Part shown: one piece after another, positions 1 through 64,000 of the stretch
How positions within the stretch are numbered: the stretch's first letter is position 1
Layout: each line of letters begins with the position of its first letter
Origin: Arenicola marina
Lineage: Eukaryota > Annelida > Polychaeta > Arenicolidae
Reading direction: 5' to 3'
NCBI GenBank assembly: GCA_964019135.1
Contig: OZ025265.1
Location: forward strand, 7,198,318 to 7,262,317
Length of the DNA stretch: 64,000 bases
Notes under the pieces: generated by a model
Database searches by the model: none
What the model saw: the letters and a program-made list of their open reading frames with translations, nothing else
Told to the model about the DNA's origin: nothing
Position numbers and translations under genes: made by a program

Positions 1-1467
1 AAATGGCGTTTTCGGCAAATAGAATCACTTTTGTTTCGCCAATTTCCTAAATTTGGTTAATCGGGCATGCGCGAACGAGTTCATGATGTTATTGATGCAA
101 AATTTGTCGATTTGGAGGAGAAATAGGCTTTTTTAGTTTCGTAAAAAAGTACTTTTCGGGTACAAATGGCGTTTTAGGCAAATAGAATCACTTTTCTTTC
201 GCCCATTTCCTACATTTGGTTAATCGGGCATGCGCGAAGGAGTCCATGATGTTATTGATGCAAAATTTGTCGATTTGGAGGGGAAGTAGGCTTTTTTAAT
301 TTCGTAAGAAAGTACTTTTCTCGTACAAATGGCGTTTTCGGCAAATAGAATCACTTTTCTTTCGCCCATTTCCTAAATTTGGTTAATCGGGCATGCGCGA
401 ACGAGTCCATGATGTTATTTATGCAAAATTTGTCGATTTGGAGGAGAAGTAGGCTTTTTTAGTTTCGTAAAAAAGTACTTTTCGGGTACAAATGGCGTTT
501 TCGGCAAATAGAATCACTTTTCTTGCGCCCAATTCCTAAATTTGGTTAATCGGGCATGCGCGAAGTAGTCCACGATGTTATTAATGGAAAATTTGTCGAT
601 TTGGAGGAGAAGTAGGCTTTTTTAGTTTCGTAAAAAAGTACTTTTCGGGTACAAATGGCGTTTTCGGCATATAGAATCACTTTTCTATCGCTCATTTCCT
701 AAATTTGGTTAATGGGGCATGCGCGAAATAGTCCATGATGTTATTTATGCCAAAAATTTGGATTTGGAGGAAAAGTAGGCTTTTGTGGTTTCGTAAAAAA
801 GTACTTTTTGGGTACAAATGGCGTTTTCGGAAAATAGAATCACTTCTCTTTCGCCCATTTCCTACATTTGGTTAATCGGGCATGCGCGAAGGAGTCCATG
901 ATGTTATTGATGCAAAATTTGTCGATTTGGAGGGGAAGTAGGCTTTTTTAATTTCGTAAGAAAGTACTTTTCGGGTACAAATGGCGTTTTCGGCAAATAG
1001 AATCACTTTTCTTTCGCCCATTTCCTAAATTTGGTTAATCGGGCATGCGCGAACGAGTCCATGATGTTATTTATGCAAAATTTGTCGATTTGGAGGAGAA
1101 GTAGGCTTTTTTAGTTTCGTAAAAAAGTACTTTGCGGGTACAAATGGCGTTTTCGGCAAATAGAATCACTTTTCTTTCGCCCATCTCCTAAATTTGGTTA
1201 ATCGGGCATGCGCGAAGCAGTCCACGATGTTATTGATGCAAAATTTGTCGATTTGGAGGAGAAGTAGGCTTTTTTAGTTTCGTAAAAAAGTACTTTTCGG
1301 GTACAAATGGCGTTTTCGGCAAATAGAATCACTTTTCTTTCGCCGATTTCTTAAATTTGGTTAATCGGGCATGCGCGAAGGAGTCCACGATGTTATTGAT
1401 GCAAAATTTGTCGATTTGGAGGAGAAGTAGGCTTTTTTAGTTTCGTAAAAAAGTACTTTTCGGGTAC
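1..1467 (+). repeat. Higher-order repeat copy 1 (9 monomers, 1467 bp)
   Basis: The m1 marker TTTCGCC(A/T)ATTTCC starts at 34, and its next occurrence is at 1501, exactly 9 x 163 bp later. Private differences from later copies include TTTCGCCAATTTCC at 34, GTTTTAGGC near 171 and TTTTCTCGTAC near 315. Confidence 0.93.
145..156. other. Perfect 12-bp palindrome in the satellite monomer (example copy)
   Basis: AAAAGTACTTTT equals its own reverse complement. It recurs once per monomer in nearly all canonical units, followed 3 bp later by a second GTAC (CGGGTAC). It could be a dimeric-protein site or simply a property of the founder sequence. In the GT-flanking dimer linkers both GTACs are usually changed to GCAC. 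Confidence 0.7.
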
Positions 1468-2934
1468 AAATGGCGTTTTCGGCAAATAGAATCACTTTTG
1501 TTTCGCCTATTTCCTAAATTTGGTTAATCGGGCATGCGCGAACGAGTTCATGATGTTATTTATGCAAAATTTGTCGATTTGGAGGAGAAATAGGCTTTTT
1601 TAGTTTCGTAAAAAAGTACTTTTCGGGTACAAATGGCGTTTTCGGCAAATAGAATCACTTTTCTTTCGCCCATTTCCTACATTTGGTTAATCGGGCATGC
1701 GCGAAGGAGTCCATGATGTTATTGATGCAAAATTTGTCGATTTGGAGGGGAAGTAGGCTTTTTTAATTTCGTAAGAAAGTACTTTTCGGGTACAAATGGC
1801 GTTTTCGGCAAATAGAATCACTTTTCTTTCGCCCATTTCCTAAATTTGGTTAATCGGGCATGCGCGAACGAGTCCATGATGTTATTTATGCAAAATTTGT
1901 CGATTTGGAGGAGAAGTAGGCTTTTTTAGTTTCGTAAAAAAGTACTTTTCGGGTACAAATGGCGTTTTCGGCAAATAGAATCACTTTTCTTGCGCCCAAT
2001 TCCTAAATTTGGTTAATCGGGCATGCGCGAAGGAGTCCACGATGTTATTAATGGAAAATTTGTCGATTTGGAGGAGAAGTAGGCTTTTTTAGTTTCGTAA
2101 AAAAGTACTTTTCGGGTACAAATGGCGTTTTCGGCAAATAGAATCACTTTTCTATCGCTCATTTCCTAAATTTGGTTAATGGGGCATGCGCGAAGTAGTC
2201 CATGATGTTATTTATGCCAAAAATTTGGATTTGGAGGAAAAGTAGGCTTTTGTGGTTTCGTAAAAAAGTACTTTTTGGGTACAAATGGCGTTTTCGGAAA
2301 ATAGAATCACTTCTCTTTCGCCCATTTCCTACATTTGGTTAATCGGGCATGCGCGAAGGAGTCCATGATGTTATTGATGCAAAATTTGTCGATTTGGAGG
2401 GGAAGTAGGCTTTTTTAATTTCGTAAGAAAGTACTTTTCGGGTACAAATGGCGTTTTCGGCAAATAGAATCACTTTTCTTTCGCCCATTTCCTAAATTTG
2501 GTTAATCGGGCATGCGCGAACGAGTCCATGATGTTATTTATGCAAAATTTGTCGATTTGGAGGAGAAGTAGGCTTTTTTAGTTTCGTAAAAAAGTACTTT
2601 GCGGGTACAAATGGCGTTTTCGGCAAATAGAATCACTTTTCTTTCGCCCATCTCCTAAATTTGGTTAATCGGGCATGCGCGAAGGAGTCCACGATGTTAT
2701 TGATGCAAAATTTGTCGATTTGGAGGAGAAGTAGGCTTTTTTAGTTTCGTAAAAAAGTACTTTTCGGGTACAAATGGCGTTTTCGGCAAATAGAATCACT
2801 TTTCTTTCGCCGATTTCTTAAATTTGGTTAATCGGGCATGCGCGAAGGAGTCCACGATGTTATTGATGCAAAATTTGTCGATTTGGAGGAGAAGTAGGCT
2901 TTTTTAGTTTCGTAAAAAAGTACTTTTCGGGTAC
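1468..2934 (+). repeat. Higher-order repeat copy 2 (9 monomers, 1467 bp)
   Basis: The m1 marker is at 1501 and recurs at 2968. The order m1 to m9 is unchanged and the copy differs from its neighbours at only a few positions, for example GAAGGAGTCCACG near 2030 where copies 1 and 3 have GAAGTAGTCCACG. Confidence 0.93.
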
Positions 2935-4400
2935 AAATGGCGTTTTCGGCAAATAGAATCACTTTTGTTTCGCCTATTTCCTAAATTTGGTTAATCGGGC
3001 ATGCGCGAACGAGTTCATGATGTTATTTATGCAAAATTTGTCGATTTGGAGGAGAAATAGGCTTTTTTAGTTTCGTAAAAAAGTACTTTTCGGGTACAAA
3101 TGGCGTTTTCGGCAAATAGAATCACTTTTCTTTCGCCCATTTCCTACATTTGGTTAATCGGGCATGCGCGAAGGAGTCCATGATGTTATTGATGCAAAAT
3201 TTGTCGATTTGGAGGGGAAGTAGGCTTTTTTAATTTCGTAAGAAAGTACTTTTCGGGAACAAATGGCGTTTTCGGCAAATAGAATCACTTTTCTTTCGCC
3301 CATTTCCTAAATTTGGTTAATCGGGCATGCGCGAACGAGTCCATGATGTTATTTATGCAAAATTTGTCGATTTGGAGGAGAAGTAGGCTTTTTTAGTTTC
3401 GTAAAAAAGTACTTTTCGGGTACAAATGGCGTTTTCGGCAAATAGAATCACTTTTCTTGCGCCCAATTCCTAAATTTGGTTAATCGGGCATGCGCGAAGT
3501 AGTCCACGATGTTATTAATGGAAAATTTGTCGATTTGGAGGAGAAGTAGGCTTTTTTAGTTTCGTAAAAAAGTACTTTTCGGGTACAAATGGCGTTTTCG
3601 GCAAATAGAATCACTTTTCTATCGCTCATTTCCTAAATTTGGTTAATGGGGCTTGCGCGAAGTAGTCCATGATGTTATTTATGCCAAAAATTTGGATTTG
3701 GAGGAAAAGTAGGCTTTTGTGGTTTCGTAAAAAAGTACTTTTGGGTACAAATGGCGTTTTCGGAAAATAGAATCACTTCTCTTTCGCCCATTTCCTACAT
3801 TTGGTTAATCGGGCATGCGCGAAGGAGTCCATGATGTTATTGATGCAAAATTTGTCGATTTGGAGGGGAAGTAGGCTTTTTTAATTTCGTAAGAAAGTAC
3901 TTTTCGGGTACAAATGGCGTTTTCGGCAAATAGAATCACTTTTCTTTCGCCCATTTCCTAAATTTGGTTAATCGGGCATGCGCGAACGAGTCCATGATGT
4001 TATTTATGCAAAATTTGTCGATTTGGAGGAGAAGTAGGCTTTTTTAGTTTCGTAAAAAAGTACTTTGCGGGTACAAATGGCGTTTTCGGCAAATAGAATC
4101 ACTTTTCTTTCGCCCATCTCCTAAATTTGGTTAATCGGGCATGCGCGAAGGAGTCCACGATGTTATTGATGCAAAATTTGTCGATTTGGAGGAGAAGTAG
4201 GCTTTTTTAGTTTCGTAAAAAAGTACTTTTCGGGTACAAATGGCGTTTTCGGCAAATAGAATCACTTTTCTTTCGCCGATTTCTTAAATTTGGTTAATCG
4301 GGCATGCGCGAAGGAGTCCACGATGTTATTGATGCAAAATTTGTCGATTTGGAGGAGAAGTAGGCTTTTTTAGTTTCGTAAAAAAGTACTTTTCGGGTAC
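2935..4400 (+). repeat. Higher-order repeat copy 3 (9 monomers, 1466 bp)
   Basis: The m1 marker at 2968 recurs at 4434. The missing base is one T in the m5 run at about 3737 (ACTTTTGGGT instead of ACTTTTTGGGT). Other private changes are GGGAACAAATGG near 3257 and GGGGCTTGCGCG near 3648. Confidence 0.92.
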
Positions 4401-5215
4401 AAATGGCGTTTTCGGCAAATAGAATCACTTTTGTTTCGCCTATTTCCTAAATTTGGTTAATCGGGCATGCGCGAACGAGTTCATGATGTTATTTATGCAA
4501 AATTTGTCGATTTGGAGGAGAAATAGGCTTTTTTAGTTTCGTAAAAAAGTACTTTTCGGGTACAAATGGCGTTTTCGGCAAATAGAATCACTTTTCTTTC
4601 GCCCATTTCCTACATTTGGTTAATCGGGCATGCGCGAAGGAGTCCATGATGTTATTTATGCCAAAAATTTGGATTTGGAGGAAAAGTAGGCTTTTGTGGT
4701 TTCGTAAAAAAGTACTTTTTGGGTACAAATGGCGTTTTCGGAAAATAGAATCACTTCTCTTTCGCCCATTTCCTACATTTGGTTAATCGGGCATGCGCGA
4801 AGGAGTCCATGATGTTATTGATGCAAAATTTGTCGATTTGGAGGGGAAGTAGGCTTTTTTAATTTCGTAAGAAAGTACTTTTCGGGTACAAATGGCGTTT
4901 TCGGCAAATAGAATCACTTTTCTTTCGCCCATTTCCTAAATTTGGTTAATCGGGCATGCGCGAACGAGTCCACGATGTTATTGATGCAAAATTTGTCGAT
5001 TTGGAGGAGAAGTAGGCTTTTTTACTTTCGTAAAAAAGTACTTTTCGGGTACAAATGGCGTTTTCGGCAAATAGAATCACTTTTCTTTCGCCGATTTCTT
5101 AAATTTGGTTAATCGGGCATGCGCGAAGGAGTCCACGATGTTATTGATGCAAAATTTGTCGATTTGGAGGAGAAGTAGGCTTTTTTAGTTTCGTAAAAAA
5201 GTACTTTTCGGGTAC
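4401..5215 (+). repeat. Truncated higher-order repeat (5 monomers, 815 bp) with two hybrid monomers
   Basis: The m1 markers at 4434 and 5249 are 815 bp apart, which is 5 x 163. One monomer starts as m2 and ends as m5, switching near 4649-4660, so three units are lost. A second starts as m7 and ends as m8 or a similar unit, switching near 4968-4975, so one more is lost. This is the pattern expected from in-register unequal exchange between different monomers. Confidence 0.88.
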
Positions 5216-5654
5216 AAATGGCGTTTTCGGCAAATAGAATCACTTTTGTTTCGCCTATTTCCTAAATTTGGTTAATCGGGCATGCGCGAACGAGTTCATG
5301 ATGTTATTTATGCAAAATTTGTCGATTTGGAGGAGAAATAGGCTTTTTTAGTTTCGTAAAAAAGTACTTTTCGGGTACAAATGGCGTTTTCGGCAAATAG
5401 AATCACTTTTCTTTCGCCCATTTCCTACATTTGGTTAATCGGGCATGCGCGAAGGAGTCCATGATGTTATTGATGCAAAATTTGTCGATTTGGAGGGGAA
5501 GTAGGCTTTTTTAATTTCGTAAGAAAGTACTTTTCGGGTACAAATGGCGTTTTCGGCAAATAGAATCACTTTTCTTTCGCCCATTTCCTAAATTTGGTTA
5601 ATCGGGCATGCGCGAACGAGTCCATGATGTTATTTATGCAAAATTTGTTGATTT
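5216..5654 (+). repeat. Partial higher-order repeat (m1, m2, part of m3) leading into the first GT block
   Basis: Holds m1 (marker at 5249), m2 and the first part of m3. The m3 unit is interrupted at CAAAATTTGTTGATTTG, where GT-L block 1 begins. The same m1-m2-m3 approach precedes the block at 26541. Confidence 0.88.
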
Positions 5655-6431
5655 GCAGGAGTAGCCTGGATGTTGCAGAGTTTTGTAGAATTTGGATGTT
5701 GTAGAATGTTGGAAGTTTGTTGAATGTTGTTGTATGATGTTGGATGTTGTATGATGTTAGATGTAAGAAGTCGGGTGTTGTGGATGTTGTATGATCTTGG
5801 GTGTTGTTGGAAGTTGGATTGTTGTTGTCGCTGGTTGTTGCTCCGTGTTGTTGAACTTGCATCTTTTCCGATGTTGTCGCATTGAGTGCGATTGGGATTG
5901 ATCGTGCGCACCCCGGTTGTTTGATCTTGGATGCTGGTCGATTGTTGCTATTGTTGAATGTTGTTGAGTGTTGTAGAATTTGGATGTTGTAGCATGTGGG
6001 AAGTTTTGTGGGAGGGATGTTGGATGTTGTAGGTTGTTGTATGATCTTGGATATTGTTGAATGTTGGAGTGTTTATGTTGGTATGTTCATGGATGTTGGC
6101 TGTTGTAAGAAGTCGGATGTTGCATGATATCAGATGTTGTTGAATGTTGGATTGTTGTTGTTGCTGGATGTTGTTGAGTGTTGCAGAATCTGGACGCTGG
6201 ATGTTGTAGGATGTTGGATTGCTGCTAGGTGTTGGTTGTTGTAGGATGTTGGGTGTTGCTGACGGTTTGATGTTGACTGTTGGATGTTGTAAGAAGTTGG
6301 GTGATGTGGAATGTTGGGTGTTTTGTGATCCTGGGATAAGCTGTTGGATTGTTGCAGATGCTGGATGTTGTTGAGTGTTGTAGGATTTGGATCTTGTAGG
6401 ATGTTGGATATTGTGGGATGTTAGATTGTTG
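5655..6431 (+). repeat. GT-rich long block 1 (GT-L, class a, 777 bp), type copy
   Basis: This is a degenerate minisatellite made of ATGTTG, TGTTGGA and TTGTAGG words. Positions 5701-5760 contain no C at all. It starts at GCAGGAGTAGCCTGG, replacing GGAGGAGAAGTAGGC of the monomer, and ends at GATTGTTG just before a second copy of CAAAATTTGTCGGTTTG. It carries a C-containing island at 5841-5916. Four diverged copies of a GTAGAATTTGGATGTTG-like word begin at 5685, 5973, 6183 and 6380, so the block itself looks built from ~200-400-bp subrepeats. Open frames across it are a by-product of base bias. No known element ends or domains are seen. Class a is marked by TCGCTGGTTGTTGCTCCG and GGTTGTTTGATC. 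Confidence 0.93.
5841..5916 (+). other. C-containing, CpG-rich island inside GT-L (example copy)
   Basis: Bounded by CTCCGTG and CCCCGGTTG, with seven CpGs in 76 bp inside otherwise C-poor DNA. It holds the 8-bp palindrome GTGCGCAC (5904-5911) and the short hairpin TCGCA-TTGAG-TGCGA (5877-5891). It is present in all 26 GT-L blocks and absent from all 17 GT-S blocks. I cannot match it to a tRNA, 5S or transposon end. No clear pol III A or B box is seen. Confidence 0.75.
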
Positions 6432-6611
6432 CAAAATTTGTCGGTTTGGAGGGGAAGTGGGGTTTTTAGTTTGGTAAAATGCTACTTTTCAGGTACAAAT
6501 GGTGTTTTTGGCAAATAGAATCACCTTTCTTTCGCCCATTTCCTAAATTTGGTTAATTTGGCATGGGCGATGTTAATAACACGATGTTATTGATGCAAAA
6601 TTTGTCGGTTT
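6432..6611 (+). repeat. Single-monomer linker L1 (180 bp), type copy
   Basis: A diverged satellite monomer plus the 17-bp flank duplication, found between GT-L and GT-S or between two GT-S. Marks: AAGTGGGGTTTTTAG, TTTGGTAAAATGCTAC, TTTTCAGGTAC, GGTTAATTTGGCATGGGCG and GTTAATAACACGATG. Other copies: 11185-11364, 17056-17235, 22817-22996, 27318-27497, 31114-31293, 35099-35278, 40942-41121, 46051-46230, 51294-51473, 53038-53217, 57646-57825 and 59443-59622. All 13 are exactly 180 bp. Confidence 0.92.
6575..6591. other. Short perfect hairpin unique to linker L1 (example copy)
   Basis: AATAACA-CGA-TGTTATT is a 7-bp stem with a 3-base loop. Canonical monomers have GAGTCCATGATGTTATT here and lack the left arm. 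The hairpin lies 143 bp after the start of each L1 linker. Confidence 0.75.
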
Positions 6612-7042
6612 GCAGGAGTAGCCTGGATGTTGCAGAGTTTTGTACAATTTGGATGTTGTAGGATGTTGGAAGTTTGTTGAATGTTGTTGTATGATGTTGG
6701 ATGTTGTATGATGTTAGATGTAAGAATTTCGGTGTTGTGGATGTTGTATGATCTTGGGTGTTGTTGGAAGTTGGATTGTTGTTGTTGCTGGATGTTGTTG
6801 TGTGTTGCAGAATCTGGACGCTGGATGTTGTAGGATGTTGGATTGTTGCTAGGTGTTGGTTGTTGTAGGATGTTGGTTTGATGTTGACTGTTGGATGTTG
6901 TAAGAAGTTGGGTGATGTGGAATGTTGGGTGCTTTGTGATCCTGGGGTAAGCTGTTGGATTGTTGCAGATGCTGGATGTTGTTGAGTGTTGTAGGATTTG
7001 GATCTTGTAGGATGTTGGATATTGTGGGATGTTAGATTGTTG
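6612..7042 (+). repeat. GT-rich short block 1 (GT-S, 431 bp), type copy
   Basis: It shares both ends with GT-L but lacks 346 bp: 333 bp lost between two copies of GTTGGATTGTTGTTGT(C/T)GCTGG (5813 and 6146 in the type GT-L), plus a 13-bp loss after TAGGATGTTG. It differs from GT-L by TTTTGTACAATTTGG and AAGAATTTCGGTG. Private change: GTTGTGTGTTGCAG near 6797. Confidence 0.92.
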
Positions 7043-8688
7043 CAAAATTTGTCGGTTTGGAGGAGAAGTGGGGTTTTTAGTTTGGTAGAATGCTACTTTT
7101 CAGGTACAAATGGTGTGTTTGGCAAATAGAATCACTTTTCTTTCGCCCATTTCCTAAATTTGGTTAATCGGGCGTGCGCGAAGGAGTCCATGATGTTATT
7201 TATGCAAAATTTGTCGATTTGGAGGAGAAGAAGGCTTTTTTAGTTTCGTAAAAAAAGTACTTTTCGGGTACAAATGGCGTTTTCGGCAAATAGAATCACT
7301 TTTCTTTCGCCCATTTCCTAAATTTGGTTAATCGGGCATGCGCGAAGTAGTCCACGATGTTATTTATGCAAAATTTGTCGATTTGGACGAGAAGTAGGCT
7401 TTTTTAGTTTCGTAAAAAAGTACTTTTCGGGTACAAATGGCGTTTCCGGCAAATAGAATCACTTTTCTTTCGCCCATTTCTTAAATTTGGTTAATCGGGC
7501 GTGCGCGAGAGAGTCCATGATGTTATTTATGCAAAATTTGTCGATTTGGAGGAGAAGTAGGCTTTTTTAGTTTCGTAAAAAAGTACTTTTCGGGTACAAA
7601 TGGCGTTTTCGGCAAATAGAATCACTTTTCTATCGCTCATTTCCTAAATTTGGTTAATCGGGCATGCGCGAAGGAGTCCATGATGTTATTGATGCAAAAT
7701 TTGTCGATTTGGAGGAGAAGTAGGCTTTTTTAGTTTCGTAAGAAAGTACTTTTCGGGTACAAATGGCGTTTTCGGCAAATAGAATCACTTTTCTTTCGCC
7801 CATTTCCTAAATTTGGTTAATCGGGCATGCGCGAAGTAGTCCATGATGTTATTTATGCAAAATTTGTCGATTTGGACGAGAAGTAGGCTTTTTTAGTTTC
7901 GTAAAAAAGTACTTTGCGGGTACAAATGGCGTTTTCGGCAAATAGAATCACTTTTCTTTCGCCCATTTCCTAAATTTGGTTAATCGGGCATGCGCGAAGG
8001 AGTCCATGATGTTATTAATGGAAAATTTGTCGATTTGGAGGAGAAGTAGGCTTTTTTCGTTTCGTAAAAAAGTACTTTTCGGGTACAAATGGCGTTTTCG
8101 GCAAATAGAATCACTTTTGTTTCGCCAATTTCCTAAATTTGGTTAATCGGGCATGCGCGAACGAGTTCATGATGTTATTTATGCCAAATTTGTCGATTTG
8201 GAGGAGAAATAGGCTTTTTTAGTTTCGTAAAAAAGTACTTTTCGGGTACAAATGGCGTTTTCGGCAAATAGAATCACTTTTCTTTCGCCCATTTCCTACA
8301 TTTGGTTAATCGGGCATGCGCGAAGGAGTCCATGATGTTATTGATGCAAAATTTGTCGATTTGGAGGGGAAGTAGGCTTTTTTAATGTCGTAAGAAAGTA
8401 CTTTTCGGGTACAAATGGCGTTTTCGGCAAATAGAATCACTTTTCTTTCGCCCATTTCCTAAATTTGGTTAATCGGGCATGCCCGAACGAGTCCATGATG
8501 TTATTTATGCAAAATTTGTCGATTTGGAGGAGAAGTAGGCTTTTTTAGTTTCGTAAAAAAGTACTTTTCGGGTACAAATGGCGTTTTCGGCAAATAGAAT
8601 CACTTTTCTTTCGCCCATTTCCTACATTTGGTTAATCGGGCATGCGCGAAGGAGTCCATGATGTTATTTATGCAAAATTTGTCGATTT
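7043..8688 (+). repeat. 163-bp satellite array S2 (10 monomers + 16 bp)
   Basis: 1646 bp. The first monomer carries the GT-flank substitutions (GTGGGGTTTTTAG, AATGCTAC, GGTGTGTTTGG). Later monomers include a GAGAGAGTCCATG variant (near 7507), m1 (TTTCGCCAATTTCC at 8120), an m2 with TTTAATGTCGTAAG and an m3 with CATGCCCGAACG. The order matches S6, which has one extra monomer. Confidence 0.93.
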
Positions 8689-9455
8689 GCAGGAGTAGCC
8701 TGGATGTTGCAGAGTTTTGTAGAATTTGGATGTTGTAGAATGTTGGAAGTTTGTTGAATGTTGTTGTATGATGTTGGATGTTGTATGATGTTAGATGTAA
8801 GAAGTCGGGTATTGTGGATGTTGTATGATCTTGGGTGTTGTTGGAAGTTGGATTGTTGTTGTTGCTGGATGTTGTTCCGTGTTGTTGAACTTGCATCTTT
8901 TCCGATGTTGTCGCATTGAGTGCGATTGGGATTGATCGTGCGCACCCCGGTTGTATGATCTTGGATGCTGGTCGACTGTTCCTATAGTTGAATGTTGTTG
9001 AGTGTTGTAGAATTTGGATGTTGTAGCATGTGGGAAGTTTTGTGGGATGGATGTTGGATGTTGTAGGTTGTTGTATGATCTTGGATATTGTTGAATGTTG
9101 GAGTGTTTAATGTCGTATGTTCATGGATGTTGGCTGTTGTAACAAGTCGGATGCTGCATGATATCAGATGTTGTTGAATGTTGGATTGTTGTTGTTGCTG
9201 GATGTTGTTGAGTGTTGCAGAATCTGGACGCTGGATGTTGTAGGATGTTGGATTGCTGCTAGGTGTTGGTTGTTGTAGGATGTTGGGTGTTGCTGACGGT
9301 TTGATGTTGACTGTTGGATGTTGTAAGAAGTTGGGTGATGTGGAATGTTGGGTGTTTTGTGATCCTGTTGGATTGTTGCAGATGCTGGATGTTGTTGAGT
9401 GTTGTAGGATTTGGATCTTGTAGGATGTTGGATATTGTGGGATGTTGGATTGTTG
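8689..9455 (+). repeat. GT-L block 2 (class b, 767 bp)
   Basis: Class b marks: TTGCTGGATGTTGTTCCG, GGTTGTATGATC, GTCGACTGTTCCTATAG, GGGATGGATG and GTTTAATGTCGTATG. It is 10 bp shorter than the type copy because GATCCTGGGGTAAGCTG is reduced to GATCCTG. First block of cluster II. Confidence 0.92.
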
Positions 9456-9633
9456 CAAAATTTGTCGGTTTGGAGGGGAAGTGAGGTTTTTAGTTTGGTA
9501 GAATGCTACTTTTCAGGTACAAATGGTGTTTTTGGCAAATAGAATCACTTTTCTTTCGCACATTTCCTAAATTTGGTTAATCGGGCGTGCGCGAAGGAGT
9601 CCATGATGTTATTGATGCAAAATGTGTCGGTTT
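9456..9633 (+). repeat. Single-monomer linker L1b (178 bp), type copy
   Basis: Follows only the 767-bp class b blocks. Unlike L1 it keeps CGGGCGTGCGCGAAGGAGTC and has TTTCGCACATTTCC. Other copies: 15327-15504, 30505-30682 and 40333-40510. The first two have AAGTGAGG and AAATGTGTCGG, the last two AAGTGGGG and AAATTTGTCGG. Confidence 0.9.
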
Positions 9634-10064
9634 GCAGGAGTACCCTGGATGTTGCAGAGTTTTGTACAATTTGGATGTTGTAGGATGTTGGAAGTTTGTT
9701 GAATGTTGTTGTATGATGTTGGATGTTGTATGATGTTAGATGTAAGAATTTCGGTGTTGTGGATGTTGTATGATCTTGGGTGTTGTTGGAAGTTGGATTG
9801 TTGTTGTTGCTGGATGTTGTTGAGTGTTGCAGAATCTGGACGCTGGATGTTGTAGGATGTTGGATTGTTGCTAGGTGTTGGTTGTTGTAGGATATTGGTT
9901 TGATGTTGACTGTTGGATGTTGTAAGAAGTTGGGTGATGTGGAATGTTGGGTGTTTTGTGATCCTGGGGTAAGCTGTTGGATTGTTGCAGATGCTGGATG
10001 TTGTTGAGTGTTGTAGGATTTGGATCTTGTAGGATGTTGGATATTGTGGGATGTTGGATTGTTG
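9634..10064 (+). repeat. GT-S block 2 (431 bp)
   Basis: Begins GCAGGAGTACCCTGG rather than GTAGCCTGG, a mark shared with the blocks at 15505, 30683 and 40511, all of which follow an L1b linker. It also has TAGGATATTGG near 9889. Confidence 0.92.
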
Positions 10065-10407
10065 CAAAATTTGTCGGTTTGGAGGGGAAGTGGGGTTTTT
10101 GGTTTGGTAGAATGCTACTTTTCAGGTACAAATTGTGTTTTTGGCAAATAGAATCACTTTTCTTTCGCACATTTCCTAAATTTGCTTAATCGGGCGTGCG
10201 CGAAGGAGTCCATGATGTTATTGATGCAAAATTTGTCGATTTGGAGGAGAAGTAGGACTTTTTAGTTTCGTAAAAAAGTACTTTTCGGGCACTAATGGCG
10301 TTTTCGGCAAATAGAAAATCACTTTTCTTTCGCCCATTTCCTAAATTTGGTTAATCGGGAATGCGCGAAGGAGTCCACGATGTTATTGATGCAAAATTTG
10401 TCGGTTT
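10065..10407 (+). repeat. Two-monomer linker L2 (343 bp), type copy
   Basis: The first monomer has GTTTTTGGTTTGG, ACAAATTGTGTTTTTGG and GCTTAATCGGGCGTGCG. The second has AGGACTTTTTAG, CGGGCAC, TAGAAAATCAC and TCGGGAATGCGCG. Other copies: 11796-12138, 15936-16278, 17667-18009, 21697-22039, 31725-32067, 41553-41895, 44931-45273, 51918-52260 and 62754-63096. All ten are exactly 343 bp. Confidence 0.92.
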
Positions 10408-11184
10408 GCAGGAGTAGCCTGGATGTTGCAGAGTTTTGTAGAATTTGGATGTTGTAGAATGTTGGAAGTTTGTTGAATGTTGTTGTATGATGTTGGATGT
10501 TGTATGATGTTAGATGTAAGAAGTCGGGTGTTGTGGATGTTGTATGATCTTGGGTGTTGTTGGAAGTTGGATTGTTGTTGTCGCTGGTTGTTGCTCCGTG
10601 TTGTTGAACTTGCATCTTTTCTGATGTTGTCGCATTGAGTGCGATTGGGATTGATCGTGCGCACCCCGGTTGTTTGATCTTGGATGCTGGTCGATTGTTG
10701 CTATTGTTGAATGTTGTTGAGTGTTGTAGAATTTGGATGTTGTAGCATGTGGGAAGTTTTGTGGGAGGGATGTTGGATGTTGTAGGTTGTTGTATGATCT
10801 TGGATATTGTTGAATGTTGGAGTGTTTATGTTGGTATGTTCATGGATGTTGGCTGTTGTAAGAAGTCGGATGTTGCATGATATCAGATGTTGTTGAATGT
10901 TGGATTGTTGTTGTTGCTGGATGTTGTTGAGTGTTGCAGAATCTGGACGCTGGATGTTGTAGGATGTTGGATTGCTGCTAGGTGTTGGTTGTTGTAGGAT
11001 GTTGGGTGTTGCTGACGGTTTGATGTTGACTGTTGGATGTTGTAAGAAGTTGGGTGATGTGGAATGTTGGGTGTTTTGTGATCCTGGGGTAAGCTGTTGG
11101 ATTGTTGCAGATGCTGGATGTTGTTGAGTGTTGTAGGATTTGGATCTTGTAGGATGTTGGATATTGTGGGATGTTAGATTGTTG
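10408..11184 (+). repeat. GT-L block 3 (class a, 777 bp)
   Basis: Class a with TTTTCTGATGTTGTCG in the island (others have TTTTCCGATG). Third block of cluster II, placed between an L2 and an L1 linker. Confidence 0.92.
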
Positions 11185-11364
11185 CAAAATTTGTCGGTTT
11201 GGAGGGGAAGTGGGGTTTTTAGTTTGGTAAAATGCTACTTTTCAGGTACAAATGGTGTTTTTGGCAAATAGAATCACCTTTCTTTCGCCCATTTCCTAAA
11301 TTTGGTTAATTTGGCATGGGCGATGTTAATAACACGATGTTATTGATGCAAAATTTGTCGGTTT

Positions 11365-11795
11365 GCAGGAGTAGCCTGGATGTTGCAGAGTTTTGTACAA
11401 TTTGGATGTTGTAGGATGTTGGAAGTTTGTTGAATGTTGTTGTATGATGTTGGATGTTGTATGATGTTAGATGTAAGAATTTCGGTGTTGTGGATGTTGT
11501 ATGATCTTGGGTGTTGCTGGAAGTTGGATTGTTGTTGTTGCTAGATGTTGTTGAGTGTTGCAGAATCTGGACGCTGGATGTTGTAGGATGTTGGATTGTT
11601 GCTAGGTGTTGGTTGTTGTAGGATGTTGGTTTGATGTTGACTGTTGGATGTTGTAAGAAGTTTGGTGATGTGGAATGTTGGGTGTTTTGTGATCCTGGAG
11701 TAAGCTGTTGGATTGTTGCAGATGCTGGATGTTGTTGAGTGTTGTAGGATTTGGATCTTGTAGGATGTTGGATATTGTGGGATGTTGGATTGTTG
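11365..11795 (+). repeat. GT-S block 3 (431 bp)
   Basis: Private changes: GTTGCTGGAAGTTGG, TTGCTAGATGTTG, AAGAAGTTTGGTG and CCTGGAGTAAGC. The same set recurs only in its 5871-bp duplicate at 17236. Followed by an L2 linker with AAAAGCGCTTTT. Confidence 0.92.
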
Positions 11796-12138
11796 CAAAA
11801 TTTGTCGGTTTGGAGGGGAAGTGGGGTTTTTGGTTTGGTAGAATGCTACTTTTCAGGTACAAATTGTGTTTTTGGCAAATAGAATCACTTTTCTTTCGCA
11901 CATTTCCTAAATTTGCTTAATCGGGCGTGCGCGAAGGAGTCCATGATGTTATTGATGCAAAATTTTTCGATTTGGAGGAGAAGTAGGACTTTTTAGTTTC
12001 GTAAAAAAGCGCTTTTCGGGCACAAATGGCGTTTTCGGCAAATAGAAAATCACTTTTCTTTCGCCCATTTCCTAAATTTGGTTAATCGGGAATGCGCGAA
12101 GGAGTCCACGATGTTATTGATGCAAAATTTGTCGGTTT

Positions 12139-12914
12139 GCAGGAGTAGCCTGGATGTTGCAGAGTTTTGTAGAATTTGGATGTTGTAGAATGTTGGAAGT
12201 TTGTTGAATGTTGTTGTATGATGTTGGATGTTGTATGATGTTAGATGTAAGAAGTCGGGTGTTGTGGATGTTGTATGATCTTGGGTGTTGTTGGAAGTTG
12301 GATTGTTGTTGTCGCTGGTTTTTGCTCCGTGTTGTTGAACTTGCATCTTTTCCGATGTTGTCGCATTGAGTGCGATTGGGATTGATCGTGCGCACCCCGG
12401 TTGTTTGATCTTGGATGCTGGTCGATTGTTGCTATTGTTGAATGTTGTTGAGTGTTGTAGAATTTGGATGTTGTAGCATGTGGGAAGTTTTGTGGGAGGG
12501 ATGTTGGATGTTGTAGGTTGTTGTATGATCTTGGATATTGTTGAATGTTGGAGTGTTTATGTTGGTATGTTCATGGATGTTGGCTGTTGTAACAAGTCGG
12601 ATGTTGCATGATATCAGATGTTGTTGAATGTTGGATTGTTGTTGTTGCTGGATGTTGTTGAGTGTTGCAGAATCTGGACGCTGGATGTTGTAGGATGTTG
12701 GATTGCTGCTAGGTGTTGGTTGTTGTAGGATGTTGGGTGTTGCTGACGGTTTGATGTTGACTGTTGGATGTTGTAAGAAGTTGGGTGATGTGGAATGTTG
12801 GGTGCTTTGTGATCCTGGGGTAAGCTGTTGGATTGTTGCAGATGCTGGATGTTGTTGAGTGTTGTAGGATTTGGATCTGTAGGATGTTGGATATTGTGGG
12901 ATGTTAGATTGTTG
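12139..12914 (+). repeat. GT-L block 4 (class a', 776 bp)
   Basis: Class a' differs from a by GCTGGTTTTTGCTCCG and TTGTAACAAGTCGG. One T is lost in GGATCTGTAGG, which would shift any reading frame. Last block of cluster II. Confidence 0.92.
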
Positions 12915-14559
12915 CAAAATTTGTCGGTTTGGAGGAGAAGTGGGGTTTTTAGTTTGGTAGAATGCTACTTTTCAGGTACAAATGGTGTGTTTGGCAAATA
13001 GAATCACTTTTCTTTCGCCCATTTCCTAAATTTGGTTAATCGGGCGTGCGCGAATGAGTCCATGATGTTATTTATGCAAAATTTGTCGATTTGGAGGAGA
13101 AGTAGGCTTTTTTAGTTTCGTAAAAAGGTACTTTTCGGGTACAAATGGCGTTTTCGGCAAATATAATCACTTTTCTTTCGCCCATTTCCTACATTTGGTT
13201 AATCGGGCATGCGCGAAGGAGTCCATGATGTTATTAATGGAAAATTTGTCGATTTGGAGGAGAAGTAGGCTTTTTTAGTTTCGTAAAAAAGTACTTTTCG
13301 GGTACAAATGGCGTTTTCGGCAAATAGAATCACTTTTCTTTCGCCCATTTCCTACATTTGGTTAATCGGGCATGCGCGAAGGAGTCCATGATGTTATTAA
13401 TGGAAAATTTGTCGATTTGGAGGAGAAGTAGGCTTTTTTAGTTTCGTAAAAAAGTACTTTTCGGGTACAAATGGCGTTTTCGGCAAATAGAATCACTTTT
13501 CTTTCGCCCATTTCTTAAATTTGGTTAATCGGGCATGCGCGAAGGAGTCCACGATGTTATTGATGCAAAATTTGTCGATTTGGAGGAGAAGTAGGCTTTT
13601 TTAGTTTCGTAAAAAAGTACTTTTCGGGTACAAATGGCGTTTTCGGCAAATAGAATCACTCTTCTCTCGCCCATTTCCTAAATTTGGTTAATCGGGCATG
13701 CGCGAAGTAGTCCATGATGTTATTTATGCCAAAAATTTCGATTTGAAGGAAAAGTAGGCTTTTGTGGTTTCGTAAAAAAGTACTTTTTGGGTACAAATGG
13801 CGTTTTCGGAAAATAGAATCACTTCTCTTTCGCCCATTTCCTACATTTGGTTAATCGGGCATGCGCGAAGTAGTCCATGATGTTATTGATGCAAAATTTG
13901 TCGATTTGGAGGGGAAGTAGGCTTTTTTAATTTCGTAAGAAAGTACTTTTCGGGTACAAATGGCGTTTTCGGCAAATAGAAACACTTTTCTTTCGCCCAT
14001 TTCCTAAATTTGGTTAATCGGGCATGCGCGAACGAGTCCATGATGTTATTTATGCAAAATTTGTCGATTTGGACGAGAAGTAGGCTTTTTTAGTTTCGTA
14101 AAAAAGTACTTTGCGGGTACAAATGGCGTTTTCGGCAAATATAATCACTTTTCTTTCGCCCATCTCCTAAATTTGGTTAATCGGGCATGCGCGAAGGAGT
14201 CCACGATGTTATTGATGCAAAATTTGACGATTTGGAGGAGAAGTAGGCTTTTTTAGTTTCGTAAAAAAGTACTTTTCGGGTACAAATGGCGTTTTCGGCA
14301 AATAGAATCACTTTTGTTTCGCCCATTTCTTAAATTTGGTTAATCGGGCATGCGCGAAGGAGTCCACGATGTTATTGATGCAAAATTTGTCGATTTGGAG
14401 GAGAAGTAGGCTTTTTTAGTTTCGTAAAAAAGTACTTTTCGGGTACAAATGGCGTTTTCGGCAAATAGAATCACTTTTGTTTCGCCAATTTCCTAAATTT
14501 GGTTAATCGGGCATGCGCGAACGAGTTCATGATGTTATTTATGCAAAATTTGTCGATTT
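12915..14559 (+). repeat. 163-bp satellite array S3 (10 monomers)
   Basis: 1645 bp. After the GT-flank monomer come units with GTAAAAAGGTAC, two near-identical CCTACATTT/ATTAATGGAAAA units, then m5 (GATTTGAAGG), m6, m7, m8 (GACGATTTGG), m9 and m1, keeping the higher-order order seen in S1. Confidence 0.93.
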
Positions 14560-15326
14560 GCAGGAGTAGCCTGGATGTTGCAGAGTTTTGTAGAATTTGG
14601 ATGTTGTAGAATGTTGGAAGTTTGTTGAATGTTGTTGTATGATGTTGGATGTTGTATGATGTTAGATGTAAGAAGTCGGGTATTGTGGATGTTGTATGAT
14701 CTTGGGTGTTGTTGGAAGTTGGATTGTTGTTGTTGCTGGATGTTGTTCCGTGTTGTTGAACTTGCATCTTTTCCGATGTTGTCGCATTGAGTGCGATTGG
14801 GATTGATCGTGCGCACCCCGGTTGTATGATCTTGGATGCTGGTCGACTGTTCCTATAGTTGAATGTTGTTGAGTGTTGTAGAATTTGGATGTTGTAGCAT
14901 GTGGGAAGTTTTGTGGGATGGATGTTGGATGTTGTAGGTTGTTGTATGATCTTGGATATTGTTGAATGTTGGAGTGTTTAATGTCGTATGTTCATGGATG
15001 TTGGCTGTTGTAACAAGTCGGATGCTGCATGATATCAGATGTTGTTGAATGTTGGATTGTTGTTGTTGCTGGATGTTGTTGAGTGTTGCAGAATCTGGAC
15101 GCTGGATGTTGTAGGATGTTGGATTGCTGCTAGGTGTTGGTTGTTGTAGGATGTTGGGTGTTGCTGACGGTTTGATGTTGACTGTTGGATGTTGTAAGAA
15201 GTTGGGTGATGTGGAATGTTGGGTGTTTTGTGATCCTGTTGGATTGTTGCAGATGCTGGATGTTGTTGAGTGTTGTAGGATTTGGATCTTGTAGGATGTT
15301 GGATATTGTGGGATGTTGGATTGTTG
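14560..15326 (+). repeat. GT-L block 5 (class b, 767 bp)
   Basis: Duplicate of block 2. It is entered from an m1-type monomer (GAACGAGTTCATG) rather than the CCTACATTT monomer that precedes other class b blocks, which marks the duplication junction. Confidence 0.92.
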
Positions 15327-15504
15327 CAAAATTTGTCGGTTTGGAGGGGAAGTGAGGTTTTTAGTTTGGTAGAATGCTACTTTTCAGGTACAAATGGTGT
15401 TTTTGGCAAATAGAATCACTTTTCTTTCGCACATTTCCTAAATTTGGTTAATCGGGCGTGCGCGAAGGAGTCCATGATGTTATTGATGCAAAATGTGTCG
15501 GTTT

Positions 15505-15935
15505 GCAGGAGTACCCTGGATGTTGCAGAGTTTTGTACAATTTGGATGTTGTAGGATGTTGGAAGTTTGTTGAATGTTGTTGTATGATGTTGGATGTTGT
15601 ATGATGTTAGATGTAAGAATTTCGGTGTTGTGGATGTTGTATGATCTTGGGTGTTGTTGGAAGTTGGATTGTTGTTGTTGCTGGATGTTGTTGAGTGTTG
15701 CAGAATCTGGACGCTGGATGTTGTAGGATGTTGGATTGTTGCTAGGTGTTGGTTGTTGTAGGATATTGGTTTGATGTTGACTGTTGGATGTTGTAAGAAG
15801 TTGGGTGATGTGGAATGTTGGGTGTTTTGTGATCCTGGGGTAAGCTGTTGGATTGTTGCAGATGCTGGATGTTGTTGAGTGTTGTAGGATTTGGATCTTG
15901 TAGGATGTTGGATATTGTGGGATGTTGGATTGTTG
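15505..15935 (+). repeat. GT-S block 4 (431 bp)
   Basis: Duplicate of the block at 9634, with the same GTACCCTGG start and TAGGATATTGG variant. Confidence 0.92.
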
Positions 15936-16278
15936 CAAAATTTGTCGGTTTGGAGGGGAAGTGGGGTTTTTGGTTTGGTAGAATGCTACTTTTCAGGTAC
16001 AAATTGTGTTTTTGGCAAATAGAATCACTTTTCTTTCGCACATTTCCTAAATTTGCTTAATCGGGCGTGCGCGAAGGAGTCCATGATGTTATTGATGCAA
16101 AATTTGTCGATTTGGAGGAGAAGTAGGACTTTTTAGTTTCGTAAAAAAGTACTTTTCGGGCACTAATGGCGTTTTCGGCAAATAGAAAATCACTTTTCTT
16201 TCGCCCATTTCCTAAATTTGGTTAATCGGGAATGCGCGAAGGAGTCCACGATGTTATTGATGCAAAATTTGTCGGTTT

Positions 16279-17055
16279 GCAGGAGTAGCCTGGATGTTGC
16301 AGAGTTTTGTAGAATTTGGATGTTGTAGAATGTTGGAAGTTTGTTGAATGTTGTTGTATGATGTTGGATGTTGTATGATGTTAGATGTAAGAAGTCGGGT
16401 GTTGTGGATGTTGTATGATCTTGGGTGTTGTTGGAAGTTGGATTGTTGTTGTCGCTGGTTGTTGCTCCGTGTTGTTGAACTTGCATCTTTTCTGATGTTG
16501 TCGCATTGAGTGCGATTGGGATTGATCGTGCGCACCCCGGTTGTTTGATCTTGGATGCTGGTCGATTGTTGCTATTGTTGAATGTTGTTGAGTGTTGTAG
16601 AATTTGGATGTTGTAGCATGTGGGAAGTTTTGTGGGAGGGATGTTGGATGTTGTAGGTTGTTGTATGATCTTGGATATTGTTGAATGTTGGAGTGTTTAT
16701 GTTGGTATGTTCATGGATGTTGGCTGTTGTAAGAAGTCGGATGTTGCATGATATCAGATGTTGTTGAATGTTGGATTGTTGTTGTTGCTGGATGTTGTTG
16801 AGTGTTGCAGAATCTGGACGCTGGATGTTGTAGGATGTTGGATTGCTGCTAGGTGTTGGTTGTTGTAGGATGTTGGGTGTTGCTGACGGTTTGATGTTGA
16901 CTGTTGGATGTTGTAAGAAGTTGGGTGATGTGGAATGTTGGGTGTTTTGTGATCCTGGGGTAAGCTGTTGGATTGTTGCAGATGCTGGATGTTGTTGAGT
17001 GTTGTAGGATTTGGATCTTGTAGGATGTTGGATATTGTGGGATGTTAGATTGTTG
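16279..17055 (+). repeat. GT-L block 6 (class a, 777 bp)
   Basis: Duplicate of the block at 10408, including TTTTCTGATG in the island. Confidence 0.92.
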
Positions 17056-17235
17056 CAAAATTTGTCGGTTTGGAGGGGAAGTGGGGTTTTTAGTTTGGTA
17101 AAATGCTACTTTTCAGGTACAAATGGTGTTTTTGGCAAATAGAATCACCTTTCTTTCGCCCATTTCCTAAATTTGGTTAATTTGGCATGGGCGATGTTAA
17201 TAACACGATGTTATTGATGCAAAATTTGTCGGTTT

Positions 17236-17666
17236 GCAGGAGTAGCCTGGATGTTGCAGAGTTTTGTACAATTTGGATGTTGTAGGATGTTGGAAGTTTG
17301 TTGAATGTTGTTGTATGATGTTGGATGTTGTATGATGTTAGATGTAAGAATTTCGGTGTTGTGGATGTTGTATGATCTTGGGTGTTGCTGGAAGTTGGAT
17401 TGTTGTTGTTGCTAGATGTTGTTGAGTGTTGCAGAATCTGGACGCTGGATGTTGTAGGATGTTGGATTGTTGCTAGGTGTTGGTTGTTGTAGGATGTTGG
17501 TTTGATGTTGACTGTTGGATGTTGTAAGAAGTTTGGTGATGTGGAATGTTGGGTGTTTTGTGATCCTGGAGTAAGCTGTTGGATTGTTGCAGATGCTGGA
17601 TGTTGTTGAGTGTTGTAGGATTTGGATCTTGTAGGATGTTGGATATTGTGGGATGTTGGATTGTTG
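17236..17666 (+). repeat. GT-S block 5 (431 bp)
   Basis: Duplicate of the block at 11365, with the same four private changes. Confidence 0.92.
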
Positions 17667-18009
17667 CAAAATTTGTCGGTTTGGAGGGGAAGTGGGGTTT
17701 TTGGTTTGGTAGAATGCTACTTTTCAGGTACAAATTGTGTTTTTGGCAAATAGAATCACTTTTCTTTCGCACATTTCCTAAATTTGCTTAATCGGGCGTG
17801 CGCGAAGGAGTCCATGATGTTATTGATGCAAAATTTTTCGATTTGGAGGAGAAGTAGGACTTTTTAGTTTCGTAAAAAAGCGCTTTTCGGGCACAAATGG
17901 CGTTTTCGGCAAATAGAAAATCACTTTTCTTTCGCCCATTTCCTAAATTTGGTTAATCGGGAATGCGCGAAGGAGTCCACGATGTTATTGATGCAAAATT
18001 TGTCGGTTT

Positions 18010-18785
18010 GCAGGAGTAGCCTGGATGTTGCAGAGTTTTGTAGAATTTGGATGTTGTAGAATGTTGGAAGTTTGTTGAATGTTGTTGTATGATGTTGGAT
18101 GTTGTATGATGTTAGATGTAAGAAGTCGGGTGTTGTGGATGTTGTATGATCTTGGGTGTTGTTGGAAGTTGGATTGTTGTTGTCGCTGGTTTTTGCTCCG
18201 TGTTGTTGAACTTGCATCTTTTCCGATGTTGTCGCATTGAGTGCGATTGGGATTGATCGTGCGCACCCCGGTTGTTTGATCTTGGATGCTGGTCGATTGT
18301 TGCTATTGTTGAATGTTGTTGAGTGTTGTAGAATTTGGATGTTGTAGCATGTGGGAAGTTTTGTGGGAGGGATGTTGGATGTTGTAGGTTGTTGTATGAT
18401 CTTGGATATTGTTGAATGTTGGAGTGTTTATGTTGGTATGTTCATGGATGTTGGCTGTTGTAACAAGTCGGATGTTGCATGATATCAGATGTTGTTGAAT
18501 GTTGGATTGTTGTTGTTGCTGGATGTTGTTGAGTGTTGCAGAATCTGGACGCTGGATGTTGTAGGATGTTGGATTGCTGCTAGGTGTTGGTTGTTGTAGG
18601 ATGTTGGGTGTTGCTGACGGTTTGATGTTGACTGTTGGATGTTGTAAGAAGTTGGGTGATGTGGAATGTTGGGTGCTTTGTGATCCTGGGGTAAGCTGTT
18701 GGATTGTTGCAGATGCTGGATGTTGTTGAGTGTTGTAGGATTTGGATCTGTAGGATGTTGGATATTGTGGGATGTTAGATTGTTG
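18010..18785 (+). repeat. GT-L block 7 (class a', 776 bp)
   Basis: Duplicate of the block at 12139, including the one-base loss in GGATCTGTAGG. Last block of cluster III. Confidence 0.92.
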
Positions 18786-20919
18786 CAAAATTTGTCGGTT
18801 TGGAGGAGAAGTGGGGTTTTTAGTTTGGTAGAATGCTACTTTTCAGGTACAAATGGTGTGTTTGGCAAATAGAATCACTTTTCTTTCGCCCATTTCCTAA
18901 ATTTGGTTAATCGGGCGTGCGCGAATGAGTCCATGATGTTATTTATGCAAAATTTGTCGATTTGGAGGAGAAGTAGGCTTTTTTAGTTTCGTAAAAAGGT
19001 ACTTTTCGGGTACAAATGGCGTTTTCGGCAAATATAATCACTTTTCTTTCGCCCATTTCCTACATTTGGTTAATCGGGCATGCGCGAAGGAGTCCATGAT
19101 GTTATTAATGGAAAATTTGTCGATTTGGAGGAGAAGTAGGCTTTTTTAGTTTCGTAAAAAAGTACTTTTCGGGTACAAATGGCGTTTTCGGCAAATAGAA
19201 TCACTTTTCTTTCGCCCATTTCCTACATTTGGTTAATCGGGCATGCGCGAAGGAGTCCATGATGTTATTAATGGAAAATTTGTCGATTTGGAGGAGAAGT
19301 AGGCTTTTTTAGTTTCGTAAAAAAGTACTTTTCGGGTACAAATGGCGTTTTCGGCAAATAGAATCACTTTTCTTTCGCCCATTTCTTAAATTTGGTTAAT
19401 CGGGCATGCGCGAAGGAGTCCACGATGTTATTGATGCAAAATTTGTCGATTTGGAGGAGAAGTAGGCTTTTTTAGTTTCGTAAAAAAGTACTTTTCGGGT
19501 ACAAATGGCGTTTTCGGCAAATAGAATCACTCTTCTCTCGCCCATTTCCTAAATTTGGTTAATCGGGCATGCGCGAAGTAGTCCATGATGTTATTTATGC
19601 CAAAAATTTCGATTTGAAGGAAAAGTAGGCTTTTGTGGTTTCGTAAAAAAGTACTTTTTGGGTACAAATGGCGTTTTCGGAAAATAGAATCACTTCTCTT
19701 TCGCCCATTTCCTACATTTGGTTAATCGGGCATGCGCGAAGTAGTCCATGATGTTATTGATGCAAAATTTGTCGATTTGGAGGGGAAGTAGGCTTTTTTA
19801 ATTTCGTAAGAAAGTACTTTTCGGGTACAAATGGCGTTTTCGGCAAATAGAAACACTTTTCTTTCGCCCATTTCCTAAATTTGGTTAATCGGGCATGCGC
19901 GAACGAGTCCATGATGTTATTTATGCAAAATTTGTCGATTTGGACGAGAAGTAGGCTTTTTTAGTTTCGTAAAAAAGTACTTTGCGGGTACAAATGGCGT
20001 TTTCGGCAAATATAATCACTTTTCTTTCGCCCATCTCCTAAATTTGGTTAATCGGGCATGCGCGAAGGAGTCCACGATGTTATTGATGCAAAATTTGACG
20101 ATTTGGAGGAGAAGTAGGCTTTTTTAGTTTCGTAAAAAAGTACTTTTCGGGTACAAATGGCGTTTTCGGCAAATAGAATCACTTTTGTTTCGCCCATTTC
20201 TTAAATTTGGTTAATCGGGCATGCGCGAAGGAGTCCACGATGTTATTGATGCAAAATTTGTCGATTTGGAGGAGAAGTAGGCTTTTTTAGTTTCGTAAAA
20301 AAGTACTTTTCGGGTACAAATGGCGTTTTCGGCAAATAGAATCACTTTTGTTTCGCCAATTTCCTAAATTTGGTTAATCGGGCATGCGCGAACGAGTTCA
20401 TGATGTTATTTATGCAAAATTTGTCGATTTGGAGGAGAAATAGGCTTTTTTAGTTTCGTAAAAAAGTACTTTTCGGGTACAAATGGCGTTTTCGGCAAAT
20501 AGAATCACTTTTCTTTCGCCCATTTCCTACATTTGGTTAATCGGGCATGCGCGAAGGAGTCCATGATGTTATTGATGCAAAATTTGTCGATTTGGAGGGG
20601 AAGTAGGCTTTTTTAATTTCGTAAGAAAGTACTTTTCGGGTACAAATGGCGTTTTCGGCAAATAGAATCACTTTTCTTTCGCCCATTTCCTAAATTTGGT
20701 TAATCGGGCATGCGCGAACGAGTCCATGATGTTATTTATGCAAAATTTGTCGATTTGGAGGAGAAGTAGGCTTTTTTAGTTTCGTAAAAAAGTACTTTTC
20801 GGGTACAAATGGCGTTTTCGGCAAATAGAATCACTTTTCTTTCGCCCATTTCCTACATTTGGTTAATCGGGCATGCGCGAAGGAGTCCATGATGTTATTT
20901 ATGCAAAATTTGTCGATTT
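18786..20919 (+). repeat. 163-bp satellite array S4 (13 monomers)
   Basis: 2134 bp. The first 1645 bp match S3. The remaining 489 bp are exactly three more monomers (m2, m3 and a CCTACATTT unit), which restore the usual approach to a class b block. Confidence 0.93.
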
Positions 20920-21696
20920 GCAGGAGTAGCCTGGATGTTGCAGAGTTTTGTAGAATTTGGATGTTGTAGAATGTTGGAAGTTTGTTGAATGTTGTTGTAT
21001 GATGTTGGATGTTGTATGATGTTAGATGTAAGAAGTCGGGTATTGTGGATGTTGTATGATCTTGGGTGTTGTTGGAAGTTGGATTGTTGTTGTTGCTGGA
21101 TGTTGTTCCGTGTTGTTGAACTTGCATCTTTTCCGATGTTGTCGCATTGAGTGCGATTGGGATTGATCGTGCGCACCCCGGTTGTATGATCTTGGATGCT
21201 GGTCGACTGTTCCTATAGTTGAATGTTGTTGAGTGTTGTAGAATTTGGATGTTGTAGCATGTGGGAAGTTTTGTGGGATGGATGTTGGATGTTGTAGGTT
21301 GTTGTATGATCTTGGATATTGTTGAATGTTGGAGTGTTTAATGTCGTATGTTCATGGATGTTGGCTCTTGTAACAATTCGGATGCTGCATGATATCAGAT
21401 GTTGTTGAATGTTGGATTGTTGTTGTTGCTGGATGTTGTTGAGTGTTGCAGAATCTGGACGCTGGATGTTGTAGGATGTTGGATTGCTGCTAGGTGTTGG
21501 TTGTTGTAGGATGTTGGGTGTTGCTGACGGTTTGATGTTGACTGTTGGATGTTGTAAGAAGTTGGGTGATGTGGAATGTTGGGTGTTTTGTGATCCTGGG
21601 GTAAGCTGTTGGATTGTTGCAGATGCTGGATGTTGTTGAGTGTTATAGGATTTGGATCTTGTAGGATGTTGGATATTGTGGGATGTTGGATTGTTG
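20920..21696 (+). repeat. GT-L block 8 (class b, 777 bp)
   Basis: Class b but with the full GATCCTGGGGTAAGC. Private changes: GGCTCTTGTAACAATTCGG and GTGTTATAGG. It leads directly into an L2 linker, starting cluster IV. Confidence 0.92.
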
Positions 21697-22039
21697 CAAA
21701 ATTTGTCGGTTTGGAGGGGAAGTGGGGTTTTTGGTTTGGTAGAATGCTACTTTTCAGGTACAAATTGTGTTTTTGGCAAATAGAATCACTTTTCTTTCGC
21801 ACATTTCCTAAATTTGGTTAATCGGGCGTGCGCGAAGGAGTCCATGATGTTATTGATGCAAAATTTGTCGATTTGGAGGAGAAGTAGGCTTTTTTAGTTT
21901 CGTAAAAAAGCACTTTTCGGGCACTAATGGCGTTTTCGGCAAATAGAAAATCACTTTTCTTTCGCCCATTTCCTTAATTTGGTTAATCGGGAATGCGCGA
22001 AGGAGTCCACGATGTTATTGATGCAAAATTTGTCGGTTT

Positions 22040-22816
22040 GCAGGAGTAGCCTGGATGTTGCAGAGTTTTGTAGAATTTGGATGTTGTAGAATGTTGGAAG
22101 TTTGTTGAATGTTGTTGTATGATGTTGGATGTTGTATGATGTTAGATGTAAGAAGTCGGGTGTTGTGGATGTTGTATGATCTTGGGTGTTGTTGGAAGTT
22201 GGATTGTTGTTGTCGCTGGTTGTTGCTCCGTGTTGTTGAACTTGCATCTTTTCCGATGTTGTCGCATTGAGTGCGATTGGGATTGATCGTGCGCACCCCG
22301 GTTGTTTGATCTTGGATGCTGGTCGATTGTTGCTATTGTTGAATGTTGTTGAGTGTTGTAGAATTTGGATGTTGTAGCATGTGGGAAGTTTTGTGGGAGG
22401 GATGTTGGATGTTGTAGGTTGTTGTATGATCTTGGATATTGTTGAATGTTGGAGTGTTTATGTTGGTATGTTCATGGATGTTGGCTGTTGTAAGAAGTCG
22501 GATGTTGCATGATATCAGATGTTGTTGAATGTTGGATTGTTGTTGTTGCTGGATGTTGTTGAGTGTTGCAGAATCTGGACGCTGGATGTTGTAGGATGTT
22601 GGATTGCTGCTAGGTGTTGGTTGTTGTAGGATGTTGGGTGTTGCTGACGGTTTGATGTTGACTGTTGGATGTTGTAAGAAGTTGGGTGATGTGGAATGTT
22701 GGGTGTTTTGTGATCCTGGGGTAAGCTGTTGGATTGTTGCAGATGCTGGATGTTGTTGAGTGTTGTAGGATTTGGATCTTGTAGGATGTTGGATATTGTG
22801 GGATGTTAGATTGTTG
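22040..22816 (+). repeat. GT-L block 9 (class a, 777 bp)
   Basis: Standard class a. Its right flank has AAAATGTGTCGG and GGGGTTTTCAG, private to this copy. Confidence 0.92.
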
Positions 22817-22996
22817 CAAAATGTGTCGGTTTGGAGGGGAAGTGGGGTTTTCAGTTTGGTAAAATGCTACTTTTCAGGTACAAATGGTGTTTTTGGCAAA
22901 TAGAATCACCTTTCTTTCGCCCATTTCCTAAATTTGGTTAATTTGGCATGGGCGATGTTAATAACACGATGTTATTGATGCAAAATTTGTCGGTTT

Positions 22997-23427
22997 GCAG
23001 GAGTAGCCTGGATGTTGCAGAGTTTTGTACAATTTGGATGTTGTAGGATGTTGGAAGTTTGTTGAATGTTGTTGTATGATGTTGGATGTTGTATGATGTT
23101 AGATGTAAGAATTTCGGTGTTGTGGATGTTGTATGATCTTGGGTGTTGTTGGAAGTTGGATTGTTGTTGTTGCTGGATGTTGTTGAGTGTTGCAGAATCT
23201 GGACGCTGGATGTTGTAGGATGTTGGATTGTTGCTAGGTGTTGGTTGTTGTAGGATGTTGGTTTGATGTTGACTGTTGGATGTTGTAAGAAGTTGGGTGA
23301 TGTGGAATGTTGGGTGCTTTGTGATCCTGGGGTAAGCTGTTGGATTGTTGCAGATGCTGGATGTTGTTGAGTGTTGTAGGATTTGGATCTTGTAGGATGT
23401 TGGATATTGTGGGATGTTAGATTGTTG
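22997..23427 (+). repeat. GT-S block 6 (431 bp)
   Basis: Standard 431-bp form with GGGTGCTTTGTGATCC. End of cluster IV. Confidence 0.92.
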
Positions 23428-26400
23428 CAAAATTTGTCGGTTTGGAGGAGAAGTGGGGTTTTTAGTTTGGTAGAATGCTACTTTTCAGGTACAAATGGTG
23501 TGTTTGGCAAATAGAATCACCTTTCTTTCGCCCATTTCCTAAATTTGGTTAATCGGGCGTGCGCGAAGGAGTCCATGATGTTATTTATGCAAAATTTGTC
23601 GATTTGGAGGAGAAGGAGGCTTTTTTAGTTTCGTAAAAAAAGTACTTTTCGGGTACAAATGGCGTTTTCGGCAAATAGAATCACTTTTCTTGCGCCCAAT
23701 TCCTAAATTTGGTTAATCGGGCATGCGCGAAGGAGTCCACGATGTTATTAATGGAAAATTTGTCGATTTGGAGGAGAAGTAGGCTTTTTTAGTTTCGTAA
23801 AAAAGTACTTTTCGGGTACAAATGGCGTTTTCGGCAAATAGAATCACTTTTCTTTCGCCCATTTCTTAAATTTGGTTAATCGGGCGTGCGCGAGAGAGTC
23901 CTCGATGTTATTTATGCAAAATTTGTCGATTTGGAGGAGAAGTAGGCTTTTTTAGTTTCGTAAAAAAGTACTTTTCGGGTACAAATGGCGTTTTCGGCGA
24001 ATAGAATCACTTTTCTATCGCTCATTTCCTAAATTTGGTTAATCGGGCATGCGCGAAGTAGTCCATGATGTTATTGATGCCAAAAATTTCGATTTGGAGG
24101 AAAAGTAGGCTTTTGTGGTTTCGTAAAAAAGTACTTTTTGGGTACAAATGGCGTTTTCGGAAAATAGAATCACTTCTCTTTCGCCCATTTCCTACATTTG
24201 GTTAATCGGGCATGCGCGAAGGAGTCCATGATGTTATTGATGCAAAATTTGTCGATTTGGAGGGGAAGTAGGCTTTTTTAGTTTCGTAAAAAAGTACTTT
24301 GCGGGTACAAATGGCGTTTTCGGCAAATAGAATCACTTTTCTTTCGCCCATCTCCTAAATTTGGTTAATCGGGCATGCGCGAAGGAGTCCACGATGTTAT
24401 TGATGCAAAATTTGTCGATTTGGAGGAGAAGTAGGCTTTTTTAGTTTCGTAAAAAGGTACTTTTCGGGTACAAATGGCGTTTTCGGCAAATAGAATCACT
24501 TTTCTTTCGCCGATTTCTTAAATTTGGTTAATCGGGCATGCGCGAAGGAGTCCACGATGTTATTGATGCAAAATTTGTCAATTTGGAGGAGAAGTAGGCT
24601 TTTTTAGTTTCGTAAAAAAGTACTTTTCGGGTACAAATGGCGTTTTCGGCAAATAGAATCACTTTTGTTTCGCCAATTTCCTAAATTTGGTTAATCGGGC
24701 ATGCGCGAACGAGTTCATGATGTTATTGATGCAAAATTTGTCGATTTGGAGGAGAAATAGGCTTTTTTAGTTTCGTAAAAAAGTACTTTTCGGGTACAAA
24801 TGGCGTTTCCGGCAAATAGAATCACTTTTCTATGGCCCGTTTCCTACATTTGGTTAATCGGGCATGCGCGAAGGAGTCCATGATGTTATTGATGCAAAAT
24901 TTGTCGATTTGGAGGGGAAGTAGGCTTTTTTAATTTCGTAAGAAAGTACTTTTCGGGTACAAATGGCGTTTTCGGCAAATAGAATCACTTTTCTTTCGCC
25001 CATTTCCTAAATTTGGTTAATCGGGCATGCGCGAACGAGTCCATGATGTTATTTATGCAAAATTTGTCGATTTGGAGGAGAAGTAGGCTTTTTTAGTTTC
25101 GTAAAAAAGTACTTTTCGGGTACAAATGGCGTTTTCGGCAAATAGAATCACTTTTCTTGCGCCCAATTCCTAAATTTGGTTAATCGGGCATGCGCGAAGG
25201 AGTCCACGATGTTATTAATGGAAAATTTGTCGATTTGGAGGAGAAGTAGGCTTTTTTAGTTTCGTAAAAAAGTACTTTTCGGGTACAAATGGCGTTTTCG
25301 GCAAATAGAATCACTTTTCTATCGCTCATTTCCTAAATTTGGTTAATGGGGCATGCGCGAAGTAGTCCATGATGTTATTTATGCCAAAAATTTCGATTTG
25401 GAGGAAAAGTAGGCTTTTGTGGTTTCGTAAAAAAGTACTTTTTGGGTACAAATGGCGTTTTCGGAAAATAGAATCACTTCTCTTTCGCCCATTTCCTACA
25501 TTTGGTTAATCGGGCATGCGCGAAGGAGTCCATGATGTTATTGATGCAAAATTTGTCGATTTGGAGGGGAAGTAGGCTTTTTTAATTTCGTAAGAAAGTA
25601 CTTTTCGGGTACAAATGGCGTTTTCGGCAAATAGAATCACTTTTCTTTCGCCCATTTCCTAAATTTGGTTAATCGGGCATGCGCGAACGAGTCCATGATG
25701 TTATTTATGCAAAATTTGTCGATTTGGAGGAGAAGTAGGCTTTTTTAGTTTCGTAAAAAAGTACTTTGCGGGTACAAATGGCGTTTTCGGCAAATAGAAT
25801 CACTTTTCTTTCGCCCATCTCCTAAATTTGGTTAATCGGGCATGCGCGAAGGAGTCCACGATGTTATTGATGCAAAATTTGTCGATTTGGAGGAGAAGTA
25901 GGCTTTTTAAGTTTCGTAAAAAAGTACTTTTCGGGTACAAATGGCGTTTTCGGCAAATAGAATCACTTTTCTTTCGCCCATTTCTTAAATTTGGTTAATC
26001 GGGCATGCGCGAAGGAGTCCACGATGTTATTGATGCAAAATTTGTCGATTTGGAGGAGAAGTAGGCTTTTTTAGTTTCGTAAAAAAGTACTTTTCGGGTA
26101 CAAATGGCGTTTTCGGCAAATAGAATCACTTTTGTTTCGCCTATTTCCTAAATTTGGTTAATCGGGCATGCGCGAACGAGTTCATGATGTTATTTATGCA
26201 AAATTTGTCGATTTGGAGGAGAAATAGGCTTTTTTAGTTTCGTAAAAAAGTACTTTTCGGGTACAAATAGCGTTTTCGGCAAATAGAATCACTTTTCTTT
26301 CGCCCATTTCCTACATTTGGTTAATCGGGCATGCGCGAAGGAGTCCATGATGTTATTGATGCAAAATTTGTCGATTTGGAGGGGAAGTAGGCTTTTTTAA

Positions 26401-26540
26401 TTTCGTAAGAAGGTACTTTTCGGGTACAAATGGCGTTTTCGGCAAATAGAATCACTTTTCTTTCGCCCATTTCCTAAATTTGGTTAATCGGGCATGCGCG
26501 AACGAGTCCATGATGTTATTTATGCAAAATTTGTTGATTT
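23428..26540 (+). repeat. 163-bp satellite array S5 (19 monomers)
   Basis: 3113 bp. It starts with GT-flank, GAAGGAGGC, m4-like, GAGAGAGTCCTCG and CGGCGAATAG units, a series also found at the start of S13 and S15. It then holds a full m1-m9 cycle (m1 markers at 24668 and 26134, 1466 bp apart) and ends m1-m2-m3 before the next block. Confidence 0.93.
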
Positions 26541-27317
26541 GCAGGAGTAGCCTGGATGTTGCAGAGTTTTGTAGAATTTGGATGTTGTAGAATGTTGGAA
26601 GTTTGTTGAATGTTGTTGTATGATGTTGGATGTTGTATGATGTTAGATGTAAGAAGTCGGGTGTTGTGGATGTTGTATGATCTTGGGTGTTGTTGGAAGT
26701 TGGATTGTTGTTGTCGCTGGTTGTTGCTCCGTGTTGTTGAACTTGCATCTTTTCCGATGTTGTCGCATTGAGTGCGATTGGGATTGATCGTGCGCACCCC
26801 GGTTGTTTGATCTTGGATGCTGGTCGATTGTTGCTATTGTTGAATGTTGTTGAGTGTTGTAGAATTTGGATGTTGTAGCATGTGGGAAGTTTTGTGGGAG
26901 GGATGTTGGATGTTGTAGGTTGTTGTATGATCTTGGATATTGTTGAATGTTGGAGTGTTTATGTTGGTATGTTCATGGATGTTGGCTGTTGTAAGAAGTC
27001 GGATGTTGCATGATATCAGATGTTGTTGAATGTTGGATTGTTGTTGTTGCTGGATGTTGTTGAGTGTTGCAGAATCTGGACGCTGGATGTTGTAGGATGT
27101 TGGATTGCTGCTAGGTGTTGGTTGTTGTAGGATGTTGGGTGTTGCTGACGGTTTGATGTTGACTGTTGGATGTTGTAAGAAGTTGGGTGATGTGGAATGT
27201 TGGGTGTTTTGTGATCCTGGGGTAAGCTGTTGGATTGTTGCAGATGCTGGATGTTGTTGAGTGTTGTAGGATTTGGATCTTGTAGGATGTTGGATATTGT
27301 GGGATGTTAGATTGTTG
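26541..27317 (+). repeat. GT-L block 10 (class a, 777 bp)
   Basis: Entered through AAAATTTGTTGATTTGC, a variant otherwise found only at 5655, so the two blocks are duplicates 20886 bp apart. Private change in its right flank: TTTTCAGTTAC. Confidence 0.92.
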
Positions 27318-27497
27318 CAAAATTTGTCGGTTTGGAGGGGAAGTGGGGTTTTTAGTTTGGTAAAATGCTACTTTTCAGTTACAAATGGTGTTTTTGGCAA
27401 ATAGAATCACCTTTCTTTCGCCCATTTCCTAAATTTGGTTAATTTGGCATGGGCGATGTTAATAACACGATGTTATTGATGCAAAATTTGTCGGTTT

Positions 27498-27928
27498 GCA
27501 GGAGTAGCCTGGATGTTGCAGAGTTTTGTACAATTTGGATGTTGTAGGATGTTGGAAGTTTGTTGAATGTTGTTGTATGATGTTGGATGTTGTATGATGT
27601 TAGATGTAAGAATTTCGGTGTTGTGGATGTTGTATGATCTTGGGTGTTGTTGGAAGTTGGATTGTTGTTGTTGCTGGATGTTGTTGAGTGTTGCAGAATC
27701 TGGACGCTGGATGTTGTAGGATGTTGGATTGTTGCTAGGTGTTGGTTGTTGTAGGATGTTGGTTTGATGTTGACTGTTGGATGTTGTAAGAAGTTGGGTG
27801 ATGTGGAATGTTGGGTGCTTTGTGATCCTGGGGTAAGCTGTTGGATTGTTGCAGATGCTGGATGTTGTTGAGTGTTGTAGGATTTGGATCTTGTAGGATG
27901 TTGGATATTGTGGGATGTTAGATTGTTG
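27498..27928 (+). repeat. GT-S block 7 (431 bp)
   Basis: Standard 431-bp form with GGGTGCTTTGTG, following an L1 linker. Corresponds to the block at 6612. Confidence 0.92.
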
Positions 27929-29737
27929 CAAAATTTGTCGGTTTGGAGGAGAAGTGGGGTTTTTAGTTTGGTAGAATGCTACTTTTCAGGTACAAATGGT
28001 GTGTTTGGCAAATAGAATCACTTTTCTTTCGCCCATTTCCTAAATTTGGTTAATCGGGCGTGCGCGAAGGAGTCCATGATGTTATTTATGCAAAATTTGT
28101 CGATTTGGAGGAGAAGGAGGCTTTTTTAGTTTCGTAAAAAAAGTACTTTTCGGGTACAAATGGCGTTTTCGGCAAATAGAATCACTTTTCTTTCGCCCAT
28201 TTCCTAAATTTGGTTAATCGGGCATGCGCGAAGTAGTCCATGATGTTATTTATGCAAAATTTGTCGATTTGGACGAGAAGTAGGCTTTTTTAGTTTCGTA
28301 AAAAAGTACTTTTCGGGTACAAATGGCGTTTTCGGCAAATAGAATCACTTTTCTTTCGCCCATTTCTTAAATTTGGTTAATCGGGCGTGCGCGAGAGAGT
28401 CCATGATGTTATTTATGCAAAATTTGTCGATTTGGAGGAGAAGTAGGCTTTTTTAGTTTCGTAAAAAAGTACTTTTCGGGTACAAATGGCGTTTTCGGCA
28501 AATAGAATCACTTTTCTATCGCTCATTTCCTAAATTTGGTTAATCGGGCATGCGCGAAGGAGTCCATGATGTTATTGATGCAAAATTTGTCGATTTGGAG
28601 GAGAAGTAGGCTTTTTTAGTTTCGTAAGAAAGTACTTTTCGGGTACAAATGGCGTTTTCGGCAAATAGAATCACTTTTCTTTCGCCCATTTCCTAAATTT
28701 GGTTAATCGGGCATGCGCGAAGTAGTCCATGATGTTATTTATGCAAAATTTGTCGATTTGGACGAGAAGTAGGCTTTTTTAGTTTCGTAAAAAAGTACTT
28801 TGCGGGTACAAATGGCGTTTTCGGCAAATAGAATCACTTTTCTTTCGCCCATTTCCTAAATTTGGTTAATCGGGCATGCGCGAAGGAGTCCACGATGTTA
28901 TTGATGCAAAATTTGTCGATTTGGAGGAGAAGTAGGCTTTTTTAGTTTCGTAAAAAAGTACTTTTCGGGTACAAATGGCGTTTTCGGCAAATAGAATCAC
29001 TTTTCTTTCGCCCATTTCCTACATTTTGTTAATCGGGCATGCGCGAAGGAGTCCATGATGTTATTAATGGAAAATTTGTCGATTTGGAGGAGAAGTAGGC
29101 TTTTTTAGTTTCGTAAAAAAGTACTTTTCGGGTACAAATGGCGTTTTCGGCAAATAGAATCACTTTTGTTTCGCCAATTTCCTAAATTTGGTTAATCGGG
29201 CATGCGCGAACGAGTTCATGATGTTATTTATGCAAAATTTGTCGATTTGGAGGAGAAATAGGCTTTTTTAGTTTCGTAAAAAAGTACTTTTCGGGTACAA
29301 ATGGCGTTTTCGCCAAATAGAATCACTTTTCTTTCGCCCATTTCCTACATTTGGTTAATCGGGCATGCGCGAAGGAGTCCATGATGTTATTAATGCAAAA
29401 TTTGTCGATTTGGAGGGGAAGTAGGCTTTTTTAATGTCGTAAGAAAGTACTTTTCGGGTACAAATGGCGTTTTCGGCAAATAGAATCACTTTTCTTTCGC
29501 CCATTTCCTAAATTTGGTTAATCGGGCATGCCCGAACGAGTCCATGATGTTATTTATGCAAAATTTGTCGATTTGGAGGAGAAGTAGGCTTTTTTAGTTT
29601 CGTAAAAAAGTACTTTTCGGGTACAAATGGCGTTTTCGGCAAATAGAATCACTTTTCTTTCGCCCATTTCCTACATTTGGTTAATCGGGCATGCGCGAAG
29701 GAGTCCATGATGTTATTTATGCAAAATTTGTCGATTT
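27929..29737 (+). repeat. 163-bp satellite array S6 (11 monomers + 16 bp)
   Basis: 1809 bp. Same monomer order as S2 plus one more unit around 28,860-29,020. It contains GAGAGAGTCCATG, an m1 (TTTCGCCAATTTCC near 29,169), TTTAATGTCGTAAG and CATGCCCGAACG. Confidence 0.93.
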
Positions 29738-30504
29738 GCAGGAGTAGCCTGGATGTTGCAGAGTTTTGTAGAATTTGGATGTTGTAGAATGTTGGAAGTT
29801 TGTTGAATGTTGTTGTATGATGTTGGATGTTGTATGATGTTAGATGTAAGAAGTCGGGTATTGTGGATGTTGTATGATCTTGGGTGTTGTTGGAAGTTGG
29901 ATTGTTGTTGTTGCTGGATGTTGTTCCGTGTTGTTGAACTTGCATCTTTTCCGATGTTGTCGCATTGAGTGCGATTGGGATTGATCGTGCGCACCCCGGT
30001 TGTATGATCTTGGATGCTGGTCGACTGTTCCTATAGTTGAATGTTGTTGAGTGTTGTAGAATTTGGATGTTGTAGCATGTGGGAAGTTTTGTGGGATGGA
30101 TGTTGGATGTTGTAGGTTGTTGTATGATCTTGGATATTGTTGAATGTTGGAGTGTTTAATGTCGTATGTTCATGGATGTTGGCTGTTGTAACAAGTCGGA
30201 TGCTGCATGATATCAGATGTTGTTGAATGTTGGATTGTTGTTGTTGCTGGATGTTGTTGAGTGTTGCAGAATCTGGACGCTGGATGTTGTAGGATGTTGG
30301 ATTGCTGCTAGGTGTTGGTTGTTGTAGGATGTTGGGTGTTGCTGACGGTTTGATGTTGACTGTTGGATGTTGTAAGAAGTTGGGTGATGTGGAATGTTGG
30401 GTGTTTTGTGATCCTGTTGGATTGTTGCAGATGCTGGATGTTGTTGAGTGTTGTAGGATTTGGATCTTGTAGGATGTTGGATATTGTGGGATGTTGGATT
30501 GTTG
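29738..30504 (+). repeat. GT-L block 11 (class b, 767 bp)
   Basis: Class b with the 10-bp GATCCTG shortening. First block of cluster VI. Confidence 0.92.
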
Positions 30505-30682
30505 CAAAATTTGTCGGTTTGGAGGGGAAGTGGGGTTTTTAGTTTGGTAGAATGCTACTTTTCAGGTACAAATGGTGTTTTTGGCAAATAGAATCACTTT
30601 TCTTTCGCACATTTCCTAAATTTGGTTAATCGGGCGTGCGCGAAGGAGTCCATGATGTTATTGATGCAAAATTTGTCGGTTT

Positions 30683-31113
30683 GCAGGAGTACCCTGGATG
30701 TTGCAGAGTTTTGTACAATTTGGATGTTGTAGGATGTTGGAAGTTTGTTGAATGTTGTTGTATGATGTTGGATGTTGTATGATGTTAGATGTAAGAATTT
30801 CGGTGTTGTGGATGTTGTATGATCTTGGGTGTTGTTGGAAGTTGGATTGTTGTTGTTGCTGGATGTTGTTGAGTGTTGCAGAATCTGGACGCTGGATGTT
30901 GTAGGATGTTGGATTGTTGCTAGGTGTTGGTTGTTGTAGGATATTGGTTTGATGTTGACTGTTGGATGTTGTAAGAAGTTGGGTGATGTGGAATGTTGGG
31001 TGTTTTGTGATCCTGGGGTAAGCTGTTGGATTGTTGCAGATGCTGGATGTTGTTGAGTGTTGTAGGATTTGGATCTTGTAGGATGTTGGATATTGTGGGA
31101 TGTTAGATTGTTG
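30683..31113 (+). repeat. GT-S block 8 (431 bp)
   Basis: GTACCCTGG start. Unusually followed by an L1 linker and another GT-S, an arrangement shared only with cluster IX. Its right flank has ACAAATTGTGTTTTTGG. Confidence 0.92.
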
Positions 31114-31293
31114 CAAAATTTGTCGGTTTGGAGGGGAAGTGGGGTTTTTAGTTTGGTAAAATGCTACTTTTCAGGTACAAATTGTGTTTTTGGCAAATAG
31201 AATCACCTTTCTTTCGCCCATTTCCTAAATTTGGTTAATTTGGCATGGGCGATGTTAATAACACGATGTTATTGATGCAAAATTTGTCGGTTT

Positions 31294-31724
31294 GCAGGAG
31301 TAGCCTGGATGTTGCAGAGTTTTGTACAATTTGGATGTTGTAGGATGTTGGAAGTTTGTTGAATGTTGTTGTATGATGTTGGATGTTGTATGATGTTAGA
31401 TGTAAGAATTTCGGTGTTGTGGATGTTGTATGATCTTGGGTGTTGCTGGAAGTTGGATTGTTGTTGTTGCTGGATGTTGTTGAGTGTTGCAGAATCTGGA
31501 CGCTGGATGTTGTAGGATGTTGGATTGTTGCTAGGTGTTGGTTGTTGTAGGATGTTGGTTTGATGTTGACTGTTGGATGTTGTAAGAAGTTGGGTGATGT
31601 GGAATGTTGGGTGTTTTGTGATCCTGGGGTAAGCTGTTGGATTGTTGCAGATGCTGGATGTTGTTGAGTGTTGTAGGATTTGGATCTTGTAGGATGTTGG
31701 ATATTGTGGGATGTTGGATTGTTG
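31294..31724 (+). repeat. GT-S block 9 (431 bp)
   Basis: Second GT-S in a row. It has GTTGCTGGAAGTTGG like the block at 11365, but not that block's other private changes. Confidence 0.92.
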
Positions 31725-32067
31725 CAAAATTTGTCGGTTTGGAGGGGAAGTGGGGTTTTTGGTTTGGTAGAATGCTACTTTTCAGGTACAAATTGTGTTT
31801 TTGGCAAATAGAATCACTTTTCTTTCGCACATTTCCTAAATTTGCTTAATCGGGCGTGCGCGAAGGAGTCCATGATGTTATTGATGCAAAATTTGTCGAT
31901 TTGGAGGAGAAGTAGGACTTTTTAGTTTCGTAAAAAAGCACTTTTCGGGCACAAATGGCGTTTTCGGCAAATAGAAAATCACTTTTCTTTCGCCCATTTC
32001 CTAAATTTGGTTAATCGGGAATGCGCGAAGGAGTCCACGATGTTATTGATGCAAAATTTGTCGGTTT

Positions 32068-32844
32068 GCAGGAGTAGCCTGGATGTTGCAGAGTTTTGTA
32101 GAATTTGGATGTTGTAGAATGTTGGAAGTTTGTTGAATGTTGTTGTATGATGTTGGATGTTGTATGATGTTAGATGTAAGAAGTCGGGTGTTGTGGATGT
32201 TGTATGATCTTGGGTGTTGTTGGAAGTTGGATTGTTGTTGTCGCTGGTTTTTGCTCCGTGTTGTTGAACTTGCATCTTTTCCGATGTTGTCGCATTGAGT
32301 GCGATTGGGATTGATCGTGCGCACCCCGGTTGTTTGATCTTGGATGCTGGTCGATTGTTGCTATTGTTGAATGTTGTTGAGTGTTGTAGAATTTGGATGT
32401 TGTAGCATGTGGGAAGTTTTGTGGGAGGGATGTTGGATGTTGTAGGTTGTTGTATGATCTTGGATATTGTTGAATGTTGGAGTGTTTATGTTGGTATGTT
32501 CATGGATGTTGGCTGTTGTAACAAGTCGGATGTTGCATGATATCAGATGTTGTTGAATGTTGGATTGTTGTTGTTGCTGGATGTTGTTGAGTGTTGCAGA
32601 ATCTGGACGCTGGATGTTGTAGGATGTTGGATTGCTGCTAGGTGTTGGTTGTTGTAGGATGTTGGGTGTTGCTGACGGTTTGATGTTGACTGTTGGATGT
32701 TGTAAGAAGTTGGGTGATGTGGAATGTTGGGTGTTTTGTGATCCTGGGGTAAGCTGTTGGATTGTTGCAGATGCTGGATGTTGTTGAGTGTTGTAGGATT
32801 TGGATCTTGTAGGATGTTGGATATTGTGGGATGTTGGATTGTTG
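32068..32844 (+). repeat. GT-L block 12 (class a', 777 bp)
   Basis: Class a' island (GCTGGTTTTTGCTCCG) but with an intact GGATCTTGTAGG and GGGTGTTTTGTG. It looks like a recombinant of an a' start and a different 3' part. Confidence 0.9.
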
Positions 32845-34328
32845 CAAAATTTGTCGGTTTGGAGGAGAAGTGGGGTTTTTGGTTTGGTAGAATGCTACTT
32901 TTCAGGTACAAATTGTGTTTTTGGCAAAAAGAATCACTTTTCTTTGGCCTATTTCCTAAATTTGGTTAATCGGGCGTGCGCGAAGGAGTCCATGATGTTA
33001 TTGATGCAAAATTTGTCGATTTAGAGGAGAAGTAGGCTTTTTTAGTTTCGTAAAAAAGCACTTTTCGGGCACTAATGGCGTTTTCGGCAAATAGAAAATC
33101 ACTTTTCTTTCGCCCATTTCCTAAATTTGGTTAATCGGGAATGCGCGAAGTAGTCCATGATGTTATTTATGCCAAAAATTTCGATTTGGAGGAAAAGTAG
33201 GCTTTTGTGGTTTCGTAAAAAAGTACTTTTTGGGTACAAATGGCGTTTTCGGAAAATAGAATCACTTCTCTTTCGCCCATTTCCTACATTTGGTTAATCG
33301 GGCATGCGCGAAGGAGTCCATGATGTTATTGATGCAAAATTTGTCGATTTGGAGGGGAAGTAGGCTTTTATAATTTCGTAAGAAAGTACTTTTCGGGTAC
33401 AAATGGCGTTTTCGGCAAATAGAAACACTTTTCTTTCGCCCATTTCCTAAATTTGGTTAATCGGGCATGCGCGAAGGAGTCCACGATGTTATTGATGCAA
33501 AATTTGTCGATTTGGAGGAGAAGTAGGCTTTTTTAGTTTCGTAAAAAAGTACTTTTCGGGTACAAATGGCGTTTTCGGCAAATAGAATCACTTTTCTTTC
33601 GCCCATTTCTTAAATTTGGTTAATCGGGCATGCGCGAAGGAGTCCACGATGTTATTGATGCAAAATTTGTCGATTTGGAGGAGAAGTAGGCTTTTTTAGT
33701 TTCGTAAAAAAGTACTTTTCGGGTACAAATGGCGTTTTCGGCAAATAGAATCACTTTTGTTTCGCCAATTTCCTAAATTTGGTTAATCGGGCATGCGCGA
33801 ACGAGTTCATGATGTTATTTATGCAAAATTTGTCGATTTGGAGGAGAAATAGGCTTTTTTAGTTTCGTAAAAAAGTACTTTTCGGGTACAAATGGCGTTT
33901 TCGGCAAATAGAATCACTTTTCTTTCGCCCATTTCCTACATTTGGTTAATCGGGCATGCGCGAAGGAGTCCATGATGTTATTGATGCAAAATTTGTCGAT
34001 TTGGAGGGGAAGTAGGCTTTTTTAATTTCGTAAGAAAGTACTTTTCGGGTACAAATGGCGTTTTCGGCAAATAGAATCACTTTTCTTTCGCCCATTTCCT
34101 AAATTTGGTTAATCGGGCATGCGCGAACGAGTCCATGATGTTATTTATGCAAAATTTGTCGATTTGGAGGAGAAGTAGGCTTTTTTAGTTTCGTAAAAAA
34201 GTACTTTTCGGGTACAAATGGCGTTTTCGGCAAATAGAATCACTTTTCTTTCGCCCATTTCCTACATTTGGTTAATCGGGCATGCGCGAAGGAGTCCATG
34301 ATGTTATTTATGCAAAATTTGTCGATTT
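32845..34328 (+). repeat. 163-bp satellite array S7 (9 monomers)
   Basis: 1484 bp. The first two units resemble an L2 linker (TTTGGCCTATTTCC, CGGGCAC, TAGAAAATCAC) and run straight into m5, so this is an L2/m5 recombinant. m6, an AAACACTTTT unit, m9, m1, m2, m3 and a CCTACATTT unit follow. Confidence 0.92.
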
Positions 34329-35098
34329 GCAGGAGTAGCCTGGATGTTGCAGAGTTTTGTAGAATTTGGATGTTGTAGAATGTTGGAAGTTTGTTGAATG
34401 TTGTTGTATGATGTTGGATGTTGTATGATGTTAGATGTAAGAAGTCGGGTATTGTGGATGTTGTATGATCTTGGGTGTTGTTGGATTGTTGTTGTTGCTG
34501 GATGTTGTTCCGTGTTGTTGAACTTGCATCTTTTCCGATGTTGTCGCATTGAGTGCGATTGGGATTGATCGTGCGCACCCCGGTTGTATGATCTTGGATG
34601 CTGGTCGACTGTTCCTATAGTTGAATGTTGTTGAGTGTTGTAGAATTTGGATGTTGTAGCATGTGGGAAGTTTTGTGGGATGGATGTTGGATGTTGTAGG
34701 TTGTTGTATGATCTTGGATATTGTTGAATGTTGGAGTGTTTAATGTCGTATGTTCATGGATGTTGGCTCTTGTAACAAGTCGGATGTTGCATGATATCAG
34801 ATGTTGTTGAATGTTGGATTGTTGTTGTTGCTGGATGTTGTTGAGTGTTGCAGAATCTGGACGCTGGATGTTGTAGGATGTTGGATTGCTGCTAGGTGTT
34901 GGTTGTTGTAGGATGTTGGGTGTTGCTGACGGTTTGATGTTGACTGTTGGATGTTGTAAGAAGTTGGGTGATGTGGAATGTTGGGTGTTTTGTGATCCTG
35001 GGGTAAGCTGTTGGATTGTTGCAGATGCTGGATGTTGTTGAGTGTTGTAGGATTTGGATCTTGTAGGATGTTGGATATTGTGGGATGTAAGATTGTTG
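34329..35098 (+). repeat. GT-L block 13 (class b, 770 bp)
   Basis: Class b with a 7-bp loss (GTTGTTGGATTGTTG in place of GTTGTTGGAAGTTGGATTG, near 34483) and GGGATGTAAGATTG at the end. Its 3' part matches the class a block at 45274. Confidence 0.92.
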
Positions 35099-35278
35099 CA
35101 AAATTTGTCGGTTTGGAGGGGAAGTGGGGTTTTTAGTTTGGTAAAATGCTACTTTTCAGGTACAAATGGTGTTTTTGGCAAATAGAATCACCTTTCTTTC
35201 GCCCATTTCCTAAATTTGGTTAATTTGGCATGGGCGATGTTAATAACACGATGTTATTGATGCAAAATTTGTCGGTTT

Positions 35279-35674
35279 GCAGGAGTAGCCTGGATGTTGC
35301 AGAGTTTTGTACAATTTGGATGTTGTAGGATGTTGGAAGTTTGTTGAATGTTGTTGTATGATGTTGGATGTTGTATGATGTTAGATGTAAGAATTTCGGT
35401 GTTGTGGATGTTGTATGATCTTGGGTGTTGTTGGAAGTTGGATTGTTGTTGTTGCTGGATGTTGTTGAGTGTTGCAGAATCTGGACGCTGGATGTTGTAG
35501 GATGTTGGATTGTTGCTAGGTGTTGGATGTTGTAAGAAGTTGGGTGATGTGGAATGTTGGGTGCTTTGTGATCCTGGGGTAAGCTGTTGGATTGTTGCAG
35601 ATGCTGGATGTTGTTGAGTGTTGTAGGATTTGGATCTTGTAGGATGTTGGATATTGTGGGATGTTAGATTGTTG
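35279..35674 (+). repeat. GT-S block 10 (396 bp)
   Basis: 35 bp shorter than the 431-bp form. The loss lies between two TGTTGG words, so CTAGGTGTTGG joins directly to ATGTTGTAAGAAG. The same loss recurs at 46231, 53218, 57826 and 59623. Confidence 0.92.
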
Positions 35675-37157
35675 CAAAATTTGTCGGTTTGGAGGAGAAG
35701 TGGGGTTTTTAGTTTGGTAGAATGCTACTTTTCAGGTACAAATGGTGTGTTTGGCAAATAGAATCACTTTTCTTTCGCCCATTTCCTAAATTTGGTTAAT
35801 CGGGCGTGCGCGAAGGAGTCCATGATGTTATTTATGCAAAATTTGTCGATTTGGAGGAGAAGGAGGCTTTTTTAGTTTCGTAAAAAAAGTACTTTTCGGG
35901 TACAAATGGCGTTTTCGGCAAATAGAATCACTTTTCTTGCGCCCAATTCCTAAATTTGGTTAATCGGGCATGCGCGAAGGAGTCCATGATGTTATTGATG
36001 CAAAATTTGTCGATTTGGAGGGGAAGTAGGCTTTTTTAATTTCGTAAGAAAGTACTTTTCGGGTACAAATGGCGTTTTCGGCAAATAGAATCACTTTTCT
36101 TTCGCCCATTTCCTAAATTTGGTTAATCGGGCATGCGCGAAGGAGTCCACGATGTTATTGATGCAAAATTTGTCGATTTGGAGGAGAAGTAGGCTTTTTT
36201 AGTTTCGTAAAAAAGTACTTTTCGGGTACAAATGGCGTTTTCGGCAAATAGAATCACTTTTCTTTCGCCCATTTCCTAAATTTAGTTAATCGGGCATGCG
36301 CGAACGAGTCCATTATGTTATTTATGCAAAATTTGTCGATTTGGAGGAGAAGTAGGCTTTTTTAGTTTCGTAAAAAAGTACTTTTCGGGTACAAATGGCG
36401 TTTTCGGCAAATAGAATCACTTTTCTTTCGCCTATTTCCTAAATTTGGTTAATCGGGCATGCACGAACGAGTCCATGATGTTATTAATGCAAAATTTGTC
36501 GATTTGGAGGAGAAGTAGGCTTTTTTAGTTTCGTAAAAAAGTACTTTTCGGGTACAAATGGCGTTTTCGGCAAATAGAATCACTTTTCTTTCGCCCATTT
36601 CCTAAATTTGGTTAATCGGGCATGCCTGAAGTAGTCCATGATGTTATTTATGCAAAATTTGTCGATTTGGAGGAGAAGTAGGCTTTTTTAGTTTCGTAAA
36701 AAAGTAATTTTCGGGTACAAATGGCGTTTTCGGCAAATAGAATCACTTTTCTTTGGCCTATTTCCTAAATTTGGTTAATCGGGCATGCACGAACGAGTCC
36801 ATGATGTTATTAATGCAAAATTTGTCGATTTGGAGGAGAAGTAGGCTTTTTTAGTTTCGTAAAAAAGTACTTTTCGGGTACAAATGGCGTTTTCGGCAAA
36901 TATAATCACTTTTCTTTGGCCTATTTCCTAAATTTGGTTAATCGGGCATGCACGAACGAGTCCATGATGTTATTAATGCAAAATTTGTCGATTTGGAGGA
37001 GAAGTAGGCTTTTTTAGTTTCGTAAAAAAGTACTTTTCGGGTACAAATGGCGTTTTCGGCAAATAGAATCAATTTTCTTTCGCCCATTTCCTAAATTTGG
37101 TTAATCGGGAATGCGCGAAGGAGTCCACGATGTTATTGATGCAAAATTTGTCGGTTT
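35675..37157 (+). repeat. 163-bp satellite array S8 (9 monomers + 16 bp)
   Basis: 1483 bp. Distinct monomer set: AATTTAGTTAATCGG with GTCCATTATG, CATGCCTGAAG, and three CATGCACGAACGAG units, two of them with TTTGGCCTATTTCC. It matches S11 and the last part of S15. Confidence 0.93.
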
Positions 37158-37920
37158 GCAGGAGTAGCCTGGATGTTGCAGAGTTTTGTAGAATTTGGAT
37201 GTTGTAGAATGTTGGAAGTTTGTTGAATGTTGTTGTATGATGTTGGATGTTGTATGATGTTAGATGTAAGAAGTCGGGTGTTGTGGATGTTGTATGATCT
37301 TGGGTGTTGTTGGAAGTTGGATTGTTGTTGTCGCTGGTTGTTGCTCCGTGTTGTTGAACTTGCATCTTTTCCGATGTTGTCGCATTGAGTGCGATTGGGA
37401 TTGATCGTGCGCACCCCGGTTGTTTGATCTTGGATGCTGGTCGATTGTTGCTATTGTTGAATGTTGTTGAGTGTTGTAGAATTTGGATGTTGTAGCATGT
37501 GGGAAGTTTTGTGGGAGGGATGTTGGATGTTGTAGGTTGTTGTATGATCTTGGATATTGTTGAATGTTGGAGTGTTTATGTTGGTATGTTCATGGATGTT
37601 GGCTGTTGTAAGAAGTCGGATGTTGCATGATATCAGATGTTGTTGAATGTTGGATTGTTGTTGTTGCTGGATGTTGTTGAGTGTTGCAGAATCTGGACGC
37701 TGGATGTTGTAGGATGTTGGATTGTTGCTAGGTGTTGGTTGTTGTAGGATGTTGGTTTGATGTTGACTGTTGGATGTTGTAAGAAGTTGGGTGATGTGGA
37801 ATGTTGGGTGCTTTGTGATCCTGGGGTAAGCTGTTGGATTGTTGCAGATGCTGGATGTTGTTGAGTGTTGTAGGATTTGGATCTGTAGGATGTTGGATAT
37901 TGTGGGATGTTAGATTGTTG
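37158..37920 (+). repeat. GT-L block 14 (class a, 763 bp), solitary
   Basis: The only block of its cluster. It combines a class a start with the 13-bp loss typical of GT-S and the one-base loss in GGATCTGTAGG (777-13-1). Confidence 0.92.
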
Positions 37921-39565
37921 CAAAATTTGTCGGTTTGGAGGAGAAGTGGGGTTTTTAGTTTGGTAGAATGCTACTTTTCAGGTACAAATGGTGTGTTTGG
38001 CAAATAGAATCACTTTTCTTTCGCCCATTTCCTACATTTGGTTAATCGGGCATGCGCGAAGGAGTCCATGATGTTATTAATGGAAAATTTGTCGATTTGG
38101 AGGAGAAGTAGGCTTTTTTAGTTTCGTAAAAAAGTACTTTTCGGGTACAAATGGCGTTTTCGGCAAATAGAATCACTTTTCTTTCGCCCATTTCTTAAAT
38201 TTGGTTAATCGGGCATGCGCGAAGGAGTCCACGATGTTATTGATGCAAAATTTGTCGATTTGGAGGAGAAGTAGGCTTTTTTAGTTTCGTAAAAAAGTAC
38301 TTTTCGGGTACAAATGGCGTTTTCGGCAAATATAATCACTCTTCTCTCGCCCATTTCCTAAATTTGGTTAATCGGGCATGCGCGAAGTAGTCCATGATGT
38401 TATTTACGCCAAAAATTTCAATTTGGAGGAAAAGTAGGCTTTTGTGGTTTCGTAAAAAAGTACTTTTTGGGTACAAATGGCGTTTTCGGAAAATAGAATC
38501 ACTTCTCTTTCGCCCATTTCCTACATTTGGTTAATCGGGCATGCGCGAAGGAGTCCATGATGTTATTGATGCAAAATTTGTCGATTTGGAGGGGAAGTAG
38601 GCTTTTTTAATTTCGTAAGAAAGTACTTTTCGGGTACAAATGGCGTTTTCGGCAAATAGAAACACTTTTCTTTCGCCCATTTCCTAAATTTGGTTAATCG
38701 GGCATGCGCGAAGGAGTCCACGATGTTATTGATGCAAAATTTGTCGATTTGGAGGAGAAGTAGGCTTTTTTAGTTTCGTAAAAAAGTACTTTTCGGGTAC
38801 AAATGGCGTTTTCGGCAAATAGAATCACTTTTCTTTCGCCCATTTCTTAAATTTGGTTAATCGGGCATGCGCGAAGGAGTCCACGATGTTATTGATGCAA
38901 AATTTGTCGATTTGGAGGAGAAGTAGGCTTTTTTAGTTTCGTAAAAAAGTACTTTTCGGGTACAAATGGCGTTTTCGGCAAATAGAATCACTTTTGTTTC
39001 GCCAATTTCCTAAATTTGGTTAATCGGGCATGCGCGAACGAGTTCATGATGTTATTTATGCAAAATTTGTCGATTTGGAGGAGAAATAGGCTTTTTTAGT
39101 TTCGTAAAAAAGTACTTTTCGGGTACAAATGGCGTTTTCGGCAAATAGAATCACTTTTCTTTCGCCCATTTCCTACATTTGGTTAATCGGGCATGCGCGA
39201 AGGAGTCCATGATGTTATTGATGCAAAATTTGTCGATTTGGAGGGGAAGTAGGCTTTTTTAATTTCGTAAGAAAGTACTTTTCGGGTACAAATGGCGTTT
39301 TCGGCAAATAGAATCACTTTTCTTTCGCCCATTTCCTAAATTTGGTTAATCGGGCATGCGCGAACGAGTCCATGATGTTATTTATGCAAAATTTGTCGAT
39401 TTGGAGGAGAAGTAGGCTTTTTTAGTTTCGTAAAAAAGTACTTTTCGGGTACAAATGGCGTTTTCGGCAAATAGAATCACTTTTCTTTCGCCCATTTCCT
39501 ACATTTGGTTAATCGGGCATGCGCGAAGGAGTCCATGATGTTATTTATGCAAAATTTGTCGATTT
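37921..39565 (+). repeat. 163-bp satellite array S9 (10 monomers)
   Basis: 1645 bp. Order: GT-flank/CCTACATTT hybrid, m9-like, m5 (TTTACGCCAAAAATTTC), m6, AAACACTTTT unit, m9, m1, m2, m3, CCTACATTT unit. Same order as S12. Confidence 0.93.
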
Positions 39566-40332
39566 GCAGGAGTAGCCTGGATGTTGCAGAGTTTTGTAGA
39601 ATTTGGATGTTGTAGAATGTTGGAAGTTTGTTGAATGTTGTTGTATGATGTTGGATGTTGTATGATGTTAGATGTAAGAAGTCGGGTATTGTGGATGTTG
39701 TATGATCTTGGGTGTTGTTGGAAGTTGGATTGTTGTTGTTGCTGGATGTTGTTCCGTGTTGTTGAACTTGCATCTTTTCCGATGTTGTCGCATTGAGTGC
39801 GATTGGGATTGATCGTGCGCACCCCGGTTGTATGATCTTGGATGCTGGTCGACTGTTCCTATAGTTGAATGTTGTTGAGTGTTGTAGAATTTGGATGTTG
39901 TAGCATGTGGGAAGTTTTGTGGGATGGATGTTGGATGTTGTAGGTTGTTGTATGATCTTGGATATTGTTGAATGTTGGAGTGTTTAATGTCGTATGTTCA
40001 TGGATGTTGGCTGTTGTAACAAGTCGGATGCTGCATGATATCAGATGTTGTTGAATGTTGGATTGTTGTTGTTGCTGGATGTTGTTGAGTGTTGCAGAAT
40101 CTGGACGCTGGATGTTGTAGGATGTTGGATTGCTGCTAGGTGTTGGTTGTTGTAGGATGTTGGGTGTTGCTGACGGTTTGATGTTGACTGTTGGATGTTG
40201 TAAGAAGTTGGGTGATGTGGAATGTTGGGTGTTTTGTGATCCTGTTGGATTGTTGCAGATGCTGGATGTTGTTGAGTGTTGTAGGATTTGGATCTTGTAG
40301 GATGTTGGATATTGTGGGATGTTGGATTGTTG
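39566..40332 (+). repeat. GT-L block 15 (class b, 767 bp)
   Basis: Class b with the 10-bp GATCCTG shortening. First block of cluster IX. Confidence 0.92.
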
Positions 40333-40510
40333 CAAAATTTGTCGGTTTGGAGGGGAAGTGGGGTTTTTAGTTTGGTAGAATGCTACTTTTCAGGTACAAA
40401 TGGTGTTTTTGGCAAATAGAATCACTTTTCTTTCGCACATTTCCTAAATTTGGTTAATCGGGCGTGCGCGAAGGAGTCCATGATGTTATTGATGCAAAAT
40501 TTGTCGGTTT

Positions 40511-40941
40511 GCAGGAGTACCCTGGATGTTGCAGAGTTTTGTACAATTTGGATGTTGTAGGATGTTGGAAGTTTGTTGAATGTTGTTGTATGATGTTGGA
40601 TGTTGTATGATGTTAGATGTAAGAATTTCGGTGTTGTGGATGTTGTATGATCTTGGGTGTTGTTGGAAGTTGGATTGTTGTTGTTGCTGGATGTTGTTGA
40701 GTGTTGCAGAATCTGGACGCTGGATGTTGTAGGATGTTGGATTGTTGCTAGGTGTTGGTTGTTGTAGGATATTGGTTTGATGTTGACTGTTGGATGTTGT
40801 AAGAAGTTGGGTGATGTGGAATGTTGGGTGTTTTGTGATCCTGGGGTAAGCTGTTGGATTGTTGCAGATGCTGGATGTTGTTGAGTGTTGTAGGATTTGG
40901 ATCTTGTAGGATGTTGGATATTGTGGGATGTTAGATTGTTG
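40511..40941 (+). repeat. GT-S block 11 (431 bp)
   Basis: GTACCCTGG start. Duplicate of the block at 30683. Confidence 0.92.
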
Positions 40942-41121
40942 CAAAATTTGTCGGTTTGGAGGGGAAGTGGGGTTTTTAGTTTGGTAAAATGCTACTTTTC
41001 AGGTACAAATTGTGTTTTTGGCAAATAGAATCACCTTTCTTTCGCCCATTTCCTAAATTTGGTTAATTTGGCATGGGCGATGTTAATAACACGATGTTAT
41101 TGATGCAAAATTTGTCGGTTT

Positions 41122-41552
41122 GCAGGAGTAGCCTGGATGTTGCAGAGTTTTGTACAATTTGGATGTTGTAGGATGTTGGAAGTTTGTTGAATGTTGTTGT
41201 ATGATGTTGGATGTTGTATGATGTTAGATGTAAGAATTTCGGTGTTGTGGATGTTGTATGATCTTGGGTGTTGCTGGAAGTTGGATTGTTGTTGTTGCTG
41301 GATGTTGTTGAGTGTTGCAGAATCTGGACGCTGGATGTTGTAGGATGTTGGATTGTTGCTAGGTGTTGGTTGTTGTAGGATGTTGGTTTGATGTTGACTG
41401 TTGGATGTTGTAAGAAGTTGGGTGATGTGGAATGTTGGGTGTTTTGTGATCCTGGGGTAAGCTGTTGGATTGTTGCAGATGCTGGATGTTGTTGAGTGTT
41501 GTAGGATTTGGATCTTGTAGGATGTTGGATATTGTGGGATGTTGGATTGTTG
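41122..41552 (+). repeat. GT-S block 12 (431 bp)
   Basis: GTTGCTGGAAGTTGG variant. Duplicate of the block at 31294. Confidence 0.92.
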
Positions 41553-41895
41553 CAAAATTTGTCGGTTTGGAGGGGAAGTGGGGTTTTTGGTTTGGTAGAA
41601 TGCTACTTTTCAGGTACAAATTGTGTTTTTGGCAAATAGAATCACTTTTCTTTCGCACATTTCCTAAATTTGCTTAATCGGGCGTGCGCGAAGGAGTCCA
41701 TGATGTTATTGATGCAAAATTTGTCGATTTGGAGGAGAAGTAGGACTTTTTAGTTTCGTAAAAAAGCACTTTTCGGGCACAAATGGCGTTTTCGGCAAAT
41801 AGAAAATCACTTTTCTTTCGCCCATTTCCTAAATTTGGTTAATCGGGAATGCGCGAAGGAGTCCACGATGTTATTGATGCAAAATTTGTCGGTTT

Positions 41896-42671
41896 GCAGG
41901 AGTAGCCTGGATGTTGCAGAGTTTTGTAGAATTTGGATGTTGTAGAATGTTGGAAGTTTGTTGAATGTTGTTGTATGATGTTGGATGTTGTATGATGTTA
42001 GATGTAAGAAGTCGGGTGTTGTGGATGTTGTATGATCTTGGGTGTTGTTGGAAGTTGGATTGTTGTTGTCGCTGGTTTTTGCTCCGTGTTGTTGAACTTG
42101 CATCTTTTCCGATGTTGTCGCATTGAGTGCGATTGGGATTGATCGTGCGCACCCCGGTTGTTTGATCTTGGATGCTGGTCGATTGTTGCTATTGTTGAAT
42201 GTTGTTGAGTGTTGTAGAATTTGGATGTTGTAGCATGTGGGAAGTTTTGTGGGAGGGATGTTGGATGTTGTAGGTTGTTGTATGATCTTGGATATTGTTG
42301 AATGTTGGAGTGTTTATGTTGGTATGTTCATGGATGTTGGCTGTTGTAACAAGTCGGATGTTGCATGATATCAGATGTTGTTGAATGTTGGATTGTTGTT
42401 GTTGCTGGATGTTGTTGAGTGTTGCAGAATCTGGACGCTGGATGTTGTAGGATGTTGGATTGCTGCTAGGTGTTGGTTGTTGTAGGATGTTGGGTGTTGC
42501 TGACGGTTTGATGTTGACTGTTGGATGTTGTAAGAAGTTGGGTGATGTGGAATGTTGGGTGCTTTGTGATCCTGGGGTAAGCTGTTGGATTGTTGCAGAT
42601 GCTGGATGTTGTTGAGTGTTGTAGGATTTGGACCTGTATGAAGGTGGATATTGTGGGATGTTAGATTGTTG
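41896..42671 (+). repeat. GT-L block 16 (class a', 776 bp)
   Basis: Class a' with a private cluster of changes near the end (GGACCTGTATGAAGGTGG around 42630), the most diverged stretch of any block. Last block of cluster IX. Confidence 0.92.
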
Positions 42672-44153
42672 CAAAATTTGTCGGTTTGGAGGAGAAGTGG
42701 GGTTTTTAGTTTGGTAGAATGCTACTTTTCAGGTACAAATGGTGTGTTTGGCAAATAGAATCACTTTTCTTTCGCCCATTTCCTAAATTTGGTTAATCGG
42801 GCATGCGCGAAGGAGTCCACGATGTTATTGATGCAAAATTTGTCGATTTGGAGGAGAAGTAGGCTTTTTTAGTTTCGTAAAAAAGTACTTTTCGGGTACA
42901 AATGGCGTTTTCGGCAAATAGAATCACTCTTCTCTCGCCCATTTCCTAAATTTGGTTAATCGGGCATGCGCGAAGTAGTCCATGATGTTATTTATGCCAA
43001 AAATTTCGATTTGGAGGAAAAGTAGGCTTTTGTGGTTTCGTAAAAAAGTACTTTTTGGGTACAAATGGCGTTTTCGGAAAATAGAATCACTTCTCTTTCG
43101 CCCATTTCCTACATTTGGTTAATCGGGCATGCGCGAAGGAGTCCATGATGTTATTGATGCAAAATTTGTCGATTTGGAGGGGAAGTAGGCTTTTTTAATT
43201 TCGTAAGAAAGTACTTTTCGGGTACAAATGGCGTTTTCGGCAAATAGAAACACTTTTCTTTCGCCCATTTCCTAAATTTGGTTAATCGGGCATGCGCGAA
43301 GGAGTCCACGATGTTATTGATGCAAAATTTGTCGATTTGGAGGAGAAGTAGGCTTTTTTAGTTTCGTAAAAAAGTACTTTTCGGGTACAAATGGCGTTTT
43401 CGGCAAATAGAATCACTTTTCTTTCGCCCATTTCTTAAATTTGGTTAATCGGGCATGCGCGAAGGAGTCCACGATGTTATTGATGCAAAATTTGTCGATT
43501 TGGAGGAGAAGTAGGCTTTTTTAGTTTCGTAAAAAAGTACTTTTCGGGTACAAATGGCGTTTTCGGCAAATAGAATCACTTTTGTTTCGCCAATTTCCTA
43601 AATTTGGTTAATCGGGCATGCGCGAACGAGTTCATGATGTTATTTATGCAAAATTTGTCGATTTGGAGGAGAAATAGGCTTTTTTAGTTTCGTAAAAAAG
43701 TACTTTTCGGGTACAAATGGCGTTTTCGGCAAATAGAATCACTTTTCTTTCGCCCATTTCCTACATTTGGTTAATCGGGCATGCGCGAAGGAGTCCATGA
43801 TGTTATTGATGCAAAATTTGTCGATTTGGAGGGGAAGTAGGCTTTTTTAATTTCGTAAGAAAGTACTTTTCGGGTACAAATGGCGTTTTCGGCAAATAGA
43901 ATCACTTTTCTTTCGCCCATTTCCTAAATTTGGTTAATCGGGCATGCGCGAACGAGTCCATGATGTTATTTATGCAAAATTTGTCGATTTGGAGGAGAAG
44001 TAGGCTTTTTTAGTTTCGTAAAAAAGTACTTTTCGGGTACAAATGGCGTTTTCGGCAAATAGAATCACTTTTCTTTCGCCCATTTCCTACATTTGGTTAA
44101 TCGGGCATGCGCGAAGGAGTCCATGATGTTATTGATGCAAAATTTGTCGATTT
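42672..44153 (+). repeat. 163-bp satellite array S10 (9 monomers)
   Basis: 1482 bp. GT-flank unit, CACTCTTCTCTCGCCC unit, m5, m6, AAACACTTTT unit, m9, m1, m2, m3 and a CCTACATTT unit ending ATTGATGC rather than ATTTATGC. Confidence 0.93.
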
Positions 44154-44930
44154 GCAGGAGTAGCCTGGATGTTGCAGAGTTTTGTAGAATTTGGATGTTG
44201 TAGAATGTTGGAAGTTTGTTGAATGTTGTTGTATGATGTTGGATGTTGTATGATGTTAGATGTAAGAAGTCGGGTATTGTGGATGTTGTATGATCTTGGG
44301 TGTTGTTGGAAGTTGGATTGTTGTTGTTGCTGGATGTTGTTCCGTGTTGTTGAACTTGCATCTTTTCCGATGTTGTCGCATTGAGTGCGATTGGGATTGA
44401 TCGTGCGCACCCCGGTTGTATGATCTTGGATGCTGGTCGACTGTTCCTATAGTTGAATGTTGTTGAGTGTTGTAGAATTTGGATGTTGTAGCATGTGGGA
44501 AGTTTTGTGGGAGGGATGTTGGATGTTGTAGGTTGTTGTATGATCTTGGATATTGTTGAATGTTGGAGTGTTTAATGTCGTATGTTCATGGATGTTGGCT
44601 CTTGTAACAAGTCGGATGCTGCATGATATCAGATGTTGTTGAATGTTGGATTGTTGTTGTTGCTGGATGTTGTTGAGTGTTGCAGAATCTGGACGCTGGA
44701 TGTTGTAGGATGTTGGATTGCTGCTAGGTGTTGGTTGTTGTAGGATGTTGGGTGTTGCTGACGGTTTGATGTTGACTGTTGGATGTTGTAAGAAGTTGGG
44801 TGATGTGGAATGTTGGGTGTTTTGTGATCCTGGGGTAAGCTGTTGGATTGTTGCAGATGCTGGATGTTGTTGAGTGTTGTAGGATTTGGATCTTGTAGGA
44901 TGTTGGATATTGTGGGATGTTGGATTGTTG
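44154..44930 (+). repeat. GT-L block 17 (class b, 777 bp)
   Basis: Class b, full length, with GGGAGGGATG (a class a mark) and GGCTCTTGTAACAAG. First block of cluster X, leading into an L2 linker with TTTGGCCTATTTCC and GATTTAGAGG. Confidence 0.92.
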
Positions 44931-45273
44931 CAAAATTTGTCGGTTTGGAGGGGAAGTGGGGTTTTTGGTTTGGTAGAATGCTACTTTTCAGGTACAAATT
45001 GTGTTTTTGGCAAATAGAATCACTTTTCTTTGGCCTATTTCCTAAATTTGGTTAATCGGGCGTGCGCGAAGGAGTCCATGATGTTATTGATGCAAAATTT
45101 GTCGATTTAGAGGAGAAGTAGGCTTTTTTAGTTTCGTAAAAAAGCACTTTTCGGGCACTAATGGCGTTTTCGGCAAATAGAAAATCACTTTTCTTTCGCC
45201 CATTTCCTAAATTTGGTTAATCGGGAATGCGCGAAGGAGTCCACGATGTTATTGATGCAAAATTTGTCGGTTT

Positions 45274-46050
45274 GCAGGAGTAGCCTGGATGTTGCAGAGT
45301 TTTGTAGAATTTGGATGTTGTAGAATGTTGGAAGTTTGTTGAATGTTGTTGTATGATGTTGGATGTTGTATGATGTTAGATGTAAGAAGTCGGGTGTTGT
45401 GGATGTTGTATGATCTTGGGTGTTGTTGGAAGTTGGATTGTTGTTGTCGCTGGTTGTTGCTCCGTGTTGTTGAACTTGCATCTTTTCCGATGTTGTCGCA
45501 TTGAGTGCGATTGGGATTGATCGTGCGCACCCCGGTTGTTTGATCTTGGATGCTGGTCGATTGTTGCTATTGTTGAATGTTGTTGAGTGTTGTAGAATTT
45601 GGATGTTGTAGCATGTGGGAAGTTTTGTGGGAGGGATGTTGGATGTTGTAGGTTGTTGTATGATCTTGGATATTGTTGAATGTTGGAGTGTTTATGTTGG
45701 TATGTTCATGGATGTTGGCTGTTGTAAGAAGTCGGATGTTGCATGATATCAGATGTTGTTGAATGTTGGATTGTTGTTGTTGCTGGATGTTGTTGAGTGT
45801 TGCAGAATCTGGACGCTGGATGTTGTAGGATGTTGGATTGCTGCTAGGTGTTGGTTGTTGTAGGATGTTGGGTGTTGCTGACGGTTTGATGTTGACTGTT
45901 GGATGTTGTAAGAAGTTGGGTGATGTGGAATGTTGGGTGTTTTGTGATCCTGGGGTAAGCTGTTGGATTGTTGCAGATGCTGGATGTTGTTGAGTGTTGT
46001 AGGATTTGGATCTTGTAGGATGTTGGATATTGTGGGATGTTAGATTGTTG
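45274..46050 (+). repeat. GT-L block 18 (class a, 777 bp)
   Basis: Standard class a. Matches the block at 52261 at an offset of 6987 bp, together with both its flanks. Confidence 0.92.
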
Positions 46051-46230
46051 CAAAATTTGTCGGTTTGGAGGGGAAGTGGGGTTTTTAGTTTGGTAAAATG
46101 CTACTTTTCAGGTACAAATGGTGTTTTTGGCAAATAGAATCACCTTTCTTTCGCCCATTTCCTAAATTTGGTTAATTTGGCATGGGCGATGTTAATAACA
46201 CGATGTTATTGATGCAAAATTTGTCGGTTT

Positions 46231-46626
46231 GCAGGAGTAGCCTGGATGTTGCAGAGTTTTGTACAATTTGGATGTTGTAGGATGTTGGAAGTTTGTTGAA
46301 TGTTGTTGTATGATGTTGGATGTTGTATGATGTTAGATGTAAGAATTTCGGTGTTGTGGATGTTGTATGATCTTGGGTGTTGTTGGAAGTTGGATTGTTG
46401 TTGTTGCTGGATGTTGTTGAGTGTTGCAGAATCTGGACGCTGGATGTTGTAGGATGTTGGATTGTTGCTAGGTGTTGGATGTTGTAAGAAGTTGGGTGAT
46501 GTGGAATGTTGGGTGCTTTGTGATCCTGGGGTAAGCTGTTGGATTGTTGCAGATGCTGGATGTTGTTGAGTGTTGTAGGATTTGGATCTTGTAGGATGTT
46601 GGATATTGTGGGATGTTAGATTGTTG
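46231..46626 (+). repeat. GT-S block 13 (396 bp)
   Basis: Carries the 35-bp loss. Last block of cluster X. Confidence 0.92.
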
Positions 46627-48108
46627 CAAAATTTGTCGGTTTGGAGGAGAAGTGGGGTTTTTAGTTTGGTAGAATGCTACTTTTCAGGTACAAATGGTGT
46701 GTTTGGCAAATAGAATCACTTTTCTTTCGCCCATTTCCTAAATTTGGTTAATCGGGCGTGCGCGAAGGAGTCCATGATGTTATTTATGCAAAATTTGTCG
46801 ATTTGGAGGAGAAGGAGGCTTTTTTAGTTTCGTAAAAAAAGTACTTTTCGGGTACAAATGGCGTTTTCGGCAAATAGAATCACTTTTCTTGCGCCCAATT
46901 CCTAAATTTGGTTAATCGGGCATGCGCGAAGGAGTCCATGATGTTATTGATGCAAAATTTGTCGATTTGGAGGGGAAGTAGGCTTTTTTAATTTCGTAAG
47001 AAAGTACTTTTCGGGTACAAATGGCGTTTTCGGCAAATAGAATCACTTTTCTTTCGCCCATTTCCTAAATTTGGTTAATCGGGCATGCGCGAAGGAGTCC
47101 ACGATGTTATTGATGCAAAATTTGTCGATTTGGAGGAGAAGTAGGCTTTTTTAGTTTCGTAAAAAAGTACTTTTCGGGTACAAATGGCGTTTTCGGCAAA
47201 TAGAATCACTTTTCTTTCGCCCATTTCCTAAATTTAGTTAATCGGGCATGCGCGAACGAGTCCATTATGTTATTTATGCAAAATTTGTCGATTTGGAGGA
47301 GAAGTAGGCTTTTTTAGTTTCGTAAAAAAGTACTTTTCGGGTACAAATGGCGTTTTCGGCAAATAGAATCACTTTTCTTTCGCCTATTTCCTAAATTTGG
47401 TTAATCGGGCATGCACGAACGAGTCCATGATGTTATTAATGCAAAATTTGTCGATTTGGAGGAGAAGTAGGCTTTTTTAGTTTCGTAAAAAAGTACTTTT
47501 CGGGTACAAATGGCGTTTTCGGCAAATAGAATCACTTTTCTTTCGCCCATTTCCTAAATTTGGTTAATCGGGCATGCCTGAAGTAGTCCATGATGTTATT
47601 TATGCAAAATTTGTCGATTTGGAGGAGAAGTAGGCTTTTTTAGTTTCGTAAAAAAGTAATTTTCGGGTACAAATGGCGTTTTCGGCAAATAGAATCACTT
47701 TTCTTTGGCCTATTTCCTAAATTTGGTTAATCGGGCATGCACGAACGAGTCCATGATGTTATTAATGCAAAATTTGTCGATTTGGAGGAGAAGTAGGCTT
47801 TTTTAGTTTCGTAAAAAAGTACTTTCGGGTACAAATGGCGTTTTCGGCAAATAGAATCACTTTTCTTTGGCCTATTTCCTAAATTTGGTTAATCGGGCAT
47901 GCACGAACGAGTCCATGATGTTATTAATGCAAAATTTGTCGATTTGGAGGAGAAGTAGGCTTTTTTAGTTTCGTAAAAAAGTACTTTTCGGGTACAAATG
48001 GCGTTTTCGGCAAATAGAATCAATTTTCTTTCGCCCATTTCCTAAATTTGGTTAATCGGGAATGCGCGAAGGAGTCCACGATGTTATTGATGCAAAATTT
48101 GTCGGTTT
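46627..48108 (+). repeat. 163-bp satellite array S11 (9 monomers)
   Basis: 1482 bp. Duplicate of S8 with one T lost near 47823 (GTACTTTCGGG). Contains GTAATTTTCGGG near 47657, shared with 36706. Confidence 0.93.
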
Positions 48109-48871
48109 GCAGGAGTAGCCTGGATGTTGCAGAGTTTTGTAGAATTTGGATGTTGTAGAATGTTGGAAGTTTGTTGAATGTTGTTGTATGATGTTGGATG
48201 TTGTATGATGTTAGATGTAAGAAGTCGGGTGTTGTGGATGTTGTATGATCTTGGGTGTTGTTGGAAGTTGGATTGTTGTTGTCGCTGGTTGTTGCTCCGT
48301 GTTGTTGAACTTGCATCTTTTCCGATGTTGTCGCATTGAGTGCGATTGGGATTGATCGTGCGCACCCCGGTTGTTTGATCTTGGATGCTGGTCGATTGTT
48401 GCTATTGTTGAATGTTGTTGAGTGTTGTAGAATTTGGATGTTGTAGCATGTGGGAAGTTTTGTGGGAGGGATGTTGGATGTTGTAGGTTGTTGTATGATC
48501 TTGGATATTGTTGAATGTTGGAGTGTTTATGTTGGTATGTTCATGGATGTTGGCTGTTGTAAGAAGTCGGATGTTGCATGATATCAGATGTTGTTGAATG
48601 TTGGATTGTTGTTGTTGCTGGATGTTGTTGAGTGTTGCAGAATCTGGACGCTGGATGTTGTAGGATGTTGGATTGTTGCTAGGTGTTGGTTGTTGTAGGA
48701 TGTTGGTTTGATGTTGACTGTTGGATGTTGTAAGAAGTTGGGTGATGTGGAATGTTGGGTGCTTTGTGATCCTGGGGTAAGCTGTTGGATTGTTGCAGAT
48801 GCTGGATGTTGTTGAGTGTTGTAGGATTTGGATCTGTAGGATGTTGGATATTGTGGGATGTTAGATTGTTG
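48109..48871 (+). repeat. GT-L block 19 (class a, 763 bp), solitary
   Basis: Duplicate of the solitary block at 37158, with the same 13-bp and 1-bp losses. Confidence 0.92.
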
Positions 48872-50516
48872 CAAAATTTGTCGGTTTGGAGGAGAAGTGG
48901 GGTTTTTAGTTTGGTAGAATGCTACTTTTCAGGTACAAATGGTGTGTTTGGCAAATAGAATCACTTTTCTTTCGCCCATTTCCTACATTTGGTTAATCGG
49001 GCATGCGCGAAGGAGTCCATGATGTTATTAATGGAAAATTTGTCGATTTGGAGGAGAAGTAGGCTTTTTTAGTTTCGTAAAAAAGTACTTTTCGGGTACA
49101 AATGGCGTTTTCGGCAAATAGAATCACTTTTCTTTCGCCCATTTCTTAAATTTGGTTAATCGGGCATGCGCGAAGGAGTCCACGATGTTATTGATGCAAA
49201 ATTTGTCGATTTGGAGGAGAAGTAGGCTTTTTTAGTTTCGTAAAAAAGTACTTTTCGGGTACAAATGGCGTTTTCGGCAAATATAATCACTCTTCTCTCG
49301 CCCATTTCCTAAATTTGGTTAATCGGGCATGCGCGAAGTAGTCCATGATGTTATTTATGCCAAAAATTTCAATTTGGAGGAAAAGTAGGCTTTTGTGGTT
49401 TCGTAAAAAAGTACTTTTTGGGTACAAATGGCGTTTTCGGAAAATAGAATCACTTCTCTTTCGCCCATTTCCTACATTTGGTTAATCGGGCATGCGCGAA
49501 GGAGTCCATGATGTTATTGATGCAAAATTTGTCGATTTGGAGGGGAAGTAGGCTTTTTTAATTTCGTAAGAAAGTACTTTTCGGGTACAAATGGCGTTTT
49601 CGGCAAATAGAAACACTTTTCTTTCGCCCATTTCCTAAATTTGGTTAATCGGGCATGCGCGAAGGAGTCCACGATGTTATTGATGCAAAATTTGTCGATT
49701 TGGAGGAGAAGTAGGCTTTTTTAGTTTCGTAAAAAAGTACTTTTCGGGTACAAATGGCGTTTTCGGCAAATAGAATCACTTTTCTTTCGCCCATTTCTTA
49801 AATTTGGTTAATCGGGCATGCGCGAAGGAGTCCACGATGTTATTGATGCAAAATTTGTCGATTTGGAGGAGAAGTAGGCTTTTTTAGTTTCGTAAAAAAG
49901 TACTTTTCGGGTACAAATGGCGTTTTCGGCAAATAGAATCACTTTTGTTTCGCCAATTTCCTAAATTTGGTTAATCGGGCATGCGCGAACGAGTTCATGA
50001 TGTTATTTATGCAAAATTTGTCGATTTGGAGGAGAAATAGGCTTTTTTAGTTTCGTAAAAAAGTACTTTTCGGGTACAAATGGCGTTTTCGGCAAATAGA
50101 ATCACTTTTCTTTCGCCCATTTCCTACATTTGGTTAATCGGGCATGCGCGAAGGAGTCCATGATGTTATTGATGCAAAATTTGTCGATTTGGAGGGGAAG
50201 TAGGCTTTTTTAATTTCGTAAGAAAGTACTTTTCGGGTACAAATGGCGTTTTCGGCAAATAGAATCACTTTTCTTTCGCCCATTTCCTAAATTTGGTTAA
50301 TCGGGCATGCGCGAACGAGTCCATGATGTTATTTATGCAAAATTTGTCGATTTGGAGGAGAAGTAGGCTTTTTTAGTTTCGTAAAAAAGTACTTTTCGGG
50401 TACAAATGGCGTTTTCGGCAAATAGAATCACTTTTCTTTCGCCCATTTCCTACATTTGGTTAATCGGGCATGCGCGAAGGAGTCCATGATGTTATTTATG
50501 CAAAATTTGTCGATTT
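48872..50516 (+). repeat. 163-bp satellite array S12 (10 monomers)
   Basis: 1645 bp. Duplicate of S9. The m5 unit here reads TTTATGCCAAAAATTTC (S9 has TTTACGCC). Confidence 0.93.
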
Positions 50517-51293
50517 GCAGGAGTAGCCTGGATGTTGCAGAGTTTTGTAGAATTTGGATGTTGTAGAATGTTGGAAGTTTGTTGAATGTTGTTGTATGAT
50601 GTTGGATGTTGTATGATGTTAGATGTAAGAAGTCGGGTATTGTGGATGTTGTATGATCTTGGGTGTTGTTGGAAGTTGGATTGTTGTTGTTGCTGGATGT
50701 TGTTCCGTGTTGTTGAACTTGCATCTTTTCCGATGTTGTCGCATTGAGTGCGATTGGGATTGATCGTGCGCACCCCGGTTGTATGATCTTGGATGCTGGT
50801 CGACTGTTCCTATAGTTGAATGTTGTTGAGTGTTGTAGAATTTGGATGTTGTAGCATGTGGGAAGTTTTGTGGGATGGATGTTGGATGTTGTAGGTTGTT
50901 GTATGATCTTGGATATTGTTGAATGTTGGAGTGTTTAATGTCGTATGTTCATGGATGTTGGCTCTTGTAACAAGTCGGATGCTGCATGATATCAGATGTT
51001 GTTGAATGTTGGATTGTTGTTGTTGCTGGATGTTGTTGAGTGTTGCAGAATCTGGACGCTGGATGTTGTAGGATGTTGGATTGCTGCTAGGTGTTGGTTG
51101 TTGTAGGATGTTGGGTGTTGCTGACGGTTTGATGTTGACTGTTGGATGTTGTAAGAAGTTGGGTGATGTGGAATGTTGGGTGTTTTGTGATCCTGGGGTA
51201 AGCTGTTGGATTGTTGCAGATGCTGGATGTTGTTGAGTGTTGTAGGATTTGGATCTTGTAGGATGTTGGATATTGTGGGATGTTAGATTGTTG
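50517..51293 (+). repeat. GT-L block 20 (class b, 777 bp)
   Basis: Class b, full length, with GGCTCTTGTAACAAG. First block of cluster XII, followed by an L1 linker. Confidence 0.92.
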
Positions 51294-51473
51294 CAAAATT
51301 TGTCGGTTTGGAGGGGAAGTGGGGTTTTTAGTTTGGTAAAATGCTACTTTTCAGGTACAAATGGTGTTTTTGGCAAATAGAATCACCTTTCTTTCGCCCA
51401 TTTCCTAAATTTGGTTAATTTGGCATGGGCGATGTTAATAACACGATGTTATTGATGCAAAATTTGTCGGTTT

Positions 51474-51917
51474 GCAGGAGTAGCCTGGATGTTGCAGAGT
51501 TTTGTACAATTTGGATGTTGTAGGATGTTGGAAGTTTGTTGAATGTTGTTGTATGATGTTGGATGTTGTATGATGTTAGATGTAAGAATTTCGGTGTTGT
51601 GGATGTTGTATGATCTTGGGTGTTGTTGGAAGTTGGATTGTTGTTGTTGCTGGATGTTGTTGAGTGTTGCAGAATCTGGACGCTGGATGTTGTAGGATGT
51701 TGGATTGCTGCTAGGTGTTGGTTGTTGTAGGATGTTGGGTGTTGCTGACGGTTTGATGTTGACTGTTGGATGTTGTAAGAAGTTGGGTGATGTGGAATGT
51801 TGGGTGTTTTGTGATCCTGGGGTAAGCTGTTGGATTGTTGCAGATGCTGGATGTTGTTGAGTGTTGTAGGATTTGGATCTTGTAGGATGTTGGATATTGT
51901 GGGATGTTGGATTGTTG
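51474..51917 (+). repeat. GT-S block 14 (444 bp, lacks the 13-bp loss)
   Basis: The only 444-bp GT-S. It has the 333-bp internal loss but keeps GGGTGTTGCTGACGG, so its length is exactly 777-333. It has a GT-S start (TTTTGTACAATTTGG) and a GT-L-like 3' half, consistent with exchange or gene conversion between the two forms. Confidence 0.92.
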
Positions 51918-52260
51918 CAAAATTTGTCGGTTTGGAGGGGAAGTGGGGTTTTTGGTTTGGTAGAATGCTACTTTTCAGGTACAAATTGTGTTTTTGGCAA
52001 ATAGAATCACTTTTCTTTGGCCTATTTCCTAAATTTGGTTAATCGGGCGTGCGCGAAGGAGTCCATGATGTTATTGATGCAAAATTTGTCGATTTGGAGG
52101 AGAAGTAGGCTTTTTTAGTTTCGTAAAAAAGCACTTTTCGGGCACTAATGGCGTTTTCGGCAAATAGAAAATCACTTTTCTTTCGCCCATTTCCTAAATT
52201 TGGTTAATCGGGAATGCGCGAAGGAGTCCACGATGTTATTGATGCAAAATTTGTCGGTTT

Positions 52261-53037
52261 GCAGGAGTAGCCTGGATGTTGCAGAGTGTTGTAGAATTTG
52301 GATGTTGTAGAATGTTGGAAGTTTGTTGAATGTTGTTGTATGATGTTGGATGTTGTATGATGTTAGATGTAAGAAGTCGGGTGTTGTGGATGTTGTATGA
52401 TCTTGGGTGTTGTTGGAAGTTGGATTGTTGTTGTCGCTGGTTGTTGCTCCGTGTTGTTGAACTTGCATCTTTTCCGATGTTGTCGCATTGAGTGCGATTG
52501 GGATTGATCGTGCGCACCCCGGTTGTTTGATCTTGGATGCTGGTCGATTGTTGCTATTGTTGAATGTTGTTGAGTGTTGTAGAATTTGGATGTTGTAGCA
52601 TGTGGGAAGTTTTGTGGGAGGGATGTTGGATGTTGTAGGTTGTTGTATGATCTTGGATATTGTTGAATGTTGGAGTGTTTATGTTGGTATGTTCATGGAT
52701 GTTGGCTGTTGTAAGAAGTCGGATGTTGCATGATATCAGATGTTGTTGAATGTTGGATTGTTGTTGTTGCTGGATGTTGTTGAGTGTTGCAGAATCTGGA
52801 CGCTGGATGTTGTAGGATGTTGGATTGCTGCTAGGTGTTGGTTGTTGTAGGATGTTGGGTGTTGCTGACGGTTTGATGTTGACTGTTGGATGTTGTAAGA
52901 AGTTGGGTGATGTGGAATGTTGGGTGTTTTGTGATCCTGGGGTAAGCTGTTGGATTGTTGCAGATGCTGGATGTTGTTGAGTGTTGTAGGATTTGGATCT
53001 TGTAGGATGTTGGATATTGTGGGATGTTAGATTGTTG
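52261..53037 (+). repeat. GT-L block 21 (class a, 777 bp)
   Basis: Class a with GCAGAGTGTTGTAG near 52281 (others GCAGAGTTTTGTAG). Confidence 0.92.
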
Positions 53038-53217
53038 CAAAATTTGTCGGTTTGGAGGGGAAGTGGGGTTTTTAGTTTGGTAAAATGCTACTTTTCAGGT
53101 ACAAATGGTGTTTTTGGCAAATAGAATCACCTTTCTTTCGCCCATTTCCTAAATTTGGTTAATTTGGCATGGGCGATGTTAATAACACGATGTTATTGAT
53201 GCAAAATTTGTCGGTTT

Positions 53218-53613
53218 GCAGGAGTAGCCTGGATGTTGCAGAGTTTTGTACAATTTGGATGTTGTAGGATGTTGGAAGTTTGTTGAATGTTGTTGTATGA
53301 TGTTGGATGTTGTATGATGTTAGATGTAAGAATTTCGGTGTTGTGGATGTTGTATGATCTTGGGTGTTGTTGGAAGTTGGATTGTTGTTGTTGCTGGATG
53401 TTGTTGAGTGTTGCAGAATCTGGACGCTGGATGTTGTAGGATGTTGGATTGTTGCTAGGTGTTGGATGTTGTAAGAAGTTGGGTGATGTGGAATGTTGGG
53501 TGCTTTGTGATCCTGGGGTAAGCTGTTGGATTGTTGCAGATGCTGGATGTTGTTGAGTGTTGTAGGATTTGGATCTTGTAGGATGTTGGATATTGTGGGA
53601 TGTTAGATTGTTG
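53218..53613 (+). repeat. GT-S block 15 (396 bp)
   Basis: Carries the 35-bp loss. Last block of cluster XII. Confidence 0.92.
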
Positions 53614-55584
53614 CAAAATTTGTCGGTTTGGAGGAGAAGTGGGGTTTTTAGTTTGGTAGAATGCTACTTTTCAGGTACAAATGGTGTGTTTGGCAAATAG
53701 AATCACTTTTCTTTCGCCCATTTCCTAAATTTGGTTAATCGGGCGTGCGCGAAGGAGTCCATGATGTTATTTATGCAAAATTTGTCGATTTGGAGGAGAA
53801 GGAGGCTTTTTTAGTTTCGTAAAAAAAGTACTTTTCGGGTACAAATGGCGTTTTCGGCAAATAGAATCACTTTTCTTGCGCCCAATTCCTAAATTTGGTT
53901 AATCGGGCATGCGCGAAGGAGTCCACGATGTTATTAATGGAAAATTTGTCGATTTGGAGGAGAAGTAGGCTTTTTTAGTTTCGTAAAAAAGTACTTTTCG
54001 GGTACAAATGGCGTTTTCGGCAAATAGAATCACTTTTCTTTCGCCCATTTCTTAAATTTGGTTAATCGGGCGTGCGCGAGAGAGTCCTCGATGTTATTTA
54101 TGCAAAATTTGTCGATTTGGAGGAGAAGTAGGCTTTTTTAGTTTCGTAAAAAAGTACTTTTCGGGTACAAATGGCGTTTTCGGCGAATAGAATCACTTTT
54201 CTATCGCTCATTTCCTAAATTTGGTTAATCGGGCATGCGCGAAGTAGTCCATGATGTTATTTATGCCAAAAATTTCGATTTGGAGGAAAAGTAACTTTGG
54301 TGGTTTCGTAAAAAAGTACTTTTTGGGTACAAATGGCGTTTTCGGAAAATAGAATCACTTCTCTTTCGCCCATTTCCTACATTTGGTTAATCGGGCATGC
54401 GCGAAGGAGTCCATGATGTTATTGATGCAAAATTTGTCGATTTGGAGGGGAAGTAGGCTTTTTTAATTTCGTAAGAAAGTACTTTTCGGGTACAAATGGC
54501 GTTTTCGGCAAATAGAAACACTTTTCTTTCGCCCATTTCCTAAATTTGGTTAATCGGCCATGCGCGAACGAGTCCATGATGTTATTTATGCAAAATTTGT
54601 CGATTTGGACGAGAAGTAGGCTTTTTTAGTTTCGTAAAAAAGTACTTTGCGGGTACAAATGGCGTTTTCGGCAAATATAATCACTTTTCTTTCGCCCATC
54701 TCCTAAATTTGGTTAATCGGGCATGCGCGAAGGAGTCCACGATGTTATTGATGCAAAATTTGTCGATTTGGAGGAGAAGTAGGCTTTTTTAGTTTCGTAA
54801 AAAAGTACTTTTCGGGTACAAATGGCGTTTTCGGCAAATAGAATCACTTTTCTTTCGCCCATTTCTTAAATTTGGTTAATCGGGCATGCGCGAAGGAGTC
54901 CACGATGTTATTGATGCAAAATTTGTCGATTTGGAGGAGAAGTAGGCTTTTTTAGTTTCGTAAAAAAGTACTTTTCGGGTACAAATGGCGTTTTCGGCAA
55001 ATAGAATCACTTTTGTTTCGCCAATTTCCTAAATTTGGTTAATCGGGCATGCGCGAACGAGTTCATGATGTTATTTATGCAAAATTTGTCGATTTGGAGG
55101 AGAAATAGGCTTTTTTAGTTTCGTAAAAAAGTACTTTTCGGGTACAAATGGCGTTTTCGGCAAATAGAATCACTTTTCTTTCGCCCATTTCCTACATTTG
55201 GTTAATCGGGCATGCGCGAAGGAGTCCATGATGTTATTGATGCAAAATTTGTCGATTTGGAGGGGAAGTAGGCTTTTTTAATTTCGTAAGAAAGTACTTT
55301 TCGGGTACAAATGGCGTTTTCGGCAAATAGAATCACTTTTCTTTCGCCCATTTCCTAAATTTGGTTAATCGGGCATGCGCGAACGAGTCCATGATGTTAT
55401 TTATGCAAAATTTGTCGATTTGGAGGAGAAGTAGGCTTTTTTAGTTTCGTAAAAAAGTACTTTTCGGGTACAAATGGCGTTTTCGGCAAATAGAATCACT
55501 TTTCTTTCGCCCATTTCCTACATTTGGTTAATCGGGCATGCGCGAAGGAGTCCATGATGTTATTTATGCAAAATTTGTCGATTT
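53614..55584 (+). repeat. 163-bp satellite array S13 (12 monomers)
   Basis: 1971 bp. Starts like S5 and S15 (GAAGGAGGC, m4-like, GAGAGAGTCCTCG, CGGCGAATAG). m5 has a private AAGTAACTTTGGTGG near 54289. m6 to m9, m1, m2, m3 and a CCTACATTT unit follow. Confidence 0.93.
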
Positions 55585-56361
55585 GCAGGAGTAGCCTGGA
55601 TGTTGCAGAGTTTTGTAGAATTTGGATGTTGTAGAATGTTGGAAGTTTGTTGAATGTTGTTGTATGATGTTGGATGTTGTATGATGTTAGATGTAAGAAG
55701 TCGGGTATTGTGGATGTTGTATGATCTTGGGTGTTGTTGGAAGTTGGATTGTTGTTGTTGCTGGATGTTGTTCCGTGTTGTTGAACTTGCATCTTTTCCG
55801 ATGTTGTCGCATTGAGTGCGATTGGGATTGATCGTGCGCACCCCGGTTGTATGATCTTGGATGCTGGTCGACTGTTCCTATAGTTGAATGTTGTTGAGTG
55901 TTGTAGAATTTGGATGTTGTAGCATGTGGGAAGTTTTGTGGGATGGATGTTGGATGTTGTAGGTTGTTGTATGATCTTGGATATTGTTGAATGTTGGAGT
56001 GTTTAATGTCGTATGTTCATGGATGTTGGCTCTTGTAACAAGTCGGATGCTGCATGATATCAGATGTTGTTGAATGTTGGATTGTTGTTGTTGCTGGATG
56101 TTGTTGAGTGTTGCAGAATCTGGACGCTGGATGTTGTAGGATGTTGGATTGCTGCTAGGTGTTGGTTGTTGTAGGATGTTGGGTGTTGCTGACGGTTTGA
56201 TGTTGACTGTTGGATGTTGTAAGAAGTTGGGTGATGTGGAATGTTGGGTGTTTTGTGATCCTGGGGTAAGCTGTTGGATTGTTGCAGATGCTGGATGTTG
56301 TTGAGTGTTGTAGGATTTGGATCTTGTAGGATGTTGGATATTGTGGGATGTTGGATTGTTG
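55585..56361 (+). repeat. GT-L block 22 (class b, 777 bp)
   Basis: Class b, full length, with GGCTCTTGTAACAAG. First block of cluster XIII, leading into the window's only three-monomer linker. Confidence 0.92.
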
Positions 56362-56868
56362 CAAAATTTGTCGGTTTGGAGGGGAAGTGGGGTTTTTGGT
56401 TTGGTAGAATGCTACTTTTCAGGTACAAATTGTGTTTTTGGCAAATAGAATCACTTTTCTTTCGCACATTTCCTAAATTTGGTTAATCGGGCATGCGCGA
56501 AGGAGTCCACGATGTTATTGATGCAAAATTTGTCGATTTGGAGGAGAAGTAGGCTTTTTTAGTTTCGTAAAAAAGTACTTTTCGGGTACAAATGGCGTTT
56601 TCGGCAAATAGAATCACTTTTCTTTCGCCGATTTCTTAAATTTGGTTAATCGGGCATGCGCGAAGGAGTCCACGATGTTATTGATGCAAAATTTGTCGAT
56701 TTGGAGGAGAAGTAGGCTTTTTTAGTTTCGTAAAAAAGCACTTTTCGGGCACTAATGGCGTTTTTCGGCAAATAGAAAATCACTTTTCTTTCGCCCATTT
56801 CCTAAATTTGGTTAATCGGGAATGCGCGAAGGAGTCCACGATGTTATTGATGCAAAATTTGTCGGTTT
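56362..56868 (+). repeat. Three-monomer linker (507 bp)
   Basis: An L2 linker with one extra monomer. It begins as L2 (TTTTTGGTTTGG, TTTCGCACATTTCC), switches to canonical satellite including an m9 unit (GCCGATTTCTTAAA, as in S1), then returns to the second L2 monomer (CGGGCACTAATGG). It also has one extra T (GGCGTTTTTCGG near 56758). Consistent with a one-unit gain by unequal exchange. Confidence 0.88.
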
Positions 56869-57645
56869 GCAGGAGTAGCCTGGATGTTGCAGAGTTTTGT
56901 AGAATTTGGATGTTGTAGAATGTTGGAAGTTTGTTGAATGTTGTTGTATGATGTTGGATGTTGTATGATGTTAGATGTAAGAAGTCGGGTGTTGTGGATG
57001 TTGTATGATCTTGGGTGTTGTTGGAAGTTGGATTGTTGTTGTCGCTGGTTGTTGCTCCGTGTTGTTGAACTTGCATCTTTTCCGATGTTGTCGCATTGAG
57101 TGCGATTGGGATTGATCGTGCGCACCCCGGTTGTTTGATCTTGGATGCTGGTCGATTGTTGCTATTGTTGAATGTTGTTGAGTGTTGTAGAATTTGGATG
57201 TTGTAGCATGTGGGAAGTTTTGTGGGAGGGATGTTGGATGTTGTAGGTTGTTGTATGATCTTGGATATTGTTGAATGTTGGAGTGTTTATGTTGGTATGT
57301 TCATGGATGTTGGCTGTTGTAAGAAGTCGGATGTTGCATGATATCAGATGTTGTTGAATGTTGGATTGTTGTTGTTGCTGGATGTTGTTGAGTGTTGCAG
57401 AATCTGGACGCTGGATGTTGTAGGATGTTGGATTGCTGCTAGGTGTTGGTTGTTGTAGGATGTTGGGTGTTGCTGACGGTTTGATGTTGACTGTTGGATG
57501 TTGTAAGAAGTTGGGTGATGTGGAATGTTGGGTGTTTTGTGATCCTGGGGTAAGCTGTTGGATTGTTGCAGATGCTGGATGTTGTTGAGTGTTGTAGGAT
57601 TTGGATCTTGTAGGATGTTGGATATTGTGGGATGTTAGATTGTTG
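56869..57645 (+). repeat. GT-L block 23 (class a, 777 bp)
   Basis: Standard class a, first copy in the 1797-bp tandem duplication. Confidence 0.92.
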
Positions 57646-57825
57646 CAAAATTTGTCGGTTTGGAGGGGAAGTGGGGTTTTTAGTTTGGTAAAATGCTACT
57701 TTTCAGGTACAAATGGTGTTTTTGGCAAATAGAATCACCTTTCTTTCGCCCATTTCCTAAATTTGGTTAATTTGGCATGGGCGATGTTAATAACACGATG
57801 TTATTGATGCAAAATTTGTCGGTTT

Positions 57826-58221
57826 GCAGGAGTAGCCTGGATGTTGCAGAGTTTTGTACAATTTGGATGTTGTAGGATGTTGGAAGTTTGTTGAATGTTG
57901 TTGTATGATGTTGGATGTTGTATGATGTTAGATGTAAGAATTTCGGTGTTGTGGATGTTGTATGATCTTGGGTGTTGTTGGAAGTTGGATTGTTGTTGTT
58001 GCTGGATGTTGTTGAGTGTTGCAGAATCTGGACGCTGGATGTTGTAGGATGTTGGATTGTTGCTAGGTGTTGGATGTTGTAAGAAGTTGGGTGATGTGGA
58101 ATGTTGGGTGCTTTGTGATCCTGGGGTAAGCTGTTGGATTGTTGCAGATGCTGGATGTTGTTGAGTGTTGTAGGATTTGGATCTTGTAGGATGTTGGATA
58201 TTGTGGGATGTTAGATTGTTG
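57826..58221 (+). repeat. GT-S block 16 (396 bp)
   Basis: Carries the 35-bp loss. Its duplicate is at 59623. Confidence 0.92.
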
Positions 58222-58665
58222 CAAAATTTGTCGGTTTGGAGGAGAAGTGGGGTTTTTAGTTTGGTAGAATGCTACTTTTCAGGTACAAATGGTGTGTTTG
58301 GCAAATAGAATCACTTTTCTTTCGCCCATTTCCTAAATTTGGTTAATCGGGCGTGCGCGAAGGAGTCCATGATGTTATTTATGCAAAATTTGTCGATTTG
58401 GAGGAGAAGGAGGCTTTTTTAGTTTCGTAAAAAAAGTACTTTTCGGGTACAAATGGCGTTTTCGGCAAATAGAATCACTTTTCTTGCGCCCAATTCCTAA
58501 ATTTGGTTAATCGGGCATGCGCGAAGGAGTCCACGATGTTATTAATGGAAAATTTGTCGATTTGGAGGAGAAGTAGGCTTTTTTAGTTTCGTAAAAAAGT
58601 ACTTTTCGGGTACAAATGGCGTTTTCGGCAAATAGAATCACTTTTCTTTCGCCCATTGTCGGTTT
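58222..58665 (+). repeat. 163-bp satellite array S14, truncated (444 bp)
   Basis: About 2.7 monomers. This is the only satellite stretch whose length does not equal whole units plus ~16 bp, because about 61 bp (TCCTAAATTTGG to GCAAAATTT) are missing at 58657/58658. Confidence 0.93.
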
Positions 58666-59442
58666 GCAGGAGTAGCCTGGATGTTGCAGAGTTTTGTAGA
58701 ATTTGGATGTTGTAGAATGTTGGAAGTTTGTTGAATGTTGTTGTATGATGTTGGATGTTGTATGATGTTAGATGTAAGAAGTCGGGTGTTGTGGATGTTG
58801 TATGATCTTGGGTGTTGTTGGAAGTTGGATTGTTGTTGTCGCTGGTTGTTGCTCCGTGTTGTTGAACTTGCATCTTTTCCGATGTTGTCGCATTGAGTGC
58901 GATTGGGATTGATCGTGCGCACCCCGGTTGTTTGATCTTGGATGCTGGTCGATTGTTGCTATTGTTGAATGTTGTTGAGTGTTGTAGAATTTGGATGTTG
59001 TAGCATGTGGGAAGTTTTGTGGGAGGGATGTTGGATGTTGTAGGTTGTTGTATGATCTTGGATATTGTTGAATGTTGGAGTGTTTATGTTGGTATGTTCA
59101 TGGATGTTGGCTGTTGTAAGAAGTCGGATGTTGCATGATATCAGATGTTGTTGAATGTTGGATTGTTGTTGTTGCTGGATGTTGTTGAGTGTTGCAGAAT
59201 CTGGACGCTGGATGTTGTAGGATGTTGGATTGCTGCTAGGTGTTGGTTGTTGTAGGATGTTGGGTGTTGCTGACGGTTTGATGTTGACTGTTGGATGTTG
59301 TAAGAAGTTGGGTGATGTGGAATGTTGGGTGTTTTGTGATCCTGGGGTAAGCTGTTGGATTGTTGCAGATGCTGGATGTTGTTGAGTGTTGTAGGATTTG
59401 GATCTTGTAGGATGTTGGATATTGTGGGATGTTAGATTGTTG
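58666..59442 (+). repeat. GT-L block 24 (class a, 777 bp)
   Basis: Copy of the block at 56869. Its left satellite flank is cut off by the duplication junction, the only block without the full left flank. Confidence 0.92.
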
Positions 59443-59622
59443 CAAAATTTGTCGGTTTGGAGGGGAAGTGGGGTTTTTAGTTTGGTAAAATGCTACTTTT
59501 CAGGTACAAATGGTGTTTTTGGCAAATAGAATCACCTTTCTTTCGCCCATTTCCTAAATTTGGTTAATTTGGCATGGGCGATGTTAATAACACGATGTTA
59601 TTGATGCAAAATTTGTCGGTTT

Positions 59623-60018
59623 GCAGGAGTAGCCTGGATGTTGCAGAGTTTTGTACAATTTGGATGTTGTAGGATGTTGGAAGTTTGTTGAATGTTGTTG
59701 TATGATGTTGGATGTTGTATGATGTTAGATGTAAGAATTTCGGTGTTGTGGATGTTGTATGATCTTGGGTGTTGTTGGAAGTTGGATTGTTGTTGTTGCT
59801 GGATGTTGTTGAGTGTTGCAGAATCTGGACGCTGGATGTTGTAGGATGTTGGATTGTTGCTAGGTGTTGGATGTTGTAAGAAGTTGGGTGATGTGGAATG
59901 TTGGGTGCTTTGTGATCCTGGGGTAAGCTGTTGGATTGTTGCAGATGCTGGATGTTGTTGAGTGTTGTAGGATTTGGATCTTGTAGGATGTTGGATATTG
60001 TGGGATGTTAGATTGTTG
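59623..60018 (+). repeat. GT-S block 17 (396 bp)
   Basis: Copy of the block at 57826, with the 35-bp loss. Confidence 0.92.
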
Positions 60019-61989
60019 CAAAATTTGTCGGTTTGGAGGAGAAGTGGGGTTTTTAGTTTGGTAGAATGCTACTTTTCAGGTACAAATGGTGTGTTTGGCA
60101 AATAGAATCACTTTTCTTTCGCCCATTTCCTAAATTTGGTTAATCGGGCGTGCGCGAAGGAGTCCATGATGTTATTTATGCAAAATTTGTCGATTTGGAG
60201 GAGAAGGAGGCTTTTTTAGTTTCGTAAAAAAAGTACTTTTCGGGTACAAATGGCGTTTTCGGCAAATAGAATCACTTTTCTTGCGCCCAATTCCTAAATT
60301 TGGTTAATCGGGCATGCGCGAAGGAGTCCACGATGTTATTAATGGAAAATTTGTCGATTTGGAGGAGAAGTAGGCTTTTTTAGTTTCGTAAAAAAGTACT
60401 TTTCGGGTACAAATGGCGTTTTCGGCAAATAGAATCACTTTTCTTTCGCCCATTTCTTAAATTTGGTTAATCGGGCGTGCGCGAGAGAGTCCTCGATGTT
60501 ATTTATGCAAAATTTGTCGATTTGGAGGAGAAGTAGGCTTTTTTAGTTTCGTAAAAAAGTACTTTTCGGGTACAAATGGCGTTTTCGGCGAATAGAATCA
60601 CTTTTCTATCGCTCATTTCCTAAATTTGGTTAATCGGGCATGCGCGAAGTAGTCCATGATGTTATTTATGCCAAAAATTTCGATTTGGAGGAAAAGTAGC
60701 TTTTGTGGTTTCGTAAAAAAGTACTTTTTGGGTACAAATGGCGTTTTCGGAAAATAGAATCACTTCTCTTTCGCCCATTTCCTACATTTGGTTAATCGGG
60801 CATGCGCGAAGGAGTCCATGATGTTATTGATGCAAAATTTGTCGATTTGGAGGGGAAGTAGGCTTTTTTAATTTCGTAAGAAAGTACTTTTCGGGTACAA
60901 ATGGCGTTTTCGGCAAATAGAATCACTTTTCTTTCGCCCATTTCCTAAATTTGGTTAATCGGGCATGCGCGAAGGAGTCCACGATGTTATTGATGCAAAA
61001 TTTGTCGATTTGGAGGAGAAGTAGGCTTTTTTAGTTTCGTAAAAAAGTACTTTTCGGGTACAAATGGCGTTTTCGGCAAATAGAATCACTTTTCTTTCGC
61101 CCATTTCCTAAATTTAGTTAATCGGGCATGCGCGAACGAGTCCATTATGTTATTTATGCAAAATTTGTCGATTTGGAGGAGAAGTAGGCTTTTTTAGTTT
61201 CGTAAAAAAGTACTTTTCGGGTACAAATGGCGTTTTCGGCAAATAGAATCACTTTTCTTTCGCCTATTTCCTAAATTTGGTTAATCGGGCATGCACGAAC
61301 GAGTCCATGATGTTATTAATGCAAAATTTGTCGATTTGGAGGAGAAGTAGGCTTTTTTAGTTTCGTAAAAAAGTACTTTTCGGGTACAAATGGCGTTTTC
61401 GGCAAATAGAATCACTTTTCTTTCGCCCATTTCCTAAATTTGGTTAATCGGGCATGCCTGAAGTAGTCCATGATGTTATTTATGCAAAATTTGTCGATTT
61501 GGAGGAGAAGTAGGCTTTTTTAGTTTCGTAAAAAAGTACTTTTCGGGTACAAATGGCGTTTTCGGCAAATAGAATCACTTTTCTTTGGCCTATTTCCTAA
61601 ATTTGGTTAATCGGGCATGCACGAACGAGTCCATGATGTTATTAATGCAAAATTTGTCGATTTGGAGGAGAAGTAGGCTTTTTTAGTTTCGTAAAAAAGT
61701 ACTTTTCGGGTACAAATGGCGTTTTCGGCAAATAGAATCACTTTTCTTTGGCCTATTTCCTAAATTTGGTTAATCGGGCATGCACGAACGAGTCCATGAT
61801 GTTATTAATGCAAAATTTGTCGATTTGGAGGAGAAGTAGGCTTTTTTAGTTTCGTAAAAAAGTACTTTTCGGGTACAAATGGCGTTTTCGGCAAATAGAA
61901 TCAATTTTCTTTCGCCCATTTCCTAAATTTGGTTAATCGGGAATGCGCGAAGGAGTTCACGATGTTATTGATGCAAAATTTGTCGGTTT
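60019..61989 (+). repeat. 163-bp satellite array S15 (12 monomers)
   Basis: 1971 bp. Starts like S5/S13 (GAGAGAGTCCTCG, CGGCGAATAG, m5 with a one-base loss GTAGCTTTTGTGG, m6), then switches to the S8/S11 set (AATTTAGTTAATCGG, CATGCCTGAAG, CATGCACGAACGAG). The later part matches S11 at an offset of about 13881 bp. Confidence 0.93.
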
Positions 61990-62753
61990 GCAGGAGTAGC
62001 CTGGATGTTGCAGAGTTTTGTAGAATTTGGATGTTGTAGAATGTTGGAAGTTTGTTGAATGTTGTTGTATGATGTTGGATGTTGTATGATGTTAGATGTA
62101 AGAAGTCGGGTGTTGTGGATGTTGTATGATCTTGGGTGTTGTTGGAAGTTGGATTGTTGTTGTCGCTGGTTGTTGCTCCGTGTTGTTGAACTTGCATCTT
62201 TTCCGATGTTGTCGCATTGAGTGCGATTGGGATTGATCGTGCGCACCCCGGTTGTTTGATCTTGGATGCTGGTCGATTGTTGCTATTGTTGAATGTTGTT
62301 GAGTGTTGTAGAATTTGGATGTTGTAGCATGTGGGAAGTTTTGTGGGAGGGATGTTGGATGTTGTAGGTTGTTGTATGATCTTGGATATTGTTGAATGTT
62401 GGAGTGTTTATGTTGGTATGTTCATGGATGTTGGCTGTTGTAACAAGTCGGATGTTGCATGATATCAGATGTTGTTGAATGTTGGATTGTTGTTGTTGCT
62501 GGATGTTGTTGAGTGTTGCAGAATCTGGACGCTGGATGTTGTAGGATGTTGGATTGTTGCTAGGTGTTGGTTGTTGTAGGATGTTGGTTTGATGTTGACT
62601 GTTGGATGTTGTAAGAAGTTGGGTGATGTGGAATGTTGGGTGTTTTGTGATCCTGGGGTAAGCTGTTGGATTGTTGCAGATGCTGGATGTTGTTGAGTGT
62701 TGTAGGATTTGGATCTTGTAGGATGTTGGATATTGTGGGATGTTGGATTGTTG
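61990..62753 (+). repeat. GT-L block 25 (class a, 764 bp)
   Basis: Class a island with TTGTAACAAGTCGG and the 13-bp loss only (777-13). It leads into an L2 linker whose first monomer has GGCGTTTTCGGC instead of GTGTTTTTGGC. Confidence 0.92.
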
Positions 62754-63096
62754 CAAAATTTGTCGGTTTGGAGGGGAAGTGGGGTTTTTGGTTTGGTAGA
62801 ATGCTACTTTTCAGGTACAAATGGCGTTTTCGGCAAATAGAATCACTTTTCTTTCGCACATTTCCTAAATTTGCTTAATCGGGCGTGCGCGAAGGAGTCC
62901 ATGATGTTATTGATGCAAAATTTGTCGATTTGGAGGAGAAGTAGGACTTTTTAGTTTCGTAAAAAAGCACTTTTCGGGCACAAATGGCGTTTTCGGCAAA
63001 TAGAAAATCACTTTTCTTTCGCCCATTTCCTAAATTTGGTTAATCGGGAATGCGCGAAGGAGTCCACGATGTTATTGATGCAAAATTTGTCGGTTT

Positions 63097-63872
63097 GCAG
63101 GAGTAGCCTGGATGTTGCAGAGTTTTGTAGAATTTGGATGTTGTAGAATGTTGGAAGTTTGTTGAATGTTGTTGTATGATGTTGGATGTTGTATGATGTT
63201 AGATGTAAGAAGTCGGGTGTTGTGGATGTTGTATGATCTTGGGTGTTGTTGGAAGTTGGATTGTTGTTGTCGCTGGTTTTTGCTCCGTGTTGTTGAACTT
63301 GCATCTTTTCCGATGTTGTCGCATTGAGTGCGATTGGGATTGATCGTGCGCACCCCGGTTGTTTGATCTTGGATGCTGGTCGATTGTTGCTATTGTTGAA
63401 TGTTGTTGAGTGTTGTAGAATTTGGATGTTGTAGCATGTGGGAAGTTTTGTGGGAGGGATGTTGGATGTTGTAGGTTGTTGTATGATCTTGGATATTGTT
63501 GAATGTTGGAGTGTTTATGTTGGTATGTTCATGGATGTTGGCTGTTGTAACAAGTCGGATGTTGCATGATATCAGATGTTGTTGAATGTTGGATTGTTGT
63601 TGTTGCTGGATGTTGTTGAGTGTTGCAGAATCTGGACGCTGGATGTTGTAGGATGTTGGATTGCTGCTAGGTGTTGGTTGTTGTAGGATGTTGGGTGTTG
63701 CTGACGGTTTGATGTTGACTGTTGGATGTTGTAAGAAGTTGGGTGATGTGGAATGTTGGGTGCTTTGTGATCCTGGGGTAAGCTGTTGGATTGTTGCAGA
63801 TGCTGGATGTTGTTGAGTGTTGTAGGATTTGGATCTGTAGGATGTTGGATATTGTGGGATGTTAGATTGTTG
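63097..63872 (+). repeat. GT-L block 26 (class a', 776 bp)
   Basis: Class a' with the one-base loss in GGATCTGTAGG. Last block of the window. Confidence 0.92.
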
Positions 63873-64000
63873 CAAAATTTGTCGGTTTGGAGGAGAAGTG
63901 GGGTTTTTAGTTTGGTAGAATGCTACTTTTCAGGTACAAATGGTGTGTTTGGCAAATAGAATCACTTTTCTTTCGCCCATTTCCTAAATTTGGTTAATCG
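63873..64000 (+). repeat. 163-bp satellite array S16, cut by the window end
   Basis: 128 bp of a GT-flank monomer (GTGGGGTTTTTAG, AATGCTAC, GGTGTGTTTGG), continuing past the window edge. Confidence 0.9.

Follow-up and report, generated by a model that had tools for sequence, protein, structure and literature searches.

A GT-rich sequence of about 0.75 kb most likely entered a single 163-base repeat unit of a satellite in Arenicola marina once and was then copied together with the neighbouring units, eventually spreading over 200 kb of the genome. We consider it very probable, from the sequence comparisons described here, that all copies have one origin and were co-amplified with the satellite in a manner that kept their phase. 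As a composite satellite the array is well resolved; it is of an ordinary type and no new kind of system. The analysis was centred on the window, by which we mean the whole stretch of 64,000 nucleotides that was studied; all window coordinates below refer to its forward strand.

Viterbi alignment to a cyclic 163-bp consensus identified 43 GT-rich blocks between positions 5665 and 63857 of the window, 26 of them long (738-770 bp) and 17 short (371-419 bp). The long blocks lie at 5665-6416, 8699-9440, 10418-11169, 12149-12899, 14570-15311, 16289-17040, 18020-18770, 20930-21681, 22050-22801, 26551-27302, 29748-30489, 32078-32829, 34339-35091, 37168-37905, 39576-40317, 41906-42656, 44164-44915, 45284-46035, 48119-48856, 50527-51278, 52271-53022, 55595-56346, 56879-57630, 58658-59427, 62000-62738 and 63107-63857. 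Twelve short blocks lie at 6622-7027, 9641-10049, 11375-11780, 15512-15920, 17246-17651, 23007-23412, 27508-27913, 30690-31098, 31304-31709, 40518-40926, 41132-41537 and 51484-51902, the last of which measures 419 bp and retains a 13-bp stretch that is absent from the 406-bp blocks. The other five (35289-35659, 46241-46611, 53228-53598, 57836-58206 and 59633-60003) carry a second deletion, as seen in the deletion test. A sequence-only reading of this DNA had placed all 43 blocks at one phase of the monomer. Our alignment agreed for 42 of the 43 left edges (phase 122 in 38 blocks and 119 in four) and for 42 of the 43 right edges (phase 84); the remaining left edge is at phase 43, and the remaining right edge, that of the block at 34339-35091, is at phase 90. 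The same reading held that the gaps between blocks equal n x 163 bp plus a constant. This rule was borne out, and only the constant changed, from 15-18 bp to 37-43 bp with the re-called edges, because the block edges had previously been placed about 25 bp wider, which has no consequence. Within the window the exceptions are a remainder of 34 bp, found once, and one of 125 bp at a breakpoint.

The pattern extends over 210 kb (C20:7180001-7390000), where 158 blocks (86 long and 72 short) were found, separated by 1 to 43 bare monomers. The window phases were kept at 157 of the 158 edges on each side, so that a non-satellite segment occupies a fixed place in tandem monomers. After six non-satellite stretches of 1-18 bp each had been dropped, the gap remainders fell outside 37-43 bp in 7 of 157 cases (34, 125, 55 and 31 bp once each, and 29 bp three times). 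The odd left edge reflects a deletion beside a normal block. In the corresponding gap (58207-58657), which had been described as a 444-bp exception and a clear breakpoint, the left flank passes from phase 43 directly to GTCGGTTTGCAGGAGTAG. About 60 bp of the monomer to the left is indeed gone there. The block at 58658-59427 is itself normal, as is its flank, to which the first ~18 bp of that block call belong.

The satellite in which the blocks are embedded has a structure of its own. In the block-free part of the window (1-5664), monomers differed by 1.74% at a lag of nine units, by 2.57% at a lag of 18, and by 4.3-5.8% at other lags up to 19; units of nine monomers (1467 bp) are thus more alike than neighbouring monomers and form a higher-order repeat. 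No such repeat was detected in a reverse-strand sample at C20:7.10 Mb. Bare satellite occurs on several contigs: a 31-base pattern gave at least 2,189 matches, with C1-C4 as the only contigs among the matches listed. Such a distribution does not by itself make it a centromeric satellite. A 23-mer of the monomer had 0 matches in a prokaryote collection and 0 in a viral collection.

Because the copies at one phase are not independent of each other, a p-value on phase alone would be meaningless, and substitutions shared by the flanks provide a better test of common origin. Twelve diagnostic sites in the right flank (6417-6510 for the first block) were picked on the same data, which was not the case for the gap between flanks and controls: all 158 right flanks carried 9-12 of the 12 substitutions, whereas 566 control windows, none of them starting within 100 bp of the right edge of a block, carried 0-2. 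In an unrooted tree with 200 of the 566 controls, the 23 distinct flank haplotypes formed one clade without error (local support 0.916). The blocks are thus copies of one origin, flanks included, and the many separate origins that would have contradicted the earlier reading were not seen in this tree. A search of the 867-Mb genome for a block tag, with up to 3 mismatches in 42 bases, gave 141 matches, which all fall in one assembly piece and on one strand. Of the 158 known blocks, 139 carry the tag and 19 lack it, so that, given also the search tolerance, untagged copies may exist elsewhere. A wider block search returned 198 matches, and those listed were all on C20. No block similarity was found in eight samples (L009 and L033-L039).

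R2-type elements insert site-specifically in rDNA, and a mobile element of comparable specificity, inserting repeatedly at the same monomer phase, would account for the constant phase and for the direct repeat of 25 bp found on either side of the blocks (5637-5661 and 6430-6454 for the first block; ~40 bp at most when a similar GATGTT stretch is counted). The argument that independent insertions would not share one phase is therefore incomplete, since phase alone is compatible with such an inserter; it is the private substitutions common to all right flanks that exclude one. The confinement of the 141 tag matches to one piece and the absence of block similarity from the eight samples also speak against it, and neither the flanks nor the tag search revealed independent copies in ordinary target sites of the kind that a site-specific non-LTR retrotransposon would leave. 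In addition, no inverted pair of at least 10 bp, and hence no terminal inverted repeat of the kind that marks a DNA transposon or MITE, was present in window 5600-6500, which holds one long block. The window contains 46 minus-strand frames of 170-207 aa. Three of the 46 long frames were scanned and matched no Pfam family at the cut-off (best PORR, E 0.072), a result that a non-coding fragment would also give. With shared flanks, and no transposon feature seen in the one block and three frames inspected, we rejected independent or site-specific insertion, to which we assign hardly any probability. A coding function appears unlikely as well, the 46 frames being attributed to the CA-rich complement and the three scanned ones having no Pfam family at the cut-off, and no structured RNA was found within the window as an Rfam match at the gathering score. 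A host function is not needed to explain the array.

For the joining step itself, we probably see the result of an insertion, in which a degenerate GT-rich minisatellite fragment of ~0.75 kb would have entered one 163-bp monomer, with the 25-bp direct repeat now at both sides. No source for the block came to light. Rather than being inserted, the block may have grown in place from satellite sequence, through a 40-bp tandem duplication of phases 84-125 and expansion of the GATGTTATTGATG motif into a GT minisatellite; this would replace the joining step only. It is suggested by the internal repetitiveness of the block, by a similar GATGTT motif where its right end joins the monomer, and by a weak colinear alignment of monomer and block, with a score of 18 (mean after shuffling, 14.6). 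This similarity is not significant (p = 0.065 on the forward strand and 1.0 on the reverse), and the long block contains a non-repetitive core of 60 bp. Growth in place is thus the rather unlikely alternative to insertion.

The short form can be derived from the long one. A short block equals a long block minus 333 bp between 16-bp repeats, and the short-block consensus allows 17 equivalent breakpoints inside the 16-bp repeat GTTGGATTGTTGTTGT. The consensus alignment contained 6/173 and 2/288 mismatches, with one 13-bp gap. When each block was tested under a one-deletion model, the best deletion lay at the common place in 65 of the 72 short blocks; the other seven were not placed by this test, being blurred by a second deletion. 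The 60-bp core was present in 86 of 86 long blocks and in none of the 72 short ones. A fuzzy match to the junction occurred in all 72 short blocks and also in 68 of the 86 long ones, and is therefore not diagnostic. These comparisons show one internal deletion behind the 65 short blocks: their form arose when a copy of the block was shortened by the 333 bp between its two internal 16-bp repeats.

Strong divergence is limited to the satellite that touches the blocks. Among 157 right flanks, the derived tract ends between phases 12 and 28 in 97, between 28 and 61 in two and between 157 and 6 in five; in the other 53 it reaches the last site tested. The linker consensus shares six states with the C4 sample (62T, 76T, 79A, 83C, 146T and 148C) and seven with the C3 sample consensus (61T, 62T, 79A, 83C, 139G, 146T and 148C). 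None of 24 linker states exceeded 30% in the C1, C2 or C20 samples, although 11 of the 24 were above 2% in C1; 83C is present in 24% of the C20 array monomers. Linkers differed by 14.5% from C4, by 16.1% from C3 and by 16.6% from the C20 array. The 200-bp linker type was closest to C20 (12.3%, against 14.0% from C4) because it is mostly array-type sequence. In a tree built from the six commonest linkers and, for each sample, no more than 28 distinct monomers, the linkers grouped with 27 C4 and 5 C1 monomers (support 0.878); as the trees are unrooted, the states shared by linkers, C4 and C3 could be retained ancestral ones. The block-attached satellite thus appears to resemble the C4 satellite more than the local kind, and the C3 satellite in shared states only.

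These observations would fit a history in which a cassette, consisting of a long block, one diverged monomer and a short block, was assembled in a satellite lineage closer to that of C4 and then reached the C20 array through homologous exchange, the crossover on the right falling at phases 12-28 and that on the left near phases 109-114. The crossover breakpoints can be read directly; the donor lineage and the transfer that we infer from them are somewhat favoured. It is also possible, though we would not expect it, that the flanks diverged in place after the insertion, heterology having blocked homogenisation, with no transfer between lineages. This account, which replaces the transfer step only, would explain why only the satellite next to blocks is strongly diverged, and the linker distance to C3 is hardly below that to the C20 array. 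Against it, the linkers share the seven states with C3 and the six with C4, and in 97 of the 157 flanks the derived tract stops within one narrow interval, as a copied crossover would. A bolder version of the transfer, in which the cassette (the insert plus a few dozen to ~200 bases of foreign satellite) acted as a homology-guided mobile unit, cut out of a C3/C4-type array, for instance in circular form, and landed in the C20 array via monomer pairing, seems distinctly improbable. If it did move in this way, satellite subfamilies on different chromosomes would trade passengers, with the crossovers at defined points.

Larger units, with block and satellite both repeated, are evident in the array. 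Distances from one long block to another were commonly 1719, 1731-1732 or 3034-3035 bp. A near-identical duplication spans 14,080 bp (99.77% identity at a lag of 13,263), and further duplications of 6.2-7.6 kb (99.4-99.5%) have lags of 20,392, 5,871 and 8,868. Pieces of ~3 to 14 kb have thus been duplicated over and over. The multi-kb duplications are plain; the process behind them may have been unequal crossing-over or break-induced replication, or excised circles may have been inserted again. Since subsequent exchanges would align one monomer with another, the block would keep its phase. Gaps of 200 N bound the assembly piece on either side, and the part that was read consists of repeat throughout, so its placement on C20 is provisional. 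These bounding gaps, and the 99.77% identity of the 14-kb duplication, are what might be expected if collapsed or wrongly extended repeats had produced the regular pattern. Such an assembly artefact is highly unlikely, as it would not make a dozen substitutions recur together with the block, and the blocks of one continuous piece include 51 different long sequences and 25 different short ones. Thus single origin and co-amplification, as first proposed, are supported by the shared flanks, the one internal deletion, the location of the tag and the duplications. The proposal of "a single event" was too short, because at least an insertion, the 333-bp deletion, a probable lineage transfer and several rounds of duplication are needed.

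Composite satellites of related design are known. Bovine 1.711 satellites consist of a 1.715-type satellite with an inserted sequence, and there too a foreign segment occupies a constant position within a shorter tandem unit and multiplied together with it. The inserted unit itself became a regular repeat in the bovine case, whereas here the blocks alternate with bare monomers, occur in a long and a short form, and turned up in a single array. Xiphophorus CHeX-Sat likewise forms composite tandem units over hundreds of kb, but its ~2-kb monomer is a fusion of transposon fragments (Rex, Helitron) and not a GT minisatellite inside a 163-bp satellite (PMC13277934). In rye, subtelomeric tandem repeats were co-amplified with neighbouring transposable elements, so that satellite and adjacent non-satellite DNA multiplied together and multimeric units arose within arrays; in that case transposons adjoin the arrays at their junctions, and the authors state that non-array sequence within arrays cannot be common (PMC4857426). 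In switchgrass centromere higher-order repeats, a member of odd length was amplified with its unit, but this member is a deleted (truncated) monomer and not an inserted block (PMC4053949).

The origins of composite satellites are usually erased by homogenisation. Here the steps are still legible in one 200-kb array: one insert, one deletion, sharp crossover points, layers of duplication, and bare satellite alongside. With such a record, the ways in which satellite subfamilies exchange sequence become testable in this species.

The window lies at positions 7198318-7262317 of OZ025265.1 (C20), and its 163-bp satellite was interrupted by 43 GT-rich blocks, 26 long (738-770 bp) and 17 short (371-419 bp), which sum to 26,238 bp in a genome of 867 Mb (762 contigs). 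On the cyclic monomer consensus, the satellite was left at phase 122 in 38 blocks, 119 in four and 43 in one, and was re-entered at phase 84 in 42 blocks and 90 in one. Because exit falls at about 122 and re-entry at 84, phases 84-122 are present on either side of a block. A GATGTT stretch common to the block end and the monomer accounts for part of this overlap, and the clear direct repeat flanking blocks is 25 bp (commonest left copy, TGCAAAATTTGTCGGTTTGCAGGAG; commonest right copy, TGCAAAATTTGTCGGTTTGGAGGGG or GGAGGAG). The sole deviating left edge in the window, at 58658, retains GTCGGTTTGCAGGAGTAG and is missing ~60 bp of the preceding monomer; it marks a deletion rather than a second insertion site.

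The surrounding assembly piece spans positions 7,167,649-7,391,287 of OZ025265.1 (C20) with a 200-N gap on either end, and its location on C20 rests on scaffolding across these gaps. Where read, it consisted of satellite and blocks. Taking off-satellite stretches of more than 300 bp as blocks, we counted 158 (86 long and 72 short) in C20:7180001-7390000, a count that omits six stretches of 1-18 bp and two further right-end blocks in sequence sample L029. Approximately 22 kb of bare satellite preceded the first blocks. Left phases were 122 (134 blocks), 119 (17), 118 (6) and 43 (1), and right phases were 84 (157) and 90 (1). The distance between blocks was n x 163 plus 37-43 bp in 150 of 157 cases; the other seven remainders were 34, 125, 55, 31 and, three times, 29.

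The satellite adjoining the blocks speaks for one origin. Every one of the 158 blocks has a right flank with 9-12 of 12 diagnostic substitutions, compared with 0-2 in 566 controls. Of these controls, 457 lay in long stretches of this array, 51 in its two- and three-monomer linkers and 58 in the reverse-strand array at 7.10 Mb. The sites were selected on the data that they score, which does not hold for the separation between flanks and controls. A tree built from 100 distinct sequences, 23 of flanks and 77 of controls (200 of the 566 being sampled), placed the flanks in one clade without error, with local support of 0.916. Within the window alone, long right flanks had 13 changes common to 16-25 of 26, and short right flanks had 14 common to 15-17 of 17, none of which occurred in the 35 monomers of 1-5664. 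The sequence-only reading had placed all window blocks at one monomer phase and proposed that a single event created the composite satellite. Both its observation and its main conclusion, one origin, were correct, with one phase at 157 of 158 edges on each side and shared flanks at 158 of 158.

Among 157 right flanks, 53 stayed derived to the end of the 20 sites scored, apart from two inner ones where gap placement gave an array-type reading, and the remainder switched to array type at phases 12-28 (97), 28-61 (2) or 157-6 (5). Site 114 was derived in all 157 left flanks having letters there; 53 were derived everywhere but site 94, 36 had site 114 alone before array type starts, and 48 and 20 also had 109, with or without 83. 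We read this pattern as the product of few crossovers and subsequent copying.

The consensus of the long-short linker monomer differed from the array consensus by substitutions at 24 sites. Six of these linker states were common in the sample of contig C4, and seven (61T, 62T, 79A, 83C, 139G, 146T and 148C) matched the consensus of the C3 sample. In samples of C1, C2 and C20 no state exceeded 30%, with 11 above 2% in C1; 83C was present in 24% of the monomers in the array. The linker lay at a mean distance of 14.5% from C4, 16.1% from C3, 16.6% from C20 and 18% from C1 and C2, and the nearness of C3 is therefore limited to the shared states, given its 16.1% against 16.6% for C20. A tree containing no C3 monomers grouped the linkers with 27 C4 and five C1 monomers (support 0.878). 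A second satellite subfamily, whose consensus has no base at phase 128, was seen in samples L034 and L039 (C4) and L036 (C3), and has 62T, 79A, 83C, 146T and 148C.

One deletion, of 333 bp, turns the long consensus into the short one and has 17 equivalent breakpoints within the 16-bp repeat GTTGGATTGTTGTTGT. The two consensuses mismatched at 6 of 173 positions preceding the deletion and 2 of 288 following it, with a 13-bp gap in addition. Tested block by block, the best deletion fell at the consensus place in 65 of 72 short blocks. The remaining seven, of 371 or 372 bp, have lost an additional piece and are placed elsewhere by this one-deletion test, although alignment gives the same junction for the 371-bp type. 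The non-repetitive core was present in all 86 long blocks and absent from all 72 short ones; the exact junction 40-mer was absent from every long block and present in 37 of the 72 short ones. Mean divergence within class was 1.3% for long and 0.8% for short blocks.

The order of blocks is non-random: of 157 successions, 65 were long-1-short, 37 short-2-long and 28 short-many-long. Frequent long-to-long spacings were 1719, 1731-1732 and 3034-3035 bp. Long near-identical duplications included stretches of 14,080 bp (99.77%; C20:7354063-7368142 and a copy 13,263 bp further), 7,607 bp (99.5%, lag 20,392) and 6,229 bp (99.5%, lag 5,871). The bare satellite at 1-5664 of the window formed a 1467-bp higher-order repeat of nine monomers, with the pattern ABACDBAEE. 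The minus strand of the window blocks contained 46 stop-free frames of 170-207 aa, which we put down to the CA-rich strand.

A 42-base block tag, with up to three mismatches allowed, had 141 forward and no reverse matches in the whole genome, and 141 in the fetched pieces merged around the window, corresponding to 139 of the 158 blocks and two in L029. The 19 untagged blocks were of 742 bp (14), 630 bp (3) and 396 bp (2); because the tag misses them, copies of these types may exist elsewhere. The odd 630-bp block occurred three times in the region. A satellite 31-mer had 1,339 forward and 850 reverse matches in the genome, with C1-C4 among the matches listed, and 298 in the merged stretch. No block similarity at E 1e-3 was found in eight samples of C20 and C1-C4 (L009, L033-L039), and similarity between block and monomer fell short of significance (p = 0.065).

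To the left, C20:7100001-7110000 (L009) held this 163-bp satellite in reverse orientation, approximately 61 monomers without blocks or higher-order arrangement. Samples on the far side of the left gap (L010-L012; C20:7130001-7140000 and 7150001-7167448) consisted mostly of GC-rich minisatellites, whose periods were 33, 51, 83, 20, 21 and 18 bp. Beyond the right gap, a different satellite of 151 bp was present (L029 1488-5000, L030, L031 and L032, samples of C20:7391488-7552000).

The blocks and their satellite belong to the known composite satellites, and the history of this one is unusually readable.
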